IMG/VR virus record: IMGVR_UViG_3300033149_002975 | Span: 1 to 64,000 of that record | From: a virus | Strand: one strand, 5' to 3' | Length of the DNA stretch: 64,000 nucleotides | Part shown: positions 1 through 64,000 of the stretch, one piece after another | How positions within the stretch are numbered: the stretch's first letter is position 1 | Layout: each line of letters starts with the position of its first letter | The notes under the pieces: model-generated | What the model saw: only the letters and a program-made list of their open reading frames with translations | The model's database searches: none | Told to the model about the DNA's origin: nothing | Position numbers and translations under genes: made by a program

Positions 1-66
1 ACTGCAATATTAGATGGTTGTTGCAAAGCTTCTTATATAGAATCAGATAAACTTCCGGTTTATTGA
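1..66 (+). CDS. C-terminal fragment of a gene truncated by the window edge
   Basis: Frame 1 is open from the first base to a TGA at 64-66, giving the last 21 residues of a protein (ending ...ESDKLPVY). The stop lies 14 bases before the next start codon, the tight spacing used throughout this strand. The fragment is too short to assign a function. It could be a chance open stretch. Confidence 0.4.
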   Translation, partial: TAILDGCCKASYIESDKLPVY

Positions 67-80
67 AAGGGAAAAAGAAA

Positions 81-449
81 ATGACAAAGACTCCATTTCA
101 CGACAAAAAGGGAAAAATCGTATTAAAACTCGAACCATTACGCGACATTTGTCTGATATACCCGATACCACCCAAAGATACGATTGGTGATAAAAAGACA
201 ATATTAATTCCGGATCAATACAAAGATAAGCATTATAAACCAGAAGGCGTGTTGTTGGCCGTTGGACCTGGTTACTATGATCCAAAAACTGGGGTCTATA
301 GGGAAGTTTCTAAAGCATTAAAACCAGGGGTAAAAGTAACTTTTGATTTAAATGTTCCATGGAGACAAACCGTAAAAGGTGTTGACGGTAAACAATATAC
401 AGTTGTTATGTGCACGGAACAAGATATCCAGTGTATAATCAAAGAATAA
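81..449 (+). CDS. GroES-like co-chaperonin (T4 gp31 analogue)
   Basis: This 122-residue protein has the layout of Cpn10 co-chaperonins: 'EPLRDICLIYP' near the start aligns with the conserved 'PL.DRV.V' strand, then comes a mobile-loop region, 'ILIPDQYKDK', 'PEGVLLAVGPGYYD' (the EG.VVAVGPG motif), 'LKPGVKVTFD' and a C-terminal 'EQDIQCIIKE' (like the EEDILAII ending). In known phages (T4 gp31) such proteins cap host GroEL and allow folding of the major capsid protein, so a similar role here is inferred. ATG at 81 is chosen over an upstream TTG at 63 because it follows a GAAAGGGAAAAAG ribosome-binding region. It stands three bases before the terminase small-subunit candidate. Confidence 0.8.
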   Translation: MTKTPFHDKKGKIVLKLEPLRDICLIYPIPPKDTIGDKKTILIPDQYKDKHYKPEGVLLAVGPGYYDPKTGVYREVSKALKPGVKVTFDLNVPWRQTVKGVDGKQYTVVMCTEQDIQCIIKE

Positions 450-452
450 ATT

Positions 453-1106
453 ATGGGTACATCTATTGAAAAATTTAAATTAGAAGAACGAATAAGAATA
501 GCATATTTGAAACACGCCGGCAATGTCGAGATGGTGGCAACCGATTGTAATGTTGATTATGCGTATGCGTTAAAAATATGCAATAAATTTAAAAAACGAC
601 AATCAAGGGATGTTAGTGTGTTTGTTGGAACAGCAATGGCTTCCTATATCCTAATGGGTGCTGAAGAACGTAAAGCACACATTCGTGAATTGTTGAATGA
701 AGAATTGAGCAAACAGCCGGTTGAGGTTTCTACGTGTTGTAATAAACCAATAAAGAAATTAATATGGGATAATGAACATCGTGCTGTCTGTCAAAAATGT
801 GGAAAAGATTGTTTATTTACATTAAAAGATACAAGAGATAAAAATTTTATTTTAAAATTACTAAAACAGTTGAGAGAAGATGATACAGTGATAGTAAAAG
901 CCGCCGAACAATTGGGGTTCGGAAACAAACAAGATGCACCATTAATTTCCAAAAAAGAAGTAAATTATAATCTACATTTAGGAAAAGATGACCAAGAATT
1001 GTTAAAAAGAGCCGAAGATTTAGACCCAAGAACCAGAGAAATGTTAAGAAACGATCTACGTAAACAAATAGCAGAGGCAAATTTTGAGGAGAAAGACAAA
1101 AATTAG
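453..1106 (+). CDS. Putative terminase small subunit with HTH and zinc-binding motif
   Basis: The protein has 217 residues. The N-terminal third looks like a helix-turn-helix ('ERIRIAYLKHAGNVEMVATD...YALKICNKFKKR'). A CC-x(n)-C-x2-C-x3-C cluster ('STCCNKP...CQKCGKDC') probably binds zinc. The C-terminus is charged and helical. Its position two genes before the large terminase suggests the DNA-recognition subunit that selects phage DNA for packaging. The family is too divergent to identify by motif alone, so the function rests mainly on context and the DNA-binding fold. Another DNA-binding regulator is possible. Confidence 0.55.
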   Translation: MGTSIEKFKLEERIRIAYLKHAGNVEMVATDCNVDYAYALKICNKFKKRQSRDVSVFVGTAMASYILMGAEERKAHIRELLNEELSKQPVEVSTCCNKPIKKLIWDNEHRAVCQKCGKDCLFTLKDTRDKNFILKLLKQLREDDTVIVKAAEQLGFGNKQDAPLISKKEVNYNLHLGKDDQELLKRAEDLDPRTREMLRNDLRKQIAEANFEEKDKN

Positions 1107-1116
1107 GGGGAACAAA

Positions 1117-1458
1117 ATGGGAAATGCACGTCCAAAAATATGGGGTAAAAATACAGAGATATTCCGAAATGGGTCCGTAAGTGTTAATCTTTTGGATCTG
1201 GTGAAAGGCGGAACTTGTTCATATCATTATCATAAATTTAAATCCAATACCTTTTATGTAATCAGTGGAAAACTTAAAATTCATACTGAAATAGGTGACC
1301 ATATTTTACGTCAGGGTGAAAATTTTTTCCTGCCGCCTTTACTGAAACATCAATTCGAAGCAATGGAACCATCCATTGTTATAGAAATTATGTCCGTAGC
1401 TTACAATCACGATGACATTGTACGTGAAACCACTGGGTTTGTTAAAAATGAACAATAA
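1117..1458 (+). CDS. Small cupin-domain protein
   Basis: This 113-residue single-domain cupin has cupin motif 1 as 'GTCSYHYHK...FYVISGKLKI' (paired metal-ligand His, then the G-rich turn) and motif 2 as 'GENFFLPPLLKHQFEA' (P...H). It resembles the C-terminal barrel of mannose-6-phosphate isomerase type II / sugar-nucleotide cupins, but the substrate cannot be read from sequence. ATG 1117 is chosen because it follows AGGGGG at 1106-1110; an in-frame start at 1084 would overlap the previous gene. It overlaps the start of the large terminase gene by 11 bases, so it is translated in the packaging operon, an odd place for a cupin. Confidence 0.75.
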   Translation: MGNARPKIWGKNTEIFRNGSVSVNLLDLVKGGTCSYHYHKFKSNTFYVISGKLKIHTEIGDHILRQGENFFLPPLLKHQFEAMEPSIVIEIMSVAYNHDDIVRETTGFVKNEQ

Positions 1459-3424
1459 AATTAATTCATATATTGATTATTTGTACAATCTTGACTATCG
1501 TGAAAAACCGGTAGATATTGATGTGTTCTTGGAATCCACTGAATTTTTGGGAAATGTTACGGAAAAAGGTCGAATAGTATATCCATATTGGCGCAATGTG
1601 CTAAATGATATATCAATAGAAGATAGTAAATATATAGTAGTATTAACCGGTAGTATTGGTTCAGGAAAAACTCGATGTGCTGTGTATGATGTTTGTTATA
1701 CAATGTATAGAATTTTATGCCTGAAAGATCCGTGGCAATTTTTCCACAAAGGTAGTGTCGGTCAATTTGCAATAATGTTTTTCAATCTAACAAAATCATT
1801 AAGCAAATCACGTGGTTATTCATTGGTCCAATCACATCTTTGTTCATCTCCGTGGTTTAGGTCACACGGAAGAATAGTTGGTCATGATGAAAATCAAAAA
1901 ATAGAATTTCCAATTTTTAATTATAAATTGTCATCTCCACAGATACAAGGTTTTGGTATTCTTGGTGAAGACATTATAATTGCAATGATGGATGAGGTTG
2001 ACAATCCAATAGCTTCCGAAAAACAGAGAATAAAAGTTTTAAAAGCCTATGATGCAGCAATAAGACGTTTTAAGGGTCGATTTGTTTTTGACGGTGAATC
2101 TATCGGAAGGTTCTTTTTATTGGCTTCAAAACAGGAAAAATTGTCCTTTTTGAATACTTACATCATAGGAATGGCTAATGACCCAAATGTGTATATAAAA
2201 GATGATTCTATATGGAATGTATTACCGGCAAATACTTATTGTGGTGACAAATTCAACGTCTCATTAGGTGATATATATAATCCACCCAAAATTATAGAAA
2301 CCGCAGATGATGTGGAGAAAATGTCTCGTTCCGGGTTTAAAATTATACAAGTTCCAATAGAATATAAAGTGGATTTTGAAAGGGATATGGTAGGGGCATT
2401 AAGGGATTTGGGTGGAATATCAGTTACACATTTACGATCATCAAAGCTCTTTTCATCAGAAGAAGTATTAATGAAATGCTATGATAGGTTTGACGACAAG
2501 AAGTTTAAACCTTGCCCGGTGAATAAAACTACAATTCCAATTGGATTAAAAGACGATATAAATTTGTTGGATTTTATTGACCTGTCGGAAATACCAACAC
2601 CAAGAAATGTTCCAAGATTTATACACGTAGATATAGCATTTACCGGTGACGCATTGGGTTTTGGAATGTCACACGTCGTTGGGTGGACCAAAATTACTAC
2701 AACAAGGCCCGATGGTACATTTTTAATAAATAAAAAACCGGTAGTAAGAACCGATTTTGGGCTGAGATTAAAAGCCAGACCCGGTGATCAAATACCACTG
2801 GATAAAGTCCACAAATTGATAATAGACCTGAAAGAAATTTGTGGATTCAATCTTCGATTAACAACTTTCGATTTAAAAATAGCATCCACTGTTTCTATGC
2901 AAACATTGACTCTGGCAGGAATCGAATGTGGTAGTTTATCGCTGGATAAAGACCCACAGTTATACAGAGGGTTTAGGGATTTAGTAAACGAGGGCCGGTG
3001 GGAAAGTCGTTATGATCCGTATTTACAATTTGAATTGGCTAATTTGGATGATGATCCACAAAAAAACAAAATAGACCACCCGGATAAAGTGCCAGATATT
3101 GTATTGCTGAAAGACGGCGGTACAAAAGAAATAGTTCTAGAGGGATCGAAGGATAAATCCGATGGTGTAGTTGGGAGTGTAATGAAAGCTTTGGAAATGT
3201 GTGAAATGCCGCCGGATATAGAAATAATGAAAAAAATGATGGATACCGCAACAGCAACAACCATAACACCGACAATTGATAAAATGCCAAAAGAATTACA
3301 GGGATTAATTGACCAACCAAAATCCGGTGTTGAACCAAAACAAAAAAATGATAAAAAAAATGATCAGGGAACAAGTAAAACAATGGAAATTTATAAAAAT
3401 ATTCTGAAAAAAACTATGGAATAG
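1448..3424 (+). CDS. terL: Terminase large subunit (ATPase-nuclease packaging motor)
   Basis: The protein has 658 residues. The N-terminal ATPase has a Walker A motif 'GSIGSGKT' at residues 68-75 and a Walker B 'IIIAMMDE' near residue 180, with the catalytic Glu after Asp. The C-terminal RNase H-like nuclease starts around residue 390 with 'HVDIAFTGD' (first metal-binding Asp), followed by 'TTFDLKIAS' and a later acidic site in 'PDIVLLKDGG...DGVVGS'. It drives genome packaging at the portal and cuts the concatemer. ATG 1448 overlaps the cupin end; an earlier in-frame ATG at 1412 would lie deep inside the cupin gene. The last ~60 residues are low-complexity and Lys-rich. Confidence 0.93.
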   Translation: MNNKINSYIDYLYNLDYREKPVDIDVFLESTEFLGNVTEKGRIVYPYWRNVLNDISIEDSKYIVVLTGSIGSGKTRCAVYDVCYTMYRILCLKDPWQFFHKGSVGQFAIMFFNLTKSLSKSRGYSLVQSHLCSSPWFRSHGRIVGHDENQKIEFPIFNYKLSSPQIQGFGILGEDIIIAMMDEVDNPIASEKQRIKVLKAYDAAIRRFKGRFVFDGESIGRFFLLASKQEKLSFLNTYIIGMANDPNVYIKDDSIWNVLPANTYCGDKFNVSLGDIYNPPKIIETADDVEKMSRSGFKIIQVPIEYKVDFERDMVGALRDLGGISVTHLRSSKLFSSEEVLMKCYDRFDDKKFKPCPVNKTTIPIGLKDDINLLDFIDLSEIPTPRNVPRFIHVDIAFTGDALGFGMSHVVGWTKITTTRPDGTFLINKKPVVRTDFGLRLKARPGDQIPLDKVHKLIIDLKEICGFNLRLTTFDLKIASTVSMQTLTLAGIECGSLSLDKDPQLYRGFRDLVNEGRWESRYDPYLQFELANLDDDPQKNKIDHPDKVPDIVLLKDGGTKEIVLEGSKDKSDGVVGSVMKALEMCEMPPDIEIMKKMMDTATATTITPTIDKMPKELQGLIDQPKSGVEPKQKNDKKNDQGTSKTMEIYKNILKKTME

Positions 3425-3435
3425 AAAGTATAATA

Positions 3436-4026
3436 ATGAGCAATGAATTTAAACAAGGAATTATAAAAGATTTGGTAGTATTATGGAAATCCAATAGCAA
3501 TAAGAATTTCTATTTTGAAAAAATCCTCAAAAGAATCGATAAACTTATAATATATAAAATAGGAAAATTAAAACGACAATATAAACAATTGTCGGCTGTT
3601 CCAAACCAAGATTTATATAATACTGCTATTTTAGGTATATATAGAGCACTGGATTCTGTAAAAGACAAAGACTCTGGGGCTACCATTCAGGCAAGAATAT
3701 TATCATATATAAAAGAAGAAATAAGAAAAATTTATATGCCGCATAAAAAAGAAATAATTACTGAAAATATAGAAAAATGGGAAAATAAAATAGAATCAAA
3801 AGAACCAGAATTTACAACTATCGAATATGAAGAGTTGCGAGAAATTGTTAATAAATTAATAGATAATTTTCAATTACCAAAAGAAGATTTTGATATATTT
3901 ATAGACCACTATTTAAATAGAAAGACATACAAAAAAATTGCAGAAGAATTAAAAGTACACCATACAACCATTGCTAATAGAATAAAAAATGTTAAGAATC
4001 TACTTAGAAAATCCTTGGAAGGTTGA
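3436..4026 (+). CDS. Sigma-70-family RNA polymerase sigma-like factor
   Basis: This 196-residue protein has a region-2-like segment (about residues 55-100: 'QDLYNTAILGIYRALDSVKDK...ARILSYIKEEIRKIY') and a C-terminal region-4-like helix-turn-helix ('FIDHYLNRKTYKKIAEELKVHHTTIANRIKNVKNLLRK'). These would contact host RNA polymerase core and the -10/-35 elements. The short length, lacking regions 1 and 3, is like phage late sigma factors such as T4 gp55, so control of the late operon is a reasonable inference. It follows terL by 11 bases with no promoter seen between them. Confidence 0.78.
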   Translation: MSNEFKQGIIKDLVVLWKSNSNKNFYFEKILKRIDKLIIYKIGKLKRQYKQLSAVPNQDLYNTAILGIYRALDSVKDKDSGATIQARILSYIKEEIRKIYMPHKKEIITENIEKWENKIESKEPEFTTIEYEELREIVNKLIDNFQLPKEDFDIFIDHYLNRKTYKKIAEELKVHHTTIANRIKNVKNLLRKSLEG

Positions 4027-4028
4027 AT

Positions 4029-4057
4029 TTAAGATTAATAATTTACGAAAGTATAAT
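4029..4057 (+). promoter_or_regulatory. Candidate sigma70-type promoter
   Basis: TTAAGA (4029-4034, 4 of 6 match to TTGACA), a 17-base spacer and a perfect TATAAT (4052-4057) lie in the 63-base gap after the sigma-like gene. It would transcribe the zinc-finger protein, purZ-like gene and following block. The AT-rich background makes chance matches likely, so only moderate weight is given. Confidence 0.4.
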
Positions 4058-4089
4058 TAAAATATGAAAATAAATATGTAAAAGAAATA

Positions 4090-4458
4090 ATGGAGATTGA
4101 CAATGAAATGACTAGAGCAACTGATCCAAACGGTGCTGGGAAAGGTGATGATTATCGTCGTGTGAATCCAATTAAATGGAATCGTGGATGGTTACGCCGC
4201 CCAAAATTTGGGTTTAAATGTCCGTGGTGTAATAAATCTGGTGATGAATCAGAAATTAACGAAAATTGTAAATTGTGTGGTGGTGTTGGATACTTGGATA
4301 AAAAATACTGGAAAGTTTGTAAAGTGTGTAAAGGTACGGGTGTTTGTGGGGTGCCGGATTTTATTTCATCAAATGAAATCTGTACTATACATGAATGTGA
4401 AAATTGTGGTGGTATCGGATATATTCAAAAGAATGGTTTATTAAAAAGGAGCCAATAA
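4090..4458 (+). CDS. DnaJ-type CxxC zinc-finger protein
   Basis: The protein has up to 122 residues with four CxxC pairs in order: CPWC, CKLC(GGVGY), CKVC(KGTG) and CENC(GGIGY). The CxxCxGxG spacing is that of the DnaJ central zinc-binding domain, without a J domain. In DnaJ this region binds two zincs and unfolded polypeptide. A small phage protein could act as a chaperone helper or simply as a nucleic-acid or protein adapter. The start may be ATG 4090 or ATG 4108; the latter is better placed after GGAG at 4092-4095. The stop overlaps the next start by one base. Confidence 0.65.
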   Translation: MEIDNEMTRATDPNGAGKGDDYRRVNPIKWNRGWLRRPKFGFKCPWCNKSGDESEINENCKLCGGVGYLDKKYWKVCKVCKGTGVCGVPDFISSNEICTIHECENCGGIGYIQKNGLLKRSQ

Positions 4459-5504
4459 TGCTACAGAAAGGTAAAATCAATATACTGATTGGTAATAGTT
4501 TCGGAAGTGAAGGAAAGGGAAACATTGCAGCATATATCGCAGAGAAATATAAACCGGATATTTGTATTTCACAAAATGGCCCTAACGCCGGTCATTGTTA
4601 TCTTAATGACTCTGGAGAAACAGAAATATTTAAAATGCTACCGGTATCCGGTGTTGTTGCAAAAAATTCAACAATCATCCTTGGATCCGGGTCGGTGATA
4701 GACGTTAAACGCCTCGAAAAGGAAATTGCTGACAATCCCGGTGTTGAAGATAGATTATTTATATCACCAACTGCACCAATAGTTGATGAATATTGTAAAG
4801 AATACGAGAGAAAACATCTACAGTATATTGCATCTACATTTCAGGGGACGGGCGCAGCAATTGGACTCAAAGCGATGCGTTCAGAAAAGATAAAATTAGC
4901 AGCAAATGTCAAAGAACTTGAGAAATATGTAAGAAACGACATACCTGATTGGTTGATCGAGCAATTGGCTGTTGGAAAAACGGCATTGGCCGAAGTTTCA
5001 CAGGGTATACATTTGTCTGTTGATAGTGAATTTTATCCATATTGTACCAGCCGTTCAATAAACGTTGGACAAATGTTTGCTTATCTGGATGTTCCGGTAA
5101 CTTTATTGGGGGATGTAATAGGCATAGCACGTAGTTACCCAATAAGAGTTGGTAATGTGGAAAAGGGACAATCTGGTAAAGTTTATCCAGATAGCAAAGA
5201 ATTATCCTGGGAAGAAATTTCTGAACGTATTGGACGACCCGTAAAAGAATTAACTACGGTCACCAAACGCGTTCGCAGGGTATTTGAATTTTCAAAAATC
5301 GGATTTGAAATGGGCGTTCGCAGAAATGGAATAAATATTTTATTCCTATCATTTGCTGATTATCTGAGGCCGGAAGAGAAAGAAAAAATGAAAAATTATT
5401 TATTTGATTTAAACGTATACACGTTACACGGGACAGAAATTAAAGAAATTTATTTTGTTAATGGTTTTGGTCAATTTGACAAAAATATTGAAAGAATAAA
5501 ATAA
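4458..5504 (+). CDS. purZ: PurZ-like adenylosuccinate synthetase (probable N6-succino-2-amino-dAMP synthase)
   Basis: The protein has 348 residues, shorter than bacterial PurA (about 430) and near the known size of phage PurZ. Seen: a P-loop 'GNSFGSEGKGN' (residues 12-22), 'NGPNAGHC' with the catalytic His at 46, 'STFQGTGAA', 'SQGIHLSVD', and the nucleotide-binding 'TTVTKRVRR' near residues 265-273. In PurA the P-loop reads GDEGKG with a catalytic Asp; here that residue is Ser17. This is the substitution I recall for phage PurZ, which joins Asp to dGMP rather than IMP on the route to 2-amino-dATP (dZTP). It starts with a good GGAG site and is followed by a diphosphohydrolase two genes on. A true PurA with altered chemistry is the alternative. 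Confidence 0.82.
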   Translation: MLQKGKINILIGNSFGSEGKGNIAAYIAEKYKPDICISQNGPNAGHCYLNDSGETEIFKMLPVSGVVAKNSTIILGSGSVIDVKRLEKEIADNPGVEDRLFISPTAPIVDEYCKEYERKHLQYIASTFQGTGAAIGLKAMRSEKIKLAANVKELEKYVRNDIPDWLIEQLAVGKTALAEVSQGIHLSVDSEFYPYCTSRSINVGQMFAYLDVPVTLLGDVIGIARSYPIRVGNVEKGQSGKVYPDSKELSWEEISERIGRPVKELTTVTKRVRRVFEFSKIGFEMGVRRNGINILFLSFADYLRPEEKEKMKNYLFDLNVYTLHGTEIKEIYFVNGFGQFDKNIERIK

Positions 5505-5506
5505 CA

Positions 5507-5737
5507 ATGGAACCAAGTTCAGAACAAAAAGTGGTTGATAATTTATTGTGTGCTTGTAATGGTTTACGATGTAGCGGGATATGTCGTAAAATAAACTTGT
5601 ACAGAAAACGTAAAAATCAAAATATTTGCCCATCTGCATATAAAAAAGGATCAGAATACAAAAAGCCCACAGAAAAAAAGGAAAAACAAATTAGAAATAA
5701 AAAATGGAGGAGGCAGCACGATGAACAAATCAGGTAA
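5507..5737 (+). CDS. Small Cys-rich basic protein
   Basis: This 76-residue product begins two bases after the purZ-like stop and overlaps the next gene by 17 bases. Four to five Cys lie in the N-terminal half ('LLCACNGLRCSGICRK...ICPS') and could bind metal. The C-terminal half is very basic (Lys/Arg-rich). The family is not recognised. The ribosome site is weak, so translational coupling to the preceding gene is likely if the gene is real. Confidence 0.5.
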   Translation: MEPSSEQKVVDNLLCACNGLRCSGICRKINLYRKRKNQNICPSAYKKGSEYKKPTEKKEKQIRNKKWRRQHDEQIR

Positions 5738-6110
5738 ACGTGAAAAATTCAAGACCGGCGCAGTTAGGGATTCCGGGGACAACAAAATTCGTCCAGATGA
5801 AATATCACCATTTGCTACTCTAAGGGTAGCAAAACGAATGCTTGAGGGTGCAAAAACATATGGTGAAGGAAACTGGCAAAAAGGAATGTCATTTAAAAGA
5901 ACACTTGCTTCTCTTGAAAGACACGTTTTAGCCGTAAAATTAGGAATGAAAGATGAAGATCATTTAGCGGCAATTGTTTGTAACGCTAATTTTTTAATAC
6001 ATTATGAAGAAATGATAAAACTCGGATTATTGCCGGAAGAATTAAACGATTTACCGGATTACACAGCACACAATGTAAAAAAACGAAAGGAAAATAACGA
6101 TGAAAAGTAA
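5721..6110 (+). CDS. dATP/dGTP diphosphohydrolase-like protein (DUF5664 family; MazZ candidate)
   Basis: The protein has 129 residues. The core 'GDNKIRPDEISPFATLRVAKRM...GAKTYGEGNWQKGMSFKRTLASLERHVLAVKLGMKDEDHLAAIVCNANFLIHY' follows the DUF5664 pattern: R-x-DEIxP, YG..NW..G, R...SLxRH and the terminal HLAA..xNA segment. By established knowledge this family is annotated as the dATP/dGTP diphosphohydrolase N-terminal domain and is found in Z-DNA phages, where the enzyme lowers dATP and supplies dGMP for PurZ. The family also occurs in phages without PurZ, so the link rests on adjacency. A strong GGAGGAGGC site precedes ATG 5721. Confidence 0.72.
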   Translation: MNKSGKREKFKTGAVRDSGDNKIRPDEISPFATLRVAKRMLEGAKTYGEGNWQKGMSFKRTLASLERHVLAVKLGMKDEDHLAAIVCNANFLIHYEEMIKLGLLPEELNDLPDYTAHNVKKRKENNDEK

Positions 6111-6687
6111 ATATAAATCAAAGTTCCCGATACCACAGTTGACAAGTCTTGATGATATTATTAGATACAAAGATCTGAAACGTGGGATAATTCGTGTATA
6201 CTCGTATATTGATGAATCTTTGGTACATCAGGTATCATTAGAAACTATGGAAATTTTGGAACTGGGTTGCAAGAAAATAACGTTACATATTGCATCACCC
6301 GGTGGTGGAGTGTATTCGTCATTTGCAATTCACGATATATTAAGAAAATTATCTAAGGATGGAATAAAAATCGAAGCTATTGTTGAAGGTTATGCGGCAT
6401 CTGCCGCAGCAGCAATAATTTTACAGGCTGCTGATAAGAGAATGTGCTACCAATTAACCAGATTTTTGTTACACGAAGTAAGAACGTGGAGTGATGGATT
6501 TCAGAGGAATTCGGATTTGAAAGATGAAGCAAAAGAAGTAGGTATTATTGATGAAATGGTAAATAAAATATTAGCTGATAAATGCAATAAAAGTATTAAA
6601 GAAATTCGACAATTAGTTAATAGGAAAGAAGTTTGGATGTCGGCAAAAGAAGCTTTGAAATTCGGATTGATAGACAAAATTATATGA
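6100..6687 (+). CDS. ClpP-like serine protease
   Basis: This 195-residue protein has the ClpP/crotonase fold signature: 'LHIASPGGGVYSSFAIHDIL' (oxyanion-forming region), nucleophile Ser101 in 'GYAASAAAA', and His125 in 'FLLHEV'. The end 'EVWMSAKEALKFGLIDKII' matches the ClpP C-terminal signature. The usual acidic third residue is not obvious at its expected place. Phages use ClpP-like enzymes as head-maturation proteases, but a gp21-type protease is encoded at 55-58 kb, so a different role (processing of another protein, or host interference) is possible. It overlaps the upstream gene by 11 bases. Confidence 0.82.
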   Translation: MKSKYKSKFPIPQLTSLDDIIRYKDLKRGIIRVYSYIDESLVHQVSLETMEILELGCKKITLHIASPGGGVYSSFAIHDILRKLSKDGIKIEAIVEGYAASAAAAIILQAADKRMCYQLTRFLLHEVRTWSDGFQRNSDLKDEAKEVGIIDEMVNKILADKCNKSIKEIRQLVNRKEVWMSAKEALKFGLIDKII

Positions 6688-7502
6688 CAGAGGTACCAAT
6701 AAATCAAATTTTGTGTGGTAATTGTAATGAATTATTGGACACAATACAATCAGAAAGTATTGATTTAACTATAACTTCACCACCATACGGGAATCTAAGA
6801 GATTACCACGGCTACGTATTAAATACCAATGATTTATCAATGCAACTTTTACGAATAACAAAACCTGGAGGAATCGTAGTATGGGTTGTTGGGGATGAAA
6901 CTATTAATGGTTCCGAATCCGGGGAAAGTTTTAAGCAAGCATTACAGTTTATACAACATGGCTGGTTGTTACATGACACCATGATATATGCTAAAAGTTC
7001 ATTTTCTTATCCATCAACAAAGGAATCAATGAGGTACCATCAACAATTTGAATTTATGTTTATATTCAGTAAAGGAAAACCAAAAACTTTTAATCCAATA
7101 ATGGATAAATTGAATGCTTATAAACAAGGTGGTGGTGATTGCAAAAGGCAAAAAGACGGTACATTAAAACGTGGTAAACGAAGTGGCACACCGTTAAATA
7201 AATATGGGATGCGTAACAATATTTGGACCTATGTTACTGGTGGTGGACATCATTCAGACTTTAAAAGATCGTCGGAACACCCAGCAACTTTTCCAGACCA
7301 ATTGGCAATTGATCACATAAAAAGTTGGAGTAACAAGGGTGATTTAATATTAGATCCAATGTGTGGTAGTGGAACAACTTGCGCTATGGCATATAAATTG
7401 GGGCGTAATTATATAGGAATCGATATTTCACCGGATTATTGTCAATTGGCAAAAGACAAAATTAAATATGAAGAAAAAATTAAAGCGGGAGAAATTTTCT
7501 AA
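6684..7502 (+). CDS. DNA methyltransferase, SPPY type (N4-cytosine or N6-adenine)
   Basis: This 272-residue protein has a beta-class motif order. Catalytic motif IV 'TSPPYGNLRDY' comes near the N-terminus, then a variable target-recognition region, then 'DLILDPMCGSGTT' (motif I, SAM binding) and 'GRNYIGIDIS' (motif II) near the C-terminus. It transfers a methyl group to an exocyclic amino group of a base in DNA. ATG 6684 is chosen because it forms an ATGA overlap with the ClpP stop. No restriction endonuclease partner is recognised next to it, so it is more likely protective or regulatory. Confidence 0.87.
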   Translation: MTEVPINQILCGNCNELLDTIQSESIDLTITSPPYGNLRDYHGYVLNTNDLSMQLLRITKPGGIVVWVVGDETINGSESGESFKQALQFIQHGWLLHDTMIYAKSSFSYPSTKESMRYHQQFEFMFIFSKGKPKTFNPIMDKLNAYKQGGGDCKRQKDGTLKRGKRSGTPLNKYGMRNNIWTYVTGGGHHSDFKRSSEHPATFPDQLAIDHIKSWSNKGDLILDPMCGSGTTCAMAYKLGRNYIGIDISPDYCQLAKDKIKYEEKIKAGEIF

Positions 7503-8152
7503 TGTCAGCAATTAAAACACCAGTATATTATACAAAAACAAAAGAAGGCGGACACGACGTATTTTTAATTTACGAACCCAAAAAAGAGGAACTAAAAAGT
7601 GGCTATACCGCCAAATGTTGGAAAGAAGATGAAGCAAAAGCCATTTGTGATTCAATAAATGGTAATGGGGTTACAAATAAGGAACAAAAATATCGAGAAT
7701 TCGTAATGAAACTTCAGCAGCAAAGGGCTGAAGCCGGTGTTGAAACCAAAGATATGCTTAGCAGTAAATTAACTTTTTTGCTTGCACACGCAGCGATGGG
7801 TATGGTAACGGAAGCCGCAGAAATATTGGATATTATCAAAAAGCATTTGGTATACCGCCGTCCCCTCGATTTCACGAAAATTAAAGACGAGTGCGGTGAC
7901 AGTTTGTTTTATCTAACAATGGCTATTATTGAATGTGGTTCAAACTACAATGAAATAATTGATATGAATATGGCCAAATTGAACGCCAGATACAAAGGCA
8001 GATATACGCACGAACAAGCTAACAGCAGAAATCTAGAAGAGGAGAAAAAAGCTCAAATGAAAGTCGTGAGTCCGGCATTGTCTGGCGGTATTACAGAAGA
8101 AGAAGCTTTAAAAGCTAAATATTTTGACAAGGATAAAGGTTGGATAACATAA
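7502..8152 (+). CDS. MazG-like nucleotide pyrophosphohydrolase
   Basis: The protein has 216 residues. After a ~60-residue N-terminal extension, the all-alpha MazG domain (about 63-165) shows the metal-binding pairs E104-A-A-E107 ('VTEAAEILDIIKKH') and E130-C-G-D133 ('KIKDECGDSLFYL'), the ExxE...ExxD layout of the family. These enzymes hydrolyse (d)NTPs to (d)NMP plus pyrophosphate. In Z-DNA phages a MazG-like enzyme (MazZ) makes dGMP from dGTP for PurZ, so this is a second MazZ candidate besides the 5721 gene. The start overlaps the methyltransferase stop by one base. The C-terminal ~50 residues are of unknown role. Confidence 0.8.
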   Translation: MSAIKTPVYYTKTKEGGHDVFLIYEPKKEELKSGYTAKCWKEDEAKAICDSINGNGVTNKEQKYREFVMKLQQQRAEAGVETKDMLSSKLTFLLAHAAMGMVTEAAEILDIIKKHLVYRRPLDFTKIKDECGDSLFYLTMAIIECGSNYNEIIDMNMAKLNARYKGRYTHEQANSRNLEEEKKAQMKVVSPALSGGITEEEALKAKYFDKDKGWIT

Positions 8153-8922
8153 ACGCTAGACAAATAACCAGATTATTGAGAAATAAACATCGCGAAGATG
8201 TATTTGTTTCACAGTGCAAAGATGGTCCTACAGGATATGGCTTGGCACAAATAGATGCTTGGGTTATGAAAAAGTCATGGGCACACCCTTTAATGATCGG
8301 ATACGAAATAAAAATTAACAGACAAGATTTTTTACGCGACAACAAATGGCCCAATTATTTAGAAATGTGCAACGAATTGGTATTCATTTGTCCGTGGGAT
8401 ATAATACACGTTAATGAAGTGCCGGACAGTTGTGGTTTAATGTGGGTCTCAAAAACTGGGACGAGAATTACCACGAAGAAAAAAGCACCATACAGGGAGA
8501 TTGAAGAACCCGTAAACCTTTTAAAATATTTGTTAATGGCCAGAACAACAATCGACCCGGAGTATAAAAGCGGCAATGGCTACACAAAAGAATTTTGGGA
8601 AAATTGGTTGGCCAACAAAAAGAAAAATTGGTATTTTGGGCACAACCTTGGAAAATCACTTCGTGAAGAAATAGAAAAGAAAATCTTAGAAGTTGATTCT
8701 GAAAACGCACGTTTACGAAATCTCGTAATTGGTTATGAAAAAATAGCCACAGTAATTAAAGAATTGGGATTTGATTCAAAGAATTTTTCTACATATCAAA
8801 TATCAAATGCACTTCGGGATTTGAAACGGGTAATTCCACAAGATCTGGTACGGACAATCAGTAATTTGAAAGATTGTTTGGTAAGAACGGAAGAAAATTT
8901 TAAAGAACACGGAATTGAATGA
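8140..8922 (+). CDS. MmcB-like PD-(D/E)xK nuclease-fold protein
   Basis: The protein has 260 residues with a TTG start at 8140, supported by AAGGA at 8129-8133 and overlap with the mazG end. The segment 'AQIDAWVMKKSW...GYEIKINRQDFLRDNKWPNYLEMCNELVFICP' has the D-x(n)-E-x-K core of the PD-(D/E)xK fold and resembles the MmcB DNA-repair family. The C-terminal half is helical and partly coiled-coil (from about residue 160). Function is inferred to be DNA cleavage or repair; catalysis cannot be confirmed. Confidence 0.55.
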   Translation: MDNINARQITRLLRNKHREDVFVSQCKDGPTGYGLAQIDAWVMKKSWAHPLMIGYEIKINRQDFLRDNKWPNYLEMCNELVFICPWDIIHVNEVPDSCGLMWVSKTGTRITTKKKAPYREIEEPVNLLKYLLMARTTIDPEYKSGNGYTKEFWENWLANKKKNWYFGHNLGKSLREEIEKKILEVDSENARLRNLVIGYEKIATVIKELGFDSKNFSTYQISNALRDLKRVIPQDLVRTISNLKDCLVRTEENFKEHGIE

Positions 8923-9146
8923 TTAATAAAATTATCATCATATCATTGTTAGCAGCAACTTCTGAAATATACGGTTTGTATCTGGTTGGAAATAAAAATA
9001 AATTTGGATTTATTCTTAATATAATATGTTGTTTGTTGTGGATTATAACATCAATAATTAGTAAAGTATACGGCCTGTCAATAAGTGCCGGAGTAATGTT
9101 ATTTCTAAACATAAGAAATTATAAAAAATGGTCTAATGGGGTCTAA
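8919..9146 (+). CDS. Small membrane protein with three hydrophobic segments
   Basis: The protein has 75 residues, starting with an ATGA overlap at the previous stop. Hydrophobic stretches at about residues 3-22, 30-47 and 50-66 suggest two or three membrane helices with a short basic tail ('RNYKKW'). It vaguely resembles part of a PnuC-type transporter ('LYLVGNKNKFGF'), but is far too short to be one. Its role is unknown. Confidence 0.55.
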   Translation: MINKIIIISLLAATSEIYGLYLVGNKNKFGFILNIICCLLWIITSIISKVYGLSISAGVMLFLNIRNYKKWSNGV

Positions 9147-9148
9147 AT

Positions 9149-9829
9149 ATGAATACCGACACGTATTGGTTAATTATTCTTCAATTACTTATAGTTTGCG
9201 TTGAAATATTCACCCATTGGCGTGTAACATCTTCCAGACCTATAAGAAGAAAACACGGGTGTATGGCCGGATTGACTGTCCAATTCTTATGGTTGGTAGT
9301 TTTTGTTTGTGTCAAAACTTGGTATCTATTGCCTTTATTGGTTATTAATGGGTATATATGGCATAGGGGATACAAAAAGGCCAAATGGATCTCTGAACAT
9401 AATAGACGATCTGGCTACAGAATAAAGTTGTATATGAGTCATCCAATAAGGGGATCAAAAATTGATGAAGCGTCTTTGGAAATTCAGCTATCGAATTCAC
9501 AAAGGGCAAAAGATGCATCCTTTGAAATTATGACAAAAATTGAAGCTTTGGATATCTACACACCGGGAAATGCTGAGGATTTTGTTGGTCTAACATATTC
9601 CGAGGGTCTATTGACCGATAAACAAATATTAGATATTGATTGTAAAATACTAGATAAATGCGATGGTTTAATAGTTTATGATTTTGATAAATCAAAAGGT
9701 GTTGAAACCGAAGTTGCGTACGCAAAAAAACACAATATGCCGATTTTGAGATTTGAAAAATTGAATTCAAAAACCATAGATAGAATACAGAAATTCGTAA
9801 ACGATTTAATGTATATTAAGAAAGGATAA
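9149..9829 (+). CDS. Membrane-anchored nucleoside deoxyribosyltransferase-like protein (DUF4406 type)
   Basis: The protein has 226 residues. The first ~85 contain hydrophobic segments (about 6-22, 42-58 and 60-74) predicted to be membrane-spanning, then a basic linker. Residues ~92-220 are a nucleoside 2-deoxyribosyltransferase-like domain: 'KLYMSHPIRG' opening motif, then 'ILDKCDGLIVYDFDKSKGVETEVAYAKKHNMPIL', with the Asp and Glu typical of the active site. Soluble members exchange or hydrolyse the base-sugar bond of deoxynucleosides. Joining it to membrane helices is unusual. It lies two bases after another membrane gene. Confidence 0.62.
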   Translation: MNTDTYWLIILQLLIVCVEIFTHWRVTSSRPIRRKHGCMAGLTVQFLWLVVFVCVKTWYLLPLLVINGYIWHRGYKKAKWISEHNRRSGYRIKLYMSHPIRGSKIDEASLEIQLSNSQRAKDASFEIMTKIEALDIYTPGNAEDFVGLTYSEGLLTDKQILDIDCKILDKCDGLIVYDFDKSKGVETEVAYAKKHNMPILRFEKLNSKTIDRIQKFVNDLMYIKKG

Positions 9830-9833
9830 CAAA

Positions 9834-10901
9834 ATGTCATATTCTCCTGAAATAAAGAAACAAATAATTGATAGTTTTGATCCAAACGAAATATCAATTG
9901 AAGAACATGCGAGAGAATGTAATATATCAACAAGAACGTTACGACGGTGGTTGAAAGGAAAAACCAATAAAATTATAACAAAAGAATCAGAACACCCAAT
10001 GCCAAATTTTCTGAAAGACCTTGGGAAAGAATATGACGTAATACGGGAATTGGGAAGACTGGCGGAAAGGGTAAAAGAACACGATAAGAAGGATAAAGAT
10101 TACTGTAAGATAGCAATAAAAACCAATAAACCAATAGCAGTAATAAAAGCCGCCGATCTCCACCTTGGTGGTTTAGACGTGGATTATGCATCATTGTTGG
10201 AACATTATAAATTTCTTCTTGAAGAACCAAATTTTTATCTGCAATTGTTTGGTGATGATATCAACTTGATGGTAATGCATAGAACTGTTGCTGCAAGACA
10301 CGATGCATTAACACCGGATGAACAAGCAAATTTATTGGTTGGAATAGTTAATGAATTGTTGGCCAAGGGCAAACTTTTAAGCATGGGTTGGGGTAACCAC
10401 GAAGAATTCACGGAAAGAAGTGCCGGGTTCAATCTAACAAAATTACTATTAAGTCATAAAGTTCCGTATTTTTCTGCTACCGGCTATATTGATCTGGTTA
10501 TCAATGATATAACATACCCAATGGCTTTTGCACATAAAACCAGATTTAATTCATTTACGAACGCCGTACACGGGAATAAAAGACTCGAACAAATGCACGC
10601 CCAATATTTCGGTGTAAATAGGCCGATTGCTCACGAATATATAACTGCACATACGCATTACCCGGCAGTGTCACACGAAGGCTGTTTGCCGGAAGAACGC
10701 ATTTGGTATATAAAATGTGGTACGTATAAAACCAATGATTTATATTCCAGAAGGTATTTCGGTAGTGGCAGAATAGGAACGCCGACCGTCGTATACCACC
10801 AGGACAGATTTGAACACATATGTTTCCCAACTCCATATGAAGCTTATCGTTATATGACTGGCCACGATTGGTCGGGACTTAAAAATTTAAAGAAAAAATA
10901 A
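9834..10901 (+). CDS. HTH-metallophosphoesterase fusion
   Basis: This 355-residue protein has a transposase/homeodomain-like helix-turn-helix at residues ~1-43 ('SIEEHARECNISTRTLRRWL') and a calcineurin-like phosphoesterase at ~100-340. Metal-site motifs are D108-x-H110 ('KAADLHLGG'), G140-D141, 'GWGNHEE' (residues 185-191), 'FAHK' (232-235) and 'TAHTHYP' (H273, H275). The domain set suggests a DNA-directed phosphodiesterase or nuclease (the SbcD/Mre11 superfamily uses the same metal site). No SbcC-like ATPase partner is in the window. The spacing of four bases to the previous gene implies one operon. Confidence 0.75.
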   Translation: MSYSPEIKKQIIDSFDPNEISIEEHARECNISTRTLRRWLKGKTNKIITKESEHPMPNFLKDLGKEYDVIRELGRLAERVKEHDKKDKDYCKIAIKTNKPIAVIKAADLHLGGLDVDYASLLEHYKFLLEEPNFYLQLFGDDINLMVMHRTVAARHDALTPDEQANLLVGIVNELLAKGKLLSMGWGNHEEFTERSAGFNLTKLLLSHKVPYFSATGYIDLVINDITYPMAFAHKTRFNSFTNAVHGNKRLEQMHAQYFGVNRPIAHEYITAHTHYPAVSHEGCLPEERIWYIKCGTYKTNDLYSRRYFGSGRIGTPTVVYHQDRFEHICFPTPYEAYRYMTGHDWSGLKNLKKK

Positions 10902-10938
10902 CAAAATTCGAGAAACAATAATATTAAAGGGATACAAA

Positions 10939-11193
10939 ATGAAAAAAGTTGAATTTAAAGCAATTACCGGCCCAGGACATACAGTTACTATTATTGTAAA
11001 TGCGGATATGGTTTGTATGATAGTTCCAGCGACTGTCGAGGGGGAGGTTGTTGGACCGGATAAAAAACCAATACCAAAATTGGTGGCGGGTTTAGATTTT
11101 GGAGTTAGAGTTATACCCGTGGATTGTTCGATTCAGGAAGCTACTGAAAAAATATTTGGTGAAGATGGATACACAAAACCACGGGTAGATTAA
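10939..11193 (+). CDS. Hypothetical 84-residue protein
   Basis: It starts after a clear AAAGGG site. The protein is beta-rich and acidic with no recognised motif ('GPGHTVTIIVNADMVCMIVP'). It is the last gene before a 257-base intergenic region containing a repeat, a tandem 9-mer and a promoter. Confidence 0.6.
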   Translation: MKKVEFKAITGPGHTVTIIVNADMVCMIVPATVEGEVVGPDKKPIPKLVAGLDFGVRVIPVDCSIQEATEKIFGEDGYTKPRVD

Positions 11194-11198
11194 CAGAC

Positions 11199-11273
11199 AT
11201 TTCCTGTATATATTCCCATCTATTTCCCACGCCTCCGGTTGTGTGGGGATACATAAAAGCTATATTGGTATAT
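11199..11273 (+). repeat. Dispersed intergenic repeat, copy 1 (75 bp)
   Basis: It is near-identical to 19361-19435 (72 of 75 positions) and related to 34065-34118. It contains a hairpin CCCAC-loop-GTGGG at 11226-11247 and an AT-rich tail. All three copies lie between genes and in the same orientation on the + strand. Here it begins five bases after a stop codon on the + strand, whereas copies 2 and 3 lie between minus-strand genes. Confidence 0.85.
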
Positions 11274-11299
11274 ATACCCACAAACCTCCTGTCCGAACA

Positions 11300-11326
11300 A
11301 ACGTTAGGAACGTTACGAACGTTACC
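11300..11326 (+). repeat. Three tandem 9-bp repeats (AACGTTANN)
   Basis: Units AACGTTAGG, AACGTTACG and AACGTTACC follow without gaps, each holding the palindrome AACGTT. They lie 51 bases upstream of the -35 of the promoter at 11377 and could be operator or activator sites on one face of the helix (9-bp phasing is close to one turn). Confidence 0.7.
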
Positions 11327-11376
11327 ACCGGAATATATCCAAATATATAAAATTAATCGGGAATATGTGAAAAGAC

Positions 11377-11405
11377 TTGCACAGAGACTTTCCGTATATT
11401 ATAAT
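11377..11405 (+). promoter_or_regulatory. Strong candidate sigma70 promoter
   Basis: TTGCAC (11377-11382, 5 of 6), a spacer of exactly 17 bases and a perfect TATAAT (11400-11405) sit in the longest gap of the + strand block, about 45 bases before the ATG at 11451. It is the best host-like promoter seen in the window and would drive the small-gene cluster up to the tRNA and beyond. Confidence 0.65.
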
Positions 11406-11450
11406 TTATATAGAAAGAAGATAAAAATGTTAATAGAAAGGAAAGCCAAA

Positions 11451-11954
11451 ATGAATAAAAAATACGAAATTACGTCCGAAACAAAAATAGTAAACGGCGT
11501 TATACTTCACCGAATCAGGGCATTACGTGATTTTGGTAATGTGAAAGCTGGTGATTTGGGCGGTTGGATCGAAAAAACGGAAAGCTTATCCCATAATGGG
11601 AATTGTTGGGTATATGACAACGCCGAATTATATGGCGGTGCGCTGGTTGATTACGGTGCCAGAGTATATGGCAATGCCCAAATATTTGAGAACGCCCAGG
11701 TATTTGGTGAAGCCACAGTATATGGTAATGCCAAAATATATGGTAATGCCCAAGTGTATAACAGGGCTTGTGTATCCGGCGACGCTTTGGTGTACGGTAA
11801 CGCCTGGGTGCATGGTAACGCCTGGGTACACGACAATGCCCAGGTATTTGGTAATGCCCTGGTATTTGATAGCGCTGAGGTGTATGGCAACGCCAAAATA
11901 CGCGGTACCGCTTGGATATGTGGCAAAGACAAAGTACGTGGTGAATATGCATAA
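11451..11954 (+). CDS. Hexapeptide-type beta-helix repeat protein
   Basis: This 167-residue protein has, from about residue 50, a continuous run of short repeats of the form (V/I)-(Y/F/H)-G-N-A (for example 'VYGNAKIYGNAQVY'), the signature of a left-handed or related beta-solenoid. Resemblance is to phage and bacterial 'polymer-forming' solenoids; no acetyltransferase catalytic loop is visible. The N-terminal 45 residues ('LRDFGNVKAGDLGGWIEK') form a cap also seen in such proteins. ATG 11451 is preferred (GAAAGG upstream) over 11427. It follows a strong promoter. Confidence 0.65.
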   Translation: MNKKYEITSETKIVNGVILHRIRALRDFGNVKAGDLGGWIEKTESLSHNGNCWVYDNAELYGGALVDYGARVYGNAQIFENAQVFGEATVYGNAKIYGNAQVYNRACVSGDALVYGNAWVHGNAWVHDNAQVFGNALVFDSAEVYGNAKIRGTAWICGKDKVRGEYA

Positions 11955-11978
11955 CACAATAAAAAGGAAAAAAATAAA

Positions 11979-12281
11979 ATGAGAATAACAAAAAATAATT
12001 ACAAATACCCGATTTTGGGTTTCATCTTCGAGTTTATCACAACATTTTGTGTATACTCGTGGATAATCTTTAAAATAACAATGAAAATTTCCTGGTTCAT
12101 CATTAAATGGACGTTCTTGATTTCCACGTGTATTCTTGGGGCATTTTTCGCTGCAAGTGCCGTTTACAATAGAATAATGGAAAATCAAGCAAGGCGTAAC
12201 ATACTTTCGGAAATGAACCGGCAAATATTACATGGAACATTCAACAGTGAATCAGCAAAACAATTCATGAGGATGAATTAA
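11979..12281 (+). CDS. Small membrane protein
   Basis: The protein has 100 residues with two long hydrophobic segments (about 10-32 and 36-62, the latter ending 'GAFFAASAVYNRI') followed by a polar helical tail. The ribosome site is AAAAGGAAAAAA. Holin-like or membrane-associated functions are possible, but nothing specific is seen. Confidence 0.55.
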   Translation: MRITKNNYKYPILGFIFEFITTFCVYSWIIFKITMKISWFIIKWTFLISTCILGAFFAASAVYNRIMENQARRNILSEMNRQILHGTFNSESAKQFMRMN

Positions 12282-12282
12282 A

Positions 12283-12597
12283 ATGAAAAATAACAGATGT
12301 GGACTAATTGACCAGCCGACAGATGACGGGCGATGCGAAGTTAAAGTGTTAGACAGCAAAGGGTGGCATACACATAGATGTCCATTTAGGGCCAAAGTCA
12401 CCGTTGACGGTGTCCACTACTGTGGCAATCACGACCCGCTCAGAAGAGCAAAAAAACAAGAAGAAAAAAACGAGAGATGGAGAGAAAAGAAAAAAAAGCG
12501 TGAATATGAAATTTACGCAACCTTGTTTTGTAAAAAACAAAATTTAACTCTCAAAGATTTAATGAAAAAGATAGAAGAGTACGAAAATGCTAAATGA
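12283..12597 (+). CDS. Cys/His-containing small protein
   Basis: The protein has 104 residues. The N-terminal half has C6, C18, H29/H31, C33 and 'HYCGNHDP', spacing compatible with a zinc site. The middle is a highly charged Lys/Glu/Arg helix and the end is another helix. It starts one base after the previous stop. The family is not recognised. Confidence 0.55.
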   Translation: MKNNRCGLIDQPTDDGRCEVKVLDSKGWHTHRCPFRAKVTVDGVHYCGNHDPLRRAKKQEEKNERWREKKKKREYEIYATLFCKKQNLTLKDLMKKIEEYENAK

Positions 12598-12856
12598 CAA
12601 AGACAAACAAGAAATACAAAAATTAATAAACAAGTGCGACACCGCCGATGAAGTAATGTTTATTAACAATTTGTGCAAAATTAAATTTGATGTAATAGCC
12701 CTTGCAGCAACCGCATCATTCTACCCCGGCCTGAAAGTTTATTGGGGGAATGAATTAGAGGGTGTTGTAGAAAGCGTTGGTACAAAAAACGTAAAAGTCA
12801 ATGTGAATGGTGTGATGTGGAGGGTTGCAGCAACACTTTTGAGGACAGAAAAATGA
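12587..12856 (+). CDS. Hypothetical 89-residue protein with SH3/KOW-like C-terminus
   Basis: It overlaps the preceding gene by 11 bases. An N-terminal helical part is followed by 'PGLKVYWGNELEGVVESVGTKNVKVNVNG', a compact beta pattern of the SH3/KOW kind. No function can be assigned. Confidence 0.5.
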   Translation: MLNDKDKQEIQKLINKCDTADEVMFINNLCKIKFDVIALAATASFYPGLKVYWGNELEGVVESVGTKNVKVNVNGVMWRVAATLLRTEK

Positions 12857-13038
12857 ATTCAGAATTGACATATGAAGATGTAGTAGATGTTTTAGAATAT
12901 CTACCGGAAAGCAAGAAGGACGATAATCTACTAATACATTATATCACGCTGTTGGTTAATACATTTGGTAGATCGCAGGATTATCGTCCAATTTCGGGTA
13001 CCACACAAGTGAGCAAAAATAAAAGGGGACAAGAATGA
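12853..13038 (+). CDS. Hypothetical 61-residue protein
   Basis: ATG 12853 makes an ATGA overlap with the previous stop, which supports this start over an in-frame one at 12817. The product is short, acidic and helical, with no recognised motif. Confidence 0.45.
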   Translation: MNSELTYEDVVDVLEYLPESKKDDNLLIHYITLLVNTFGRSQDYRPISGTTQVSKNKRGQE

Positions 13039-13370
13039 AAAATGGTAGATATGGGTTGATAAAATATTGGTGGACACTGTTCAAAATCAAGATATTACCG
13101 AAGATTGTTGGACGGACAATCAGATATGGCGTATTCAGCAAACGCACGCTACACAGGGATAGGCGTGGATACGTCGAAATTGGGGTCATAGTTGGTTCGT
13201 CTGGATTGTATGCTGGGGCACCACCAAACGAACTAATGATCGAAAATGTGTTTCCACTACAAGAAATTGACATGTGGAGACAAGTCATCAGAGAAACAAA
13301 CAAAACTAGGGATTTACCGTCATACGTCGGTAAAGCAAAAATCCGTGTTTACGGATTAGAGATTACATAG
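13035..13370 (+). CDS. Hypothetical 111-residue basic protein
   Basis: It starts by ATGA overlap after an AAGGGG site. The N-terminus is strongly basic ('LPKIVGRTIRYGVFSKRTLHRDRRGY'), then comes a more ordinary globular part. No family is recognised. It is the last gene before the tRNA. Confidence 0.5.
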   Translation: MKNGRYGLIKYWWTLFKIKILPKIVGRTIRYGVFSKRTLHRDRRGYVEIGVIVGSSGLYAGAPPNELMIENVFPLQEIDMWRQVIRETNKTRDLPSYVGKAKIRVYGLEIT

Positions 13371-13377
13371 AATAAAA

Positions 13378-13449
13378 CGCCCCGTAGTTTAATGGTTAGA
13401 ATCCCGGACCTTCAATCCGGTGATTTGGGTTCAATTCCCAACGGGGCGA
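13378..13449 (+). tRNA. tRNA-Glu (anticodon TTC) with unusual C33
   Basis: The cloverleaf folds by eye. Acceptor CGCCCCG (13378-13384) pairs with CGGGGCG (13442-13448) with discriminator A; T8 A9; the D stem is GTTT/GAAT with GG in the loop. The anticodon stem CCGGA/TCCGG surrounds loop CCTTCAA with anticodon TTC (13411-13413). The T arm is TTGGG-TTCAATT-CCCAA. CCA is not encoded. Position 33, almost always U, is C (13410). It decodes GAA/GAG, common in this AT-rich genome. Confidence 0.85.
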
Positions 13450-13476
13450 ATTAAAATTATGGAAAGGATAGTAATA

Positions 13477-13656
13477 ATGGAAACAATCTCTAAAATATTA
13501 ACAAAAATTGAAAAATCCTTAGGGCATTATGTACCAATTGGTGGTCCTGCCCCGCCATACATTAAAACAGACGATAAAACAATTCAAGAATGCCTTGGAT
13601 TATTACGACGTGAATTACAAAAACAACATTTAATTGAAAGGACCGATAAATGCTAA
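13477..13656 (+). CDS. Hypothetical 59-residue protein
   Basis: The start at 13477 is chosen for its AAAGGA site eight bases upstream; ATG 13459 in the same frame has none. It contains 'LGHYVPIGGPAPPYI' and a basic helical C-terminus. No family is recognised. It overlaps the next gene by seven bases. Confidence 0.5.
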   Translation: METISKILTKIEKSLGHYVPIGGPAPPYIKTDDKTIQECLGLLRRELQKQHLIERTDKC

Positions 13657-14183
13657 AATCAAAAATAAACCTTAATCAATACATGGACGTTATAAAATCT
13701 CACGCAAGGGTTGGGTACATAAAATTACGACACCCTTCTGTGTATTCAATTGATGATTTAGTACAGGAAGGTGTTTTAGTATTTTATCACGTATTCGATA
13801 TATACAGGGAAAACGGTCCGGCGGCATTTAGAACTTTACTGGTTCGGTCATTAAGAAATCATTATATAACAATGATGAAAAAATCTTTCAATCAGCGAAC
13901 CGGTTCAGATATCAAATCATCAGAATACCCAATAAATCACCCATTAGTCAGATATGCAGAACGTAGAAGAATAACTATGTCTGGGATGACGTCTGAAGAT
14001 ATTGTTGATTCAGAAGACAACATTTTAACGATTATGAATAAATTGAATAATAAAGAGAGAAATTATATACAATTAGTAATAAAATACGGCAGAAAATCCA
14101 CAAGGGGAATAATGCATATGTCGCTATTTATGGAAAACAAAATGCGAAAACGAATTCAAAATAAATGTAAAAACAACAATTAA
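13650..14183 (+). CDS. Second sigma-like factor (region 2 type)
   Basis: The protein has 177 residues. Residues ~33-75 ('SIDDLVQEGVLVFYHVFDIY...FRTLLVRSLRNHYI') match sigma-70 region 2, including the DLVQEG core-binding motif. The C-terminal part ('ILTIMNKLNNKERNYIQLVIKYGRKS') resembles the start of region 4 but the helix-turn-helix is poorly conserved. It could be a divergent sigma or a sigma-derived regulator. It is overlapped by the preceding small gene and preceded by AAAGGA. Confidence 0.6.
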   Translation: MLKSKINLNQYMDVIKSHARVGYIKLRHPSVYSIDDLVQEGVLVFYHVFDIYRENGPAAFRTLLVRSLRNHYITMMKKSFNQRTGSDIKSSEYPINHPLVRYAERRRITMSGMTSEDIVDSEDNILTIMNKLNNKERNYIQLVIKYGRKSTRGIMHMSLFMENKMRKRIQNKCKNNN

Positions 14184-14208
14184 AAGGAAATGATTCAAAG
14201 GGATAAAA

Positions 14209-14403
14209 ATGAGAACGGAAAATGAAATTAAGACCAAATTATCGGAAGCCCTGCAAGAAGCTAAACAGCTGCAAGGCAAAGAACGGGAGCTTGTAAACAT
14301 AGCAATAATGACATTGCAATGGGTGCTGAAACAACCGCTATTCAAGCCAGTTGCAATCAATACTGTAGAATTGGAAACCATTCTTGGCAACAGAATCCAA
14401 TAA
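14209..14403 (+). CDS. Hypothetical 64-residue helical protein
   Basis: It starts after AAAGGG. The product is almost entirely predicted helix ('LSEALQEAKQLQGKERELVNIAIMTLQWVLKQ'). No function is recognised. Confidence 0.5.
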   Translation: MRTENEIKTKLSEALQEAKQLQGKERELVNIAIMTLQWVLKQPLFKPVAINTVELETILGNRIQ

Positions 14404-14457
14404 ACACCGATGGCAAATAAAAATATTTTATTTGAAATACAAAAGGAGATAGAAAAG

Positions 14458-14658
14458 ATGACGATGAATGTCGGAGATATAAGAAAGATCATTGAGGATG
14501 TTCCAGATAAAACACCGGTGATCGTTTGCTTCACCAAAGATAATTGGACATCCCACGATGTTAAGATCACATTTGAATCCGGAAATGAAGAAATAAAAGA
14601 CGTCTGTAACGAACCCACTCTTATCATTTGGGAAGGAACGGGTGCGTTAAGGTGGTGA
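14458..14658 (+). CDS. Hypothetical 66-residue protein
   Basis: ATG 14458 is chosen because AAAGGAG lies ten bases upstream; an in-frame ATG at 14410 has no ribosome site. The sequence 'VGDIRKIIEDVPDKTPVIVCF' suggests a small alpha/beta fold. It is the last rightward gene before convergent leftward transcription. Confidence 0.5.
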   Translation: MTMNVGDIRKIIEDVPDKTPVIVCFTKDNWTSHDVKITFESGNEEIKDVCNEPTLIIWEGTGALRW

Positions 14659-14827
14659 GGAAGAAAAAAACGATAAAGCAAATAGGTAAAGAATAACCGA
14701 TGATAGTTGCACAGGAATTGAGATTTTAAGAAAAGCCATAAACGTTCACCGGAAATCAAAATTAACTGAAAGATTACTTGGTTATAAGGTTGATGTAACC
14801 GAATTGCGGTTAATACCCTATATCATT
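14659..14827. other. Convergent intergenic region between the two transcription blocks
   Basis: No gene is supported here. Two small hairpins are possible: GGTTA/TAACC around 14780-14800 and TAACCG-AATTG-CGGTTA at 14796-14812. They overlap and lack a U-run on either strand, so a terminator is only a weak possibility. Rightward and leftward operons meet here. Confidence 0.4.
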
Positions 14828-15436
14828 TCAGATTTTAACGATTAATCCGTTTTTCCTAACTTCTCTTGATGCCTGATAATGGACAATTACCGGGTCGGTT
14901 ATGTGTTCCATCCTATCGAAAATTTTGCAATATTCACCAGGAATTTTAGTGTAATTACCATTTAAAACTTTTTCCAGCGATTTTTGATCCCAAACTCTTG
15001 GGTTGTTCTTACACTCCATTTCCCAACGTTTAACCAATTCAAGAACTGTCTGGTTATTTTTCAGGAAAACGGTACCACTCAAAACTTCAAATCCGTGTGC
15101 CGATTTTCTGTAACAAGATCTGTCAAAAATGTATACACCAACATTTACTGAAGGGTCAACGCTTAATCTTTCAAATAATTCTGGAAAATGCAAAAATTCA
15201 GCGTCACAATCAACATATATTACAGATTTTGGTTTATGTTTTTTCAACATTTCGTAGAGAAATGTTGGCTTGTAATTGGTGTTGGACCACCAATCGCCCA
15301 GATTTTTGATTGCCTGCACATCATATGGGATATTGAATTTTTTTAGGGAATTTATAAAAATTTTTGATTTTTCTTCATATATTGTATTTTTGGTATAATA
15401 ACCGACCACAATGAAATTATAAATTTTATTAAACAT
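14828..15436 (-). CDS. Glycosyltransferase, GT-A type (nucleotide-diphospho-sugar transferase fold)
   Basis: This 202-residue protein has an N-terminal Rossmann-like strand 'FIVVGYYTKN' and a DxD metal/nucleotide-sugar site at D76-C-D78 ('VIYVDCDAEF'). The following 'GVYIFDR...VLSGTVFLKNNQTVLELVKRW' and 'DQKSLEKVL' are typical of small GT families that transfer a sugar from a nucleotide donor. It is the last gene of the leftward block. Confidence 0.7.
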   Translation of the reverse strand: MFNKIYNFIVVGYYTKNTIYEEKSKIFINSLKKFNIPYDVQAIKNLGDWWSNTNYKPTFLYEMLKKHKPKSVIYVDCDAEFLHFPELFERLSVDPSVNVGVYIFDRSCYRKSAHGFEVLSGTVFLKNNQTVLELVKRWEMECKNNPRVWDQKSLEKVLNGNYTKIPGEYCKIFDRMEHITDPVIVHYQASREVRKNGLIVKI

Positions 15437-15782
15437 AATCAGCCCTTTTTCCTAATGATCGTTTCGTTTCTCTGAGTTGTTTTTCCAACTCAACAAGTCG
15501 TATACGTTCTAAACGCCGTTCCTTTGCTTCTTTAGGAGTTGGTGGAATTTTACTTTTTATCAAATCTCTTGTTGTTAATTTGTATTCTATTAATTTGTGA
15601 ACGATACTTATACCTTGGGAGAAAGCAGTTTCCAACAAAGGAATTAGCTTCTTAAGGACTTCCGGCTTATCCTGCATATTTAAAACTATAATATCGTATA
15701 TTTGCTGGTGAACTTCACAAATGGACATTTTCTTTTGAGAATATTTTCCTTTGTGCGTTTGAAAAATTTTACTATAAATCAT
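15429..15782 (-). CDS. Hypothetical 117-residue helical protein
   Basis: It overlaps the next GT by eight bases and the preceding GT by one. It is helical with a strongly charged C-terminal coiled-coil (about residues 80-112). No enzyme motif is seen; it may be an accessory to the flanking glycosyltransferases. Confidence 0.55.
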   Translation of the reverse strand: MIYSKIFQTHKGKYSQKKMSICEVHQQIYDIIVLNMQDKPEVLKKLIPLLETAFSQGISIVHKLIEYKLTTRDLIKSKIPPTPKEAKERRLERIRLVELEKQLRETKRSLGKRADYV

Positions 15783-16501
15783 TATTCATTCCTTAAAGGG
15801 GGTGACCACATATTATAATCCGGTATACCAAATTTTTCATTCCATTCGGGAAAATCATTATGTTGTATGTAATAATTATTATTTTCTTTTAATGCCATCA
15901 ATTTTATTTTGTTATCTCTTCCACAGACTTCAACGGAAGAACGAAAATGCTTAACGGTAAAACAAAACGCTGGCATATCACGACCACAATCATTCAATTC
16001 ATAATATTCCCTCCACATATCAAAAAATCTAAACGAGACGTCGGATTTCTTAAACAAAAACGTCCCGGCAAAGACTCTTTCAATTGGGAATTTTTCTCCA
16101 AGTAATTTTGCCAATTTTCCATAGGTTTTTCTTTGTAAATCACTCTTTGGTTTGAATATGTGATAAAATTGACAAACAATATCCGAATTTTTAAGCAGAT
16201 TAAATATATTTTCGATTCCTGGTTTCTGTATTACTGAATCAGCATCCATATAAAGCACTTCATCAAATGGTATAAATTTAATCATAGATACCCTGATTTT
16301 TCTATTGTCTTTGTATGACAAAGGAAAATATCGAAAGGCAACATTAGAAACAGATTCCCAAACTGTATCACGCACTTTCATATTGGTTAATACATAAAAA
16401 GGCAAATCAGTAAACTTCCTGGAATAACGAGCGGTAGCCGCAGCCAGTTTATCATATTCTTCACCAAAAACAACAAAAGCTATGCATCTATTATTCATCA
16501 T
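15782..16501 (-). CDS. Glycosyltransferase, GT-A (paralogue 1)
   Basis: The protein has 239 residues. It starts 'CIAFVVFGEEYDKLAAATARYSRKF', has a DxD at D86-A-D88 ('VLYMDADSVIQ') and 'RVFAGTFLFKKS' further on. It is clearly paralogous to the next gene (same FGEEYDKLAA-T-A-SRKFT opening and same length of spacing to DxD). Nucleotide-sugar-dependent transfer is inferred; donor and acceptor are unknown. It overlaps the gene upstream by 11 bases. Confidence 0.75.
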   Translation of the reverse strand: MMNNRCIAFVVFGEEYDKLAAATARYSRKFTDLPFYVLTNMKVRDTVWESVSNVAFRYFPLSYKDNRKIRVSMIKFIPFDEVLYMDADSVIQKPGIENIFNLLKNSDIVCQFYHIFKPKSDLQRKTYGKLAKLLGEKFPIERVFAGTFLFKKSDVSFRFFDMWREYYELNDCGRDMPAFCFTVKHFRSSVEVCGRDNKIKLMALKENNNYYIQHNDFPEWNEKFGIPDYNMWSPPLRNE

Positions 16502-17252
16502 CTATATTTACTTTTTTCCAAAACCCAAATTTTTTATTATCAAACGGTTTCCACTCTTTATGTCTAGGTATTTTAAAATGACGAAAAAATTCCGGTCCAC
16601 ATCTGTGTTGTATAATTGCTTCTGATTGTAACTTTTTATATGCAAATATTTTATCATTCTTAAATACTGTTTTTACTGTATTTAAATTTGAATTTTTGAC
16701 GGCACACGCCAACGCTGGCATATCCCTATTACACCCACTTATTTTCCAGTATTTATTCCACAGATCAAAGAATTCTATGAGCTTTTGGTTCTTGTGAAAG
16801 GCAATAAAAGCACTACAATAAATTTCTAATGGTAATTTTGTTCCAGTTTTAACAACTGCATTTTTATATAATTGAAAAAATTTTTCACCAACATTCCAAT
16901 TCCCCCAGTGTTCCATAACGATATCATTTTCACCCAACATATCAAACACTTTTTCAATTCCTTCATTTTGAATAACCAAATCACAATCCAGAAATATTGT
17001 TGAATCAAATGGTGAATAATGTATCATTGAAGTTTTGATTCCCCTATTCATTTCTAATGGTAAATCAATGTACTTAAATTCTATATCTGGAACTTCTGAC
17101 CATCTGTGGTAACGTTTATCGGAATGTATATTTGATAAAACCAAAATTGGAAGCGACGTAAATTTTCTGGAGATAGCAATTGTACGTGCAGCCAATTTAT
17201 CGTATTCTTCACCAAAAGCTATAAATAATAATCCTCTATTGTTACCAGTCAT
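16491..17252 (-). CDS. Glycosyltransferase, GT-A (paralogue 2)
   Basis: The protein has 253 residues. 'LLFIAFGEEYDKLAARTIAISRKFT' opens the fold, with a DxD at D89-C-D91 ('TIFLDCDLVIQ'). 'CSAFIAFHKNQKLIEFFDLW' matches the acceptor-side region of paralogue 1. The pair probably arose by tandem duplication and may add different sugars. It overlaps the FkbM-like gene by four bases (ATGA). Confidence 0.75.
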   Translation of the reverse strand: MTGNNRGLLFIAFGEEYDKLAARTIAISRKFTSLPILVLSNIHSDKRYHRWSEVPDIEFKYIDLPLEMNRGIKTSMIHYSPFDSTIFLDCDLVIQNEGIEKVFDMLGENDIVMEHWGNWNVGEKFFQLYKNAVVKTGTKLPLEIYCSAFIAFHKNQKLIEFFDLWNKYWKISGCNRDMPALACAVKNSNLNTVKTVFKNDKIFAYKKLQSEAIIQHRCGPEFFRHFKIPRHKEWKPFDNKKFGFWKKVNIDDE

Positions 17253-17836
17253 AACATTTCTTTAAAATTGTACAGTTTCTCATTTTCGTCCAAATGTATG
17301 TTTGTTTTGGATTTGTGGGAAAGTTTTAAAAATTCCCCCAATTTTTTCAACATCTGTTCTTTTTGTGGAGATACGAATTTATTATGATGCAATTTTATAT
17401 AAAGACAATCAATTTTATCCAAAATTTTAATTAAAGCTGGCATTAAATCATATTCACCACCTTCAATATTCATTTTAACGAGCACAAAATCATCTATGTT
17501 TATGTTATTGTCAAACCAATCAACAATATTTATGCTGTTGACTTCCAAATAAGTATCATACGATATTCTACCGGTTGTTTTGCCAAATATTGTTGTACAA
17601 CCCTGGCCCCGTTTTGATTTCGGGGTATAAATCTTTGTTTTTCCATTTTGATAACTAACAACCGCCTTAATACAAGACACATTGTTATATTTACCACAAT
17701 TGGATACCAATCTATCATATTCTACTGGTTCAAAACTGTATATGGTCCAGTCTTTGGCATCTGCGATTTGATTATAAAATTGATTGATACTTTGGCCGGT
17801 ATTTCCACCGATATCAACAAATACTTTTCTTTTCAT
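17249..17836 (-). CDS. FkbM-family methyltransferase
   Basis: This 195-residue protein has the SAM-binding motif I 'FVDIGGNTGQSI' (residues 6-17), 'YSFEPVE' at 33-39 (acidic residue after strand 2) and 'VLVKMNIEGGEYDLM' (the K-x-DIEG-like FkbM signature). These enzymes O-methylate sugars in many glycosylation clusters, which fits the surrounding glycosyltransferases. The start overlaps the previous gene's end by 23 bases. Confidence 0.8.
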   Translation of the reverse strand: MKRKVFVDIGGNTGQSINQFYNQIADAKDWTIYSFEPVEYDRLVSNCGKYNNVSCIKAVVSYQNGKTKIYTPKSKRGQGCTTIFGKTTGRISYDTYLEVNSINIVDWFDNNINIDDFVLVKMNIEGGEYDLMPALIKILDKIDCLYIKLHHNKFVSPQKEQMLKKLGEFLKLSHKSKTNIHLDENEKLYNFKEML

Positions 17837-18539
17837 CCCGTCTTTCCTTTAGTAGTGGTATTAAAATGTTTTTAAATACATATTCTCGTCTTTCTCTTAG
17901 TTCTTTATCCGCTCTCCATATTCTGCAGATTTCTGGTCCTTCGGATTTACACGGTCTTAACCACCTATCCCCACTTTTTATCCTAATAATCGGCAAATTA
18001 TTTTTGTGTGCGAGGATAGAAAACCACAGATCCCTTGAATAAATATCAGGAAAATCAGCCAATGTTGGTCTCATTCCATCTGTGTGGAATAAAGAACACC
18101 CAGCCCCTGCAATATCCATTTCTCGATCGCGATCACTCTTCCAAAAGAATCCTATAGCGTATCTTCCTTTGTTGTATCTGGTAAATGGGCGTTTTGCAAT
18201 TTCTCCATATAAAGTTATAATCGCTTTATTGTTATACTCTTTAATTTTTGGAATTAATGTTGAAACATAATCTGGTGGAAAAATGATATCATCATCACAG
18301 GTAAAAACATATCCGTTAACACCACCCATTGCCAACCACACAGAATTGGAGGTGTATTTATCCGGGGTATTTAAAAACGGAATAATCTTTTTTCTGTCTT
18401 TAACCCAATCAGGAATTGCAGTAAAATCATTAAATACCATTCTTACTTCGTCAACTTGTTCATAAATGGTATCCACAACTCTACGCAGATTATTGATCCT
18501 TTGTGGTATGGTAGTCATCAGTGCGTAAATTTTATCCAT
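17814..18539 (-). CDS. Glycosyltransferase, GT-A / GT2-like
   Basis: This 241-residue protein has 'YALMTTIPQRINNLRRVVDTIYEQVDEV' at the N-terminus (as in GT2-type enzymes), a metal site 'FTCDDDIIFPP' at D82-D84, then 'GYVFTC...GAGCSLFH'. It is predicted to extend or start a glycan together with the other GTs. The start coincides with the last base of the upstream gene. Confidence 0.72.
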   Translation of the reverse strand: MDKIYALMTTIPQRINNLRRVVDTIYEQVDEVRMVFNDFTAIPDWVKDRKKIIPFLNTPDKYTSNSVWLAMGGVNGYVFTCDDDIIFPPDYVSTLIPKIKEYNNKAIITLYGEIAKRPFTRYNKGRYAIGFFWKSDRDREMDIAGAGCSLFHTDGMRPTLADFPDIYSRDLWFSILAHKNNLPIIRIKSGDRWLRPCKSEGPEICRIWRADKELRERREYVFKNILIPLLKERRDEKKSIC

Positions 18540-19348
18540 TATTTTATTGCCCTAATAATCCATTCCAACAATTTTTGTGGCGTACTTGTTTCATCAAATA
18601 ATTTTTTGGCATTATTGCCGATTTCTACACATAAATTCCTATTTGACTTACACCACTCTATTTTTTCAATCAAATCAGAATAATCCGGGAGACACGAGAT
18701 ATAATGAACACCCGGCAACAATTCCTTGTTCCAAGCCAAACAATCCGACAATACCGGAGAAATCGTACAACAACCAAGAGCCATTACTTGTAATTGTCCT
18801 CTGTCTAAAATATCATTTCTGGCCCCCGGAACACAAATGTGAACTAAACAATTGTTTATTGTTTTCCAAAATTCGTTTTGATTTTCAACAAAATCGTATC
18901 TGCATTTGTCTCCATATTTTTCCACGAGTAATGACCGCACAAAATTTCTTCTTTCAACGGCGGCACCACGTGGTCTCTGCATGTGTATTACCAAATCGTT
19001 ATTGCACGAATATTTTATTGATTCTCTTAATTTAAAAAATTCCACCCAATCGTAAAATGATATGCCAGTAAATGAATGGATATTTTTGAAATTTTGGTGT
19101 TTTTCTTTACAATAATGAAATTTAAAATACGGTTCTTCTGATGAATAATACTTTAAATTTATATTATAAAAATCGCTGAAATCAATAATTATTGGTCTAT
19201 TGTCAATTTTCATTTTGAAAAGATTAAATACGGCCGAACCATCAAACAATGGGTGTATATCGTTTTCTTTTAAAATGCTTAACACGTACCCAACGTACGC
19301 TTCATAATAAGCTTTCTTTGGCCCATCTTTTGGTAAAATAACTTTCAT
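18539..19348 (-). CDS. Glycosyltransferase, GT-B type
   Basis: The protein has 269 residues. The C-terminal half has the nucleotide-sugar region of GT-B enzymes: 'CLVHICVPGARNDILDRGQLQVMALGCCTIS' and a C-terminal 'KIEWCKSNRNLCVEIGNNAKKLFDE...LLEWII', typical of group 1-like transferases. The N-terminal Rossmann domain is divergent. The ATG lies 13 bases from repeat copy 2, which on this strand forms its leader. Confidence 0.7.
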   Translation of the reverse strand: MKVILPKDGPKKAYYEAYVGYVLSILKENDIHPLFDGSAVFNLFKMKIDNRPIIIDFSDFYNINLKYYSSEEPYFKFHYCKEKHQNFKNIHSFTGISFYDWVEFFKLRESIKYSCNNDLVIHMQRPRGAAVERRNFVRSLLVEKYGDKCRYDFVENQNEFWKTINNCLVHICVPGARNDILDRGQLQVMALGCCTISPVLSDCLAWNKELLPGVHYISCLPDYSDLIEKIEWCKSNRNLCVEIGNNAKKLFDETSTPQKLLEWIIRAIK

Positions 19349-19360
19349 CTATTAAATAGT

Positions 19361-19435
19361 ATTTCCTGTATATATTCCTACATATTTCCCACGCCTCCGG
19401 TTGTGTGGGGATACATAAAAGCTATATTGGTATAT
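19361..19435 (+). repeat. Dispersed intergenic repeat, copy 2 (75 bp)
   Basis: It differs from copy 1 at three positions. The hairpin is conserved without change. The stop codon and last four residues of the 519-residue leftward gene (HIPI, TAG at 19422-19424) are encoded by the repeat, so the element has become part of the coding end. On the minus strand it forms the leader of the GT-B gene. Confidence 0.85.
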
Positions 19436-20981
19436 GATAAATTCTTCTAATTCCTCTAACACGATGTTTGTAAGTATCCAACACTTCCCCACCAACAATT
19501 TTATCTATATCATGTTCCGTCAGTGATTTATTGGTGGGAAATGCTGGCGGCAATATCAATTCAACAAACAAATGCTTTTTTGCTATATTTTTTAAATACG
19601 CAATTTTTTCTTTCAATTTTACATAAAGTGGATCTATTTGGTGATAAACACTTAAATATAATACAACATCAAATTTTCCCTTTGGCATTTTATTAACAAA
19701 TCTTACGTCTTGTTGTATTATATTATCACGAATTGTTCTTGCGCATTTTATGGAAGTTTTATTTGGCTCAAAACCGGTAACTTGCGCTCCTTTTTCCGAA
19801 GCTTTAAAAGAAAAAAATCCGTAGTGACAACCAATATCCAAAACCGACATTCCCCCCCATTTTATTATGTTTATTTTTTTCCACAAATGCGCACTGTTGG
19901 CCTTTGGTGATGGGGTAAACGGAAACGTTTGAAACCAGTATTGATCACCGGCCCACTTTTTAATTGTATTTTCGTCCCATTTGCCCAAAATTGAAACATT
20001 TAATTGACAATTTTTAAACGAATCAGGAATTAAAGTTTTAGTTAATACTTCTATTACATTGAATCTTTGGTGACTTGAATAATCACGGATAGCCCAACCA
20101 AAACAACATTGACCACTGTTCCCGGCTTTTGCTATTTTTACAAACCAATATTGTTTAACGTCGGTGCTTATTGTTGGTTTAAAATCAGTTATATTGCAAC
20201 CGTGCAATAATATATTAAAAGTCCCAATCATTCGACAATTAAACACTGCGTCGTGTAATCTATTACAAGTGTGGGCGTGTCCTGCTCCTCGTATATAATG
20301 ACCAACAAACGTATTGATACTTGGATCGTTGTTGGCCGGTTCTACAATATTAGAATACTCCAAAATTCTATTTAATTTGCTTATTTTGGAACAAGAATAA
20401 ACATTAATTTTTCCATCAACTTTTAGTTGTTCCAATCCAGCTCTAAATTTATTAAGGTATAAATCAAGCGTTTTATTAAATACTTTCCAATTTTGACCAT
20501 ATCCCTCGTGATAATGCGTTTTTTTGGATATTGATCTGAAATCAAAACCTAGTAAATAAATATTTTTATATCCAAGAATTATTGCCAATTGTAATGCACA
20601 ATACCCGGAATTTATACCGGTACTAAATTTATCAAAACTGTAACCAAAACCATCTTGGTTTTTCGCTTCGATTATCCGATCAAAAATATCCAGATCTGTA
20701 TATTTCAAATTACATCTTGTATCAACATATACACCGTTAATTTTCTTTATAAAATCATAAGCCGTATCAACAACAAATACTTTTTTGCAATTTATTGTTT
20801 TTAATTTTTCCCTGGTAACTTTATTTATAAACGTATAGTCAACGGTTATAAAATATTTTGGGTCTGGAACATCAAAAACCGCTTTGTTTACAGCAATTAC
20901 GTCTTTTCCTTTAAGGAAGTTAAAATCAAAGTTTTTAAGACTGGGTCCGCCACCAACGATGAACACAGAATCCTTCATCAT
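19422..20981 (-). CDS. DUF115/Maf-like transferase fused to a SAM methyltransferase
   Basis: The protein has 519 residues. The N-terminal domain (to ~230) has 'VFIVGGGPSLKNFDF' and 'LGYKNIYLLGFDF...THYHEGYGQNWKV', the DUF115 pattern found in motility-associated-factor (Maf) glycosyltransferases. The middle region (~235-360) is unassigned. The C-terminal domain has 'MSVLDIGCHYGFFSFKASEKGA' and 'VTGFEPNKTS' (SAM motifs I and II). Start 20981 is chosen from the ATGATGA overlap with the previous stop. It may transfer and methylate an acidic sugar, by analogy only. Confidence 0.72.
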   Translation of the reverse strand: MMKDSVFIVGGGPSLKNFDFNFLKGKDVIAVNKAVFDVPDPKYFITVDYTFINKVTREKLKTINCKKVFVVDTAYDFIKKINGVYVDTRCNLKYTDLDIFDRIIEAKNQDGFGYSFDKFSTGINSGYCALQLAIILGYKNIYLLGFDFRSISKKTHYHEGYGQNWKVFNKTLDLYLNKFRAGLEQLKVDGKINVYSCSKISKLNRILEYSNIVEPANNDPSINTFVGHYIRGAGHAHTCNRLHDAVFNCRMIGTFNILLHGCNITDFKPTISTDVKQYWFVKIAKAGNSGQCCFGWAIRDYSSHQRFNVIEVLTKTLIPDSFKNCQLNVSILGKWDENTIKKWAGDQYWFQTFPFTPSPKANSAHLWKKINIIKWGGMSVLDIGCHYGFFSFKASEKGAQVTGFEPNKTSIKCARTIRDNIIQQDVRFVNKMPKGKFDVVLYLSVYHQIDPLYVKLKEKIAYLKNIAKKHLFVELILPPAFPTNKSLTEHDIDKIVGGEVLDTYKHRVRGIRRIYHIPI

Positions 20982-21748
20982 TTGCCTCTTAGGAATTCTT
21001 GTAAAGTAATTTTTGGAAAACAATTAAGTGCAGAATTTTTATTCAAATTAAAAACTTCAACACCAGCCTGTTTTACCGGTGTGGCAATAGTTTCAAATCT
21101 TATTTTGAAATCATTTAATATTCTAGTCATCGATTCGATATTGTGCTTCGGTTTCCCATTACCTCTTTTATAGCCGCCGTGGCAATGAGTTTTACCATTA
21201 ACAATTTTCATATCAAAACCTAGAAGCCCGATTTTTCTTGACCCAAGAGCAATGGCCAACATCAATCCACCAATTCCGGAATTGTTCCCCGAATAAATAC
21301 CGTTTTTTAAATCTAAACTTATTATTTCTCTTTTTATTCTGTTAACGGTATACACGTAATCAGAAAATCTTCCCTTGTCGTGTTTTAAAAATACTTTTAT
21401 TCCTTTATACTCTTTCCACAACCTTCTCATCAGGATTTCTTCGGGATCCATTCTTTGATTATTATTCAACAATTCAAAAAACGTATAATCCATAGAATAG
21501 TTTATTGTGGAGCTGGAAAACATGAATTCTTTATTAATACCGATTGTTAATTCGTCCTTTATTACGGAACGATCAAAACCACGAAGTGATGGACCGCCAC
21601 CTATAATTATACAACGTCTGCCGGACCAAGAATCATTCGATAAAATTTCAGAAATATCGCGAGAATGGTTGATATTTTTGTTCGTATGACAAATTATTTT
21701 AGTTCCAGTATGGTGTTGCACTATTCGCCCCAATTTATATAATAACAA
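20978..21748 (-). CDS. DUF115/Maf-like transferase
   Basis: This 256-residue protein has 'RCIIIGGGPSLRGFD' at residues 45-59, 'GLMLAIALGSRKIGLLGFDMK' and 'KTHCHGGY', the same set as the N-terminal domain of the following gene, so the two are paralogues. In Maf proteins this domain binds a CMP-activated nonulosonic acid donor; donor use here is unknown. It begins 17 bases after a fibre-like gene, so it is probably co-transcribed with virion genes. Confidence 0.68.
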   Translation of the reverse strand: MLLYKLGRIVQHHTGTKIICHTNKNINHSRDISEILSNDSWSGRRCIIIGGGPSLRGFDRSVIKDELTIGINKEFMFSSSTINYSMDYTFFELLNNNQRMDPEEILMRRLWKEYKGIKVFLKHDKGRFSDYVYTVNRIKREIISLDLKNGIYSGNNSGIGGLMLAIALGSRKIGLLGFDMKIVNGKTHCHGGYKRGNGKPKHNIESMTRILNDFKIRFETIATPVKQAGVEVFNLNKNSALNCFPKITLQEFLRGK

Positions 21749-21765
21749 ATTATCTTATCAATAAA

Positions 21766-22896
21766 TCAATTTTGATAAGTTTCAACCCATAAATTATAAT
21801 TGTTGCCACAATTTCCTTTTTTAACTTCTATTATACCATTTGAATCCGTCTTAACTATAACATAAGCTATATGATTATTATCAAATGTTGCCGTACTTAC
21901 TCCACCACCATATTGGGTCGCTCCACCAAAACCCAAATCTGAAGACTCTCCATTCTTTCTAAATTTAATATTAAGTGAACCCCCACCAGTGGCTTGAACT
22001 TTTAACATAACTAGCGATTCTTTATTACCAATAACGCTGCTTAAATCAATATCTGTCCAACTTGTTGGTACCGGTTGATTATTAATAATTTGTGATGATA
22101 CAAAATTTAATTTACTTGATTGTTGGGTAATAAATGACCTGACATCCGTTATCCTACTTGATGGAATACTGGAATCACCGTTAACCAATTTTATCTGTGC
22201 AACAACTAATTTCCTATCATAATTTGGTGCTGATGGACTGACAGCAGGTGTTCCTTGTAGAATTTTTGGTGTTCCATCGGTGTCCACATAGACTAAATCA
22301 ATTCTCGAATTCGGAGATGAAGGAACGGCAAACGGCCCAACTTTTTGTTCCGGAACAAAAACACACCGGGTATCGTTCTGAATTTTTCCTGCTCTAAGCT
22401 GAACATACATTTCAGAAACGCCGGTTGATTCCACTTTTAAAAACAAATCCTGAACGTTCAAAAATGTCCTATCCGAATAATCAAAGCCAGTAAGTGTTGC
22501 ACCGTCAAACACACATTTACCAACAATTATATCCGTAGCTTCTGCTGCCGCCAAAGAACTTACCGCGTGAATTTCCATATAATTAGTAATTGATTCAACG
22601 CGCTTTCGCCTCAATACTATGTATGGAGTGGCTGATGATATATTACCGGAATCTAAAGTCTCAGAATTTAAATTGGCTGAATTTGAAGTTTTAACCCTGA
22701 CCTGTATGTCATCATCACCAATTTCGACAACCATTGGCGATATTGTTATACTCGTATCCGAAACTTTAGTTAAATATCCACCGGAATAAATCCCACGCGG
22801 TCGAATTCCAACGTGTCTAGAATTTACTTCTCTAGAAGTCATTTCCTCATAATATTCATACACTATATTTTGTGTGCCGTGATTTATAGCTCCCAT
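21766..22896 (-). CDS. Virion fibre/appendage protein (paralogue A)
   Basis: The protein has 376 residues. It is beta-rich with 'RHVGIRPRGIYSGGYLTKVSDTSITISP' near the N-terminus, 'NVQDLFLKVESTG' in the middle and 'SSRITDVRSFITQ', all shared with the next gene. A C-terminal jelly-roll-like part ('VMLKVQATGGGSLNIKFRKN') may be exposed. Position after tail protein I suggests a tail fibre or baseplate appendage. No enzymatic motif is seen. Confidence 0.65.
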   Translation of the reverse strand: MGAINHGTQNIVYEYYEEMTSREVNSRHVGIRPRGIYSGGYLTKVSDTSITISPMVVEIGDDDIQVRVKTSNSANLNSETLDSGNISSATPYIVLRRKRVESITNYMEIHAVSSLAAAEATDIIVGKCVFDGATLTGFDYSDRTFLNVQDLFLKVESTGVSEMYVQLRAGKIQNDTRCVFVPEQKVGPFAVPSSPNSRIDLVYVDTDGTPKILQGTPAVSPSAPNYDRKLVVAQIKLVNGDSSIPSSRITDVRSFITQQSSKLNFVSSQIINNQPVPTSWTDIDLSSVIGNKESLVMLKVQATGGGSLNIKFRKNGESSDLGFGGATQYGGGVSTATFDNNHIAYVIVKTDSNGIIEVKKGNCGNNYNLWVETYQN

Positions 22897-22909
22897 ATAT
22901 TATCTCCAA

Positions 22910-24130
22910 TTATATCATATAACCTATCAAACGTATTCTTGCGCCCTGATTAAAACCGTGTTCACCACCTTGTGCACCATCATCTATTTTGTATTGAAAT
23001 GTCCCAGAAGCACTAACCGGACACATAGCTTGATGTCCAACACTTATACTATCCTCACCGGCTCGTGCAGCCGCACGTAAACCCTCTAAAATTTGTGACG
23101 ACGGATCTTTTCTTAACCATATAACACCGTCTTTATTAAGGGTAGATCCATCCGGAGTACTTAATCTGCCATACATATCAAAAATGGCAACAGTAGCTAC
23201 CGGCGATATGTAAGCCGAAATATCAGAAGTTGTCCAATCAACAAATCCGGTATTATTAATTCCAGAATCATAAATTATTCGTGGGGTAATAAATGTAATA
23301 CCCGGTCTTCCATTCTTAATCTGCAATCGCCCACTAGAATTTAATTCTATGGTCGAATCATCCGGCTCCGTAAATTTTGAAACAAAATTTCTAACGTCTT
23401 TGATTTTTGATTGAGGAATCGATGTATCGGTAGAAGCCAACGTAACCTCAGCCAACACCAATTTACCGGCATAATTTGGTGGTGAAGGATTTGCACCGGG
23501 TGTCCCTGAACTATCAATAGCTATGGCACCGGTTGTCATATCTATATACACCAAATAAACTTTGCTATCTGATGTCGGAGGAACAAATAAGTCGGATTTT
23601 TGATCATCTATATTTATGCTGCCGGATGGCGTTTGTATTCTTCCGGCCCTTATTCTTACTCTTAAATCTGAATCTCCAGTCTCTTCAACTTTTAAAAATA
23701 AATCTTGTACGTTTGGATTACTGCGTGGATATAAAGAATCACCATAATCAAAACCATTTAGATCTCCACTACCGGAAAATATACACTTACCAACAACCAA
23801 ATCATAGGAAAGAGGTGTGGGAACAGCTTTCAATTCCATATAATCAGAAACCGAGCCGGTATACGTCCATCTTAATATGATATATGGATTGCCGGGAGAA
23901 ACCGACAAATTAACCGCATCTTGAGTCTCTGCCCTCACTTGATAATCGGTATCAGATATTTCACAAATTAATGGGCTTATTTGTGCATGTGAATCATCGA
24001 TAATCGACAACCACCCACCTTTATATATACCCTTCTGACGGATGTCCACATACCGTTTATTCACTTCCAAAGAATTAGCTATTGTATGATATAACAATGT
24101 TATCTTCTGATTTCCAACATTGGCTGCCAT
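22910..24130 (-). CDS. Virion fibre/appendage protein (paralogue B)
   Basis: The protein has 406 residues. It shares with paralogue A the N-terminal block ('VNKRYVDIRQKGIYKGGWLSIIDDSHAQISPL'), 'PNVQDLFLKVEETGDSDLRVRIRAG' and 'SKIKDVRNFVSK', but has a different C-terminal domain, the pattern expected of fibres with a common attachment region and variable receptor-facing ends. No known fold is recognised in the C-terminus. Confidence 0.65.
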   Translation of the reverse strand: MAANVGNQKITLLYHTIANSLEVNKRYVDIRQKGIYKGGWLSIIDDSHAQISPLICEISDTDYQVRAETQDAVNLSVSPGNPYIILRWTYTGSVSDYMELKAVPTPLSYDLVVGKCIFSGSGDLNGFDYGDSLYPRSNPNVQDLFLKVEETGDSDLRVRIRAGRIQTPSGSINIDDQKSDLFVPPTSDSKVYLVYIDMTTGAIAIDSSGTPGANPSPPNYAGKLVLAEVTLASTDTSIPQSKIKDVRNFVSKFTEPDDSTIELNSSGRLQIKNGRPGITFITPRIIYDSGINNTGFVDWTTSDISAYISPVATVAIFDMYGRLSTPDGSTLNKDGVIWLRKDPSSQILEGLRAAARAGEDSISVGHQAMCPVSASGTFQYKIDDGAQGGEHGFNQGARIRLIGYMI

Positions 24131-24145
24131 ATTTTTACTCCTCTA

Positions 24146-25393
24146 TTATATCAATGATTTTTTGTAAACTTCAACTACAACGTGGATTTCAACACGATCA
24201 TCTTTATCAATTTTTGGGAAACTGCTACCGACAACTAATGTATCTGGTGCGCCGGGAATATAAAGCCCCAATTCATTTATATCATCTTGAATTTCCGATT
24301 TAGGGACTATAAATTCAAAAATTATCTTTTCATCAGTTATTGTTATGTTGTCAATATCACCTTCCAAAACTGTCGTTACATAAAAATCGGAATCCGAAAT
24401 ATCCTTACCACCATTACCCAATTTCCATTTCGTTATGCTGTTAATAAATCCTTCTTCCGATTCATCAAAATACGTTCCGTCATCAAAATCCCAAATTTCA
24501 GAACTGGTTTGGCCGTCAAAATATTTGGTACTGAATTGCCAGTCACTGAAAACTTTTGTATCTATGTCACCTGAAACTTTTATTTCATTACCAAATTCAT
24601 CCGTTTTTGGATTGAGCAATAACAAATAATGTGGAACGGTATGAACCGGTCTTGTCTCTTCAAGCTTTAAATATAAATTATCCAGATAACTGGTTAACCA
24701 CAGGTGATCACCAGCACCAAGTCCACCAGATTCGCCGGATTCATCGAATTCATAGACTTTATTCAATACTATTTCGATACCAAAATGTGGGCTTTTATAG
24801 TATGAAGAATCCAATCCCGGTGGATTTTCATTCTCATCACCGACAAACCAATCAACCATTTCAAAAGTTGAATAATCCTTTGTATACATATCGTATATAT
24901 TAACAGTAAATTGGTGGATTAAAGAAATTATACTGACGGATTTATACGTTCCTTTAACTTTATACCAATCAACGGCGTTTATTATGGTTTTTCTTAATTC
25001 TGCAACTGTTGTTGAATCCTCCGGCGGTAAACTAACACCAATTAGTGCGCCCAAATATTTTAAATATTTAATGGTGCCAACAGTTTTTACATTCAAAAGC
25101 TTTATAATATCTCTGACGTTTGAGAACCAATTACCGACTTGAATACCGGCTTCGTCCAAATAATCAATTAATATTTGTGATTTCCTAAATTTTTCCGGCA
25201 TCAACTTCAACAAATCAATGGCTGCCGTCGATAAAACCGAAATTTCAAAATCACAACCGACATCAAACTGCCTGTCAGCTAACGGTTTGCTCGTGTATTC
25301 AAAAGAATACGTAGAAATTTCGGATTTGGCATCAATCGATGCTTTATTCGATTCATCTAAATGGAAATTTTCATCAAGGTGCCAATTTGGCAT
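24146..25393 (-). CDS. Baseplate protein, P2 gpI-like
   Basis: The protein has 415 residues. Residues ~55-180 ('LLKLMPEKFRKSQILIDYLDEAGIQVGNW...KYLGALIGV...RKTIINAVDWYKVKGTYKSV') match phage tail protein I, which joins the baseplate wedge to the tail fibres. The C-terminal half is an extension with beta-rich segments not typical of gpI. It sits between the gp6/J-type wedge gene region and fibre genes, as in P2-like operons. Confidence 0.78.
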   Translation of the reverse strand: MPNWHLDENFHLDESNKASIDAKSEISTYSFEYTSKPLADRQFDVGCDFEISVLSTAAIDLLKLMPEKFRKSQILIDYLDEAGIQVGNWFSNVRDIIKLLNVKTVGTIKYLKYLGALIGVSLPPEDSTTVAELRKTIINAVDWYKVKGTYKSVSIISLIHQFTVNIYDMYTKDYSTFEMVDWFVGDENENPPGLDSSYYKSPHFGIEIVLNKVYEFDESGESGGLGAGDHLWLTSYLDNLYLKLEETRPVHTVPHYLLLLNPKTDEFGNEIKVSGDIDTKVFSDWQFSTKYFDGQTSSEIWDFDDGTYFDESEEGFINSITKWKLGNGGKDISDSDFYVTTVLEGDIDNITITDEKIIFEFIVPKSEIQDDINELGLYIPGAPDTLVVGSSFPKIDKDDRVEIHVVVEVYKKSLI

Positions 25394-26706
25394 TATGTAT
25401 CCTCCGCGTCTAAATCAAGAGGCATATTAAATATATTTCGTCTACGTATTGTATCGATATCGGCCCCACCGGCCTCACCCAAAACCATAACCTTTAATAT
25501 TATTGGATCGGATTCATCACTGTCATAATCATTGGTTACTACACACGTATAAGTACCGGCATCAGACATAACAACATCACTCAAATCCAATGTCGCGTTG
25601 GTTTCCCCTTCTATTTCCGCCGCATTTTTATACCACTGATAAGTAAATGGCTCTTCGCCTTCAGCAGCGACAAAAAATGAAACCTCGGACCATTCATAAA
25701 CAGAAGTATCGGACGATTGATCAGTTATATGTGGTGGACCAAAACCCCATACTTGAAAAATCAAATCCAAATCGGTATCATTGGACCACGAACCAATATA
25801 ATTTATCCAATTGCCACCTTCATAGGTAGAACCTCCGACATCTTCACCCCAAATAAGAATAGTACCATCTGTTATATCCCTTTTCACCCAAAAAGCATAT
25901 TTTGTTCCGCCGGTTAATTTAACAGGACTATTAAAATTAAATTCATATAACACACCTGAATCGGTAGTTATCCCTCTACTTGGAACTATGGAAGTAGCAA
26001 GGACATCACCCGTTGGCAATCCGGAACCATCAACAGCCGTTAAATAACCAAAAACATTTCCAAGAGCAGCTGAAGTTCCGGATCTTTGTAAACAAAGTTT
26101 AACACCAGAAGCGTAGAATGTAACATTAGGGGTAAATGTTTGGCCCCTATACCAAGCTGTGGTTATTTCAGCATTTGAATTTGGGGTTCCATCCAAATAT
26201 TCATATTTGGTAGAACCCGCAATTATATCATCGCCATACGTTTCAAACGGAGAATCAGTATAATCATCATATTTATACCACGTAGAACCATCATACCGCC
26301 CGGCAGTACCACCAGTATAATAATCGTAACTTGCGTCAGTACCCTTCCTGGCAATAATTCCGTATTCATCAGATGCTCTAATAACAATAGCATATACTTC
26401 GCCACCAACAAGTGGTACTGGGGAAGAAAAAGTAATTTCCCTTGATTCATACGATTCGGAGGGTAAAGAATCACCATCTGTTGTTCCAAGACATAATACA
26501 CTACCAGATGGATGTCCACCACTATAATCGGTAGATCTTATTTCAACCGTTATTTCGCCTGGATTGCCGCTCTTTTTAAGTGGCAAAACAACTGATGTTA
26601 AACTATAATTTTTACCGGCAGTAAATGTTTGGTACGCCCAATTTACATCCGAAAAATATGTCATATTATCGGGTTCAGTATTAACAAACGAATCTTGTAA
26701 TGACAC
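25393..26706 (-). CDS. Virion protein with two carbohydrate-binding-like domains and an Ig-like domain
   Basis: The protein has 437 residues with a GTG start at 26706. Two similar beta-sandwich domains (~1-150 and ~155-320) share 'YQTFTAGKNYSLTSVVLPLKK...' / 'GQTFTPNVTFYASGVKLCL'-type motifs and 'GG.(V/T)YA(I/F)'. Residues ~335-420 form an immunoglobulin-like domain with 'YQWYKNAAEIEGE' and 'DAGTYTCVVTN'. Ig-like domains on virions usually give weak binding to cell-surface glycans or mucus. It overlaps the gpI-like gene by one base. Confidence 0.7.
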   Translation of the reverse strand: MSLQDSFVNTEPDNMTYFSDVNWAYQTFTAGKNYSLTSVVLPLKKSGNPGEITVEIRSTDYSGGHPSGSVLCLGTTDGDSLPSESYESREITFSSPVPLVGGEVYAIVIRASDEYGIIARKGTDASYDYYTGGTAGRYDGSTWYKYDDYTDSPFETYGDDIIAGSTKYEYLDGTPNSNAEITTAWYRGQTFTPNVTFYASGVKLCLQRSGTSAALGNVFGYLTAVDGSGLPTGDVLATSIVPSRGITTDSGVLYEFNFNSPVKLTGGTKYAFWVKRDITDGTILIWGEDVGGSTYEGGNWINYIGSWSNDTDLDLIFQVWGFGPPHITDQSSDTSVYEWSEVSFFVAAEGEEPFTYQWYKNAAEIEGETNATLDLSDVVMSDAGTYTCVVTNDYDSDESDPIILKVMVLGEAGGADIDTIRRRNIFNMPLDLDAEDT

Positions 26707-26721
26707 GATTTAAACCCTCTA

Positions 26722-27222
26722 TTAACTAATTTTAGCTTTTAATTGAGCTATTACTGAATCACCAGACAATATTGTTCTTTGAATACCAAACGCCACGGCA
26801 CCAATTAGCGTTCCAACGGCGGTCAAAGAAGTACAAAGGAATGCACCGTCTATGGGTCCAATATTTCCACCAGAAGCGGTAAACGTTAGTTCTTTGGAAA
26901 CAACACGCCAGTCACTTGATTCATCTTGTTCTATCGTTGGCCAACCAACAATCGATCTTTCACATTTGATGCGCTCATATCCGTTACCGGACGGTTCTCC
27001 AGGGATGGTCGCAAGAATCGTTGACTTTGATACGGATCCCCTATAAAAACCAACGTAGAAATCGGTATCCGTCCAGTATGTTGAACTATTATCCCTGAAT
27101 ATCGTATCAACCAAAGCTTTTGCGCCTTCGTGTGTCAACAAATTTTTATGATTAAATCTCCAAATAATTTTACCATTTCTAATGTGTTTTATGTCCCAAT
27201 TACAGTTCCAATTACACAGCAT
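26722..27222 (-). CDS. Tail/baseplate-associated structural protein, unknown
   Basis: The protein has 166 residues and starts 'MLCNWNCNWDIKHIRNGKIIW'. Segment 'NLLTHEGAKALVDTIFRDN' recalls a family of small phage structural proteins found beside fibres. A glycine-rich hydrophobic stretch ('LIGAVAFGIQRTI') lies near the end. The assignment rests mainly on position between gp6/J and the Ig-domain protein. Confidence 0.5.
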   Translation of the reverse strand: MLCNWNCNWDIKHIRNGKIIWRFNHKNLLTHEGAKALVDTIFRDNSSTYWTDTDFYVGFYRGSVSKSTILATIPGEPSGNGYERIKCERSIVGWPTIEQDESSDWRVVSKELTFTASGGNIGPIDGAFLCTSLTAVGTLIGAVAFGIQRTILSGDSVIAQLKAKIS

Positions 27223-27250
27223 TTTGTTCTCCTAATTATACTTTTGAGTA

Positions 27251-28951
27251 TTATTCCATACTTATAGATTCAACATCTACGTCGTATAATTTTGCTATTT
27301 GATTAAAAGTCGTTACTATATTACCATCTTCATCCTGTTGATATCTGACATATATACTAGAAGTCGGGGACGGATTAATATCCAACAATATTTCACCGGT
27401 TTCGTAATCTATTGTTCCGGATATGGTATATGGATCAGACGCAGAAAATGTTCCGGTCCCATCACCATTGTCTGTATCGGTTAGTATATAAGAACCGTCA
27501 ACAAATAATCTTACCGTACCAGGTTTAATTGGTAATGCACCCAACACTATACCATAGTCATACGAAGAATTATAATCGTCATCCAATTCTTTTTTTATTT
27601 CTAAAACCATATTAACATAAGCTATATTTTCCAAATCGTCTATGGCCGCTATTATATTGCTGTATTTAATCATATCCCCCAATTTTGTGGTGTCCCCAAG
27701 TATAAATTGATTAGATACTGCTAATTCGGCATCATCTTGCGCATCCGACATAGAATACCCGGTTGAAACTTTTAAATTTAAAACTGCAATGATATCCAAT
27801 AACTCCGGTTCAACAAATTCATATTTTACGGTAATCATTGATTTATCATAAATATGATCGGAAAGTGCACTTTTGAATGTATCATCCGGCAAATCCCAAT
27901 TTTGAAGAATCACACACATTTTAACTTTATTAAGCATAGACTGAACAACCGAAACTCCATTAGCTAATGCTTCCTCGTTTTCTCCCCAAACATTGGCATC
28001 GGCAACACCCGGATAATTTTCCAAAATTGTGATAAAATCATCCCTTGATACGGCCCTATCGCCGGTTTTAAAAACCCTTGGTGCTTCATACCTTATTTCT
28101 TCTATATCTTCTTCGTCATCTCCACCTAAAAATGAAGAACTATTGGTAACTGTAACAGTAACTGGTGAACCGTCTTCATCGTATATCGTAGAATTTAAAT
28201 TTGTTATTAAACCGGTATTTGTTACATTTCCATCAAGACCTGCAGATTTTATATACGTTATAACTATCAGTGATCCGGATGTTGGGATTAAACCATTAAT
28301 GCCATCACCAAAAACTATTGATACATTTCCATCAATTTCGTCTATAACTTTATAATGCATTGAATCACTATCACTGTTTATAAATGAATCAACTTTTGTC
28401 CATAAATCCCCATCAATAACTACTCTTATTGAACTCTCCGAATTTTCAACTTCTTTGCTGTTTATCAGATACTCTTGATTGGTCGCACCATTTGATGAAA
28501 TTTCCAATTGTGCCAATTCTCCCTGAATGGAACTCACAATAACTGAAGTTTGTCCTTTTCCAATAACTGCATCTTCATTGGTTAAATACTCAACACCGGA
28601 TGCAGATTTACACGATGTATATTTTGGAATGTAAATATTTTTGTCAGACGGCGAAGCTATACTAAACGTTAAATTACCGGTAGCAGACGCTTTTCTTTTT
28701 GGTCTATATCCTATTAAAGCAACCAAATTCTTAACACTTGATAATAACTTAGCCGTTGGTAAATATGATTCCGTAGCCCTTCTTTCAGTATAATAATTTC
28801 CATTGGTTAATATAAATGCCAGCAATTCTATCAACGTTTCACCGGTCCCAGAAACACCAATGTCTTTCCAGGAATCACGAAGTTTCAACCTGTTTCTCAA
28901 ATCTAATACTATCGACTCGAAATCAACATTTGTATAATTAATTCCCGACAT
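27251..28951 (-). CDS. Baseplate wedge protein, J/gp6-like
   Basis: The protein has 566 residues. 'SGTGETLIELLAFILTNGNYYTERRATESYLPTA' near the start and 'RVFKTGDRAVSRDDFITILENYPGVADANVWG' in the middle are hallmark segments of the baseplate_J family. 'KVSTGYSMSDAQDDAELAVSNQF' matches its C-terminal part. It builds the wedge ring around the hub. The C-terminal ~90 residues ('GTVRLFVDGSYIL...') are an extra beta domain. It abuts the gp25-like gene, the standard gene order. Confidence 0.87.
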   Translation of the reverse strand: MSGINYTNVDFESIVLDLRNRLKLRDSWKDIGVSGTGETLIELLAFILTNGNYYTERRATESYLPTAKLLSSVKNLVALIGYRPKRKASATGNLTFSIASPSDKNIYIPKYTSCKSASGVEYLTNEDAVIGKGQTSVIVSSIQGELAQLEISSNGATNQEYLINSKEVENSESSIRVVIDGDLWTKVDSFINSDSDSMHYKVIDEIDGNVSIVFGDGINGLIPTSGSLIVITYIKSAGLDGNVTNTGLITNLNSTIYDEDGSPVTVTVTNSSSFLGGDDEEDIEEIRYEAPRVFKTGDRAVSRDDFITILENYPGVADANVWGENEEALANGVSVVQSMLNKVKMCVILQNWDLPDDTFKSALSDHIYDKSMITVKYEFVEPELLDIIAVLNLKVSTGYSMSDAQDDAELAVSNQFILGDTTKLGDMIKYSNIIAAIDDLENIAYVNMVLEIKKELDDDYNSSYDYGIVLGALPIKPGTVRLFVDGSYILTDTDNGDGTGTFSASDPYTISGTIDYETGEILLDINPSPTSSIYVRYQQDEDGNIVTTFNQIAKLYDVDVESISME

Positions 28952-29346
28952 TACGATTCTCCTTTTATATCTATTGTATGCTTATAAATCCCTTGGTGTC
29001 CCTTGATAATAAATGCAATTTCTATCGATACCGAATTCATATCTGGATCTGAATAAAAATTCAATTCATTTACTATTACCCTATTTTCCCATCTTTCTAT
29101 ATTCTTTTTTAACTGTCTTGATAAAAAGTTCATCATTGTGCTGTTTGTATTCTCAAAAAGCACAGTTTTAAGATTGGAACCAAATTCTGGACGCATAACA
29201 CGTTCACCAAAGGAAGTTCTAAGTATATTATCAATAGACGTTATTACCGAATCCACATTAATGGCTATTTTTATATCGCCAAGAGCATCAGCCGTTATCT
29301 CGTGATATATGTCCGACCAAATTTTTGTTATTCTTCTGTTATCCAT
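28951..29346 (-). CDS. Baseplate wedge protein, gp25/W-like
   Basis: The protein has about 131 residues. 'NILRTSFGERVMRPEFGSNLKTVLFEN' is the core signature of the GPW/gp25 family, which joins wedge and sheath at the baseplate. The ATG at 29346 follows the PAAR stop by two bases and gives the usual family length; a TTG at 29382 in the same frame would overlap the PAAR gene. Confidence 0.87.
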   Translation of the reverse strand: MDNRRITKIWSDIYHEITADALGDIKIAINVDSVITSIDNILRTSFGERVMRPEFGSNLKTVLFENTNSTMMNFLSRQLKKNIERWENRVIVNELNFYSDPDMNSVSIEIAFIIKGHQGIYKHTIDIKGES

Positions 29347-29347
29347 A

Positions 29348-29680
29348 TTATTCCACATAAACCGATCTATTTGGGGGATCAATTAATGCTCCACAACCAG
29401 CCATAGCACCCCTGGTCAATATTAATTTACCATTGTGAAAAGTTGATACAATAACAGCGGAAATTGGAGTAACTCCGTGTCCTTCAATTGGACAGGAATG
29501 TAAGGCGTCCTCAACTGCAACCAATTCACCGAACGCCTTTAGTGTTCCGTCCTGATTACTTGATATAATTACACCACCATGTGAACTTCTATCACCAACT
29601 ACCGCAATTTGTCGTTTGTTACCAGTTTTTATTATAAATCCGGTAGAACCAAATTCCGAACACCCAAAGCTGCCAAGCAT
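29348..29680 (-). CDS. PAAR-domain tail-spike tip protein
   Basis: The protein has 110 residues. 'IAVVGDRSSHGGVIISSNQDGTLKAFGELVAVEDALHSCPIEGHGVTPI' shows the PAAR pattern: the conserved GD..SHGG opening, then Cys/His residues that would bind the metal at the tip of the cone. It would sharpen the membrane-piercing spike formed by the gp5/V-like protein at 34119. It lies next to gp25, as in many contractile systems. Confidence 0.85.
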   Translation of the reverse strand: MLGSFGCSEFGSTGFIIKTGNKRQIAVVGDRSSHGGVIISSNQDGTLKAFGELVAVEDALHSCPIEGHGVTPISAVIVSTFHNGKLILTRGAMAGCGALIDPPNRSVYVE

Positions 29681-29706
29681 TTAATTCCTCATCTAAAATT
29701 TATTTT

Positions 29707-29880
29707 CTATTTGGATTCCCATTGATATCCACAAGTACTCCACTCTTCAATACATTGTTTCTCTATATGCATTGAATTCCCAATGATATCCACGGGTAGT
29801 GGATAAATAGCTGGAAAGTTACTTTTGAACTTCTCCGTCTCCGCCGCAGGTATTGTAATTGTAATTCTAATATCTTTCAT
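29707..29880 (-). CDS. Small protein, paralogue of the upstream gene
   Basis: The protein has 57 residues. The start is set at ATG 29880 because the sequence from there ('MKDIRITITIPAAETEKFKSNFPAIYPLP') aligns with the N-terminus of the 29901-30104 product; a TTG at 29904 is possible. It ends Trp- and Cys-containing ('STCGYQW'). Function unknown. Confidence 0.5.
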   Translation of the reverse strand: MKDIRITITIPAAETEKFKSNFPAIYPLPVDIIGNSMHIEKQCIEEWSTCGYQWESK

Positions 29881-29900
29881 AATTTTTAACTGTTTTTTCT

Positions 29901-30104
29901 TCAATATAATATATCTTCAGAAATAATTCCTTCCTTGATAATTTCCACTTTACCAGTTCTATAGGCATTTTTCAATTTGTGAATAATCCAAGATTTTACC
30001 CAATGTTCAAAAGACACGCTTTTCGGTTTTGGATACAATTTTAGAAATGCTTCTCTAAAATCGTCCACTTTCGAATCATTTAATTCTATTGTTATCTGTG
30101 CCAT
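29901..30104 (-). CDS. Small conserved-looking protein
   Basis: The protein has 67 residues, 'MAQITIELNDSKVDDFREAFLKLYPKP' then a basic helical C-terminus. It starts nine bases after the large fibre gene with a good GGAGAAAA site. The pair of paralogues may be fibre-assembly helpers, but this is only inferred from location. Confidence 0.5.
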   Translation of the reverse strand: MAQITIELNDSKVDDFREAFLKLYPKPKSVSFEHWVKSWIIHKLKNAYRTGKVEIIKEGIISEDILY

Positions 30105-30113
30105 TTTTTCTCC

Positions 30114-33100
30114 TTACGCCGCAATCGGCTCACCTAATTTATTAGAAGTAAAAGTCATACATATTCCGTGCAATTCGACAGTATCGCCATTGATTGTATC
30201 CGCCGCCAAGTCAGCCCTTCTTTTAATCCTCAAATGCAGGCAGACATCAGTTGCACTGGGGGCAGATATTGGAAATGTCGATAAGACAAATCCATTTGCC
30301 GTTGCGCTGGAAATCGAGACGTCTGCATCAGTACTGCTTAACAGGGTATCATCCGGCGCTGCCGGAGTTGTGTCCTCATTTACCGACCGCCACAGATATT
30401 CAATTTGCCACTCACAAAATTTTTCTGTTGTCGCCGAACTCCAACCTATCGTTATCGAAGGAGCTTCCGACCTGTCCATTTTATAAGGAATTCTCATATT
30501 GGCTACAATAGTATCATCAGTGGCATCTGAAAACTCCCATGCACCCGAATATCCGTGGTCAACAAAAGTAGCGGATTTTGTGGGCGGTGCTTTCATCCCT
30601 TCCGCCCCTATCCAAAGCGTGTTTGTCGTCCTCGCCGTGCCGTGCAGGGTTTGTATGCCATCGGTTGCGAATTGAGTGTAATTAGTAGTACTATCACCAA
30701 ATTTTGAAACGCTTCCTGTTACGTCTAAACCACCCTTGCATTGAGTTACTCCTGCCGCAGTAAGTCTAAATTTTTCAGTAAATGAACCGGCATTATTTGT
30801 ATAAATGAATAAATCTCCCTTTGCATTAACTGTTGAATCATCCGTTTTTTGTACAGCTATTTCAACGAGTCTTTTTTCTGATGACGATAAACTTGTGCAT
30901 ATAAAATCTATAATTCCAGGAAATGCACTATACCCCGTATCAGTATTACTTAGAATAAATTGTGCAACGGAAGTTCCTTCTTTATGAATTTGAAATCTTG
31001 TTGGAGATCCACCAACTCCACCACCAACAATACTTGAAATACCAATTCCTACGTTACAACCGGCCACCAACAATTCATCTGACGTATCATTGAAAGTTAT
31101 TAAGGGGCCTGCAGCTTGTCCTATTGTTGAACCGTCTGCTAATATTATATCATGGGCAGTTAAAGTTCCGTCTATCTCAACATTATAAAGAAAATGAGCC
31201 AATCCTGCTTTATCAATTCTTAATCGTTCAAGTATGGTTCCTGTTGAATTCGTTGTATAAAAAGAAAATCTTGATGGTACTCTTGCTAATCCTGTTGGGT
31301 CTCCATCACAAACTGCATTTAAAGAAGCCGAATTCTGAAAACCACCATTAACATAACCAGAAAATCCAAATACACCCAAATCATCACCAACTTGTACATT
31401 TAATTTTGAGGCAACAGTACCTCTTGACTTACCGAGACTCAAAACATTGGTATAAGTATCATTAGAAGAACGAGTAATTAAAAATACCTGATTTTCGGGA
31501 TTAAATCCGGATTCATTATGCACTTCAAGAAGATCAGTAAGCGTAATTCCGTTAGTAACTAATCTTCCTGCAATGTTGGTATTTCCATTCACATCCAAAA
31601 TTGCAGATGGTGATGTTGTTCCTATACCAACATTACCACCATTTGGATTTAATTGTATATTTCCGTATCCGGCGTCTATATGCCCGCTTCCTGTCACACC
31701 ACCACTTATAATCGCATCTTCACCTTTTTGTGCTTCAGTTGTAACTTCTTTAACAGATATGGTTTCAATTAAACACCCATTTCCGTTTGAATATATTATC
31801 AACTCATCTGTATTTGAAGCAGTTACATACCAAGTCTTTGTTCCGGAAGATGTCCAATTCTGGGATGTTTGCCCACCGAAAGTCGCGTAGGTTGTTCCAA
31901 CTGTTCCACTCATCTTTATTCTTATTCTATATTCTTTTGACACAGTTGGATTGAATGGAGTATCTTCGGTTAAGCTATCGTTTGACGTTCCCGTATGCTT
32001 CTTGGCAAGAACTGTTGGTGGACAAGTTGGAGGACAATTTGAATAATCCGTCCAGTTCGTCCCTGACCAATCACCATAACCACCAACATTTTCAGAACCA
32101 AGACTCTCATCCGCACCTTGTCCTGATGTAATGGTTATATCATTTTCTTGACTCGCCACAAAATCTATAGCTCCACCACTAACGTTTATCCCACCATTTA
32201 GATCTGTAGCACCGTCTACCCTAAAATCATCATCAACAGTTAGATTGTCCCGTATTATCACGTTTGTCCCAGAATTAATAGTGAAAGTATCCCCGTGTGT
32301 GTAAAGGTCCAGATTTCCAGTTGAACTATTAAAAAAGTAAGTAGCGTTGCTGTTATCATATTGGGCAAAATACAACCATTGATTTGTACCTTTGACATAC
32401 AAAAGTCCTCCCCCTAGAGCAAAAGCAGATGTAGTTGTTTCTGCCTCATCAGAGTACAAGAAGATAGTACCTATATCATCTGCTGCTGCCGTATTCTTAA
32501 ACTTAAAATGATAACCAGAAGCATCACCTATTTTTGTATCCCAGCCAAACGCCCCCTTTCCTGTGGTAATAAAATCACCACTGCCGGAAAAATCATTATT
32601 GCCAAAACTGTAATCTGCTTTATCATTGAAATCATTCCAATCAATAGAAGAAAGATACCCATCTGCTGCTGCACCGGCCTGTGAAATGGTTATAACATCC
32701 CCGGAATTTCTATAGAGTGGAGCGTCAAATGTTAGAACATCTTCTTTTGTATTAAGCACATTCTGTAAATCTGTTTGATCAGAAAGCGTGCCGGTTATAC
32801 TGCCCCAAACAGCACTTGTTGGTAAATCGAAGAAACCCTTGGTTCCACCACTGTCAGTACCATAGTATTTATTATTACCCGGTGCGTCAGAATCGTTGAC
32901 AAGATTAACAGTGTTTGTAGAACGAGAAAGCGAATGTTGAAAGGTTAGAGGGGTTTCATAATCAGTACCAGCAGAAGCTACACTAACTGCACCGTTATTA
33001 CCCTTTAGAATACCGGAAAGATTTCCGATTGTTACATTTCCAGCAGTTATCAGCCCTGTTGTTGTAAGATTATTATCAACAAGAGTTATTTCACCGGTGT

Positions 33101-34061
33101 AAGCGGTTATAATTAAGTCACTGTCAAGAATTGAAGATATTGTAATAGCTGATAAACTCTCTGAAGCTATTATACCTTGTGCGAAAACCGTATTAGCAGA
33201 TAAAGTACTGTTGATTGTAACAGTGCTTCCCTGCATACTAATTGTTGCGCTACCCCCGGCTGTCGTTGAAATTGTGTTACCATCCAACCGGATACTATCA
33301 ACATCAAGCCGAGCAAATGTCGGTGTCCCCGTGGTAGTTACATCTTGGTTTATGTATGTATGGCTTGCCCCGCTTTCAGATATATGTGCAAAAGCCAAAT
33401 CCCAGTTATCTGAGTTGTCCACTATCGCAGAATAATTACCAGCACCATCACATTTAATAATTCCATTAAGTGCATCTTCAGCTATCTTGTGTAAATAGGC
33501 TGAATTATAATTATTATGATCATATGTCAATTCGTGTGCATTTCTAGCCGTAGATCCCTTATCAATATTAATTAATGTTCTATCCGCGGATATGTCACCG
33601 CCACCGGATAAACCATCACCAGCAATAATTGAAACTAACGTATGATTTATGTGCTCATCGGCTAAAAAATTAATTAGTAAATCGTGATCAACTAAATCTG
33701 AGCCACCAATTTCATGTGTACTGGCGTGATTACCAATATTATGATTTATATCATCCAGTGATACCCCAGCGGTATAATGTAATCCACAACGACACCCAAT
33801 ATCGTGTGTAGTAGCTGCCGTATCTTCTTGTGCTCTTATTATATTATAAACATTTGGAACACCGGAATATATGGCGGTGACTATTTCGACATTTGGATCA
33901 TCTGCTGGGTCCGGATAATGAATGTGATCCCAAATAACCAATCTAAATTGTCCACTATCAGTCGGTAAAGTATGTCCAGAATTTACAGTTATCTGGGTGG
34001 ATGATTCAGTAATTCCGGAATTCAAATATCCTCTTGAAAAATTTTTTCTTAAAAAACTCAT
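30114..34061 (-). CDS. Large tail fibre / tail spike protein
   Basis: The protein has 1315 residues. The N-terminal ~200 residues probably attach to the virion ('HIGN...HEIGGSDLVDHDLL'). The shaft is rich in Gly/Asn/Thr beta repeats ('DVDSIRLDGNTISTT', 'DLNGGINVSGGAIDF'). 'GNVGIGTTSPSAILDVNGN' is the motif typical just before a C-terminal trimerisation region, and appears again in weaker form near residue 1000. No S74 chaperone catalytic motif is recognised. It is the likely receptor-binding fibre, preceded by the repeat copy 3 as its leader. Confidence 0.78.
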   Translation of the reverse strand: MSFLRKNFSRGYLNSGITESSTQITVNSGHTLPTDSGQFRLVIWDHIHYPDPADDPNVEIVTAIYSGVPNVYNIIRAQEDTAATTHDIGCRCGLHYTAGVSLDDINHNIGNHASTHEIGGSDLVDHDLLINFLADEHINHTLVSIIAGDGLSGGGDISADRTLINIDKGSTARNAHELTYDHNNYNSAYLHKIAEDALNGIIKCDGAGNYSAIVDNSDNWDLAFAHISESGASHTYINQDVTTTGTPTFARLDVDSIRLDGNTISTTAGGSATISMQGSTVTINSTLSANTVFAQGIIASESLSAITISSILDSDLIITAYTGEITLVDNNLTTTGLITAGNVTIGNLSGILKGNNGAVSVASAGTDYETPLTFQHSLSRSTNTVNLVNDSDAPGNNKYYGTDSGGTKGFFDLPTSAVWGSITGTLSDQTDLQNVLNTKEDVLTFDAPLYRNSGDVITISQAGAAADGYLSSIDWNDFNDKADYSFGNNDFSGSGDFITTGKGAFGWDTKIGDASGYHFKFKNTAAADDIGTIFLYSDEAETTTSAFALGGGLLYVKGTNQWLYFAQYDNSNATYFFNSSTGNLDLYTHGDTFTINSGTNVIIRDNLTVDDDFRVDGATDLNGGINVSGGAIDFVASQENDITITSGQGADESLGSENVGGYGDWSGTNWTDYSNCPPTCPPTVLAKKHTGTSNDSLTEDTPFNPTVSKEYRIRIKMSGTVGTTYATFGGQTSQNWTSSGTKTWYVTASNTDELIIYSNGNGCLIETISVKEVTTEAQKGEDAIISGGVTGSGHIDAGYGNIQLNPNGGNVGIGTTSPSAILDVNGNTNIAGRLVTNGITLTDLLEVHNESGFNPENQVFLITRSSNDTYTNVLSLGKSRGTVASKLNVQVGDDLGVFGFSGYVNGGFQNSASLNAVCDGDPTGLARVPSRFSFYTTNSTGTILERLRIDKAGLAHFLYNVEIDGTLTAHDIILADGSTIGQAAGPLITFNDTSDELLVAGCNVGIGISSIVGGGVGGSPTRFQIHKEGTSVAQFILSNTDTGYSAFPGIIDFICTSLSSSEKRLVEIAVQKTDDSTVNAKGDLFIYTNNAGSFTEKFRLTAAGVTQCKGGLDVTGSVSKFGDSTTNYTQFATDGIQTLHGTARTTNTLWIGAEGMKAPPTKSATFVDHGYSGAWEFSDATDDTIVANMRIPYKMDRSEAPSITIGWSSATTEKFCEWQIEYLWRSVNEDTTPAAPDDTLLSSTDADVSISSATANGFVLSTFPISAPSATDVCLHLRIKRRADLAADTINGDTVELHGICMTFTSNKLGEPIAA

Positions 34062-34064
34062 TTA

Positions 34065-34118
34065 CATTTCCCGAATACGTCCCAATGTATTTCCCATGAC
34101 TGGTGTTGTGTTGGGATA
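34065..34118 (+). repeat. Dispersed intergenic repeat, copy 3 (divergent)
   Basis: It keeps the order of elements in copies 1 and 2: ATTTCC, then TATTTCCCA, a hairpin (TCCCA...TGGGA, 34092-34116), then GATAC. It fills the whole gap between the gp5-like stop (TAG at 34119-34121) and the fibre ATG at 34061. The hairpin arms have changed together relative to copies 1/2, which suggests the structure is selected. Confidence 0.65.
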
Positions 34119-34601
34119 CTAAGGATTTATGTTAACAATACTGCCTTTTATTGTTATATTCCCGGAAGCATCCATATTTATATAAGACCCCGACGGCTGC
34201 TTAATATTTATTTCACCGTTTGAATCATCAACGTATATTATTACTCCATTTGGAGTCTTTATTACCATTCTATTTGGATAATTAGTAATTCTCTCACTTG
34301 GTAAACCGTGAACACCATCGAGGGCCGATCCAATATATAATGGTTGATAAATATCGCCAGCTTCAAACATTACAAAAACTATAGAATCAACTTTTGGCAC
34401 AGAAAACATTCCAAACCCCAAACCGGCCCCAAACCCGGGTGGTTGCATTGGCACACACCACGGTAAATTATCAGCGTCTATACCATTGTAAATACCAAAC
34501 ACATTAACTTTTATTCGACCCAACATATTCGGATCGTTGTTATCAAGGACTATTCCCCTATATATTCCTTCATATCTTATCGAATCTTTACTAAAATCCA
34601 T
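34119..34601 (-). CDS. Baseplate spike/hub OB-fold protein (gp5/gpV-like)
   Basis: The protein has 160 residues. 'YRGIVLDNNDPNMLGRIKVNVFGI' is the OB-fold start of gp5/gpV baseplate proteins. 'PKVDSIVFVMFEAGDIYQPLYIGS' follows, then a short beta-helix-like end ('GEINIKQPSGSYINMDASGNITIKGS') forming the spike shaft. There is no lysozyme domain, unlike T4 gp5. It works with the PAAR tip and the gpD-like hub. Confidence 0.83.
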   Translation of the reverse strand: MDFSKDSIRYEGIYRGIVLDNNDPNMLGRIKVNVFGIYNGIDADNLPWCVPMQPPGFGAGLGFGMFSVPKVDSIVFVMFEAGDIYQPLYIGSALDGVHGLPSERITNYPNRMVIKTPNGVIIYVDDSNGEINIKQPSGSYINMDASGNITIKGSIVNINP

Positions 34602-34602
34602 A

Positions 34603-35778
34603 TTATTTTCTCTTGATATTAGTGGCCGGTATTAATGTATTAGGAACATCAGTATTTACACCAGCTCTGGTTAACAATAAATTGGTCATATATGAAGAAC
34701 CAAAAACATGTACAACTCTTTTAATCATCCATAAACCACTGTGTTGATAGAGGAATAATTTTCCCCTGACCAACGATTCACTAAATATCAACCTTATTAT
34801 GTCACCTGGTGATACGTTTTCCAATCCCCAAGTGGATATCCACATATTAATAAATCCGTTAATTCTTCTATTAAAACTCCCCCCGTTCTTGCCATGAAAA
34901 TTAGAAGTAAATAAATTGTTCCTTCCTAATTTGTGAATATATACACTATCATTTCGATTATCTTTATCAACAAGAAAATTTTTGGCCAACGACGGGCAGT
35001 CATTAATAACTATGGAATCATCAACGTATTCCCCGGAATTATAATTAAAATATCCAAATGACTGGGATCTTGCACCCAAATCCGATATTAACGGTGAATT
35101 ATCAAAAATTTTGTAATCAACAACCGGGTAAAAGTTCTCATACGGTTTTGGTCCCACGATAAAATTATATCTGGGTTCTGATGATAAAATTTCACTCAGA
35201 CTTTTAAATACCAATATTGGTTTGCCCTTAACATTTTTTATAAAACAATAATAACACAACTCACCATTTTTGCCTTCTATATTATCAATCAAATGTCTAA
35301 ATAATTTGGCATCGGTCCATCTAGTTTGGAGTATTGTTTTATCATAATTTAATGATTGGCCAATTTCAGTATTTAATATTTCTAAATCTTCGGAGGCTAT
35401 TAATTCTATGTTCTTTTTTATATTACCGGTGTGTGCCCTTCCATATGATTTGGTTAATAAATTTTTTACACTTAAAATTCCCTCGATAATATATATCTTA
35501 TTGGAATTTGGCTTTCTCCTTTTAACCATAAAATTCATTATATTTAAATTATTAAGATTCTCACCCCTTGAAAATTCAATTTTTATATTATTAGAATTTT
35601 TATCATATGGTATTATATCACCAAGAAGACCTGTGGCATCTTTAATCGATATTTTAAAAGTAGGAAGAAGTCTGTCAACATCCATTGTTATCGAGACTTC
35701 TTCCATCATCTGGGGCGATACGTAAGCTCCCACATCTCCCATACTTATATTAAGATAATAATTGCCTGTTACTAACAC
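34603..35778 (-). CDS. Baseplate hub protein (gpD/gp27-like)
   Basis: The protein has 391 residues with a GTG start at 35778 (ATG at codon 13 is an alternative). It is placed directly before the OB-fold spike gene as in P2 D-V and T4 27-5. Seen: 'EVSITMDVDRLLPTFKISIKDATGLLGD', a tube-like beta segment, and 'GDIIRLIFSESLVRGKLFLYQHSGLWMIKRVVH' near the C-terminus. The call rests on order and overall layout more than on a single motif. Confidence 0.65.
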   Translation of the reverse strand: MLVTGNYYLNISMGDVGAYVSPQMMEEVSITMDVDRLLPTFKISIKDATGLLGDIIPYDKNSNNIKIEFSRGENLNNLNIMNFMVKRRKPNSNKIYIIEGILSVKNLLTKSYGRAHTGNIKKNIELIASEDLEILNTEIGQSLNYDKTILQTRWTDAKLFRHLIDNIEGKNGELCYYCFIKNVKGKPILVFKSLSEILSSEPRYNFIVGPKPYENFYPVVDYKIFDNSPLISDLGARSQSFGYFNYNSGEYVDDSIVINDCPSLAKNFLVDKDNRNDSVYIHKLGRNNLFTSNFHGKNGGSFNRRINGFINMWISTWGLENVSPGDIIRLIFSESLVRGKLFLYQHSGLWMIKRVVHVFGSSYMTNLLLTRAGVNTDVPNTLIPATNIKRK

Positions 35779-35782
35779 TGAA

Positions 35783-36088
35783 TTATATAATCCTATATTT
35801 TTCTTGAAAACTATAAATATCTAATTTGTTTGGTACCACCAATATCTGTCCATTGATTAAATCCAACAATGGATTATCCACACCATTTACCAACATCAAT
35901 ATCCACCAGAATTCTACAGAACCATAACATTTGTAGCTTATTATATCAGGTCGCATGAGATCGGAATTTGTTACCCTATAATATTGTGGCTCATAAATCA
36001 TTGGAAAATCCGATAAAGGATTATGTAAAAAATCCAATTCGGTATTGTTATCAACTACAACTTTTGTATAAAAATTTGATCTATTCAT
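35783..36088 (-). CDS. Baseplate wedge protein, gp53-like
   Basis: The protein has 101 residues. 'RPDIISYKCYGSVEFWWILMLVNGVDNPLLDLINGQILVVPNK' matches the pattern of T4 gp53 and of LysM-like tail proteins (D-x-I-xYK-YG...WWI....N.I.(D/N)P...GQ.L.IP). It probably joins wedge and hub. It lies four bases from the hub gene. Confidence 0.68.
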   Translation of the reverse strand: MNRSNFYTKVVVDNNTELDFLHNPLSDFPMIYEPQYYRVTNSDLMRPDIISYKCYGSVEFWWILMLVNGVDNPLLDLINGQILVVPNKLDIYSFQEKYRII

Positions 36089-36101
36089 ATTTGTACAACA
36101 A

Positions 36102-36956
36102 TTATTTTAGATTATGAAATTTTTGAGCTTTTGCCCACGTGGCTTTATCAAAAGCTTTTTCCAACCCTTGAACTGTCATCATTTCATACGTTTCAAAAAC
36201 TATATCAACCTCGGCCTTAACGGGATTGCCGGTTGGATCTGACATATTAAAAATGGTTGGTGTAACTTCCTGAACAATAACATTATCAAACGTCAATAAT
36301 CTACCCCATTCAACCATTATTACATCACCACCATCTGCCCCTTCTACAATGTCATTTATAGCTTTAAAACCTTCAAGGTCCACTAGACCCCGAACAGAAA
36401 ATGGTGTAGGCCCCGGCGGTATCAAAAGTGGAATGGTGCTTAATGCTTCCCGCAATTCAGATGCATTTAAATCTTTCATTGATTTAAGTGCCCCATTTAC
36501 ATCAAATCCCCTACCATCAGATGGATCACTTGGTAAAGCTATCGACTGCAACAACCTTATTGGTTCAGTAACTTCCATAAATGAATCTTTTACCGATTGA
36601 AATTTTAGATGTATTGACAAAGTCATAGGCGATGATCCGGTCCAAACTCTTCTACTGGTAGCTTTAGTTATTAATGATCTTCTACCACCAGTAATTGTCT
36701 GCATTAATATATTTCCAAGTGATGATGTTGGAACAAACGGCTCCCACTTGGATGTAGATTTCATTTTAATTGAATCTTGAATAGGAGATATTATGGTACA
36801 ATTATTTCTTATGCTGGTTATTTTTATAAGATAATCGGGTGGTAAAGCTTTTCCATCCGGGTTGATATATCCATATTCAATAATGCCGGTATTTTTTTCC
36901 TGATCAACAGATCTTAAATTACTATTAAATGTCGTTGTATGTATTAATTCTTTCAT
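36102..36956 (-). CDS. Tail tube/baseplate junction protein candidate
   Basis: The protein has 284 residues. Segments 'SSPMTLSIHLKFQSVKDSFMEVTEPIRLLQSIALPS' and 'VIMVEWGRLLTFDNVIVQEVTPTI...KAEVDIVFETYEMM' have the beta layout of tube-initiator proteins (T4 gp48/gp54 function), where a tube-like domain caps the hub. It lies between the tape-measure candidate and gp53, a fitting place. Sequence support is modest. Confidence 0.5.
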   Translation of the reverse strand: MKELIHTTTFNSNLRSVDQEKNTGIIEYGYINPDGKALPPDYLIKITSIRNNCTIISPIQDSIKMKSTSKWEPFVPTSSLGNILMQTITGGRRSLITKATSRRVWTGSSPMTLSIHLKFQSVKDSFMEVTEPIRLLQSIALPSDPSDGRGFDVNGALKSMKDLNASELREALSTIPLLIPPGPTPFSVRGLVDLEGFKAINDIVEGADGGDVIMVEWGRLLTFDNVIVQEVTPTIFNMSDPTGNPVKAEVDIVFETYEMMTVQGLEKAFDKATWAKAQKFHNLK

Positions 36957-38428
36957 TACTCACCCAATGTTAAATTCCCGGCCGCGTGTAAATTTATAAG
37001 CGGATCCGCCGAATCATAAACACCCGTATTTGGAATTCTAATATTTGGCAATTCCTTGTCTTTTCTAACGCTTTCTGACAATTCATTAATTGCATCATAT
37101 AATTTATCAGCATTTTTTGATTCAATAACATTACTACGCAATGCTGGCTGTGGGGATATTGAAGACCTATCAATATCTTTTGTGGCCGGTTTTATCGTTC
37201 TTGGTTTTGGTGTTTCCAAAAATTCGGAAGACATCGCTGTGACTCCTGATCTCCAATTCTTGTATAATTTTTCTTCTGGGGTAGTTAATCCTTCTTCATA
37301 TGCTTCCTTTGATTTTAGCCAATCAGCACCTTCAGCCTTGAACAACGCGACCTTTTTTCTCCTTTTTTCTTCATCAGAAATTTTCATTTCATCTATCTGT
37401 GATATTTTTGTTCTTATATATTTGTCTCTACTTAAATCTTCTTTTATCTCTAATTTTTTAACGCTTTCTCCGGCTTCTTCCCTTACTTGTTTAAATTCCT
37501 TTATTGTATCAATTAATGTGGAAATTTTATCAGCAGTAAATGCAGTTGCAATGGCAACTCCACCAAGTTTCAAACCTAAAGACCCAAGTCCACCGGTTTG
37601 TGTAGTCCCCGTTTCGGAAACTTTATGTAATAACTCTTTGGTCCATTTAGCTTTATACGCAGTTTTATTAAAAAAGTTAAATAATGAAGCAACAATTACG
37701 TCATTATCACGTGCAATATCAACCGCCCCACTTATACCGGCTCCAGTACCGGATAAAACACCGGCCGTTGTTAAATTCGATGAATCACCAACATATCCAG
37801 ACGGTTGTAAATTCTTAATAGATTTTTCAATAGACGCTTCGCGTCTTCCTTTAATAATACCACGAACATCTTTAAAAACACCGGTGGCTACATCAAAAAG
37901 TTGAGAAAATGGACCAAATGCCGCACCTTTCACACCACGCAAAATTTCCGATGCCAATTGGTGCGTCCTTGGCATGGTTTTTGATAATGGTTCACGTGGT
38001 GTTTTTTGTGCAATGGCCAAACTTTCCTTTATCACGGAATCCGTTATATTTAAATCCTGAGATGAAATTCCTGTTTCATCGGTGACTTTTTCTACGCGAT
38101 CTTTTAAAGCTTTTGTGTTTTTTATCTCCTCAATAAATACTTCTTTACTCTCATTTATTTCATTAATTTCCGCCAACAATTTGTCTGCATCTTTTTTACT
38201 TATGGAACCAAACATCGCTATGTTGTTTATGGTGGTTATTGCTCGACGTATTTTACCAATAATATAATTTAATTCATTCTTCCTTTCACCTTTTTTATAT
38301 AATTTATATAGTCCATTAAAAAACCTCAGATAATCCCTTTCCAGTTTTCTGCCAATAGCAATTATTGATTGCACATTAACATTACCAAAACTAAAAGAAT
38401 CTTTTTTGTGCCTAAAAAATCTATCCAT
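36956..38428 (-). CDS. Tape-measure protein candidate
   Basis: The protein has 490 residues. It is largely helical with coiled-coil segments at both ends (about 30-110 and 300-360) and a Gly/Ala-rich hydrophobic centre (~160-290, including 'GGLGSLGLKLGGVAIATAF'). It follows the two overlapping chaperone candidates, the classic tape-measure position. The C-terminal 'DPLINLHAAGNLTLGE' is compact. The size predicts a shorter tail than T4 if scaling holds. Other hub proteins are possible. Confidence 0.6.
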   Translation of the reverse strand: MDRFFRHKKDSFSFGNVNVQSIIAIGRKLERDYLRFFNGLYKLYKKGERKNELNYIIGKIRRAITTINNIAMFGSISKKDADKLLAEINEINESKEVFIEEIKNTKALKDRVEKVTDETGISSQDLNITDSVIKESLAIAQKTPREPLSKTMPRTHQLASEILRGVKGAAFGPFSQLFDVATGVFKDVRGIIKGRREASIEKSIKNLQPSGYVGDSSNLTTAGVLSGTGAGISGAVDIARDNDVIVASLFNFFNKTAYKAKWTKELLHKVSETGTTQTGGLGSLGLKLGGVAIATAFTADKISTLIDTIKEFKQVREEAGESVKKLEIKEDLSRDKYIRTKISQIDEMKISDEEKRRKKVALFKAEGADWLKSKEAYEEGLTTPEEKLYKNWRSGVTAMSSEFLETPKPRTIKPATKDIDRSSISPQPALRSNVIESKNADKLYDAINELSESVRKDKELPNIRIPNTGVYDSADPLINLHAAGNLTLGE

Positions 38429-38679
38429 TATTCTTCACCGGTCGAGATTTGTTTTCTTTCATCCCGTTTTTCTTTAGCCAATCGATTATAAAACCATTCA
38501 ATTTTCCGTACATCCATATTTCTAATTTCCGCAATTGAAAAATTGGCATAGTATTTAAGTAGAAATTCCCTTTCCAAAATATCTTGTAAGCCCATCACCC
38601 CTTGGATAAATGTAGTCAAATCGAAAGGGTACCAGTACGCGGTCCTCCTTTCCACATTTTGGACAAACGAACTTTGCAT
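38428..38679 (-). CDS. Tail assembly protein (gp51-like; frameshift product or internal start)
   Basis: This 83-codon open frame overlaps the end of the preceding gene by 125 bases, in a different frame. The C-terminal part 'LEREFLLKYYANFSIAEIRNMDVRKIEWFYNRLAKEKRDE' resembles small hub-assembly proteins that follow gp26 in T4-like phages. ATG 38679 has no ribosome site. Either an internal start (GTG 38598 or ATG 38595) or a +1/-2 frameshift from the upstream gene would express the conserved-looking part. Confidence 0.6.
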   Translation of the reverse strand: MQSSFVQNVERRTAYWYPFDLTTFIQGVMGLQDILEREFLLKYYANFSIAEIRNMDVRKIEWFYNRLAKEKRDERKQISTGEE

Positions 38680-39286
38680 TCATATTTGGTCCGTGGTAAA
38701 ATTCCTCCTGGAAAGCCCTTATCGCTGTAACGTCATTTATTGGTCCGGAACTCAATTTTTCAATTCTTGATAAAACATTATCATCATCAACTATAGACCT
38801 CGCACACCTAAACAGCACACCATTACCGTTTTTTTCCTCAAATTTTTGTGCTTCTATTTCATCATTTATATTCAAAAGTCTCAAATTGACCAGTTTACCA
38901 CTTGGTAAAACTTTTTCGTATGGTTGTTTAAAATCAGCGGGGAGCGTTATAACATCCAATTCACCAAAATCAACAACGGCTTCAACTTCCGACAAACAGT
39001 ATGAACATTTCGTCAGAACCTTAACAATATTCGTATAGGATTTTGCATATTCCCAAACAATTATATATTGCAGGTCACCAATAGTTATATCTCCAGGATT
39101 AACACCAATTATCAAATCTTTTAAAATAGTTAGAAACTTCAATTCGAGATTTGACGGGTTTATTTCAGAAAGATATATTTCGTCTTTGCCTTGGTATGCC
39201 CTAATTTTTACATCTTCTGGTTTTGTGTCTTTATAAACAAGACATTTCGAAGGAAGACTTATTGGAAGGAAATTTTCTATATTCAT
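38555..39286 (-). CDS. Tail/baseplate assembly protein, gp26-like, two CxxC zinc sites
   Basis: The protein has 243 residues. Cys pairs 'CSYC' in the middle and 'CPKC' near the end would form a zinc site. 'GDLQYIIVWEYAKSYTNIVKVLTKCSYC' and 'FRFDYIYPRGDGL' fit the T4 baseplate-hub gp26 family layout. It lies between the tube genes and the tape-measure candidate, where tail assembly chaperones lie. The last 125 bases are also open in the frame of the next gene. Confidence 0.62.
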   Translation of the reverse strand: MNIENFLPISLPSKCLVYKDTKPEDVKIRAYQGKDEIYLSEINPSNLELKFLTILKDLIIGVNPGDITIGDLQYIIVWEYAKSYTNIVKVLTKCSYCLSEVEAVVDFGELDVITLPADFKQPYEKVLPSGKLVNLRLLNINDEIEAQKFEEKNGNGVLFRCARSIVDDDNVLSRIEKLSSGPINDVTAIRAFQEEFYHGPNMNAKFVCPKCGKEDRVLVPFRFDYIYPRGDGLTRYFGKGIST

Positions 39287-39314
39287 TCTATCACCCCTTT
39301 AAATATATTATTAA

Positions 39315-39923
39315 TTAACCGCCCAACAGATTTTTTGCAGCATTTATCACACCACCAACAGCATTAAATGCAGCCGATCTAATAGATCCTATTAAACTAC
39401 TCACCTCCACATAATCAACAAATAGATCAACATTCCATTTTAAAACCGAATTTTCGGAATACGATAAAGATAACGGTGGACAATTTTTGGGAAAACAACC
39501 GTGCAATACAAATTTTGCCGACTGTATACCAGATCTGTCAAATAAAAACACATAGACATCACGTTTGTAATAACTTTTTGGATAAAAATATCCATCATCA
39601 TCAACAATTAATCTTCTCCAGTCACGAAAATATTCATATACTGAATTATCCACCGGCATGATAAACGACATCGGAATTTGTTCAATATCTCTTAATCCGG
39701 AATAAAATCTTCGTTCAGATCCGTATCTGGTAACAGAAATTTCCGCTATTGAATAATCACCAAATTTGATATCCTGGCAATACTGGGATATCAAAATTCC
39801 AGGAACATCACTAACACCATCTGGAAGTATTATTTGCCAGTTATATGTACGTTGTAATGTCCATAATTTAGTTATTAGATTTCCTGCCACACCGGGCAAA
39901 TCAAACCCTAATTTCTGAGGCAT
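39315..39923 (-). CDS. Second tail tube-like protein
   Basis: The protein has 202 residues. 'YNWQIILPDGVSDVPGILISQYCQDIKFGDYSIAEISVTRYGSERRF' and 'SYSENSVLKWNVDLFVDYVEV' show the tube-protein beta fold (as in gp19/gp54-type proteins). It overlaps the tube gene by one base and may be a tube end or initiator protein. The C-terminal tail is Ala/Gly-rich. Confidence 0.6.
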   Translation of the reverse strand: MPQKLGFDLPGVAGNLITKLWTLQRTYNWQIILPDGVSDVPGILISQYCQDIKFGDYSIAEISVTRYGSERRFYSGLRDIEQIPMSFIMPVDNSVYEYFRDWRRLIVDDDGYFYPKSYYKRDVYVFLFDRSGIQSAKFVLHGCFPKNCPPLSLSYSENSVLKWNVDLFVDYVEVSSLIGSIRSAAFNAVGGVINAAKNLLGG

Positions 39924-40438
39924 TATTCAACCATCTCCCACCTATCATAACTAAACGTTACCGTATAAATAATACCGGCATCGTTCGCGTAGGTCAATGG
40001 AACTTCGTCTAAAAGTTCAGGGTACGCACCTATTAATTTTATTTTTTTGGTGATTTTACCCTGCATATCCAATAAATTCAAATATATATCAGATTTGATC
40101 AGGGCATCCGGGCCTCCGATATTTAACCTGTCGTGAACTATTGATTGCTTCCACTTGTAAATAGCATCAAAAACTTTTCCATCAGTTCCTTCAACAAATG
40201 TGCAAGTCCACGTCTGTGGCATCACCAATTTTCCCGGAAATTTAACGCCCGGCCCTTGCTTGTATGGAATTCGTATTGAACCAAAACTTCTTCCAGGCTG
40301 TGCAGTTGATTGACACCTGACATTTAATGCCTCCGAATCACCGCCGCCTATCGGATTGGCGAACAATACATCCCACAAAAAAACTTTTGCAAGGTTCGTT
40401 AAATTATTCTTTAAGTTATCACTGCTCATTTTAGCCAT
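39923..40438 (-). CDS. Tail tube protein (gp19-like)
   Basis: The protein has 171 residues. 'FANPIGGG...LNVRCQSTAQPGRSFGSIRIPYKQGPGVKFPGKLVMPQTWTCTF' and 'PLTYANDAGIIYTVTFSYDRWEM' are characteristic of T4-type tube monomers; the YANDA..Y.VTFSYD ending is especially typical. It stands directly after the sheath gene, as in T4 18-19. It polymerises on the hub to form the inner tube. Confidence 0.87.
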   Translation of the reverse strand: MAKMSSDNLKNNLTNLAKVFLWDVLFANPIGGGDSEALNVRCQSTAQPGRSFGSIRIPYKQGPGVKFPGKLVMPQTWTCTFVEGTDGKVFDAIYKWKQSIVHDRLNIGGPDALIKSDIYLNLLDMQGKITKKIKLIGAYPELLDEVPLTYANDAGIIYTVTFSYDRWEMVE

Positions 40439-40455
40439 AATTTGTCCCTTTTATA

Positions 40456-42105
40456 TTATTTACCAACACCCCTTGAAATTATTTCTTCAAATGAGGCACC
40501 ACTTGAAGTAATAACGGTTTGTAATTGAATGTATTCTGCGGCCCTTGAAGGTTTGACAAAAACATCCACCCTCAATTCATTTTGATCAATAGTTACCCCT
40601 GTGTTGTTTGTCTCATCGCAAACAACGTTGAATCCTTTATCATTACCCTCCGTTTGAAAAGCGCCCTGTGCTGACAAATCATCCAAATAACTGTTCAATA
40701 AAGCCTCGACTCTGAACCTCGTAGTTTCATCATTTGGTTCGAAAACAAATGGTCTAAGAGAAATTGCCATTGCTTTTTCAATAACTATTAACAATCTGCG
40801 GACATTTATTCTGTCAAGAGCGGATGCTTTCTTTTGTAATGTTTTCTGTCCCCAAATGGCAAAACCTTCACCAACAAATGTCTGGAGTGGGTTAATCCCA
40901 GCGGCGTATAATACGTCCCTTTCACCTTCCGTAAATATCAAATTACCATTTGGTCCGGTAATGGCCAATACATCAAGAAGTCCCCTATTTAATCCAGCCG
41001 GAGCCGTCCACGGTTTACCAGCAAAATCATTGTACGCCATTTGTGCAGCAACATAACCAGATGAAGGAACATCAACTATTATATCATTGTATACATCATA
41101 AATTTGACACCACCCGGCGGCCAAACAACCATAACTTGAATTAATGTTCATTGAATTTCTAAATATCACCATATCGGCTACAGTGTTCAATGAAGTCCAC
41201 GGAATATCCAAAACCGCAATACAATCGGCTCTTGTTTCCGCAACCGTTTTTATCTTTGATTGAACACCGGCACCCGTTTCTCCACCATTAATCAAAATTC
41301 TGACATCAACTTTGTCCGGATTGATAAATTCATCCCAACCAGCAATCAATTCAGACGGCGATATTTCAGAGCCATCAGAACCCCCATCAAAATCTAATCT
41401 TACCGGTGAATCTTCTACAACCGCCGATGCCTTCGGTAAAACAGTATCTGCCAAAGCCGAATCGGCGACCGTTATATATTTTGATACACCATTAATTTTA
41501 TCCTCAAGATATAGCTGCTTACCAAAACCATCAATCTTTTTCTTTCGTGAAACTTTCCAAGATTCAACCATTAACCAATTACCGTCGTCATCTTGCCAAT
41601 AAACATTGATTTTAAATGTATATTGATCGGTTGGAACTTCGTCGGATCCGTCTTTCACTTCGGTAATCGTTATTCCTATCCTATTATTCCAAATCCCCTG
41701 GTTGGCCCCGAAAATCTGAATAGCAATCTCAGTATCCATCCCTGAATCAGCATTAAAAGCATTGGACAATCTGCCGGTAGCGAATGCTGCGTTGTTTTCC
41801 GATGAATCAGATTTCATCACATTAACACCACCATACAACGCAGAATTGTGAACCCTTAAGCAATATAATGATTTGCCCTTTGCCAAATACGCCATTGCAG
41901 CATAATGAAAATAATGACCAGACGATGGATCCGGTTTTCCATATTCATTAATAAAATCCTGAACATTGGTCATTAACATTATATCATTGGTTGACCCTTT
42001 AGCTGAATAACCAACTAAGGCGGCAGAAGATGTTGCCACATTTGCGACAATATTTGAAACATCAGTTTCTTTTGCATAAACACCTGGCGACAAAAAAATA
42101 CTCAT
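40456..42105 (-). CDS. Tail sheath protein
   Basis: The protein has 549 residues. It opens 'FLSPGVYAKETDVSNIV' (the sheath N-terminal arm), contains 'ALVGYSAKGSTND' and 'GKSLYCLRVHN', and ends with 'RLLIVIEKAMAISLRPFVFEPNDETTRFRVEALLNSYLDDLSAQGAFQ' (the conserved sheath C-terminal domain that links subunits). It contracts to drive the tube through the host envelope. It has a good GGAGAAATG site and no sign of truncation. Confidence 0.95.
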   Translation of the reverse strand: MSIFLSPGVYAKETDVSNIVANVATSSAALVGYSAKGSTNDIMLMTNVQDFINEYGKPDPSSGHYFHYAAMAYLAKGKSLYCLRVHNSALYGGVNVMKSDSSENNAAFATGRLSNAFNADSGMDTEIAIQIFGANQGIWNNRIGITITEVKDGSDEVPTDQYTFKINVYWQDDDGNWLMVESWKVSRKKKIDGFGKQLYLEDKINGVSKYITVADSALADTVLPKASAVVEDSPVRLDFDGGSDGSEISPSELIAGWDEFINPDKVDVRILINGGETGAGVQSKIKTVAETRADCIAVLDIPWTSLNTVADMVIFRNSMNINSSYGCLAAGWCQIYDVYNDIIVDVPSSGYVAAQMAYNDFAGKPWTAPAGLNRGLLDVLAITGPNGNLIFTEGERDVLYAAGINPLQTFVGEGFAIWGQKTLQKKASALDRINVRRLLIVIEKAMAISLRPFVFEPNDETTRFRVEALLNSYLDDLSAQGAFQTEGNDKGFNVVCDETNNTGVTIDQNELRVDVFVKPSRAAEYIQLQTVITSSGASFEEIISRGVGK

Positions 42106-42142
42106 ATCATTTCTCCTTTATTTTAGGTTTAAATCTATTTTA

Positions 42143-42487
42143 TCAAACACGAATTTTATAACCTAAGCTTTCAATAAATGCTTCTATAACCATATCCATC
42201 AAATTGTCCTCAATACCCGCTTTTTCATCGTCATCTGCTATTTCTGTAATTTCCGGCAATAATTCATATAAATGCTCGTTTAAAGCGGGCACAACGTGTT
42301 CATACCAGTTATCTTCGGCTGCCGTCCCAGAAAAGATACTGTCACCCTTTTTATTTAGGATTTTCTTTAGTTTCTTTTTTAATTCATCAATATTATATTT
42401 AATTTTTTCTTCTTTCAATTCTTTTCTTTTAACCAATTCTATTGGTTGATCCCATATAAATTGTAACATTCTTTCAAAAGTATTCAT
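42143..42487 (-). CDS. Head/neck-associated small protein with FERML N-terminus
   Basis: The protein has 114 residues. Its start 'MNTFERMLQFIWDQ' closely resembles that of the 44167 gene ('MNAFERMLKFVQDK'), so the two share an N-terminal sequence, perhaps a targeting peptide. The rest is acidic and helical. No function is known; an [LIV]-x-E site is less clear here than in its neighbours. Confidence 0.5.
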   Translation of the reverse strand: MNTFERMLQFIWDQPIELVKRKELKEEKIKYNIDELKKKLKKILNKKGDSIFSGTAAEDNWYEHVVPALNEHLYELLPEITEIADDDEKAGIEDNLMDMVIEAFIESLGYKIRV

Positions 42488-42491
42488 TATT

Positions 42492-43427
42492 TTATGCCTC
42501 CATCTTTTTTATATTTCCATCCACAGTATCATCAACCAAATCTTCAATTAATTTTATTTCCGTATCGCCGTCAACAACCGATACTGAAAATATCGTATAC
42601 GAACCATCATTATTGGTCGATCCTTCAATAAATATTGTTTCGCCAACTTCAAAATCGCTGGATCTATCATCCGATATAGTTATCGTATTGTCAATCAAAT
42701 TAACAGCAGAAATTCCGTATAATGAGATTTTTTCCATCCTTAATTTCTGTTCCAATTCCGTGTCTTGTGATGAATCTTCAACCACTATTGATGAATAATC
42801 AGTTACGTAATCTTTATCATATAATGTCATTCGTATTTTATTGATAATCCCAATATTATCATCACTCTTTAAAACCCACGCGTCCAATTTTATTGGCATT
42901 CTATAAACAAAATACCTGCCTTTGTTATATTCAACTGGAACTGTAGATTCATCAACAATTTCCCCAAAATGCAACCACGGTTGTAACACGTACAAATCAT
43001 TATACGTTATTTCCAAAGCCGGTGTTTCGTGTTGCCATAGTATGTAATTTTCAATTATTTGGTAGGCTTTATCCAAATTTTTTGTCCAAAACCACGCATT
43101 ATAACGAATATCTATTGGTTGTGCTTTTACTCTTCTAGGTAAACCATTATCTCTTGGAACAATCAAACCTTTTCTAGCTAATGGGGTTCTCTGTCTTTCC
43201 CAAGACGGTGATGCGCCGACTCTATAAAAATTTATAAATTCTAAAGAATCATATCCACGTTTTTCAGAAATTGTTCTCAACGCCACATCTTTATGAATTT
43301 GTATAACACTTTTATTTATTTTATCGGAAACCTCCAATGCGTCACCAAATTCCAACTTGCTGTGCCATTTTGCAAAAAGCAAAGTTTTCATTGCATCATC
43401 ATAACTTTTTATAAAAGAGACCGACAT
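42492..43427 (-). CDS. Neck or tail-terminator protein candidate
   Basis: The protein has 311 residues. An N-terminal ~190-residue domain ('RYNAWFWTKNLDKAYQIIENYILWQHETPALEITYND', 'VPVEYNKGRYFVYRMPIKLDAWV') has the alpha/beta layout of tail-completion proteins. The last ~70 residues form a beta domain ('NLIDNTITISDD...GETIFIEGSTNNDGSYTIFSV'). Location between the neck genes and the sheath supports a tail-terminator (gp15-type) role. Confidence 0.5.
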   Translation of the reverse strand: MSVSFIKSYDDAMKTLLFAKWHSKLEFGDALEVSDKINKSVIQIHKDVALRTISEKRGYDSLEFINFYRVGASPSWERQRTPLARKGLIVPRDNGLPRRVKAQPIDIRYNAWFWTKNLDKAYQIIENYILWQHETPALEITYNDLYVLQPWLHFGEIVDESTVPVEYNKGRYFVYRMPIKLDAWVLKSDDNIGIINKIRMTLYDKDYVTDYSSIVVEDSSQDTELEQKLRMEKISLYGISAVNLIDNTITISDDRSSDFEVGETIFIEGSTNNDGSYTIFSVSVVDGDTEIKLIEDLVDDTVDGNIKKMEA

Positions 43428-43685
43428 TTATTTCGCTTTCTTCTTATTATTCTTTTTTCCATTTCCCAAATCATATAACAATTGTGTAAATTTTGATATT
43501 ACTTCATCCTGTAATGCTGCTCCATCCAATTTCTTCTTTGTCCACGATTCTGCAAATCCTTCCGGGCCAACAGCAAATATTTTAAATCTGGATAAATTGT
43601 TCTTGGCTTTACAATAATCTTCAAACAACCGCTTTGCTATTATTGTAGTAGACATATCACGGTAAAAATAATTCTCGTTAATCAT
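43428..43685 (-). CDS. Hypothetical small virion-module protein
   Basis: The protein has 85 residues, with 'FKIFAVGPEGFAESWTKKKLDGAALQDEVI' and a Lys/Asn-rich tail. It overlaps the upstream gene by four bases. No family is recognised. Confidence 0.45.
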   Translation of the reverse strand: MINENYFYRDMSTTIIAKRLFEDYCKAKNNLSRFKIFAVGPEGFAESWTKKKLDGAALQDEVISKFTQLLYDLGNGKKNNKKKAK

Positions 43686-44167
43686 AATTTAATCCTTCTA
43701 GGTGCAATAGAAAAACATCTCACAATTTCCATATCCTGCATACCTTTTAATGAAAGGTTTACAATTTCGAATTCTGATGTTTTCTCAATACCTTCTGGAA
43801 CTGTTTCTATATCAATTTTAAAATATGATTGTTTACAAATAGATACGTCAACTTCCGATCCAGCATCCGATCCCTCTAAAGCTATGGCCTTTGTTCCAAA
43901 CCAAGCAATAATCGGTAAATTATCTTCTACGTATAATCCAAGTTTCTTTAAACGATAAGCGGTTGGTTGCCACTCAATAAAAACCAAAGCCTGATAACTT
44001 ATATATTGAATATCAGATGGTGTTGCAAAAATATCAGATTTTTCAGCTTCATTGTACGATGCCACAGTTGGTATATATAGTATACAATCCTGCCCATAAT
44101 TCGTCAGTGAAACATTTACTTGGGTACGTAAGGCGTCAACTAATTCTTTTGGCAGCATTCTGGACAT
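43682..44167 (-). CDS. Neck/connector protein candidate
   Basis: The protein has 161 residues. It is beta-rich ('QYISYQALVFIEWQPTAYRLKKLGLYVEDNLPIIAWFG', 'ESEF'-like strands) and in the order expected for a head-completion or stopper protein. It starts at the stop of the previous gene (one-base overlap). The call is by position only. Confidence 0.42.
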   Translation of the reverse strand: MSRMLPKELVDALRTQVNVSLTNYGQDCILYIPTVASYNEAEKSDIFATPSDIQYISYQALVFIEWQPTAYRLKKLGLYVEDNLPIIAWFGTKAIALEGSDAGSEVDVSICKQSYFKIDIETVPEGIEKTSEFEIVNLSLKGMQDMEIVRCFSIAPRRIKL

Positions 44168-44982
44168 TATTTTTCATTCTCTTCATATTCAACATTAAAC
44201 GCTGAATCTTCGATATCTACTTCACCGGTTGGTTCTGATTCAATCCTCTTAGCTGCATCATTCAATTTGGATACCAAATTTTTTATGGCCTCAGCTTCAG
44301 TTTTACCATATGCGAACGCCGTATATTTAGCAACTTTTCCAGGAACTTTTTCTGCTAATTCGTTAACTTTTGATTCAAATTGTCTTCCCCTCTTAAATCG
44401 CCTGTAAATTCTTTTTACGTATTCTTCATCAAAAAAATTTCTCAACATGTTTTGTGCTTCTTCATACGATATTGTATCCGTGTCTCCTAATCTATCTTCT
44501 CTTTCTTCAGGGGGTAAAGAATTCCAACCATTCATAAACCATTCAACAAAAGGCTCTTCGTAAGCAACATCCCCTCTAGTATCATCCCACCCGGATTCAT
44601 TTAATTTTTCGTTCATCGTATCGTTAACATATTTGGTTAATTGGTTAACAATATCCTCTACCGAATCACCCTCCCAATAATCTTTATCTTCAGTTGACAG
44701 ATCACCGGCATTCCAAATTGCATCCAATTGCTCGATAGTTAATGGTTTATTGGATATAAACATAACTTTTGAATCAACTTCATCTTGATCATAATCATAA
44801 ATAACTGCGTCACCACCAACTTGTTGCGTGATTTTTACTATTTCTCTACCGGAAAAACTGTCCTTCCAGTCACAGGAAATTTGTGCTACCCTTATTTTAT
44901 CCCCGGATTCATTTAATTTTTTATCCGTAGGTTCTTCCAACTTATCCTGTACAAATTTTAACATTCTTTCAAAAGCATTCAT
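44167..44982 (-). CDS. Candidate packaged head protein with cleavage motifs
   Basis: The protein has 271 residues. The N-terminal peptide 'MNAFERMLKFV...KKLNE' ends in L-N-E followed by S at residues 25/26. Further copies are 'EKLNES' near residue 129 and 'ESKVNE' (nt 44359-44376). Between them are acidic globular segments of unknown fold ('FVEWFMNGWNSLPPEE'). The motif is the [I/L/V]-x-E type cut by gp21-like proteases, so this is read as a three-module polyprotein. Function of the modules is unknown. Confidence 0.5.
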   Translation of the reverse strand: MNAFERMLKFVQDKLEEPTDKKLNESGDKIRVAQISCDWKDSFSGREIVKITQQVGGDAVIYDYDQDEVDSKVMFISNKPLTIEQLDAIWNAGDLSTEDKDYWEGDSVEDIVNQLTKYVNDTMNEKLNESGWDDTRGDVAYEEPFVEWFMNGWNSLPPEEREDRLGDTDTISYEEAQNMLRNFFDEEYVKRIYRRFKRGRQFESKVNELAEKVPGKVAKYTAFAYGKTEAEAIKNLVSKLNDAAKRIESEPTGEVDIEDSAFNVEYEENEK

Positions 44983-45929
44983 TATTTTATACCTCCTACA
45001 ATTTTTTTGGTTTTTTCAACATCTTTCGGGCTTAATTCCCCATCTTCTAATAGATCTTTTAACTCTTTTATAATACGTAAATATTGATAACGAACAATAA
45101 ATTTAAATGTTGCGTTTTTATTCTTCCAAATTTTCTTTAAATTTTCATCCCCCATAGCTTGTTCTTTTGATTGTGGTTGTGAAGCCGACCGGCGGGTTTT
45201 TATTAAATCTGACCTTTTTTTATACAACATTTCTATATCATTTTCTATCTCTTTCAATTTTCCTTCCAATTTGGTAAGAAACGATTTTTTTAAATCTTTG
45301 GGCATTTTAGCTATTGCTTGTTTTATCGTTTCATAATCTATGATGTCACGTTTCAACTCCCCCATTTGCAAATCAACACCCTTTACTTCTTTTCTAATTT
45401 CATCAAAAATTTCTGAATAATCTTCATATGGGTCATAATCCTCCGGAACTATCTTTGGTCCTTTTAACCAATTGTCAGACATTATATTATAACAAGCATC
45501 GGCCAAATATTCCTGGTTTATATTTGATTGTATATAAACTTCAATTGGATATTTTCCAAAATAACCATTGATTTTGTCTCGATTATCAGAAAACCAGTCA
45601 AGTACAGCTTTTGAAAATTGTTCATCCTCATAGTATTTGGAATCCGTTGGTATCACTATATGAACATCAATATCTGAATCCTCACTGTATTGATTGGTAC
45701 ATATTGATCCTGTAATGTGAATCATTTTTTCTGAATCTTCACCGGTAGCCGCCATATCAATCAAATCAACATCTTTGTATTTTCCCAAAACATTTAAAAT
45801 TTTACGCCTTACCAAAGGCTTAAGTGTATATTTACCATTTTTAAAATCCCAAATGGATTTATTTAGAGTTTCACCCCTTGGAAAATCAATTGAAGATTCG
45901 ATGATTCTTTTATATAATTGTCCAAACAT
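44982..45929 (-). CDS. Nucleotidyltransferase-fold protein, candidate packaged head protein
   Basis: The protein has 315 residues. G74-S75 ('HITGSICTNQ') followed by 'SEDSDIDVHIVI' with D86-x-D88 is the active-site pattern of the polymerase-beta-like nucleotidyltransferase superfamily, and 'YPIEVYIQS' may give the third acid. The C-terminal ~130 residues are coiled-coil. N-terminal 'MFGQLYKRIIE|S' fits the proposed targeting/cleavage site. ATG 45929 is chosen because the longer frame would overlap the previous gene. It could modify host RNA, DNA or protein after injection; substrate unknown. Confidence 0.6.
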   Translation of the reverse strand: MFGQLYKRIIESSIDFPRGETLNKSIWDFKNGKYTLKPLVRRKILNVLGKYKDVDLIDMAATGEDSEKMIHITGSICTNQYSEDSDIDVHIVIPTDSKYYEDEQFSKAVLDWFSDNRDKINGYFGKYPIEVYIQSNINQEYLADACYNIMSDNWLKGPKIVPEDYDPYEDYSEIFDEIRKEVKGVDLQMGELKRDIIDYETIKQAIAKMPKDLKKSFLTKLEGKLKEIENDIEMLYKKRSDLIKTRRSASQPQSKEQAMGDENLKKIWKNKNATFKFIVRYQYLRIIKELKDLLEDGELSPKDVEKTKKIVGGIK

Positions 45930-45936
45930 TATTTTT

Positions 45937-48219
45937 CTATTCTTTCCTATCTCCAACTGTCCGCCAAAATAGGTTTTCATCAAATCTTGGGTTGTCCTCT
46001 TTAAACATCCTGACCAAAGCTGAAGCAAAAGCTTTAACATCGTCATTCAATGGTACCAGCTTTTTTAATTCTTTGGCTATCTCTTTATAATGCTTTCTTG
46101 AAAAATGGGATTCATTAACTTTTGATTCTTTCACAATTACTGCAAATTTTTGGGAATCTTCAGAATCCGGTATAACTACCCCGTTTTTCTCTCTCGCAAT
46201 TCTGTCAGCTTCTTCTCTATCAACTATCCCTTTCGCGATAACTGTTCTTGTTTCCTTTTCTTCCTCATTAACTTTGGATTCACCAACTTTTATTGTTCCT
46301 TCTCTATTTGTTTCGTCTACCCTTGCATGCTCATCCAAATAATTTTCCAAAACAATTAACTTGTCACGATCAGATGTTGCATTCCCCGTTTCATATATTG
46401 CTTGTAGTGCTTCTTCAAAAACACATTGTGGCTCTTTAGTCCATACGGGGTCCGAATCAAAATGCACGGTAACTTTGTAATAACTTTCTTTTGGTGAAAC
46501 ATTCCTTGGCAATCTGGCTTCATTAACCCCCGACATTTCAGACCCCAAATATTTTACACCATTTTCCTCAGCTAACTCTTCTCCTGTCTGATCTGCAAAA
46601 TCTTTCAATTCTTCTATCGACAGTGCGTTTTCTGTTCCAGGTTCAGCTATTTGTTGACTATCAAGTCTATGATTTCCAGCGATATAAATTTCTCTATCGG
46701 ATTTCGTGTCCACTATTCTATATCCATATTTGTCTACTACCCCATAAAGATCACCCATTTTCGCGTCTTCATTGGTTTTTCGTTCCGGGAGAATATAAGT
46801 TCCATCCAAATCTTTTATTTTTCTAGAACTAATGACACGTTTTTCCGGACTCTTCACTCTTGCCTTATTCATTGCGTCAACACGCGAATTGGCATCCAAC
46901 TCCACAACTGAACCGTCAAAAAATATAACTCTATATGTGCCGGGGTCAACGTGTACCCCAACTTCGTTCAATTCTCCGGTTATTTTCTCAACTCTTTCAC
47001 TGCCACATTCTGTACATTTAGATTCATTAGCTCTAAAAGTTTTGCAACATTCATTACAAAGATAAAGGCTTTTCCTTGTTAATGATTCACTGGTTCTAAG
47101 ACGACGGCCGGCAGTTCTTCTAGGACGGCCGGCAGTTCTTCTAGGACGGCTGGCAGTTCTTGCCCCACGTTCTGTATAACCACACGAATTACAAACCCAC
47201 GAACCACGAACTGGCGTCATTTTTTTATTGCATTTTGGGCACTTTTTTCCCGCCATTATTCTTTTGCCAACACCAAACTTTTGTCTCTGATATGATCCTC
47301 TACGAGGACCAGTTCCACTTCGTTCACCACTTTTAGTAAAAGATTCACCAACCTTTTTCATGCTACGGGTACCGGTTTCACTGTGAATCTTTTTACCTTT
47401 TGTATCTACTTTTTCTTCCGCCTGGGGGTTTTCCACCATCCCCACATCTTCCGCCTTTAACCCCTTTCCCTCTCCGGGTTTTTGGGTCTGGGGAACATTG
47501 GGTTTTGTTTTATCCTTAACTTTTGCTTTTTTTGATGCCGGTGCAGCAGGTGTTGATTTGGCCTTTGAACCATCAGTAGCCACTACTCCTTCAGCAACCG
47601 TTGATTCACTAGTATCCCAAACAATATTATAAGCTGTTCCGGTTCCATCGTCATTTCGTTTGATATCTAATTCGCTAACTAGGAACCCATAGCTATCGGA
47701 CAAATAATCAGCAACGGCCGTATCATTTCCCGCCTCTTGATCATCCATTATTTCTTTTGGAACATTATCGACCTTTTTTGGTAAATTATTGGCCTCACTT
47801 GTCACAGTTTTACTACGTTTTCCTCTTAACCACCTTCGTTCGGGACCCCACAGGTGGGCACCAGGTAAAGCTTCTCTGATCTTTTTCTTTTCAGTAACTT
47901 CGGTATTGTCAAACAGTTCTCTAATTTTATTATTAATCTCTTTACTGTATGGCAATTCATTTATATCTTCCGGAACATAAATATTGGTAGTTTCTTTACC
48001 GTTGTTAAATTTTATTTCTTCTTTTATGCTGCCAGTAGCTGTTTCTACATAAACGTCAACATCTGAATCAACATCTTTGTATGCCCCAACGTATTGCCAT
48101 ATTCTATTGGCTTCTCTGATCTTTTTCTTTTCAGCTTCCCTTATTGCCCTATCGTTTTCAGCATAAGCTTTTTTCAACGATTCAAAGAGATCAAACATTC
48201 CTTGGTTCTGCATTCTCAT
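45937..48219 (-). CDS. Multi-module packaged head polyprotein with zinc ribbons
   Basis: The protein has 760 residues. Candidate cuts follow LFE|S (residue 13), KIRE|A (twice, 80 codons apart), 'GELNE', 'SGVNE|A', 'ESKVNE' (nt 46264-46281) and 'ESKVNE|S' (nt 46111-46132). Modules include a Thr/Lys/Pro-rich linker, a zinc ribbon 'CPKCNKK...CNSCGY', an Arg-rich repeat (TAGRPRR), a second Cys4 knuckle 'LCNECCKTFRANESKCTECG', and small alpha/beta domains. Basic and zinc parts suggest DNA binding inside the head. No catalytic domain is recognised. Confidence 0.6.
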   Translation of the reverse strand: MRMQNQGMFDLFESLKKAYAENDRAIREAEKKKIREANRIWQYVGAYKDVDSDVDVYVETATGSIKEEIKFNNGKETTNIYVPEDINELPYSKEINNKIRELFDNTEVTEKKKIREALPGAHLWGPERRWLRGKRSKTVTSEANNLPKKVDNVPKEIMDDQEAGNDTAVADYLSDSYGFLVSELDIKRNDDGTGTAYNIVWDTSESTVAEGVVATDGSKAKSTPAAPASKKAKVKDKTKPNVPQTQKPGEGKGLKAEDVGMVENPQAEEKVDTKGKKIHSETGTRSMKKVGESFTKSGERSGTGPRRGSYQRQKFGVGKRIMAGKKCPKCNKKMTPVRGSWVCNSCGYTERGARTASRPRRTAGRPRRTAGRRLRTSESLTRKSLYLCNECCKTFRANESKCTECGSERVEKITGELNEVGVHVDPGTYRVIFFDGSVVELDANSRVDAMNKARVKSPEKRVISSRKIKDLDGTYILPERKTNEDAKMGDLYGVVDKYGYRIVDTKSDREIYIAGNHRLDSQQIAEPGTENALSIEELKDFADQTGEELAEENGVKYLGSEMSGVNEARLPRNVSPKESYYKVTVHFDSDPVWTKEPQCVFEEALQAIYETGNATSDRDKLIVLENYLDEHARVDETNREGTIKVGESKVNEEEKETRTVIAKGIVDREEADRIAREKNGVVIPDSEDSQKFAVIVKESKVNESHFSRKHYKEIAKELKKLVPLNDDVKAFASALVRMFKEDNPRFDENLFWRTVGDRKE
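47104..47161. repeat. Tandem 21-bp repeats within a head-protein gene
   Basis: Nearly three copies with units beginning at 47104, 47125 and 47146 (ACGGCCGGCAGTTCTTCTAG-type). On the minus strand they encode repeats of TAGRPRR, a basic low-complexity linker likely to contact DNA. Confidence 0.85.
47870..48134. repeat. Perfect 25-bp direct repeats flanking an 80-codon module
   Basis: The identical 25-base sequence GCTTCTCTGATCTTTTTCTT-TTCAG occurs at 47870-47894 and 48110-48134, exactly 240 bases apart. On the minus strand each encodes EKKKIREA. The DNA identity goes beyond what protein conservation needs, so a recent duplication or recombination at the module border is likely. Confidence 0.85.
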
Positions 48220-48224
48220 ATTAT

Positions 48225-48668
48225 TTACTCCTTTATAGAATTTGACATATCTATAATTTTTGCTTTATTGCCATTAATATCCGTCCAATTACCAGCTTGT
48301 CCTGTATTTTCCCAATCAATTAGATCCTTAACTCTGTCATAAATTGTCTTTCCCCGCGTCCACATTGCAACCTCATATTTCCCATTTACATTTATCATCG
48401 GTTTATATTCAACCGGTAAACGGGCAAAACGTGTATTTAACAATGCATGAACCACAGCCGGTGTATTTTTTTCAGACCCCAAAATCCAATTTAAAATATT
48501 GAGGGCCAATTTATCCTTGGGTAAGATACTAGCACCATTTTTTATCAAAATATCAAACAGTTTATCCACACCGGTACAAGGGGCATTCAATTTGTAATCA
48601 CCCAGAATTTGCAACAAGTTTTTATAAACCGTTAAATTTTTAGCTTCAAACAATTTATTGATGTTCAT
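48225..48668 (-). CDS. Candidate packaged head protein, single module
   Basis: The protein has 147 residues. It starts 'MNINKLFE|AKNLT', where L-F-E|A matches the predicted cut in the major capsid protein (KLFE|A). The remaining ~139 residues look globular ('ALNILNWILGSEKNTPAVVHALLNTRFARLP'). No fold is recognised. It lies between two larger proteins with similar N-terminal peptides. Confidence 0.5.
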   Translation of the reverse strand: MNINKLFEAKNLTVYKNLLQILGDYKLNAPCTGVDKLFDILIKNGASILPKDKLALNILNWILGSEKNTPAVVHALLNTRFARLPVEYKPMINVNGKYEVAMWTRGKTIYDRVKDLIDWENTGQAGNWTDINGNKAKIIDMSNSIKE

Positions 48669-48670
48669 TT

Positions 48671-50086
48671 TTATTTTTCCTTTTTAATAACTAAATCATC
48701 TATTACATTTTTAATTCTTTGAAAAGTCCCCCGTTTAAACAAACCACCAACGGGCCAAATCGTACTGTACACAATTTTGATTCCCGATGTTATATCTTCC
48801 TCAATTGCATCGAGTAACTCTTTGTCGGCCACATAAATTGTCTGACTTGGGTTGTACATAAAATCTATAAGATATTCAAAACCTAAATGGTATCCTTCGT
48901 ATAAAGAATTCATTCTAGTACCAAATATGTAATCAAAATCCCTAAAAACATCAAAAGTATTCAATTCCGACTTATTGGATAATGCAGCAATTAGCATTTC
49001 CAAATTTCCGCGGTCTTCACCGTATTCACGTAATAGTCGTCCATAGATTCGTTGTATATCACGTTTCATTTTCTCATTAGAAACCGCAATTGATTCCCCG
49101 GAAGAAGTTGTATATTGCACAACACCAAATACTGAATACCAATTCCACGCCATCTCTTGAAGTTTTATGAATTCCTTATTATGAAATAACGAATATAATT
49201 CAGTTTTTAATTTTGAACGAAGTTTCTTCATATCCGCTTCATTGGCCTCGAATAAACGACGTTCCTCCAATGATTCCTTCATATTCCCGAGCTTCAACAA
49301 TTTTCCGTTTATCTTGTTGCCAAATATCTTCAAAAAACCATCCCAGTGTTTTTTGGGAACTAAAAACTTGACTTTATTTTTAATTATAAACTGTCGTGGG
49401 TCCAAATCATCTAAAATTTCCAAATCCCAATCAGGTTTTTCTTCAGCTAAAGTTGTAAGCATTGCTTTAACAGCTCCTAGTTGCGTCGGCAAATAAGAAA
49501 TGTTGGACATAGTGGTGGATTCATTAATCTTTACTTCATTGGCGGTTATAAGTTCCATTTCCCGCTTACTTGCACCCAACAACCATTCCAATTGTTCTTT
49601 CGGATGAAGACTTGGAATTGATATAGCCTTCTTAAACCATATAATTCTTCTGAACCCATACCTATCATATAGATTGCATATTGTATTAATTTGTTTGTCA
49701 GTTAATTTTTTCTTATTTTCTATATTAATTTCTTTATTACTAACTGAAACCACAACAGCCCCTGAATCAAGCATACGATATTTATCGTAAATATCACTAT
49801 CTGTATATTCCAGGGCCAACTCCCCCAGCCGTCCTTCTCTGTATTTACGTTCCCCTTTTTTATAACCAAAATCTTTGTGTGCAAACGGTACGTGAATTAA
49901 TGACCCATCATTTAACAACCAAAATTTAACGTAATTACCTTCGCGAGGCCACGTGCTATATTTCTTATAATCAGCTTCTTTCGCAACGCCCCATTTCTTT
50001 TTTACCAATGATTGGATATTGGGCAATCTCGACTCGTCAATCATTACTCCATCAAAGACTTTTGTTGCTAAATTGTATAAAGACAT
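48671..50086 (-). CDS. Multi-module candidate packaged head protein
   Basis: The protein has 471 residues. The N-terminal peptide 'MSLYNLATKVFDGVMIDE|S' ends at residue 18. Internal candidates are 'EVKINE|S' near 192 and 'RRLFE|A' near 282, defining three modules of ~170, ~90 and ~190 residues. The first contains 'YGFRRIIWFKKA...LEWLLGASKRE'; the last is helical. No known domain is recognised. Confidence 0.5.
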   Translation of the reverse strand: MSLYNLATKVFDGVMIDESRLPNIQSLVKKKWGVAKEADYKKYSTWPREGNYVKFWLLNDGSLIHVPFAHKDFGYKKGERKYREGRLGELALEYTDSDIYDKYRMLDSGAVVVSVSNKEINIENKKKLTDKQINTICNLYDRYGFRRIIWFKKAISIPSLHPKEQLEWLLGASKREMELITANEVKINESTTMSNISYLPTQLGAVKAMLTTLAEEKPDWDLEILDDLDPRQFIIKNKVKFLVPKKHWDGFLKIFGNKINGKLLKLGNMKESLEERRLFEANEADMKKLRSKLKTELYSLFHNKEFIKLQEMAWNWYSVFGVVQYTTSSGESIAVSNEKMKRDIQRIYGRLLREYGEDRGNLEMLIAALSNKSELNTFDVFRDFDYIFGTRMNSLYEGYHLGFEYLIDFMYNPSQTIYVADKELLDAIEEDITSGIKIVYSTIWPVGGLFKRGTFQRIKNVIDDLVIKKEK

Positions 50087-50106
50087 TTTTATCCCTTTAG
50101 GAGACC

Positions 50107-52272
50107 TTAGTACGGACTTTCTTCCGGTAATCTACCAAGCTTTGTAAGAATCTGCCGCACCTCCTCAAGCCATTTATCTAATTGCAACCCACGTCTAGAC
50201 TCAGGATCATCTATATCCATCACCAGATGTCCAAGTGCCGGAAAATCTCTGTGCCACTGATTAACAGCATTATCTAAAGCAACCAACGCCTCACCCGGGT
50301 CTTTTCTAATTATTGCCGATTGAATTTCTTGTAATCTTTTTCTATACGCTTTATAAATTTCCTCATCTTCAATTTTATCCTGTTCGTATTTATCATACCA
50401 CTCCAAATATCCTTTATAATAGCCCTTCATCATATATAAAGCTTCAAACACGTTTTCTGGTGATGGGTCGATACCCCTTTCTATGTCATGATAAACTTTA
50501 TACAAAGCTTTGACCCCAGAATAATCAACGGATTCTTTTAACCGATTTTTCCAATATTCATTTTCCGCTTTAATACCATTTTCTGAAGTAAATTTTGATC
50601 CACCTTCCTCAAACCACCATTTAGTGTATTCATCAAAAAGATAAAAATCAGCGTAGTGACCCCAAAATTCTATATCGACCCATAATTTTAATTGTAATTC
50701 AGCCTCTAATTGTGCCTTTTCATTCCTTGATAATTTACCGTAAGCAAATTTATCAACTTTGAAATATTTTTCATAATCGGGTTCCCACCACCCCATCCAA
50801 TCACCCGCCGGTACTGGTTTATTGGGTTTTCTATTTAATATATAAATCACCTTATTATTATCAAGAATTTTAACAGTATATTTATCATTCGATGCTTCGG
50901 CTATTGATTTTATCGTTCCATTCGTGTAACCAGTTATTGTTCTTTTATCATTTTCATATTCATCATAAACGAATTTGGCAAATTTGTCTTCATTTATCGA
51001 TTCTCTTAAAGCGTACCCACCACTAAATATACTGTACCCATTTTTATCCCTTGCATCAAACCATTTACTACTTTTTTTCTTTCTAAAAATAATAGCTGGT
51101 GAATTCTTATACATAATTCCGGCAGGAACATGAACTTCAACCATTTCCCCGCCTTTATCAATAATTTTTACATTATCCAATTCCACAATATCCATTTTTG
51201 GGTGTGATCTACTTCCGGACCATTCCGCCCATTTAACCTTAACATTTTCATATTCTTTTGGGTAACCAACAACCTTTTTTCTAGATAATTCTTTCATTTG
51301 TTTCAAATCTTCATCCGCTTGCATACGAGTATCTTCATCATAGTCTTGTGGGTTTATATAAACATTTATATCATAATAATCGGTCGGATTATACTTGCAA
51401 CTTGTATGGTGCCACTCGGACGGGGAAAGAACTTGTTTTAATGCTTTAGTTGTTACACCCAATTTTTTTGCAGCAATGGAAGCAGGGAATTTTCCAATAT
51501 GTTCCGCCTCAACCGCCCTTTTACTTTTAGAATACCCAACATAACCTCTTTCATTAATTGATTCTTTGGTCTCTTCTTTCTCCGGCTCTTCCTTCTCCGG
51601 CTCTTCTTTTTTTATCTCTTTTCTCTTCCCTAATTCCTCGCCAGCCTTTTTGAATTCTTCGGATTCTTTCTTAGCTTCATCCTCGAATTCTTCAATATCT
51701 TTTCCATAAAAATCATTCAACCATCGAGCAATCGTCGAATTGTAAAACGGCAAAGCCTTAAATAATGCGTCCAAATGCTTACACACAGCCCCATATTGAT
51801 GTGGATTTCTAATTCTTGGTGCCCTGGTTTCTTTATCCCCATATTTCGCATTATATTTATCTTTGCTTAATATATAATTGAAACCCCAATATTGCTGACA
51901 GGGACAATTACACGTGATTTTAACTTCCGCTTGATTACGAAATTCATTAGCCAACAACCTTAAATCAATTTTCGATTTATCACGTGTCCACAATCTTCGA
52001 TCTTTTACCAGTTTTTCCAAAGTTGGTGTAATATTTGAAAATTTGATAACCGCGTCATACCATACAGACTTTTTAGTTCCAGAATGAATTTTAAAATGCC
52101 AGGATTCGGTTCCTAATCTATCCAACCTGACACCACCCATATGGCCAACCTTTTCCACACGCCCAGGGTGGGCTGGGAACAAAGAAGTGATGGTACGTTG
52201 CTTTCTTGTAATATCAGCCACCGTTGCTTCATTTATTCTATCAATAGTTTTTGTTAATAATTTGTATAACAT
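50107..52272 (-). CDS. Multi-module packaged head protein with SWIM-type zinc finger
   Basis: The protein has 721 residues. It begins 'MLYKLLTKTIDRINE|A' (cut after residue 15). Residues ~110-190 hold C121-x-C123 ... C164-x-H166 ('ITCNCPCQQYW', 'AVCKHLDALF'), the CxCx(n)CxH spacing of a SWIM zinc finger, which binds DNA or protein. An acidic/basic repeat (EEPEKEEPEK) leads to 'KESINE', and a further 'RESINE' and 'IAE|A' mark later modules. The C-terminal ~170 residues are helical. The enzymatic role, if any, is unknown. Confidence 0.58.
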   Translation of the reverse strand: MLYKLLTKTIDRINEATVADITRKQRTITSLFPAHPGRVEKVGHMGGVRLDRLGTESWHFKIHSGTKKSVWYDAVIKFSNITPTLEKLVKDRRLWTRDKSKIDLRLLANEFRNQAEVKITCNCPCQQYWGFNYILSKDKYNAKYGDKETRAPRIRNPHQYGAVCKHLDALFKALPFYNSTIARWLNDFYGKDIEEFEDEAKKESEEFKKAGEELGKRKEIKKEEPEKEEPEKEETKESINERGYVGYSKSKRAVEAEHIGKFPASIAAKKLGVTTKALKQVLSPSEWHHTSCKYNPTDYYDINVYINPQDYDEDTRMQADEDLKQMKELSRKKVVGYPKEYENVKVKWAEWSGSRSHPKMDIVELDNVKIIDKGGEMVEVHVPAGIMYKNSPAIIFRKKKSSKWFDARDKNGYSIFSGGYALRESINEDKFAKFVYDEYENDKRTITGYTNGTIKSIAEASNDKYTVKILDNNKVIYILNRKPNKPVPAGDWMGWWEPDYEKYFKVDKFAYGKLSRNEKAQLEAELQLKLWVDIEFWGHYADFYLFDEYTKWWFEEGGSKFTSENGIKAENEYWKNRLKESVDYSGVKALYKVYHDIERGIDPSPENVFEALYMMKGYYKGYLEWYDKYEQDKIEDEEIYKAYRKRLQEIQSAIIRKDPGEALVALDNAVNQWHRDFPALGHLVMDIDDPESRRGLQLDKWLEEVRQILTKLGRLPEESPY

Positions 52273-52275
52273 AAA

Positions 52276-53055
52276 TTAGACCGCTACCAAACTCTCGGTA
52301 TTGTGGGAACAGATACCATAATGTCCAATAGCAAAATTACAATTTCTGCATAAAATTCTAAAATCACTTGGAAAATTATTATAAATTATCCAATCATATA
52401 TACCGGACCCAACATCTTTTCTGTGTTTACAACCACCACCACAAATATGATCGACGGATAACACATCAAAATTCTCTTCCCCGCAGCATTCACACTTCCC
52501 ACCATAATAACCAATAACTGTACTCCTAATTCGTGCATAACGTCCATTAACACGTTTAATTGAATTAAGATATTTTAACCAATTACAATTATGACATAAA
52601 ACCTGAAATCCTGATGGAAAATTATTATTAATTATCCACCGGTAAAACCCATAACCACTAAATGATTTAATTTGTTCTGTTCCGCCGCCATTAATATGAT
52701 CTACGGTCAAGAACATTAAATTGGACTCACCACAACAAGCACATTTGCCACCATAATGGGTAATAATTTGTAATTTTATTTTCTGTCCATACTCAAAATG
52801 TCTCAATTTCTCTTCGGTGGCGTGATTATCCCTAAATTTCTTTCCGTACCTCCTTATTTCTTCAATATGTTCTTTTCGATACAAACCCCAATATTCATTA
52901 AACCGATCTTTGTTGTCCTTTCTATATGTACTCTTACATTCTTTACACTTTGAATACAAACCATCCGGTGAATATTTGTTTCTACTAAAATATACTGATG
53001 TAGCTGGTAATTCTCTTTTACAACCAGAACAAATTTTAATACCATCATTAATCAT
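52276..53055 (-). CDS. HNH-type endonuclease with duplicated zinc/HNH units
   Basis: The protein has 259 residues. An N-terminal Cys4 knuckle ('ICSGCKREL', 'KCKECKSTY') is followed by two related units, each with 'YGGKC.CCGE.N...L.VDHI.GGG' and 'FPS.F..LC.NCN' (first about 95-155, second about 170-240). This is a zinc-coordinated HNH fold with DH and the terminal N. It resembles free-standing homing endonucleases that insert between phage genes, which fits its place between neck and head-protein genes. Start 53055 is set by ATGA overlap. Confidence 0.75.
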   Translation of the reverse strand: MINDGIKICSGCKRELPATSVYFSRNKYSPDGLYSKCKECKSTYRKDNKDRFNEYWGLYRKEHIEEIRRYGKKFRDNHATEEKLRHFEYGQKIKLQIITHYGGKCACCGESNLMFLTVDHINGGGTEQIKSFSGYGFYRWIINNNFPSGFQVLCHNCNWLKYLNSIKRVNGRYARIRSTVIGYYGGKCECCGEENFDVLSVDHICGGGCKHRKDVGSGIYDWIIYNNFPSDFRILCRNCNFAIGHYGICSHNTESLVAV

Positions 53056-53759
53056 ATTTTGCGCGCGAATATGACCCATCTTGAATCTTCAGCCAATCTG
53101 TCTTCAAGTTCCTTGGCCCGTTCTTTTCCATCATTCACCATTGATTGCCCATCATTTGCTATATTAACAATTGATGATTTTCTCAATGTATTGCCTTCTA
53201 TTTGCTGAAGTAGCGCTTTACTGTATCGTAACAGCCAATCGTATATCGGCTCAATTTTTACATCTTCAAATTCTGTGATTCTTTTTGTTCCTATGACGTA
53301 TAACTTATCAGTTCCCGCCGGAACATTTATTGCATATAAATAACCGCCAACATTCATATCTTCAGATTTTTGCCATATAAATTGAAAATCAGTACCAACG
53401 TAAGCTCTATACGATCTGAAAGCCTCTGAAAGCATTATCAAATCGCCGGTTACATTATCCAAAACCGTAATACCCATCAAAGTCCACAACGGATGATCAT
53501 TCCAAATCCACGTTGTGGTTTTTGATGGATAACAATCTGCTACTGCCTTAAATTGTGCATTCAATTGAACACGTTTGGTGCCGGGTGGAAAATCAACCAT
53601 TGTTTCTATACGATAAGCGGAATGTGTATTCCAATACCTAATGGCATTTTCTACTATTTGTTTTAACGTAGTATCTGGTGTTGCCAATTGCAGTGGTAGA
53701 AATTCTTGTTTCAACCATTTTATGTATTTATCATAATTTCGCTCACCTGATTCAGCCAT
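53052..53759 (-). CDS. Head completion/neck protein candidate
   Basis: The protein has 235 residues. It lies just after the major capsid protein, with a terminator-like gap between. 'RIETMVDFPPGTKRVQLNAQFKAVADCYPSK' and 'IEPIYDWLLRYSKALLQQIEGNTLRKSSIVNIAND' resemble adaptor proteins of the head-tail connector. A helical C-terminus ends 'EDSRWVIFARKI'. The function is inferred from order. Confidence 0.55.
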   Translation of the reverse strand: MAESGERNYDKYIKWLKQEFLPLQLATPDTTLKQIVENAIRYWNTHSAYRIETMVDFPPGTKRVQLNAQFKAVADCYPSKTTTWIWNDHPLWTLMGITVLDNVTGDLIMLSEAFRSYRAYVGTDFQFIWQKSEDMNVGGYLYAINVPAGTDKLYVIGTKRITEFEDVKIEPIYDWLLRYSKALLQQIEGNTLRKSSIVNIANDGQSMVNDGKERAKELEDRLAEDSRWVIFARKI

Positions 53760-53773
53760 TTTTATTATTCCGT

Positions 53774-53851
53774 GGACTGCTGGCGTCCTTTATTGCCAGC
53801 AGTCCGTATTATATATATTATAATAACAAGGGTGGTGAAAAATCACCACCC
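53774..53851 (-). terminator. Two strong hairpins after the major capsid gene
   Basis: The first hairpin met by leftward transcription is GGGTGGTGA-AAAA-TCACCACCC (53830-53851, 9-bp stem), followed on the minus strand by a T-rich stretch. The second is GGACTGCTGGC-10-base loop-GCCAGCAGTCC (53774-53805, perfect 11-bp stem). They begin about 16 bases after the capsid gene stop and probably cap or attenuate transcription, allowing high capsid expression, as after T4 gene 23. Confidence 0.75.
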
Positions 53852-53867
53852 ATTTTGCCCGCTCGGT

Positions 53868-55403
53868 CTAGGCAGTTGTTCCAATACCAGAAATTTTACC
53901 CTTTGTGAATAATCCAGGATTTACAACCTTGAATCCCGCAGAACTTAGGAAACCTTTCTGTGACTGTAGATCACTGGTGATCAGCGTCGGAGTTGCAAAC
54001 AACGGAATATAAGGTGCATAAATGAACGAAGAATACAAAAAGTTTTCGCCTTTATAGGCTTCAACATAACTGTTCTCGTCCATAAATGGATTCTGAACTA
54101 CTATCATGTTGTTAACCGACGTAACATTTCCTATAACTATTGGACCTGTCGGGATATCCTTCTCCCAGTTAAACGAAGGTTTAAACGAACCCTCAAGACC
54201 AAACCCAGGAGTTAATTGGCGAAGCACTCTGGCAACATTATTACCGCAAATGCAAACATTACCAACACCTCTCAAGGTTTTCTTGAAAATAGCATTTGAA
54301 CCCTGAATCAAACGATCCGTAAACTCTCTGCAATGAAGTGTCCACGCCTGACCGGAACGTATTGCAGCGTTCCAAGTGTCATTGGATTCAGCGGCATCAT
54401 CGTCGTCTGCAGCAGCAATCATCATATCAAGACCTCTCTGATCAATTGCAAACTTGGCCATACCGCCAACATACTTGATCATTTCATCTTCAAGATTGAT
54501 GCCGTGCGCTTTCTGCAAATCGATGGCTGCACCCACCGAATATTGTGCACGTGCCGGAAAATCTTCAGCAGTTACTGTTTCCTGTACAACTTCAACATCA
54601 AATCCGGAAACACCAGTTTTCTTGTCGTTATCATCGGTCGGCAAATCATACTGATACCAGTAACTTATCAATACCGTATCATCCGAATCAAGCCCGGAAA
54701 TTTCGATTGAATAAGTACCGGCAGCAGTAATTGTTCCTGCAACCGTAACGCCATCATCATCTACATCAACCAGTGTGCCATCGGAATTACAAGTAGCAAT
54801 TGTCGAATAAGTACCGGCAGCAGTTAATCTTTCGATGATTACATTATCAAGATGAATTAGTCCGGGATTGATGTCAGTTGGACCGGGACCATACGTTCCA
54901 TCACCAACGCCAAGTGTCTCCCTTGAAACCGCAGCCATAGCGTATTTGCGGCCACCGCGCTTCGTGTTGACACCAGTTTTTGCCGATATCAACGATTCTC
55001 CAGCAGCTACCTCACCCTTCTTATTGGCGGCCAATACATTTAGATAAAACACAGCAGCAATTCTTCTATCCAACGGCTGAATGGTAGCTATTTGGTTGAG
55101 AACCAACGAAGGAAGCAATGCAGCAATTACCGGCAACTGAATGCCCAAAAAGCTAATGCTATCTTCAGTCGTGGCCTCAAACAGCTTGCTATGACGTCTA
55201 GACATCGCATCTTCGCGTGCATTCTGCATACACTGGGCAATGGACATCTTCTCGTACAAACTCATCTCACGTCCTTGCTCCGCCTTGACACCCTCTGCAA
55301 CCATTTCTATCAACGGTTTGATCTCTGGATGCTCAAGGAGGCGCATTCGGCGACCCTCCATAAGGGCCATTTCTGATTTCTGTGCCTCTGTTAATGGCAA
55401 CAT
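53868..55403 (-). CDS. Major capsid protein (gp23-like)
   Basis: The protein has 511 residues. The HK97-fold segments include 'LLPSLVLNQIATIQPLDRRIAAVFYL' after the N-arm, and 'GNVCICGNNVARVLRQL', 'GPIVIGNVTSVNNMIVVQNPFMDENSYVEAYKG' and 'APYIPLFATPTLI...KGFLSSAGFKVVNPGLF' near the C-terminus, all typical of gp23. The predicted maturation cut is KLFE76|A77, equivalent in place to the T4 cut. ATG 55403 is preferred over GTG 55412 because of AGGAAAGGTG upstream. It lies after the protease-scaffold gene, as T4 21-22-23. Confidence 0.9.
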   Translation of the reverse strand: MLPLTEAQKSEMALMEGRRMRLLEHPEIKPLIEMVAEGVKAEQGREMSLYEKMSIAQCMQNAREDAMSRRHSKLFEATTEDSISFLGIQLPVIAALLPSLVLNQIATIQPLDRRIAAVFYLNVLAANKKGEVAAGESLISAKTGVNTKRGGRKYAMAAVSRETLGVGDGTYGPGPTDINPGLIHLDNVIIERLTAAGTYSTIATCNSDGTLVDVDDDGVTVAGTITAAGTYSIEISGLDSDDTVLISYWYQYDLPTDDNDKKTGVSGFDVEVVQETVTAEDFPARAQYSVGAAIDLQKAHGINLEDEMIKYVGGMAKFAIDQRGLDMMIAAADDDDAAESNDTWNAAIRSGQAWTLHCREFTDRLIQGSNAIFKKTLRGVGNVCICGNNVARVLRQLTPGFGLEGSFKPSFNWEKDIPTGPIVIGNVTSVNNMIVVQNPFMDENSYVEAYKGENFLYSSFIYAPYIPLFATPTLITSDLQSQKGFLSSAGFKVVNPGLFTKGKISGIGTTA

Positions 55404-55420
55404 GTTCTTCACCTTTCCTT

Positions 55421-57760
55421 TTAAGATTTTAATCCTAATACATTGTTAATAATTGTTTTCTGACGTTTTCTAACTGGGTCGATTGGTTCTTTTCGCTTTT
55501 CAATTAATACCGTTTGCACCGGATTGGCATGAAGTGCACGCCTACGCGAAACATCGCGGCATTCGTCTAAAGCTTTATCGACCTCTTCAATTGTCTGACA
55601 ACTTTCAAGAAGTGCTCGTTGGTTGTCAGAAATTTGTAGCCCATTTGATTCCTTTGTTAAATATTCTTTAATTATTCTTGCTCTAACTTTTTTTTCAGTT
55701 TGCTTTATTTTTTCATCAAATTTTTTGTTGGCCTCCGTCATTTCCCTATCATGCTTTTTCTTTAATCCTGCGGCCTTTTGTTTTAAATATGAAGTTACTT
55801 TTTTGATTTCTGCTTTTGCATTATTAAGTTTCTTCTCCAATATGTTTATCTTTGCTGTTAATTCATTGCTACGTTTCATTAAATCCTGTGCTGATTTTGC
55901 CTTCTCTTCAAGTTTTAACCTTAAAGCCAAAACATCATCAGATTCTGCATTCCTCATTTCTTTAAGCTTTTTGGTAAGAATTCGAAATTCCAAATCTTTA
56001 TCAGCTATGGTATTCAAAAATTCGACTGCCAAATCTCTTTCAGCGCGTGAGGTGGCTTCTTTAATTTGTAATTCCATGATATCTTTACCAATGGGTCTAA
56101 CTATTTCCGGTTTCGATACAGACATTACCCCCTCTGGAACTGTTTCACTGAAAGAAGTTTTCAATATTCCGGCAATTACCTTCGCCATTTCAACAGCTTT
56201 TTCTTTTGTTGGAAAACTAAATGTCAAGTAAGCAGCACCATTTGCTGGCTTCCTATAAACACCGTATTTATCATTCAAAAAACCGGTCTCATCAACAAAT
56301 AATATGTCTTTATCCTCATTAATTTTTGACTCTTCAAGAACTATTATTTCATATTGTGATTCATCATACCAGTCATCAATACCGTCAATTTTTACGGCGG
56401 TCGTTCCTTCGGGTTCCGTTGTACTAACATCCACAACTTTTCCAAATGGAACAATTGTCGTGTTACCGTCTTTATCTTTTATTTGTACAATATTCCCAAC
56501 TTTATAACGTTCATTTAACATTTCATTGATATAATCAATAATTTGTTCCACCGATTCATTCCTTTGGTGTGCCGGTTTTACGGCACGTTTCTTTCCCAAT
56601 GCACCCATACAACGCTTGTAGGCTTCTTTTTGCGTCATTTCTCCAGATTTGATTTTTGCCGCATAACCTGTAGCACATTTGTGGAAAGCTTTCGTGTGGA
56701 CCCCTTTACCTTTTGGGGGTTTCAAACCTTTGCTGGTGTACAATTTTCTAATCTCTTCTGTTTCATTAACTTTTGATTCTTTCATATCTTCCGAATCCAA
56801 ATCAAATTCCTCCTCAAAATCTTCGTCCGACAATTCGATATCTTCACCGGACGTATCATCGTCAACGTCCCCAGTTTCCGTTTGCGTCCCATCATCAGGT
56901 ATAGCTATTTCATCAGGTGCTCCTTGTGGGGGCGTTTCCACGGTAATTTCAACCGTTGAATCGGGTTGATCCGGTAACACATTAACCGATTTTACATCCC
57001 CGGTAGCAACAATTTTTTGTGTATTTGGGTTCACTCCCACCGTTATTTGTTCTTCATTGGTCCTTGATTCAGACGATATTCTAATATTACCTTCAACTAT
57101 TTTACATTCCCCTTTATCATTACACTCTATAGATTCCAAAAGTTTCATTGCAAATCGTTTCTCTTCCGGCTTTATTTTCTCGTTCTCAATTTCTTTGCGG
57201 ACGGCAGACATTATGTTTCTTTTTATGTCTATTGGGAAAGCACCAAATGTTGAAGGGTCTGCCGTAAAATCTGTAACTTTAAAATTATACGCTTCAGGAA
57301 TTACATGATAACATTTATTGCCGGACTCATCAATTTCTTCTCTCAAATCACCCTCAGCCCTCGTTGACACACCAATATTACATTTGGCAGCCAACAATGC
57401 GTCAATAATTCTGCCCTGCGGGGTATCCAGAACATCCATCTCAGTATATACTTTACTCTCGTCCATCCACATTTTAACAATTACGTGAGAAATTAATGGA
57501 GTTTTGGATTGAATGCCGTCAGGGTGCTCTGCGTGCCCAAATAACGAACGATTCTTTATTGAATCCATCAATTCTTTGTTTTCAAAGAGCCTTTCCCACA
57601 CATCGCGTCCGTATATTCGGTGATTGGCATTAATTTTCCCTATATTACAAATGGGATAGACCACACGGCATAAAACACGATCCGGCAATTTGTCGGTTTT
57701 CACCAATCTCCCGCCTGTGGTAATCGATTCATCCAATTTTTGGTTTTTTAATATTCTCAT
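55421..57760 (-). CDS. Prohead protease (gp21-like) fused to internal modules and scaffold-like coiled coil
   Basis: The protein has 779 residues. N-terminal ~190 residues are a gp21-type protease: His79 in 'FGHAEHPDG', Ser132 in 'NIGVSTRAEG', then 'DFTADPSTFGAF'. A peptide KLDE|S ends at residue 11. The middle holds an acidic region, 'KESKVNE', a small Cys module, an SH3-like module and 'ESKINE'. Residues ~570-740 are a long coiled-coil like scaffold gp22. Likely it builds the head core and then cuts itself and the core proteins. T4 encodes these as separate genes. Confidence 0.8.
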   Translation of the reverse strand: MRILKNQKLDESITTGGRLVKTDKLPDRVLCRVVYPICNIGKINANHRIYGRDVWERLFENKELMDSIKNRSLFGHAEHPDGIQSKTPLISHVIVKMWMDESKVYTEMDVLDTPQGRIIDALLAAKCNIGVSTRAEGDLREEIDESGNKCYHVIPEAYNFKVTDFTADPSTFGAFPIDIKRNIMSAVRKEIENEKIKPEEKRFAMKLLESIECNDKGECKIVEGNIRISSESRTNEEQITVGVNPNTQKIVATGDVKSVNVLPDQPDSTVEITVETPPQGAPDEIAIPDDGTQTETGDVDDDTSGEDIELSDEDFEEEFDLDSEDMKESKVNETEEIRKLYTSKGLKPPKGKGVHTKAFHKCATGYAAKIKSGEMTQKEAYKRCMGALGKKRAVKPAHQRNESVEQIIDYINEMLNERYKVGNIVQIKDKDGNTTIVPFGKVVDVSTTEPEGTTAVKIDGIDDWYDESQYEIIVLEESKINEDKDILFVDETGFLNDKYGVYRKPANGAAYLTFSFPTKEKAVEMAKVIAGILKTSFSETVPEGVMSVSKPEIVRPIGKDIMELQIKEATSRAERDLAVEFLNTIADKDLEFRILTKKLKEMRNAESDDVLALRLKLEEKAKSAQDLMKRSNELTAKINILEKKLNNAKAEIKKVTSYLKQKAAGLKKKHDREMTEANKKFDEKIKQTEKKVRARIIKEYLTKESNGLQISDNQRALLESCQTIEEVDKALDECRDVSRRRALHANPVQTVLIEKRKEPIDPVRKRQKTIINNVLGLKS

Positions 57761-57777
57761 CTTTATCCCTTTTTGAA

Positions 57778-60700
57778 TTATCTCTTTAAAAGCTTTCTAA
57801 GCAAATCTACACCGCGTGAAGGAACAATAAAATCTTGTGGTTGCCTGGTTTCTTCCAATTTTTTGTCATTTTTCTTGATACGCACCGCTTCCGATATTTT
57901 TATTGATGGATAAGCAGCGTGCACGGCACGTTTTACTTTATCCTGTAAACTCTTTAAGGACCCAGAATACCAAGGTGGTGACGACTTATAATGCTTACAA
58001 TACGATAAAGCGGCCCTTGCTTGCTTGGCGGTATTAATTGGAAAATGATCTTTTTTGTCTTTTGATTTTTCTGCAGGAAATACGACCTTACCTCTATTAC
58101 GGTTTTCGGCTTTTGGATTCAATTTCCTACCGGTTTTCTTGGAAACCATTGCTTCTCGTAATTTATTCATTTTTAACCCCTTTTCATTCATTGATTCCTT
58201 TAAAATCGGTGCTTCTACGCCCGGACTACCAAAAATATCTGGGCTTCCATAATACATCAACAAATCTGATACTCTATACGGTAATGGTTTTTTCATCCAT
58301 TCTTCCTCTGATCCTGCACCGGAAAACTTCACTACATCCTTGATATTAAACCGCCCACCATTTTCTATTAATTCTTTAAGATCATCCTCTGAAAATTCAG
58401 TAATGGAAAATTTAGTATATTCATCAGGGTTTTCTTCACCGCCGTGTTGTGTTCCATAAATAAACAAGAAATTCCCATTACCCAAGTCTTTATGTATCAA
58501 ACCATAATTGTAAAGACTTATTTCAACATTCGCATCAACGGAACCTTCAAAACCGTCATCAATGGCCCTAGTTAACGTGTAATCATTTGGAATTTCTTTC
58601 ATAGTCTCATTAATTTTTGATTCTTTCAACATACCGGAATAAACATAAAATTTATTATCTATATCTATTACATAATCATAATTATCTGCATCTTCTTTAG
58701 CAACCTCGACCCATTCCGACAATTCGTCATTGTTCACATTAAACAGTATTACATACCCATTGTATTCTTCTATCAATTTATAACCGGAATCTTCAATCAA
58801 ATCGATATGTTCGTTAATATTGGATTCATTTCTTGGTTTAAATTGACCCTCCCCACGCCTGGCTTGGTCCTCAGTTCTCTTTAATTCATCGCCGTGCAAA
58901 ATGTAAGGATTTTCCTCATCTTCATCAGATTCCTCATCATTATTTTCCTCAGCACTCTGCTTGACCAAATCATCATATTCCTCTTGTTCCATATATGACA
59001 AGGCATCCAATGCCAATTCCCGCAAACCTTCTTCCGACAATTCACCTTCTGAATTTCTCCACATAGAAGCAAAGTCCGAGTCAAAACGAAATTCACGACC
59101 ATTTATGCTTATCACTGTATCCAGTGTTCCATCATCTTCCAAATAAACATCAAATTCATTCGTTCCATCAGAAACTTTCATTTCAATTAACGGCTTATTC
59201 ATTTTCGACTCTTTAAGAGACATGCTTCTCAACCATGCATGAATTTCCGGTTTATTATAATCAGTAAATAATGAAGACCTTATATAATCATTTATTTTGT
59301 CAATACTGCTATTATTTGGTGTAAGCCCGCCGCTCCAATCCTTGAAATCAGCTATTATTGCATTTTTAGCATCCTCTGACAACAAATCGTTGGGACATTT
59401 TTCCCCTCTCATTTTTCTTACACCTTTATCCCCATAAATGCTTCTTTGTGCAGAATCTTTGTATGGGCCAGTACCATCCCTTTTACCACGAATATTTTTT
59501 CCTTCACTAATCTGTTTTAAAATTTTTGATGCCAAATCAATTTTTGATTGCAATTCGTTGATATCATCAAACGTCAACTTATAAGTTTTTATCAAGGTAT
59601 CTATTACTAAACGAGTTGTGTCCAAAGCCATATTTTCTCTTTTTTTAGTTGGATCACTCTTTACTTTAATTATGGCATCTGATACAATTTTTGCAATCTC
59701 TTCATCGTTTGGCAACGCCACTTTTTCAACAATATCTTTCATCATTTTAATCTTAAAACCCCTATCATCACATTGTGGACAAATACCACCTCTTCTTAGT
59801 TCAGAGTATTTAGCTTTATATCCACACATCGGACAAATGTATTCATCGGCTAGCAACCCCGCTTTTTCAACAATTTTCGATTCCTTTTTCTCCCTTTCAA
59901 TCTCTGCCGGGTGTGGCGGCGGCTCAACTTTTGATCCTTTTTCCCCCGTATTTTCCTCTTCTTCTGGCTCTTCCTCTTCTTCTGGCTCTTCCTCTTCTTC
60001 TGGCTCTTCCTCCGGTTCTGGTGCTTCTTCTTCAGGCATTATATAATTCATCACTACATCCCTAGTTACTGAATCTATATCAACATCCCTTATTACCGAA
60101 GCAACAAACCCACGTATATCTTTAACATCCAATAATTTTTCTTTTGCAGAATAAACTTTATTGCCCTCCTGATCAACCAATTGCAAATCCCCATCATCGG
60201 TCGTTACCATATAATAATGGTTGTCTTCCGATTCCCCTACATATTCCTTCTCAATTGGGGCTTCTTCTGGTTCCGTATCAGTATCGGCCTTTTTCCCTAA
60301 TTCCTGCTCTGGTCTAAATTTAGGTTTGTGTTCTGTTTTTGGTTTCAGTTCTTTGGGGATATCTTCATAGTTGGGTTCTTCTACATCCCCTTTTATTTCA
60401 TCTTCATTAACTCTAGACTCATCAACAATCAATGAACTAGATTCCGCGAATTTATCATAAAAAGCAATAAACCTATCTATCGCTTCTTCAACATTTTTTA
60501 CAAAACGTTTACTGTTCCTATCTTTCGTAGTATAGAATTGTGCAAGATTAAACTCTGGAGTATCAACGGAAACGTAAAAACCATCATCACGCTTTTTTAC
60601 TTTAACATCTTTTCTCTCTATTCCTTCATTAACTTTGGATTCGGTGGCCTTTGCCAATTTTTTAACTTTTCTAGCAAACCTATTGATCCATCTTTCCTCA

Positions 60701-61074
60701 CCGGTATCTTTTATGCGAATTTTTAATGATCTATTATCGGGACTTATATCCAAAATTTCGGCGTCGGACCATTGTTTGCCGCCTTTAGTAACAGCTTGTG
60801 ATCCACCCACCGGGACTTTGACTATTTCACCGATTTTATAGGTTAATTTTCTATATATGTCTGGATCCGGAATATTGGATTCACCCACCAATGAATTGCG
60901 AATATTCTCTACAGTTGTTATTCTCGTCGATTTATTAACCGATCGCAGCTTTCTGCTACCGACAGCAATTCTTTCAAAAAGCGACATATTGGGGTCTTTA
61001 AATTTTTTGGAACTCGTCAACGAACTGTCTTTTATCCCCCTGCGCCTTTTTGCCAAATCTTCAAATAAGCTCAT
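57778..61074 (-). CDS. Giant multi-module head polyprotein (prohead core candidate)
   Basis: The protein has 1098 residues and about eight motif copies: 'VGES', 'ESKVNE', 'ESRVNE', 'ESKIVE', 'ESKMN', 'ESNINE', 'ESKINE', 'ESMNE'. Modules seen: an SH3-like domain (nt 60640-60850), an acidic Glu/Pro repeat, a zinc ribbon 'CPMCGYK...CPQC', several acidic alpha/beta segments, and a C-terminal DUF6582-like segment ('HFPINTAKQARAAL...VKRAVHAAYPSI'), known from phage scaffold/protease neighbours. Read as core/internal protein cut into peptides. No enzyme is recognised. Confidence 0.65.
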   Translation of the reverse strand: MSLFEDLAKRRRGIKDSSLTSSKKFKDPNMSLFERIAVGSRKLRSVNKSTRITTVENIRNSLVGESNIPDPDIYRKLTYKIGEIVKVPVGGSQAVTKGGKQWSDAEILDISPDNRSLKIRIKDTGEERWINRFARKVKKLAKATESKVNEGIERKDVKVKKRDDGFYVSVDTPEFNLAQFYTTKDRNSKRFVKNVEEAIDRFIAFYDKFAESSSLIVDESRVNEDEIKGDVEEPNYEDIPKELKPKTEHKPKFRPEQELGKKADTDTEPEEAPIEKEYVGESEDNHYYMVTTDDGDLQLVDQEGNKVYSAKEKLLDVKDIRGFVASVIRDVDIDSVTRDVVMNYIMPEEEAPEPEEEPEEEEEPEEEEEPEEEENTGEKGSKVEPPPHPAEIEREKKESKIVEKAGLLADEYICPMCGYKAKYSELRRGGICPQCDDRGFKIKMMKDIVEKVALPNDEEIAKIVSDAIIKVKSDPTKKRENMALDTTRLVIDTLIKTYKLTFDDINELQSKIDLASKILKQISEGKNIRGKRDGTGPYKDSAQRSIYGDKGVRKMRGEKCPNDLLSEDAKNAIIADFKDWSGGLTPNNSSIDKINDYIRSSLFTDYNKPEIHAWLRSMSLKESKMNKPLIEMKVSDGTNEFDVYLEDDGTLDTVISINGREFRFDSDFASMWRNSEGELSEEGLRELALDALSYMEQEEYDDLVKQSAEENNDEESDEDEENPYILHGDELKRTEDQARRGEGQFKPRNESNINEHIDLIEDSGYKLIEEYNGYVILFNVNNDELSEWVEVAKEDADNYDYVIDIDNKFYVYSGMLKESKINETMKEIPNDYTLTRAIDDGFEGSVDANVEISLYNYGLIHKDLGNGNFLFIYGTQHGGEENPDEYTKFSITEFSEDDLKELIENGGRFNIKDVVKFSGAGSEEEWMKKPLPYRVSDLLMYYGSPDIFGSPGVEAPILKESMNEKGLKMNKLREAMVSKKTGRKLNPKAENRNRGKVVFPAEKSKDKKDHFPINTAKQARAALSYCKHYKSSPPWYSGSLKSLQDKVKRAVHAAYPSIKISEAVRIKKNDKKLEETRQPQDFIVPSRGVDLLRKLLKR
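59955..60008. repeat. Three tandem 18-bp repeats encoding an acidic linker
   Basis: The unit CCTCTTCTTCTGGCTCTT is present in three exact copies. On the minus strand it encodes a Glu/Pro repeat (PEEEEE) in the giant head polyprotein, probably an extended acidic spacer. Confidence 0.85.
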
Positions 61075-61096
61075 ATATTTATTCCTTATTTTTTAA

Positions 61097-61417
61097 TTAA
61101 AAACCAAAAATATCTCCATTTGTAAAAGTCTTTTGCTTCTTAACGTCATCGGTATTTGCCGGTTCAGACCCATCCATTTTACTAACCACGTAATCATATC
61201 TGTGGCCTTTTGGTAAATCATCCGGAACCACCACCGGAAATTGGCCGTTCGTACCGGTTTCTATTAACATTATTGCCTGATCCCCATAATCCGGCAAATC
61301 AGCAAGCTTTTTATTCGTGTTATCCCATATCTGTCCGGTATCCGCCTCAATAAACCTAACATAATACGAATTTCCAGTATGTCCCTGAACGTCATATAAA
61401 GTATCAACAATATACAT
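61097..61417 (-). CDS. Small beta-domain virion-module protein
   Basis: The protein has 106 residues. ATG 61417 follows AAAGGG and removes a poorly supported N-terminal extension. 'YYVRFIEADTGQIWDNTNKKL' and 'MLIETGTNGQFPVVVPDDLPKGHRYDYVV' suggest an Ig-like or carbohydrate-binding beta-sandwich. It lies between the head polyprotein and a small membrane protein. Function unknown. Confidence 0.5.
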   Translation of the reverse strand: MYIVDTLYDVQGHTGNSYYVRFIEADTGQIWDNTNKKLADLPDYGDQAIMLIETGTNGQFPVVVPDDLPKGHRYDYVVSKMDGSEPANTDDVKKQKTFTNGDIFGF

Positions 61418-61428
61418 CAATTTACCCT

Positions 61429-61614
61429 TTAATTTAATGAATAAAGTAATATTATACCAACCGCCAATGAAAAAGCTCCGGTTAACGCAGCGCCCAGAGC
61501 AGTGATGGTGACCATCCAATGATGTTGTAAATGATTTGTAAATTGCTTAGACACTTCGTCCAATTTTACAATAACTTCTATTAATAAGTCGTGATCTGAT
61601 TTTTTTAACGGCAT
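61429..61614 (-). CDS. Small single-span membrane protein
   Basis: The protein has 61 residues. A polar helical N-terminus ('KKSDHDLLIEVIVKLDEVSKQFTNHL') precedes one hydrophobic segment ('VTITALGAALTGAFSLAVGIILLY'). The topology would suit a holin-like or virion membrane protein, but it lies in the head operon and no lysis genes are beside it. ATG 61614 (GGGTG upstream) is preferred over TTG 61629. Confidence 0.5.
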   Translation of the reverse strand: MPLKKSDHDLLIEVIVKLDEVSKQFTNHLQHHWMVTITALGAALTGAFSLAVGIILLYSLN

Positions 61615-61629
61615 AATACACCCAATCAA

Positions 61630-63162
61630 TTATTCATCTATTACTTTATTATCACTAGTAACTACCAATTCATCAGCAATTGCTGATTCACCGTCTATTA
61701 ATATATCAATACCCAACAACTTATCGCCGGTGGCAACCACGGTTTCAGGTTCTGGCTCAGGTTCGGGTTCCGGGGCCCCACCAAACACCCGCAATAATGG
61801 ATAAGTTTCTGATTCAGTTATCCACCAATCATTGTCAAAATCCCAATTGGTGAATGTTGCTTGCTGTTTCATTTCGGCGGTAGTCTTACCTTCAGCGTCC
61901 CCTTCATCCTCAGCACCACCGTCCACGGCTACCCCTGAAGTTTCAATATTCCAAAAAGAATTCGTTGCATATTGGGCAAATGTTGCGTCGTTAATATCTA
62001 CTTCAACACCAGAAGCTATATTACCATTAAATTCCAAATCTATAAGAATGGAATCATCATCACTATCAAGTATGTTATACCACCCATCTGTATATTTGGC
62101 GTCATTAAATTCAACGGCTGCATACATTGAACCGGGAACCGTATTCTTGAATTCACCAGATTTGGTAAGTAAAACCTTGCCCCCTACACCTTCCGTTACC
62201 GCACAATGAGGACTGGAAGTATAATCCACCAAATTCCAATGTAAATTTCCACAAAAACCACCAATGCGGGTCTTAGAAGATTGATCCCCTATATGGGTAA
62301 GTTTTCCCAATGAATAACAATTGACACAATCCGTATTTATACTATCGCTACCTACAAAACCACCAAGATAGCACATAGAATCGGAAACAACCGTTACATC
62401 CACATCTGTCCAACAATTTAAGAAATACCCATTATTTGATTGTCCTATAAATCCAGCACCTATTGATGAAGAAACAATGGTCCCAGTAACATAACAATTT
62501 TTCACCGGAAAACCTTTAGAAATACCAAAACCGAGACAAGCACCAATCATACCGGCACCGGATTTACAAGTAATATCAATATCTACCAACCCCAAATTTT
62601 TGATGGGGTTGTCGGTAAGAGAAGAATCTTGTCCTACGGATACATCTACCCCATTAGGTATAACGTGATTGAAGGGTAAATCAAGCACAATATAATCGTC
62701 ATTAACCCCAATTATATCATATGTACCATTTTCATACCAAATACTAACAAAATCTACAATCGCTTTCATTCCAACTTTTGAATGACCAAATCTGCCGGCC
62801 TGCGTTATCCTAACGTTGCCACCGTCATCCGACACTGCACCATCATCACAACTATCGACATCGGCTCCACTAACCGGATCTACTGCACCAAACAAACCCT
62901 GATTAACTTCGGTCGGACGATTTATTTTCATATTGGATATTATATGTCCTTGGCCGTCAAAAAATCCATTGAAAAAATCGCCGGAATTCCAAGATCCTAT
63001 AGGCCACCAACCCGTACCGTCCCCTTTTGGATCAACGCCTGTTAAATCCAAATCAGTGGTAAGTTTAAATAAATTGTCTTTCCATAATTTTCCGGCAAAC
63101 TTCCCGGAAAGCAAGGTAAGATCAATTAAATCTTGAACGGAATCTATTGTGTACTCAGCCAC
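61630..63162 (-). CDS. GLUG-type beta-helix surface protein
   Basis: The protein has 510 residues with a GTG start. 'FFDGQGHIISNMKINRP...QGLFGAV' is the GLUG motif of beta-helix adhesins. Later repeats ('GAGFIGQSNNGYFLNCWTDVDV', 'YLGGFVGSD...CVNCYSLGKL', 'RIGGFCGNLHW') continue the solenoid. After a PEPEPEPE linker the last ~45 residues form a separate anchor ending 'VIDE'. Encoded among head genes, it may decorate the capsid and bind surfaces. The attachment partner is unknown. Confidence 0.62.
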   Translation of the reverse strand: MAEYTIDSVQDLIDLTLLSGKFAGKLWKDNLFKLTTDLDLTGVDPKGDGTGWWPIGSWNSGDFFNGFFDGQGHIISNMKINRPTEVNQGLFGAVDPVSGADVDSCDDGAVSDDGGNVRITQAGRFGHSKVGMKAIVDFVSIWYENGTYDIIGVNDDYIVLDLPFNHVIPNGVDVSVGQDSSLTDNPIKNLGLVDIDITCKSGAGMIGACLGFGISKGFPVKNCYVTGTIVSSSIGAGFIGQSNNGYFLNCWTDVDVTVVSDSMCYLGGFVGSDSINTDCVNCYSLGKLTHIGDQSSKTRIGGFCGNLHWNLVDYTSSPHCAVTEGVGGKVLLTKSGEFKNTVPGSMYAAVEFNDAKYTDGWYNILDSDDDSILIDLEFNGNIASGVEVDINDATFAQYATNSFWNIETSGVAVDGGAEDEGDAEGKTTAEMKQQATFTNWDFDNDWWITESETYPLLRVFGGAPEPEPEPEPETVVATGDKLLGIDILIDGESAIADELVVTSDNKVIDE

Positions 63163-63170
63163 CTATTAAT

Positions 63171-63383
63171 TTATTCCTTTTTCTCGTTTAAATTTTGTTT
63201 TTTTAAAATTTTCTTTGATTCGTTTGTCCCATCGCCAATATCCGCTGCCGGTATTTCCTTATCTTTTGTCAAACTTAATATTTTGGCTACCGATTGTAGA
63301 TTCTGTACACCGCCTTGCTTCAGCGCGATATCACACAACTGAACAATAACTTCACGTCCTTCTTTGTCAACTATTATTTCCAT
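63171..63383 (-). CDS. Hypothetical 70-residue protein
   Basis: Helical with a polar, Lys-rich C-terminus ('ESKKILKKQNLNEKKE'). The N-terminal 'LCDIALKQGGVQNLQSVAKIL' may be a small helical domain. It overlaps the upstream gene by 17 bases. It could be a small prohead-core protein (T4 gp67/68-like) by place and charge. Confidence 0.45.
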   Translation of the reverse strand: MEIIVDKEGREVIVQLCDIALKQGGVQNLQSVAKILSLTKDKEIPAADIGDGTNESKKILKKQNLNEKKE

Positions 63384-63804
63384 TATTCGCCCCCTTTAAT
63401 ATTGAATTGTATATTTCTTCGTTTAAACGTTCCTGAATTGCAGGAATCAACATTCTGAATTCCAAATTACCTTGCTGGCATTCTATAATTACATGCGTCA
63501 AAAGACTCGACAAACCCTTTGCCACCGTAAATCCGTCAATTTTTTCTTCCACCCCTTCGTGAATCTTTTTCCCACGGCATATTTGAAGAAGCGTTCTATA
63601 AATGTGCTTTTTATCCTTCAATTTTCCAATGATTTCCGCGGATAGATGATCCGGCGTTGGTAATTTTAAAATTTCTTGTTCACATAGTTCATATGAATGG
63701 TTAGTAAATAATCTCATCGCCTTATCAACGATTTTTTGATACTTGGTCCCCGAAAGATAAATCTCGGCTTCCATTAATTTGGATAAAAGCTCTGCATTAA
63801 TCAT
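63367..63804 (-). CDS. Hypothetical head-module protein with N-terminal cleavage-like motif
   Basis: The protein has 145 residues, 'MINAELLSKLME|AEIYLSG' at the start: L-M-E|A at residues 10-13 fits the proposed targeting/cleavage pattern. The rest is helical ('GLSSLLTHVIIECQQGNLEFRMLIPAIQERL'). Function unknown. Confidence 0.5.
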   Translation of the reverse strand: MINAELLSKLMEAEIYLSGTKYQKIVDKAMRLFTNHSYELCEQEILKLPTPDHLSAEIIGKLKDKKHIYRTLLQICRGKKIHEGVEEKIDGFTVAKGLSSLLTHVIIECQQGNLEFRMLIPAIQERLNEEIYNSILKGANNGNNS

Positions 63805-63818
63805 TTTGTATCATTCCA

Positions 63819-64000
63819 TCAGCGTTTTGTAAATCGGCGTTTCCGCAAATCAACGTGCCGCAAACTGGGTGGTGTTTCCAATGAATCATTATTTTCTTCA
63901 TCAATTCTGGATTCAACTGCGGGGGTTGGCTTCGTTAACTTCGCCAATGCTTCATCAGCCCACTTCTCACCTTCAAATTCAGCCAAAACTTTGGGACCAA
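63819..64000 (-). CDS. C-terminal part of a gene entering from the right edge
   Basis: The minus strand is open from the window edge to a TGA at 63819-63821, giving about 60 residues: 'KWADEALAKLTKP', 'VESRIDEENND' and a basic end 'LRKRRFTKR'. The ESR-I-D-E sequence resembles the head-block cleavage motif. The portal gene would be expected in this direction in a T4-like order, but this fragment is too short to assign. Confidence 0.5.
   Translation of the reverse strand, partial: GPKVLAEFEGEKWADEALAKLTKPTPAVESRIDEENNDSLETPPSLRHVDLRKRRFTKR

What the first reader, a model, noticed from the sequence alone, without database searches (positions are those of the whole stretch)
4458..8152. PurZ-like, DUF5664 and MazG genes together: possible 2-aminoadenine (Z) genome in a myovirus
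The 348-residue adenylosuccinate-synthetase homologue has Ser17 in the P-loop (GSEGKG) where PurA has a catalytic Asp, while the catalytic His and the TTVT-R-RR nucleotide-binding loop are kept. As I recall the literature, this Asp-to-Ser change marks phage PurZ. Within 3.7 kb come a DUF5664 dATP/dGTP diphosphohydrolase and a MazG, the kind of enzyme (MazZ) that feeds dGMP to PurZ. Described Z phages are mainly siphoviruses; a contractile-tailed phage with a T4-type head would widen the range. No DatZ (HD dATPase) or DpoZ polymerase is seen here, so either they lie outside the window or the pathway is a variant.
Basis: partly seen in the sequence, partly recalled or inferred. Interest (0 to 1): 0.9.

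Follow-up and report, generated by a model that had tools for sequence, protein, structure and literature searches.

The report
PurZ in a contractile-tailed phage
A contractile-tailed phage carries a true but deeply diverged version of the enzyme that starts making the unusual DNA base 2-aminoadenine, yet lacks the usual partner enzymes, so whether its DNA really contains that base has to be measured.

Summary
Window 4458-5504 encodes a 348-aa adenylosuccinate-synthetase homologue with Ser17 in GSEGKG; DUF5664, MazG-like and contractile-tail genes are all real. In a 76-row tree the protein falls inside the phage PurZ clade with phiVC8, S-2L and a SH-Ab-like phage (100/96), apart from true PurA and from PurZ0. 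With one other lineage (58% identity) it forms a deep branch. It keeps Asp at the donor-base position where PurZ has Asn/Gln, which predicts GTP as donor.

The record has a 114-bp end repeat, bridged by a second contig, so the genome is complete (102.7 kb) and absences count. It has no DatZ. Its only family A polymerase is a UDG-PolA fusion that groups with purZ-less relatives and keeps the helix-O Tyr that characterised DpoZ enzymes replace by Phe. No PurA/PurZ was found in 16 related records, while counterparts of its DUF5664 and NDT-like genes occur there without purZ. The cluster is therefore weaker evidence for Z-DNA than proposed.

Most likely this is a working PurZ of a new lineage, with dATP lowered, if at all, by DUF5664/MazG and an NDT-type hydrolase instead of DatZ. 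Partial substitution is as plausible as complete. Ten other PurZ contigs encode tail sheaths.

The parts
4458..5504 (+). PurZ (2-amino-adenylosuccinate synthetase homologue, 348 aa; Ser17, His46, TTVT loop, Asp301 at the donor-base position)
5507..5737 (+). small ORF (76 aa) between purZ and DUF5664; a counterpart lies in purZ-less relative G039 (5e-14)
5721..6110 (+). DUF5664 / dGTP_diPhyd_N protein (129 aa), candidate dATP/dGTP diphosphohydrolase
6100..6687 (+). ClpP-like protease in the same gene run (role unknown)
6633..7502 (+). N6/N4 DNA methyltransferase (PF01555), same gene run
7502..8152 (+). MazG-like protein (216 aa) with ExxE and ExxxD motifs; not matched by MazZ-1 or MazZ-2 profiles
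8140..8922 (+). MmcB-like protein, same gene run
9149..9829 (+). membrane-segment (by eye) + NDT-superfamily protein (226 aa), candidate deoxynucleotide N-glycosidase; Tyr, Asp and Glu of the NDT triad align
40456..42105 (-). tail sheath protein
39315..39923 (-). tail tube protein
27251..28951 (-). Baseplate_J / baseplate wedge protein
55421..57760 (-). S77 prohead protease (head maturation)

Best explanation
The gene encodes a genuine PurZ of a new, deep lineage in a complete contractile-tailed phage. Inferred mechanism: PurZ joins aspartate to dGMP, with GTP as the likely phosphate donor (Asp301), giving dSMP; host PurB and kinases finish dZTP. dGMP would come from DUF5664 and/or MazG acting on dGTP. 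Without DatZ, dATP would be lowered by the DUF5664/MazG step (dATP to dAMP), with the NDT-type enzyme cleaving dAMP to adenine. The unselective UDG-PolA would insert dZTP or dATP opposite T according to the pool, so the DNA would be partly, perhaps largely, Z. Shown from sequence: membership in the PurZ clade, conserved catalytic residues, contractile tail, complete genome, absence of DatZ and of DpoZ features. Inferred: every enzymatic step, and Z in the DNA.
For: PDB search: phiVC8 PurZ 4.8e-51, S-2L PurZ 2.1e-36, archaeal PurA 3.4e-25, E. coli PurA 6e-15. Careful tree: PurZ clade of 44 rows 100/96, window + L016 100/100, 12 PurA apart at 100/100. 30 of 32 positions conserved in both PurA and PurZ are kept, and PurZ-type Ser17, Thr266, Phe276, Ser279, Arg199, Ile229 and the inserted Tyr243 are present. 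Donor site S298..D301 with the Asp of PurA and PurZ0. purZ and DUF5664 are near neighbours on one strand. NDT fold: best VIA-align Z 12.7 to an NDT and about 10 to DNPH1, with triad residues aligned. The nearest relative, G001, has purZ directly after a PolA with the helix-O Phe, plus DUF5664 and an IMPDH/GMP-reductase-like gene. S-2L shows that a non-selective polymerase can serve a Z genome (PMC8342488, section read).
Against: No DatZ, no DpoZ-like polymerase and no profile-recognised MazZ in a complete genome. purZ is absent from 16 related records, and DUF5664-like and NDT-like genes occur there without it, so nothing ties them to purZ here. The genome encodes a D12 N6-adenine methyltransferase, odd if all adenine is replaced. 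The lineage lies outside the 13-row subclade that holds phiVC8 and S-2L, the enzymes whose activity is documented in papers read here. The NDT protein has Arg where DmtZ has the Asp12 needed for dAMP.
Confidence: 0.5

Rival explanations
1. PurZ is active on dGMP but the phage does not build a Z genome. A solo accessory purZ yields low-level dZTP or shifts purine pools (spending dGMP, aspartate and GTP), giving trace Z that may only blunt restriction or a host nuclease.
For: purZ lies in a block without counterpart at this place in relatives; no DatZ, no DpoZ; incomplete Z-clusters in E. coli gave lower substitution than the full set (PMC8342488); a D12 adenine methyltransferase is kept.
Against: PurZ loci without a DatZ gene in the flanks held are common (30 of 52 loci with adequate flanks), 15 of them with an NDT or dUTPase gene instead, so absence of DatZ need not mean absence of Z.
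Confidence: 0.33
2. The protein works as an ordinary adenylosuccinate synthetase on IMP, raising adenine nucleotides during infection.
For: PF00709 homology; the Asp of the donor site is shared with PurA.
Against: The aspartate that is catalytic in PurA is Ser; the tree excludes it from PurA at 100/100; the closest solved structures are PurZ.
Confidence: 0.07
3. It makes a different succinylated or aminated purine, as the function of its Ser-type cellular paralogues is unknown.
For: Ser at this position also occurs in cellular paralogues from many phyla, so Ser alone does not prove dGMP use.
Against: It carries the PurZ-type insertion with Tyr243 and F276/S279, which most cellular paralogues lack, and falls in the PurZ clade.
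Confidence: 0.1

Closest known systems
phiVC8-type PurZ (PDB 6fko/6fm1) and S-2L PurZ (7odx)
   Same: Same clade, Ser for catalytic Asp, same dGMP-pocket residues, 39.7% identity over 86% to phiVC8
   Different: G-S-E and Asp301 instead of D-S-T and Asn/Gln, predicting GTP rather than (d)ATP as donor; no datZ-mazZ neighbours; contractile-tailed phage
PurZ0 of Arthrobacter phage Wayne and Gordonia phage Ghobes
   Same: G-S-E motif and donor-site Asp; DUF5664 (Wayne) and NDT-type genes in the genome; no DatZ
   Different: Different clade; no dUTPase-type DutZ found, though PMC12884076 reports dutZ in all 98 PurZ0 genomes
PurZ of IMG/VR contig G001 (L016/L017)
   Same: 58% identity, same donor-site Asp, DUF5664 in the genome
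   Different: purZ directly follows an intein-bearing (by eye) UDG-PolA with the helix-O Phe; IMPDH/GMP-reductase-like and ribonucleotide-reductase-like genes (by eye); largely unrelated genome
DmtZ / DNPH1 / MilB (NDT superfamily)
   Same: Fold and Tyr-Asp/Asn-Glu triad align with window 9149-9829
   Different: Arg instead of DmtZ Asp12; membrane-like N-terminal part; also present in purZ-less relative G035
DpoZ DNA polymerases
   Same: Family A polymerase with 3'-5' exonuclease domain
   Different: Window polymerase keeps helix-O Tyr, has a UDG domain, and groups with polymerases of purZ-less relatives

Membership tests
PurZ | Asp-to-Ser change in the P-loop of a PurA homologue | tested here: met
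   Ser17
PurZ | Clusters with characterised PurZ and not with PurA | tested here: met
   100/96 clade with phiVC8, S-2L and DMU1; PurA apart 100/100; position inside the clade unresolved (89/68)
PurZ | Catalytic residues shared by PurA and PurZ kept | tested here: met
   30 of 32 positions; the two changes are S for Q and C for T
PurZ | Asn/Gln at the donor-base position for (d)ATP (typical, not defining: Asp in 10 of 80 viral relatives) | tested here: not met
   Asp301; role of Q308/N297 from PMC8342488 section 7
PurZ | Makes dSMP from dGMP | not testable with these tools
   needs enzyme assay
PurZ0 | Clusters with Wayne, Ghobes and Spocter | tested here: not met
PurZ0 | DutZ in the genome | tested here: not met
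   DutZ/DmtZ profile matched only the NDT-like ORF at 0.0039 in the complete genome
Z-cluster (datZ-mazZ-purZ) | DatZ | tested here: not met
   none in own genome; positive control rang in 5 of 14 records
Z-cluster (datZ-mazZ-purZ) | MazZ | tested here: inconclusive
   MazG-like protein present with catalytic acidic motifs, but no MazZ-1 or MazZ-2 profile match
DpoZ | Helix-O Tyr replaced by Phe | tested here: not met
   Tyr kept; Phe as the only mutation shared by both DpoZ clades from PMC8599892 section 13
DpoZ | Groups with a DpoZ clade | tested here: not met
   Groups with 3 polymerases of related phages at 100; no purZ was found in those 3 records (G045, G039, L231)
DUF5664 | Profile match over the curated cut-off | tested here: met
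   PF18909, 65.5 bits against 27
DmtZ | NDT fold and triad | tested here: met
DmtZ | Asp12 (dAMP recognition) | tested here: not met
   Arg in the window protein
Contractile-tailed phage | Sheath, tube and baseplate genes | tested here: met
Z-DNA phage | 2-aminoadenine in virion DNA | not testable with these tools
   needs LC-MS

The most novel reading that the evidence does not exclude
Contractile-tailed phages, including jumbo-size ones, run a different Z route: PurZ without DatZ, with dATP removed by dNTP diphosphohydrolases plus an NDT-type dAMP hydrolase (in the large phages paired with a deoxyribose-phosphate-aldolase-fold protein). The window lineage is a GTP-using PurZ acquired on its own by a phage group that otherwise lacks purZ, giving a phage with a mixed or full Z genome copied by an unselective UDG-PolA.
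Probability: 0.3. Interest if true: 0.85.

Novelty: new variant of a known kind. Interest (0 to 1): 0.6.

Why it matters
Papers read here describe Z-DNA phages as siphoviruses and podoviruses with DatZ or DutZ/DmtZ and usually a Z-selective polymerase. A complete contractile-tailed genome with PurZ but none of these asks how much of the Z machinery is really needed, and whether a GTP-using PurZ without dATP removal gives mixed A/Z DNA. The wider set found here (PurZ in large sheath-bearing phages, an NDT gene in place of DatZ) widens the host and genome-size range to be tested and offers new enzymes for making Z-DNA.

Tried and rejected
Scan with the single window protein found no viral relative; the alignment query found 529, the best 80 kept. 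The idea that the window lineage is the earliest branch of PurZ came from the quick tree and is not supported by the careful one. The idea that the PolA is a DpoZ was rejected. The idea that DUF5664 beside purZ marks a Z system was rejected as sufficient evidence, because relative G045 has a DUF5664-like gene in the same slot without purZ. Exclusivity of DatZ against NDT/dUTPase genes near purZ looks strong by count (0 of 52 loci have both, Fisher 3.7e-5) but is not significant once kinship is allowed for (5 independent pairs, median p 0.5). The MazZ1 and DUF5664 profiles share fused training rows, so they do not separate these two domains. DNPH1-type identity of the window NDT protein: sequence search of the PDB gave nothing and Foldseek only E 3.5e-3. 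The protein beside purZ in large phages that proved to have the aldolase fold has no Pfam or PDB sequence match, only a fold match, and its Schiff-base Lys is Arg in 10 of 10 rows (that this Lys is the Schiff-base residue is recalled).
Full report
Observation. The window is bases 1-64000 of a 102,811-bp virus record. ORF 4458-5504 (+) encodes 348 aa with GSEGKG at residues 16-21, NAGH at 43-46 and ELTTVTKRVRR. Pfam gives Adenylsucc_synt (1.7e-35) and PHROGs '2-aminooxy adenylosuccinate synthetase' (8.8e-59); 5721-6110 is DUF5664 (PF18909) and 7502-8152 is MazG-like. The tail is contractile: sheath, tube, Baseplate_J; the head protease is of the S77 family.

Is the genome complete? The first 114 bases of the record equal the last 114, and a second contig of 26,352 bp, identical where compared, runs across the join. 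The genome is therefore about 102.7 kb and complete, either circularly permuted or circular in assembly. Absences can be read as real within search sensitivity.

PurA, PurZ or PurZ0? By sequence the nearest solved structures are phiVC8 PurZ (4.8e-51; entry 6fko, named phiVC8 PurZ from recall and from PMC8342488's mention of 6fm1) and S-2L PurZ (2.1e-36), then archaeal PurA (3.4e-25), 7vf6 (1.3e-19; that this entry is PurZ0 is recalled) and E. coli PurA (6e-15). Among 217 phage records with a match the best is phiVC8 at 39.7% and none reaches 60%. In IMG/VR 529 candidate stretches encode relatives; of the best 80 only L016 and L017 (58%) are close. A 76-row IQ-TREE tree puts the window protein in a 44-row clade with phiVC8, S-2L, DMU1, OH and BpsS-140 (100/96), with L016 as its sister (100/100); 12 true PurA are apart (100/100), and PurZ0 rows group with cellular Ser-type paralogues (87/94). 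Its place inside the PurZ clade is unresolved (89/68). A larger quick tree agrees on clade membership. For the trees, near-identical viral and cellular rows were dropped first and the cellular rows were cut to 40, then to a chosen 20.

Active site. Of 32 positions conserved in both PurA and PurZ the window protein keeps 30. It has the PurZ-type residues Ser17, Thr266, Phe276, Ser279, Arg199, Ile229 and the inserted Tyr243. It differs at several PurZ-typical places, among them Gly12 for Asp, Glu18 for Thr, and Asp301 where S-2L has Gln308 and phiVC8 Asn297, residues that contact the adenine of the donor and conflict with guanine (PMC8342488 section 7). Asp at this place is found in 12 of 12 PurA rows, 3 of 3 PurZ0, 70 of 80 cellular paralogues and 10 of 80 viral relatives. 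I therefore predict GTP as donor. That this Asp (Asp333 in E. coli numbering) reads GTP in PurA, and that PurZ0 uses GTP, are recalled, not taken from a call; a sentence in PMC12884076 gives the order ATP, GTP for PurZ0, PurZ. Some of the Asp-bearing viral relatives (L035, L075, L077, L081, L086) do have DatZ and MazZ neighbours, so the Asp does not by itself mark a solo PurZ.

The rest of the Z machinery. A DatZ alignment found nothing in 20 records, 17 of them PurZ-bearing, including this genome; as a positive control it rang in 5 of 14 further PurZ records. Profiles built from PurZ-linked loci found no DatZ, MazZ-1, MazZ-2, DutZ or PurB in the genome; the best scores were chance-level, and the DutZ/DmtZ profile touched only the NDT-like ORF at 0.0039. 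The only family A polymerase (genome 89703-92270, outside the window) is a UDG-exonuclease-PolA fusion. It groups at 100 with the polymerases of three related phage records in which no purZ was found and keeps the helix-O Tyr. The Phe there is the only mutation shared by both DpoZ clades (PMC8599892 section 13). Among 53 other PolA rows from PurZ- or PurZ-like-bearing loci, 32 have Phe, 10 Thr/Ser/Asn and 11 Tyr; so Tyr alone does not exclude a Z phage.

Is the cluster tied to purZ? Sheath relatives (61-69% identity for most) include contigs of 90, 84 and 68 kb (G045, G039, G035) that share structural or replication genes with this genome. PF00709 is absent from all 16 related records searched, which may be fragments; one of them, G030, is a fragment of this same phage that does not reach purZ, and G033, identical in its sheath, is likely another. 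In G045 the slot beside the sigma-factor gene holds a DUF5664-like gene and no purZ, and G035 has the same membrane-segment + NDT protein (2e-40) without purZ. So DUF5664 and NDT-like genes occur in this phage group independently of purZ, and purZ looks like a lineage-specific acquisition. By contrast the sister contig G001 has purZ starting directly after an intein-bearing (by eye) UDG-PolA with the helix-O Phe, and also carries DUF5664, an IMPDH/GMP-reductase-like gene and a ribonucleotide-reductase-like gene (both by eye). G001 shares only about ten matches with this genome, purZ being by far the strongest, which points to horizontal transfer of purZ.

The NDT-type gene. Window 9149-9829 ends in a domain whose model (pLDDT 79, two-row alignment) aligns best with a protein named nucleoside 2-deoxyribosyltransferase in the PDB sequence table (7m5h, Z 12.7; name) and then other NDTs and DNPH1 (Z about 10). 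The triad Tyr, Asp and Glu aligns with DmtZ Tyr6, Asn77 and Glu103, but DmtZ Asp12, whose Ala and Arg mutants lost dAMP hydrolysis (PMC12884076), is Arg. A dNMP hydrolase is plausible; dAMP specificity is not shown.

Wider pattern. Eleven of 17 PurZ-bearing records searched have a sheath gene, so PurZ in contractile-tailed phages is not confined to this genome. In 16 loci of a large-phage PurZ clade, 9 carry an NDT-like gene (PF05014; profile match to MilB CMP N-glycosidase 1.5e-6) directly followed by a protein with the deoxyribose-phosphate-aldolase fold (Foldseek 2e-11), on the purZ strand and upstream of it; its Schiff-base Lys is Arg in 10 of 10 rows. In 52 non-redundant loci with at least 3 kb on each side (of 68 non-redundant, of 80), 22 have DatZ alone, 15 an NDT or dUTPase gene alone, none both and 15 neither (Fisher 3.7e-5); allowing for kinship there are only 5 independent pairs and no significance.

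Mechanism and verdict. The best reading is an active PurZ with GTP as donor, fed with dGMP by DUF5664/MazG, with dATP lowered by the same enzymes and perhaps by the NDT protein, and Z inserted by an unselective PolA. S-2L is a precedent for an unselective polymerase, and partial gene sets gave less Z in E. coli than the full set (PMC8342488). Full, mixed and trace Z are all open. A D12 adenine methyltransferase in the genome argues mildly against complete replacement.

Literature. Seen: PMC12884076 (abstract, passages, sections 22-25 and the first part of Results), PMC8342488 (outline, sections 6, 7, 8, 11), PMC8599892 (passages, section 13), PMC8515928 (passages). PMC8342488 states that all ten complete phages with both datZ and purZ were sipho- or podoviruses. 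Searches listed no report of PurZ or Z-DNA in a contractile-tailed phage by title or abstract start; the library lacks most subscription journals, and only the papers named here were opened.

Noticed in passing
L027, L034, L038, L045, L056, L064, L068, L069, L080: upstream of purZ: In large PurZ phages an NDT-like gene is directly followed by a protein with the deoxyribose-5-phosphate-aldolase fold whose Schiff-base Lys is Arg in all rows (9 of 16 loci have the pair). Possibly a dAMP or dR5P sink or sensor in place of DatZ.
   Followed up: partly
L096-L175 (genome contigs): A widespread family of bacterial and archaeal PurA paralogues with Ser (3 rows: Gly) for the catalytic Asp, 290 stretches found with a Ser-biased pattern; some are over 500 aa long, so carry a further part. 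Function unknown; most group with PurZ0.
   Followed up: partly
L017/G001 35419-39935: Intein-bearing (by eye) UDG-PolA with helix-O Phe directly followed by purZ; the genome also has DUF5664 and IMPDH/GMP-reductase-like genes. A candidate new DpoZ type.
   Followed up: partly
L006, L035, L073, L077, L081, L086, L095 polymerases: PurZ-linked PolA of the Ochrobactrum-phage-OH group replace the helix-O Tyr by Thr or Ser rather than Phe.
   Followed up: partly
genome 89703-92270 (L004:6703-9270): Sole family A polymerase carries an N-terminal UDG domain (PF03167, 2.8e-21) and has close counterparts in purZ-less relatives.
   Followed up: partly
L004:641-1426, L004:2576-3418, window 6633-7502: Three DNA methyltransferases, one of the D12 N6-adenine class.
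   Followed up: no
L004:17471-18031: Secreted-looking protein with a PEP-CTERM-like end (by eye), hinting at an exosortase-bearing host.
   Followed up: no
L003:708-2081, 8672-9220, 12154-12993: Several pentapeptide-repeat proteins (by eye), all matching one homologue in G045.
   Followed up: no
G045 49500-57900: Slot corresponding to the purZ region holds two radical-SAM-like genes and a PLP-enzyme-like gene (by eye) instead.
   Followed up: no

Follow-up and report, generated by a model that had tools for sequence, protein, structure and literature searches.

Many core and internal head proteins of the phage analysed here are probably made as polyproteins and cut apart by a gp21-type protease during a head maturation of the T4 type. 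Comparisons with related loci support what a sequence-only reading of this DNA had proposed, namely that short N-terminal leaders end in hxE (h, a hydrophobic residue) and that internal sites of the same kind separate modules. Cleavage at such serial sites is well supported by these sequence comparisons, which demonstrate motif enrichment, conservation of the motif and its recurrence at gene-fusion junctions, module shuffling and the protease fold; from these we infer that the modules are cleaved, packaged and injected. The strongest evidence for this reading is that predicted leader cuts correspond to the internal joints of fused proteins.

Layout of the head gene block

The window, that is, the whole 64,000-base stretch of DNA that was analysed, comprises bases 1–64,000 of a virus record 102,811 bp long, in which both ends carry a 114-bp terminal repeat; the genome is therefore complete. 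The virus is related to T4 and uncultured. Its head block lies on the minus strand and runs from right to left in the order portal, several small genes, the 1098-aa protein, protease, Gp23 capsid protein, neck, unidentified proteins and tail sheath, with the portal coming first and the tail sheath following the last row of genes in Table 1.

Table 1. Head-block features in gene order. Arrows mark predicted cuts; residue numbers of sites are given in parentheses.
Feature	Coordinates	Strand	Identification	Leaders, modules and internal sites
Portal	G000 69640–71397	minus	phrog_1497	
Head-block protein, C-terminal part	63819–64000 (continues to G000 64691 beyond the window)	minus		Leader ..RLRRFQE↓A beyond the window; internal ESRIDE↓E (63897–63899)
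145-aa head-block protein	63367–63804	minus		Leader MINAELLSKLME↓A, KLME↓A (12)
1098-aa core/cargo polyprotein, upstream of protease	57778–61074	minus	Translation and structure model	ESKVNE, ESRVNE, ESNINE and ESKINE; LKE↓S (622), ISE↓A (1062)
Prohead protease, linker modules and coiled-coil scaffold, fused	55421–57760	minus	PF03420, phrog_207	Leader MRILKNQKLDE↓S (11); MKE↓SKVNE↓T (328/333), LEE↓SKINE↓D (477/482)
Major capsid protein (Gp23)	53868–55412	minus	PF07068, E 7.5e-31	KLFE↓A (after 79; codon 55176–55178)
721-aa polyprotein	50107–52272	minus		Leader MLYKLLTKTIDRINE↓A, RINE↓A (15); SWIM-like module; ESINE↓R (241), LRE↓SINE↓D (424/428), RLKE↓SVDY (580); C-terminal LGRLP module
471-aa two-module protein	48671–50086	minus		Leader ..VMIDE↓SRLP, MIDE↓S (18); module A; KINE↓STTMSNISYLP (189); module B
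147-aa head-block protein	48225–48668	minus		Leader MNINKLFE↓A (8)
760-aa polyprotein with zinc ribbons	45937–48219	minus		Leader MFDLFE↓S, counted from the ATG at residue 8; DLFE↓S (13 of the ORF); VNE↓A (567), ESKVNE↓E (652), ESKVNE↓S (703)
Nucleotidyltransferase	44982–45926	minus	PF01909, E 4e-5	RIIE↓S (50 of the long ORF; 10 from the inner ATG)
271-aa three-module protein	44167–44982	minus		KLNE↓SG (25), KLNE↓SG (129), ESKVNE↓L (208)

The sequence-only reading had named its eight N-terminal [I/L/V/M]-x-E sites by coordinates that mark the lower end of each ORF; since these ORFs lie on the minus strand, the sites sit at their opposite ends. When the translations are read in this way, all eight are found on the minus strand where that reading had placed them, as is the ninth site that it had named, KLFE↓A of the capsid protein. 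The nucleotidyltransferase ORF almost certainly starts at its inner ATG (45924–45926), which removes the overlap with the adjoining gene and gives the leader MFGQLYKRIIE↓SSIDFP.

Capsid protein and protease

The capsid protein scores 108 bits against the Gp23 profile (cut-off 24.4). That it carries a T4-like trimming site had also been proposed and is backed by comparison with relatives: the site is kept in all 13 that reach it, in the form [LMIV]FE↓[ATN] or, in one case, LLQE, and a matching site is found in the phages LIS04, GXN1 and phiXF1.

The claim that a gp21-type protease is encoded holds at the levels of both sequence and fold. The protein exceeds the curated cut-off of the Peptidase_S77 profile (32.4 bits versus 27) and matches phrog_207 with an E-value of 5e-28, and the best Foldseek match of its modelled N-terminal domain is T4 gp21 (5jbl_A, E 4.5e-9, TM 0.76 to the target). 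Glu11, the last residue of the leader, is invariant in 14 of 14 sequences, and H79 and S132, which we take to be the catalytic His/Ser pair, are conserved in at least 90% of the 14. By analogy with gp21, this protease would cut after [I/L]-x-E.

In the structure model of the protease, residues 1–168 are ordered and residues 206–332 are disordered up to the ESKVNE site, followed by a module at 335–400 and a long coil at 557–704. The motif matches at residues 101, 145 and 156 fall inside ordered regions and, judging from the model, are probably not used as cut sites. The C-terminal half of the protein is located where T4 has its core/scaffold genes and looks like core or scaffold.

Leaders of the head-block proteins

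Leaders of about 5–25 residues that end in hxE are present on at least eight unrelated head-block proteins, and their sites are anchored in orthologues. In the family of the SWIM protein (the 721-aa polyprotein), [ILM]xE precedes the conserved start at the same point in 13 of 13 members, while the leaders themselves differ in sequence and in length (about 5–25 residues). In the family of the 147-aa protein, 10 of the 11 members have hxE ahead of the conserved start (the eleventh was not resolved). The orthologue of the 145-aa protein in one related genome, G004, reads ..LIDLNE↓ASKYFSGTKYQK, and the leaders of its counterparts in L104 and G003 likewise end in xxE↓A. Generally, the sites persist among relatives while the leaders diverge. 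N-terminal sites were found in 11 of 27 head-block proteins versus 8 of 102 others (p=1e-4), with start calls that are imperfect. By analogy with T4, such leaders would bring the precursors into the head.

Frequency of the motifs

Internal sites are concentrated in the head block. ESK[VIM]NE is confined to it, with no occurrence elsewhere in the whole 102,811-bp record. The wider pattern ES-x(0-2)-[ILVMAT]-x-E occurs there 23 times versus 3.9 expected from shuffles, as compared with 5 observed and 6.0 expected in the rest of the genome (24,000 residues) and 60 observed and 59 expected in outgroup T4-like loci. The simpler pattern hxE[AS] behaves in the same manner, with 60 occurrences in the head block versus 23.8 expected (2.5-fold) and 51 versus 44.7 (1.14-fold) in the rest of the complete genome. 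Before Ala or Ser at P1', a hydrophobic residue occupies P3 in 51% of head-block cases, as compared with 32–33% in the rest of the genome. The hxE[AS] data thus recover a protease-like P3-P1-P1' rule that does not assume the ESK context.

It is hardly credible that [I/L/V]-x-E arises by accident in these Glu-rich, low-GC head proteins. The motif [ILVMF]xE is a common one, and hxE[AS] reaches 1.26 times expectation even in the outgroup T4-like loci, but an origin by composition or chance is contradicted by the shuffle, rest-of-genome and outgroup controls and by the conservation of sites in orthologues and at junctions.

Two other accounts of ESKVNE were tried and rejected. A tandem double cut, E↓SK[VI]NE↓, would need a hydrophobic residue two positions ahead of the first Glu, yet only 15 of 54 sites have one, which is the background rate. 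A DNA repeat seems unlikely: the copies use different codons, and conservation therefore looks to be at the protein level.

Related loci and module junctions

Because the pattern had been derived from the window sequence itself, relatives were sought as independent tests of it. The capsid protein, used as a single-protein query of IMG/VR, gave no match, and the sole match of the 1098-aa protein there was a near-identical contig. An alignment of the tail sheaths of three phages, followed by an alignment of the capsid proteins of the clade, led to about 14 related IMG/VR loci (L and G numbers below), in which the capsid protein is 39–57% identical.

Among these relatives, the predicted leader cut of a free-standing gene is the residue that joins the modules in a fused protein, and the motif is the same. 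Thus, module B of the 471-aa protein is a separate, leader-bearing gene in most relatives (with RLLE↓ATTMD in L102, for example), in seven of which its start aligns at the junction at residue 189. The best-aligned leader cut, LLE↓ATTMD, falls at exactly residue 189, where the joint in the window reads KINE↓STTMS. The nucleotidyltransferase carries a leader of its own at three loci (that of the window, L105 and G004) and is fused behind other modules in G001 (VTE↓SLIDFP), G003 (VLE↓STIDFP) and L103 (VSE↓SAIDFP). A DUF5662 module stands alone in the window genome (site LTE↓A), and in two relatives, L099 (ITE↓S) and L103 (FNE↓S), it is part of a fusion. The junction at residue 580 of the 721-aa polyprotein corresponds to the leader cut of a G003 protein (G003_33835). 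Overall, a site lies no more than 8 residues from the predicted point in 14 of 35 junctions versus 8.2% of random positions (p=3e-7). This fraction becomes 13 of 17, with seven sites at an offset of exactly 0, after a post hoc filter that removed starts representing capsid-gene fragments or 3-residue leaders.

The modules themselves are shuffled. When 17 module queries were placed on all proteins of the clade, 16 families were found in at least two architectures. The middle module of the 271-aa protein (residues 130–205, from the second KLNE to ESKVNE) has a counterpart within the L106 protease polyprotein, where ESKIAE precedes it. A module marked by VQELIGE is part of the protease in G004 and of a different protein in G003, L099 and L102, and the zinc-ribbon and TVIAKG modules of the 760-aa polyprotein reappear in different orders among the relatives.

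The internal sites of relatives take several forms, including ESKVNE, ESKTNE, ESKVDE, NESKIAE, ESVLDE, KKVNEQ and a longer linker ending in KLTE. An alternative idea is that ESK[VI]NE is a binding motif, for the shell or the protease-scaffold, or merely a flexible linker, with only the classical N-terminal sites being cut. In its favour, the residue after the last Glu of ESKxNE varies, unlike the N-terminal sites, which follow the A/S rule, and the longer linker found in some relatives has the form EGKVPSDKDDSEEKIxKLTE. We nevertheless find this idea quite improbable: [VI]NE obeys the P3-P1 rule, and the residue at a fused joint is the leader cut of the free homologue at offset 0, the joints at that offset being mostly plain hxE↓S rather than ESKVNE.

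Scaffold and cargo

The sequence-only reading had counted up to about eight internal ESK(V/I)NE copies in the 1098-aa protein; the strict pattern ES[KRN][VI]NE occurs in it four times, and six to eight copies are reached when relaxed forms are included. A clear hxE↓[AS] leader was not found on this protein. Its structure model has low confidence overall (mean pLDDT 48) and is built on a poor alignment, because the modules are shuffled. It shows islands at 274–349, ~455–510, 625–715 and ~997–1062 between low-confidence stretches, of which 274–349, 625–715 and ~997–1062 are confident. Two sites, LKE↓S (622) and ISE↓A (1062), fall on island borders, whereas a motif at residue 281 falls inside an ordered region and, on this model, is probably not cut. 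Since motifs inside folded regions are probably unused, the real cuts would be fewer than the motifs. The sequence-only interpretation is thus supported in part.

By analogy with T4, a core or scaffold role is the more likely one for both the protease tail and the 1098-aa protein, and therefore not everything need be injected. The amount of polyprotein, put at some 4,500 residues by the sequence-only reading, comes to about 4,700 on recount, and the share contributed by the protease tail and the 1098-aa protein is probably chopped and then expelled. The predicted products, earlier taken to be peptides, are mostly small folded or conserved modules.

All of the polyproteins might, in principle, be no more than an expanded scaffold, with sites that serve to break up core proteins for exit from the prohead, as happens with T4 gp22, gp67 and gp68, and with no functional product reaching the host. 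Such an arrangement would suit the 1098-aa protein and the protease tail, acidic or coiled-coil parts with many sites that occupy the place of the T4 core genes. In T4, gp22 and gp67 each give rise to multiple fragments (PMC9026906). We consider it unlikely for the block as a whole, as other members of the set contain enzyme or enzyme-like modules (nucleotidyltransferase, SLT, Hydrolase_2, GNAT and Tad3) and modules are found elsewhere as free-standing genes with leaders, which scaffold fragments would not need.

The modules found in head-block proteins of relatives include an SLT transglycosylase, Hydrolase_2, Tad3 (an inhibitor of type I Thoeris) and a GNAT-like stretch that scores below the Pfam cut-off. 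In three relatives, Tad3 immediately follows an hxE↓S site: it stands alone after ..DLNE↓S in L110, is one of two modules and comes after MNE↓S in G001, and is part of a large polyprotein, after SINE↓S, in G004. The Tad3 and hydrolase modules are located in relatives and not in the window. Judged from sequence, the presence of SLT and cell-wall hydrolases among the modules of head-block proteins would suit injected cargo. Injection of the hydrolase, Tad3 and nucleotidyltransferase modules is plausible, with indirect support from the peptidoglycan hydrolases and the Thoeris inhibitor of relatives. Some modules resemble weapons against bacterial immunity.

Proposed mechanism

In the T4-type maturation that we favour, a precursor would enter the prohead by means of its short N-terminal leader, the equivalent of the T4 capsid-targeting sequence. 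The gp21-type protease would then act on two kinds of site, [I/L/V/M/F]-x-E↓[A/S] and the linker (E)SK[V/I]NE↓x, cutting behind the Glu in each, and would thereby trim the capsid protein, take off the leaders and free the small modules. Scaffold modules would be expelled or remain as fragments, whereas cargo modules would stay with the DNA and probably be injected, so that serial sites would allow several modules to be delivered from one precursor. Because each module has its own cut site, modules could be swapped, fused or separated with no change in the mature product. Such free exchange fits counter-defence cargo.

A broader reading, which in our judgement may equally prove right or wrong, is that of an evolvable delivery platform: modules flanked by hxE↓S or ESKVNE would be packaged into the head, released by the protease as effectors that enter the cell with the DNA, including Thoeris inhibitors and cell-wall hydrolases, and shuffled between phages. 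If the proposed mechanism is true, gene boundaries do not reveal what such heads contain, and the pieces between cut sites are the functional units. Searches between hxE↓S joints could then reveal injected effectors of uncultured phages, including Tad3-like immune inhibitors. It would also mean that a tailed DNA phage can use polyproteins, a strategy well known from eukaryotic RNA viruses, for its internal cargo.

Comparison with known systems

T4 gp21 cuts after L/I-x-E, and gp22 and gp67 are chopped (PMC9026906). The similarities to T4 include the gp21-fold protease, a trimming site of the form hxE↓A in Gp23, hxE leaders on many head-block proteins and several predicted cuts in core proteins (in T4, gp22, gp67 and gp68 are chopped, and IPI–III and Alt carry targeting sequences). 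The T4 internal proteins are a diverse anti-restriction set that have the targeting leader alone in common (PMC3012670). They are encoded by separate genes, whereas the proteins described here carry leaders and consist of modules that can be interchanged, with predicted sites at the joints; unlike in T4, the protease in the window is fused to its scaffold.

In SPN3US, the protease motif is A-X-E with Ser at P1', and long propeptides are cut several times (PMC10052503). Common features with SPN3US and phiKZ are x-x-E, the preference for Ser at P1', several cuts per propeptide and a large ejected load (PMC10052503). A motif of the form A-x-E or S-x-E was not found at the sites described here, where P3 is I, L, V, M or F (hydrophobic-F-E or LQE in 13 of 13 major capsid proteins), and multiple cuts in SPN3US destroy propeptides instead of separating mature modules.

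Polyvalent proteins are multidomain, show mosaic shuffling and are thought to be delivered with the DNA for early conflict with the host (Iyer et al., 2017; PMC5512222). In the part of that account considered here, such proteins are presumed to work either uncut or after cleavage by a metallopeptidase of their own, in contrast to the head-protease sites at the joints in the present proteins, and head-protease cutting at each joint is not among the features described. Pfam scans of the window proteins found no polyvalent domains such as MPTase. Phage P1 offers a parallel in DarB, an anti-restriction protein directed into the head by its N terminus (PMC9024508), although P1 is unrelated and serial module sites have not been reported for its processed Dar proteins. 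In a search of literature open without subscription, we found no description of head-packaged polyproteins that consist of exchangeable modules and have such a site at every joint.

Matches to the SWIM protein and the nucleotidyltransferase were confined to Maribacter phage, GXN1 and uncultured huge phages; in Maribacter phage Molly_1, these genes do not adjoin annotated head genes. Cultured phages gave no match to the 1098-aa or the 471-aa protein. Listeria phage LIS04, whose capsid protein is 26% identical, and Streptococcus phage vB_SagM-GXN1 are cultured distant relatives that have the same kinds of genes, including a protease with a coiled-coil tail, and several head-block leaders ending in LxE, but lack repeats of the ESKVNE type. 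Where cultured phages match Tad3, the match starts after the leader that precedes this module.

Tad3 modules and linkers in head-block proteins

In three relatives of the virus, sites of the form hxE|S (the predicted head-protease cut, a hydrophobic residue-x-Glu followed by Ser) immediately precede the Tad3 module of head-block proteins. Tad3 is a type I Thoeris inhibitor family, and this arrangement suggests that anti-Thoeris cargo is packaged in the heads of the relatives that carry it.

The complete virus record (G000) also encodes a pentapeptide-repeat protein which is possibly a head-packaged DNA mimic. Its leader ends in ..KIKRLAE|SK, and a linker lies between its two repeat blocks. A second linker family, EGxVxSxxDxDSEExxIxKLTE, recurs across different head proteins and may represent an alternative processing linker.

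Coordinates of the features in the window, G000 and related IMG/VR loci
Feature	Location	Context
Tad3 module	L091:5934-8303 (G004)	directly behind hxE|S
Tad3 module	L095:3371-4210 (G001)	directly behind hxE|S
Tad3 module	L110:3186-3716	directly behind hxE|S
Pentapeptide-repeat protein	G000 64708-66081 (= L002:708-2081)	immediately beyond window end
EGxVxSxxDxDSEExxIxKLTE linker	L092 9929-10450 and 12986-14488 (G003)	
EGxVxSxxDxDSEExxIxKLTE linker	L101:49-2727	
EGxVxSxxDxDSEExxIxKLTE linker	L106:3980-6463	
Zinc-finger HNH-endonuclease-like ORF	window 52276-53079	between SWIM polyprotein and neck gene

Insertions, split genes and other genes

The HNH-endonuclease-like ORF of the window, which has a homologue in the related locus L099, probably encodes a homing endonuclease. 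Intein-like insertions break the SWIM protein of the related genome G004 (L090/L091; 28960-31992, joined reverse strand) and the portal genes of G001, G002 and G004; in G002 the portal is 1811 aa long and holds three repeated insert segments. An endonuclease-like ORF splits the capsid gene at L106:10004-12888, and that of G002 (L097/L098) is similarly split. The G002 head block also contains a collagen-like SGYSGIS repeat protein (12147-13253, joined reverse strand; L098). In the window, a run of ORFs ahead of the tail genes (14828-21748, minus strand) may, from the look of its sequences, encode glycosyltransferases or sugar-related enzymes.
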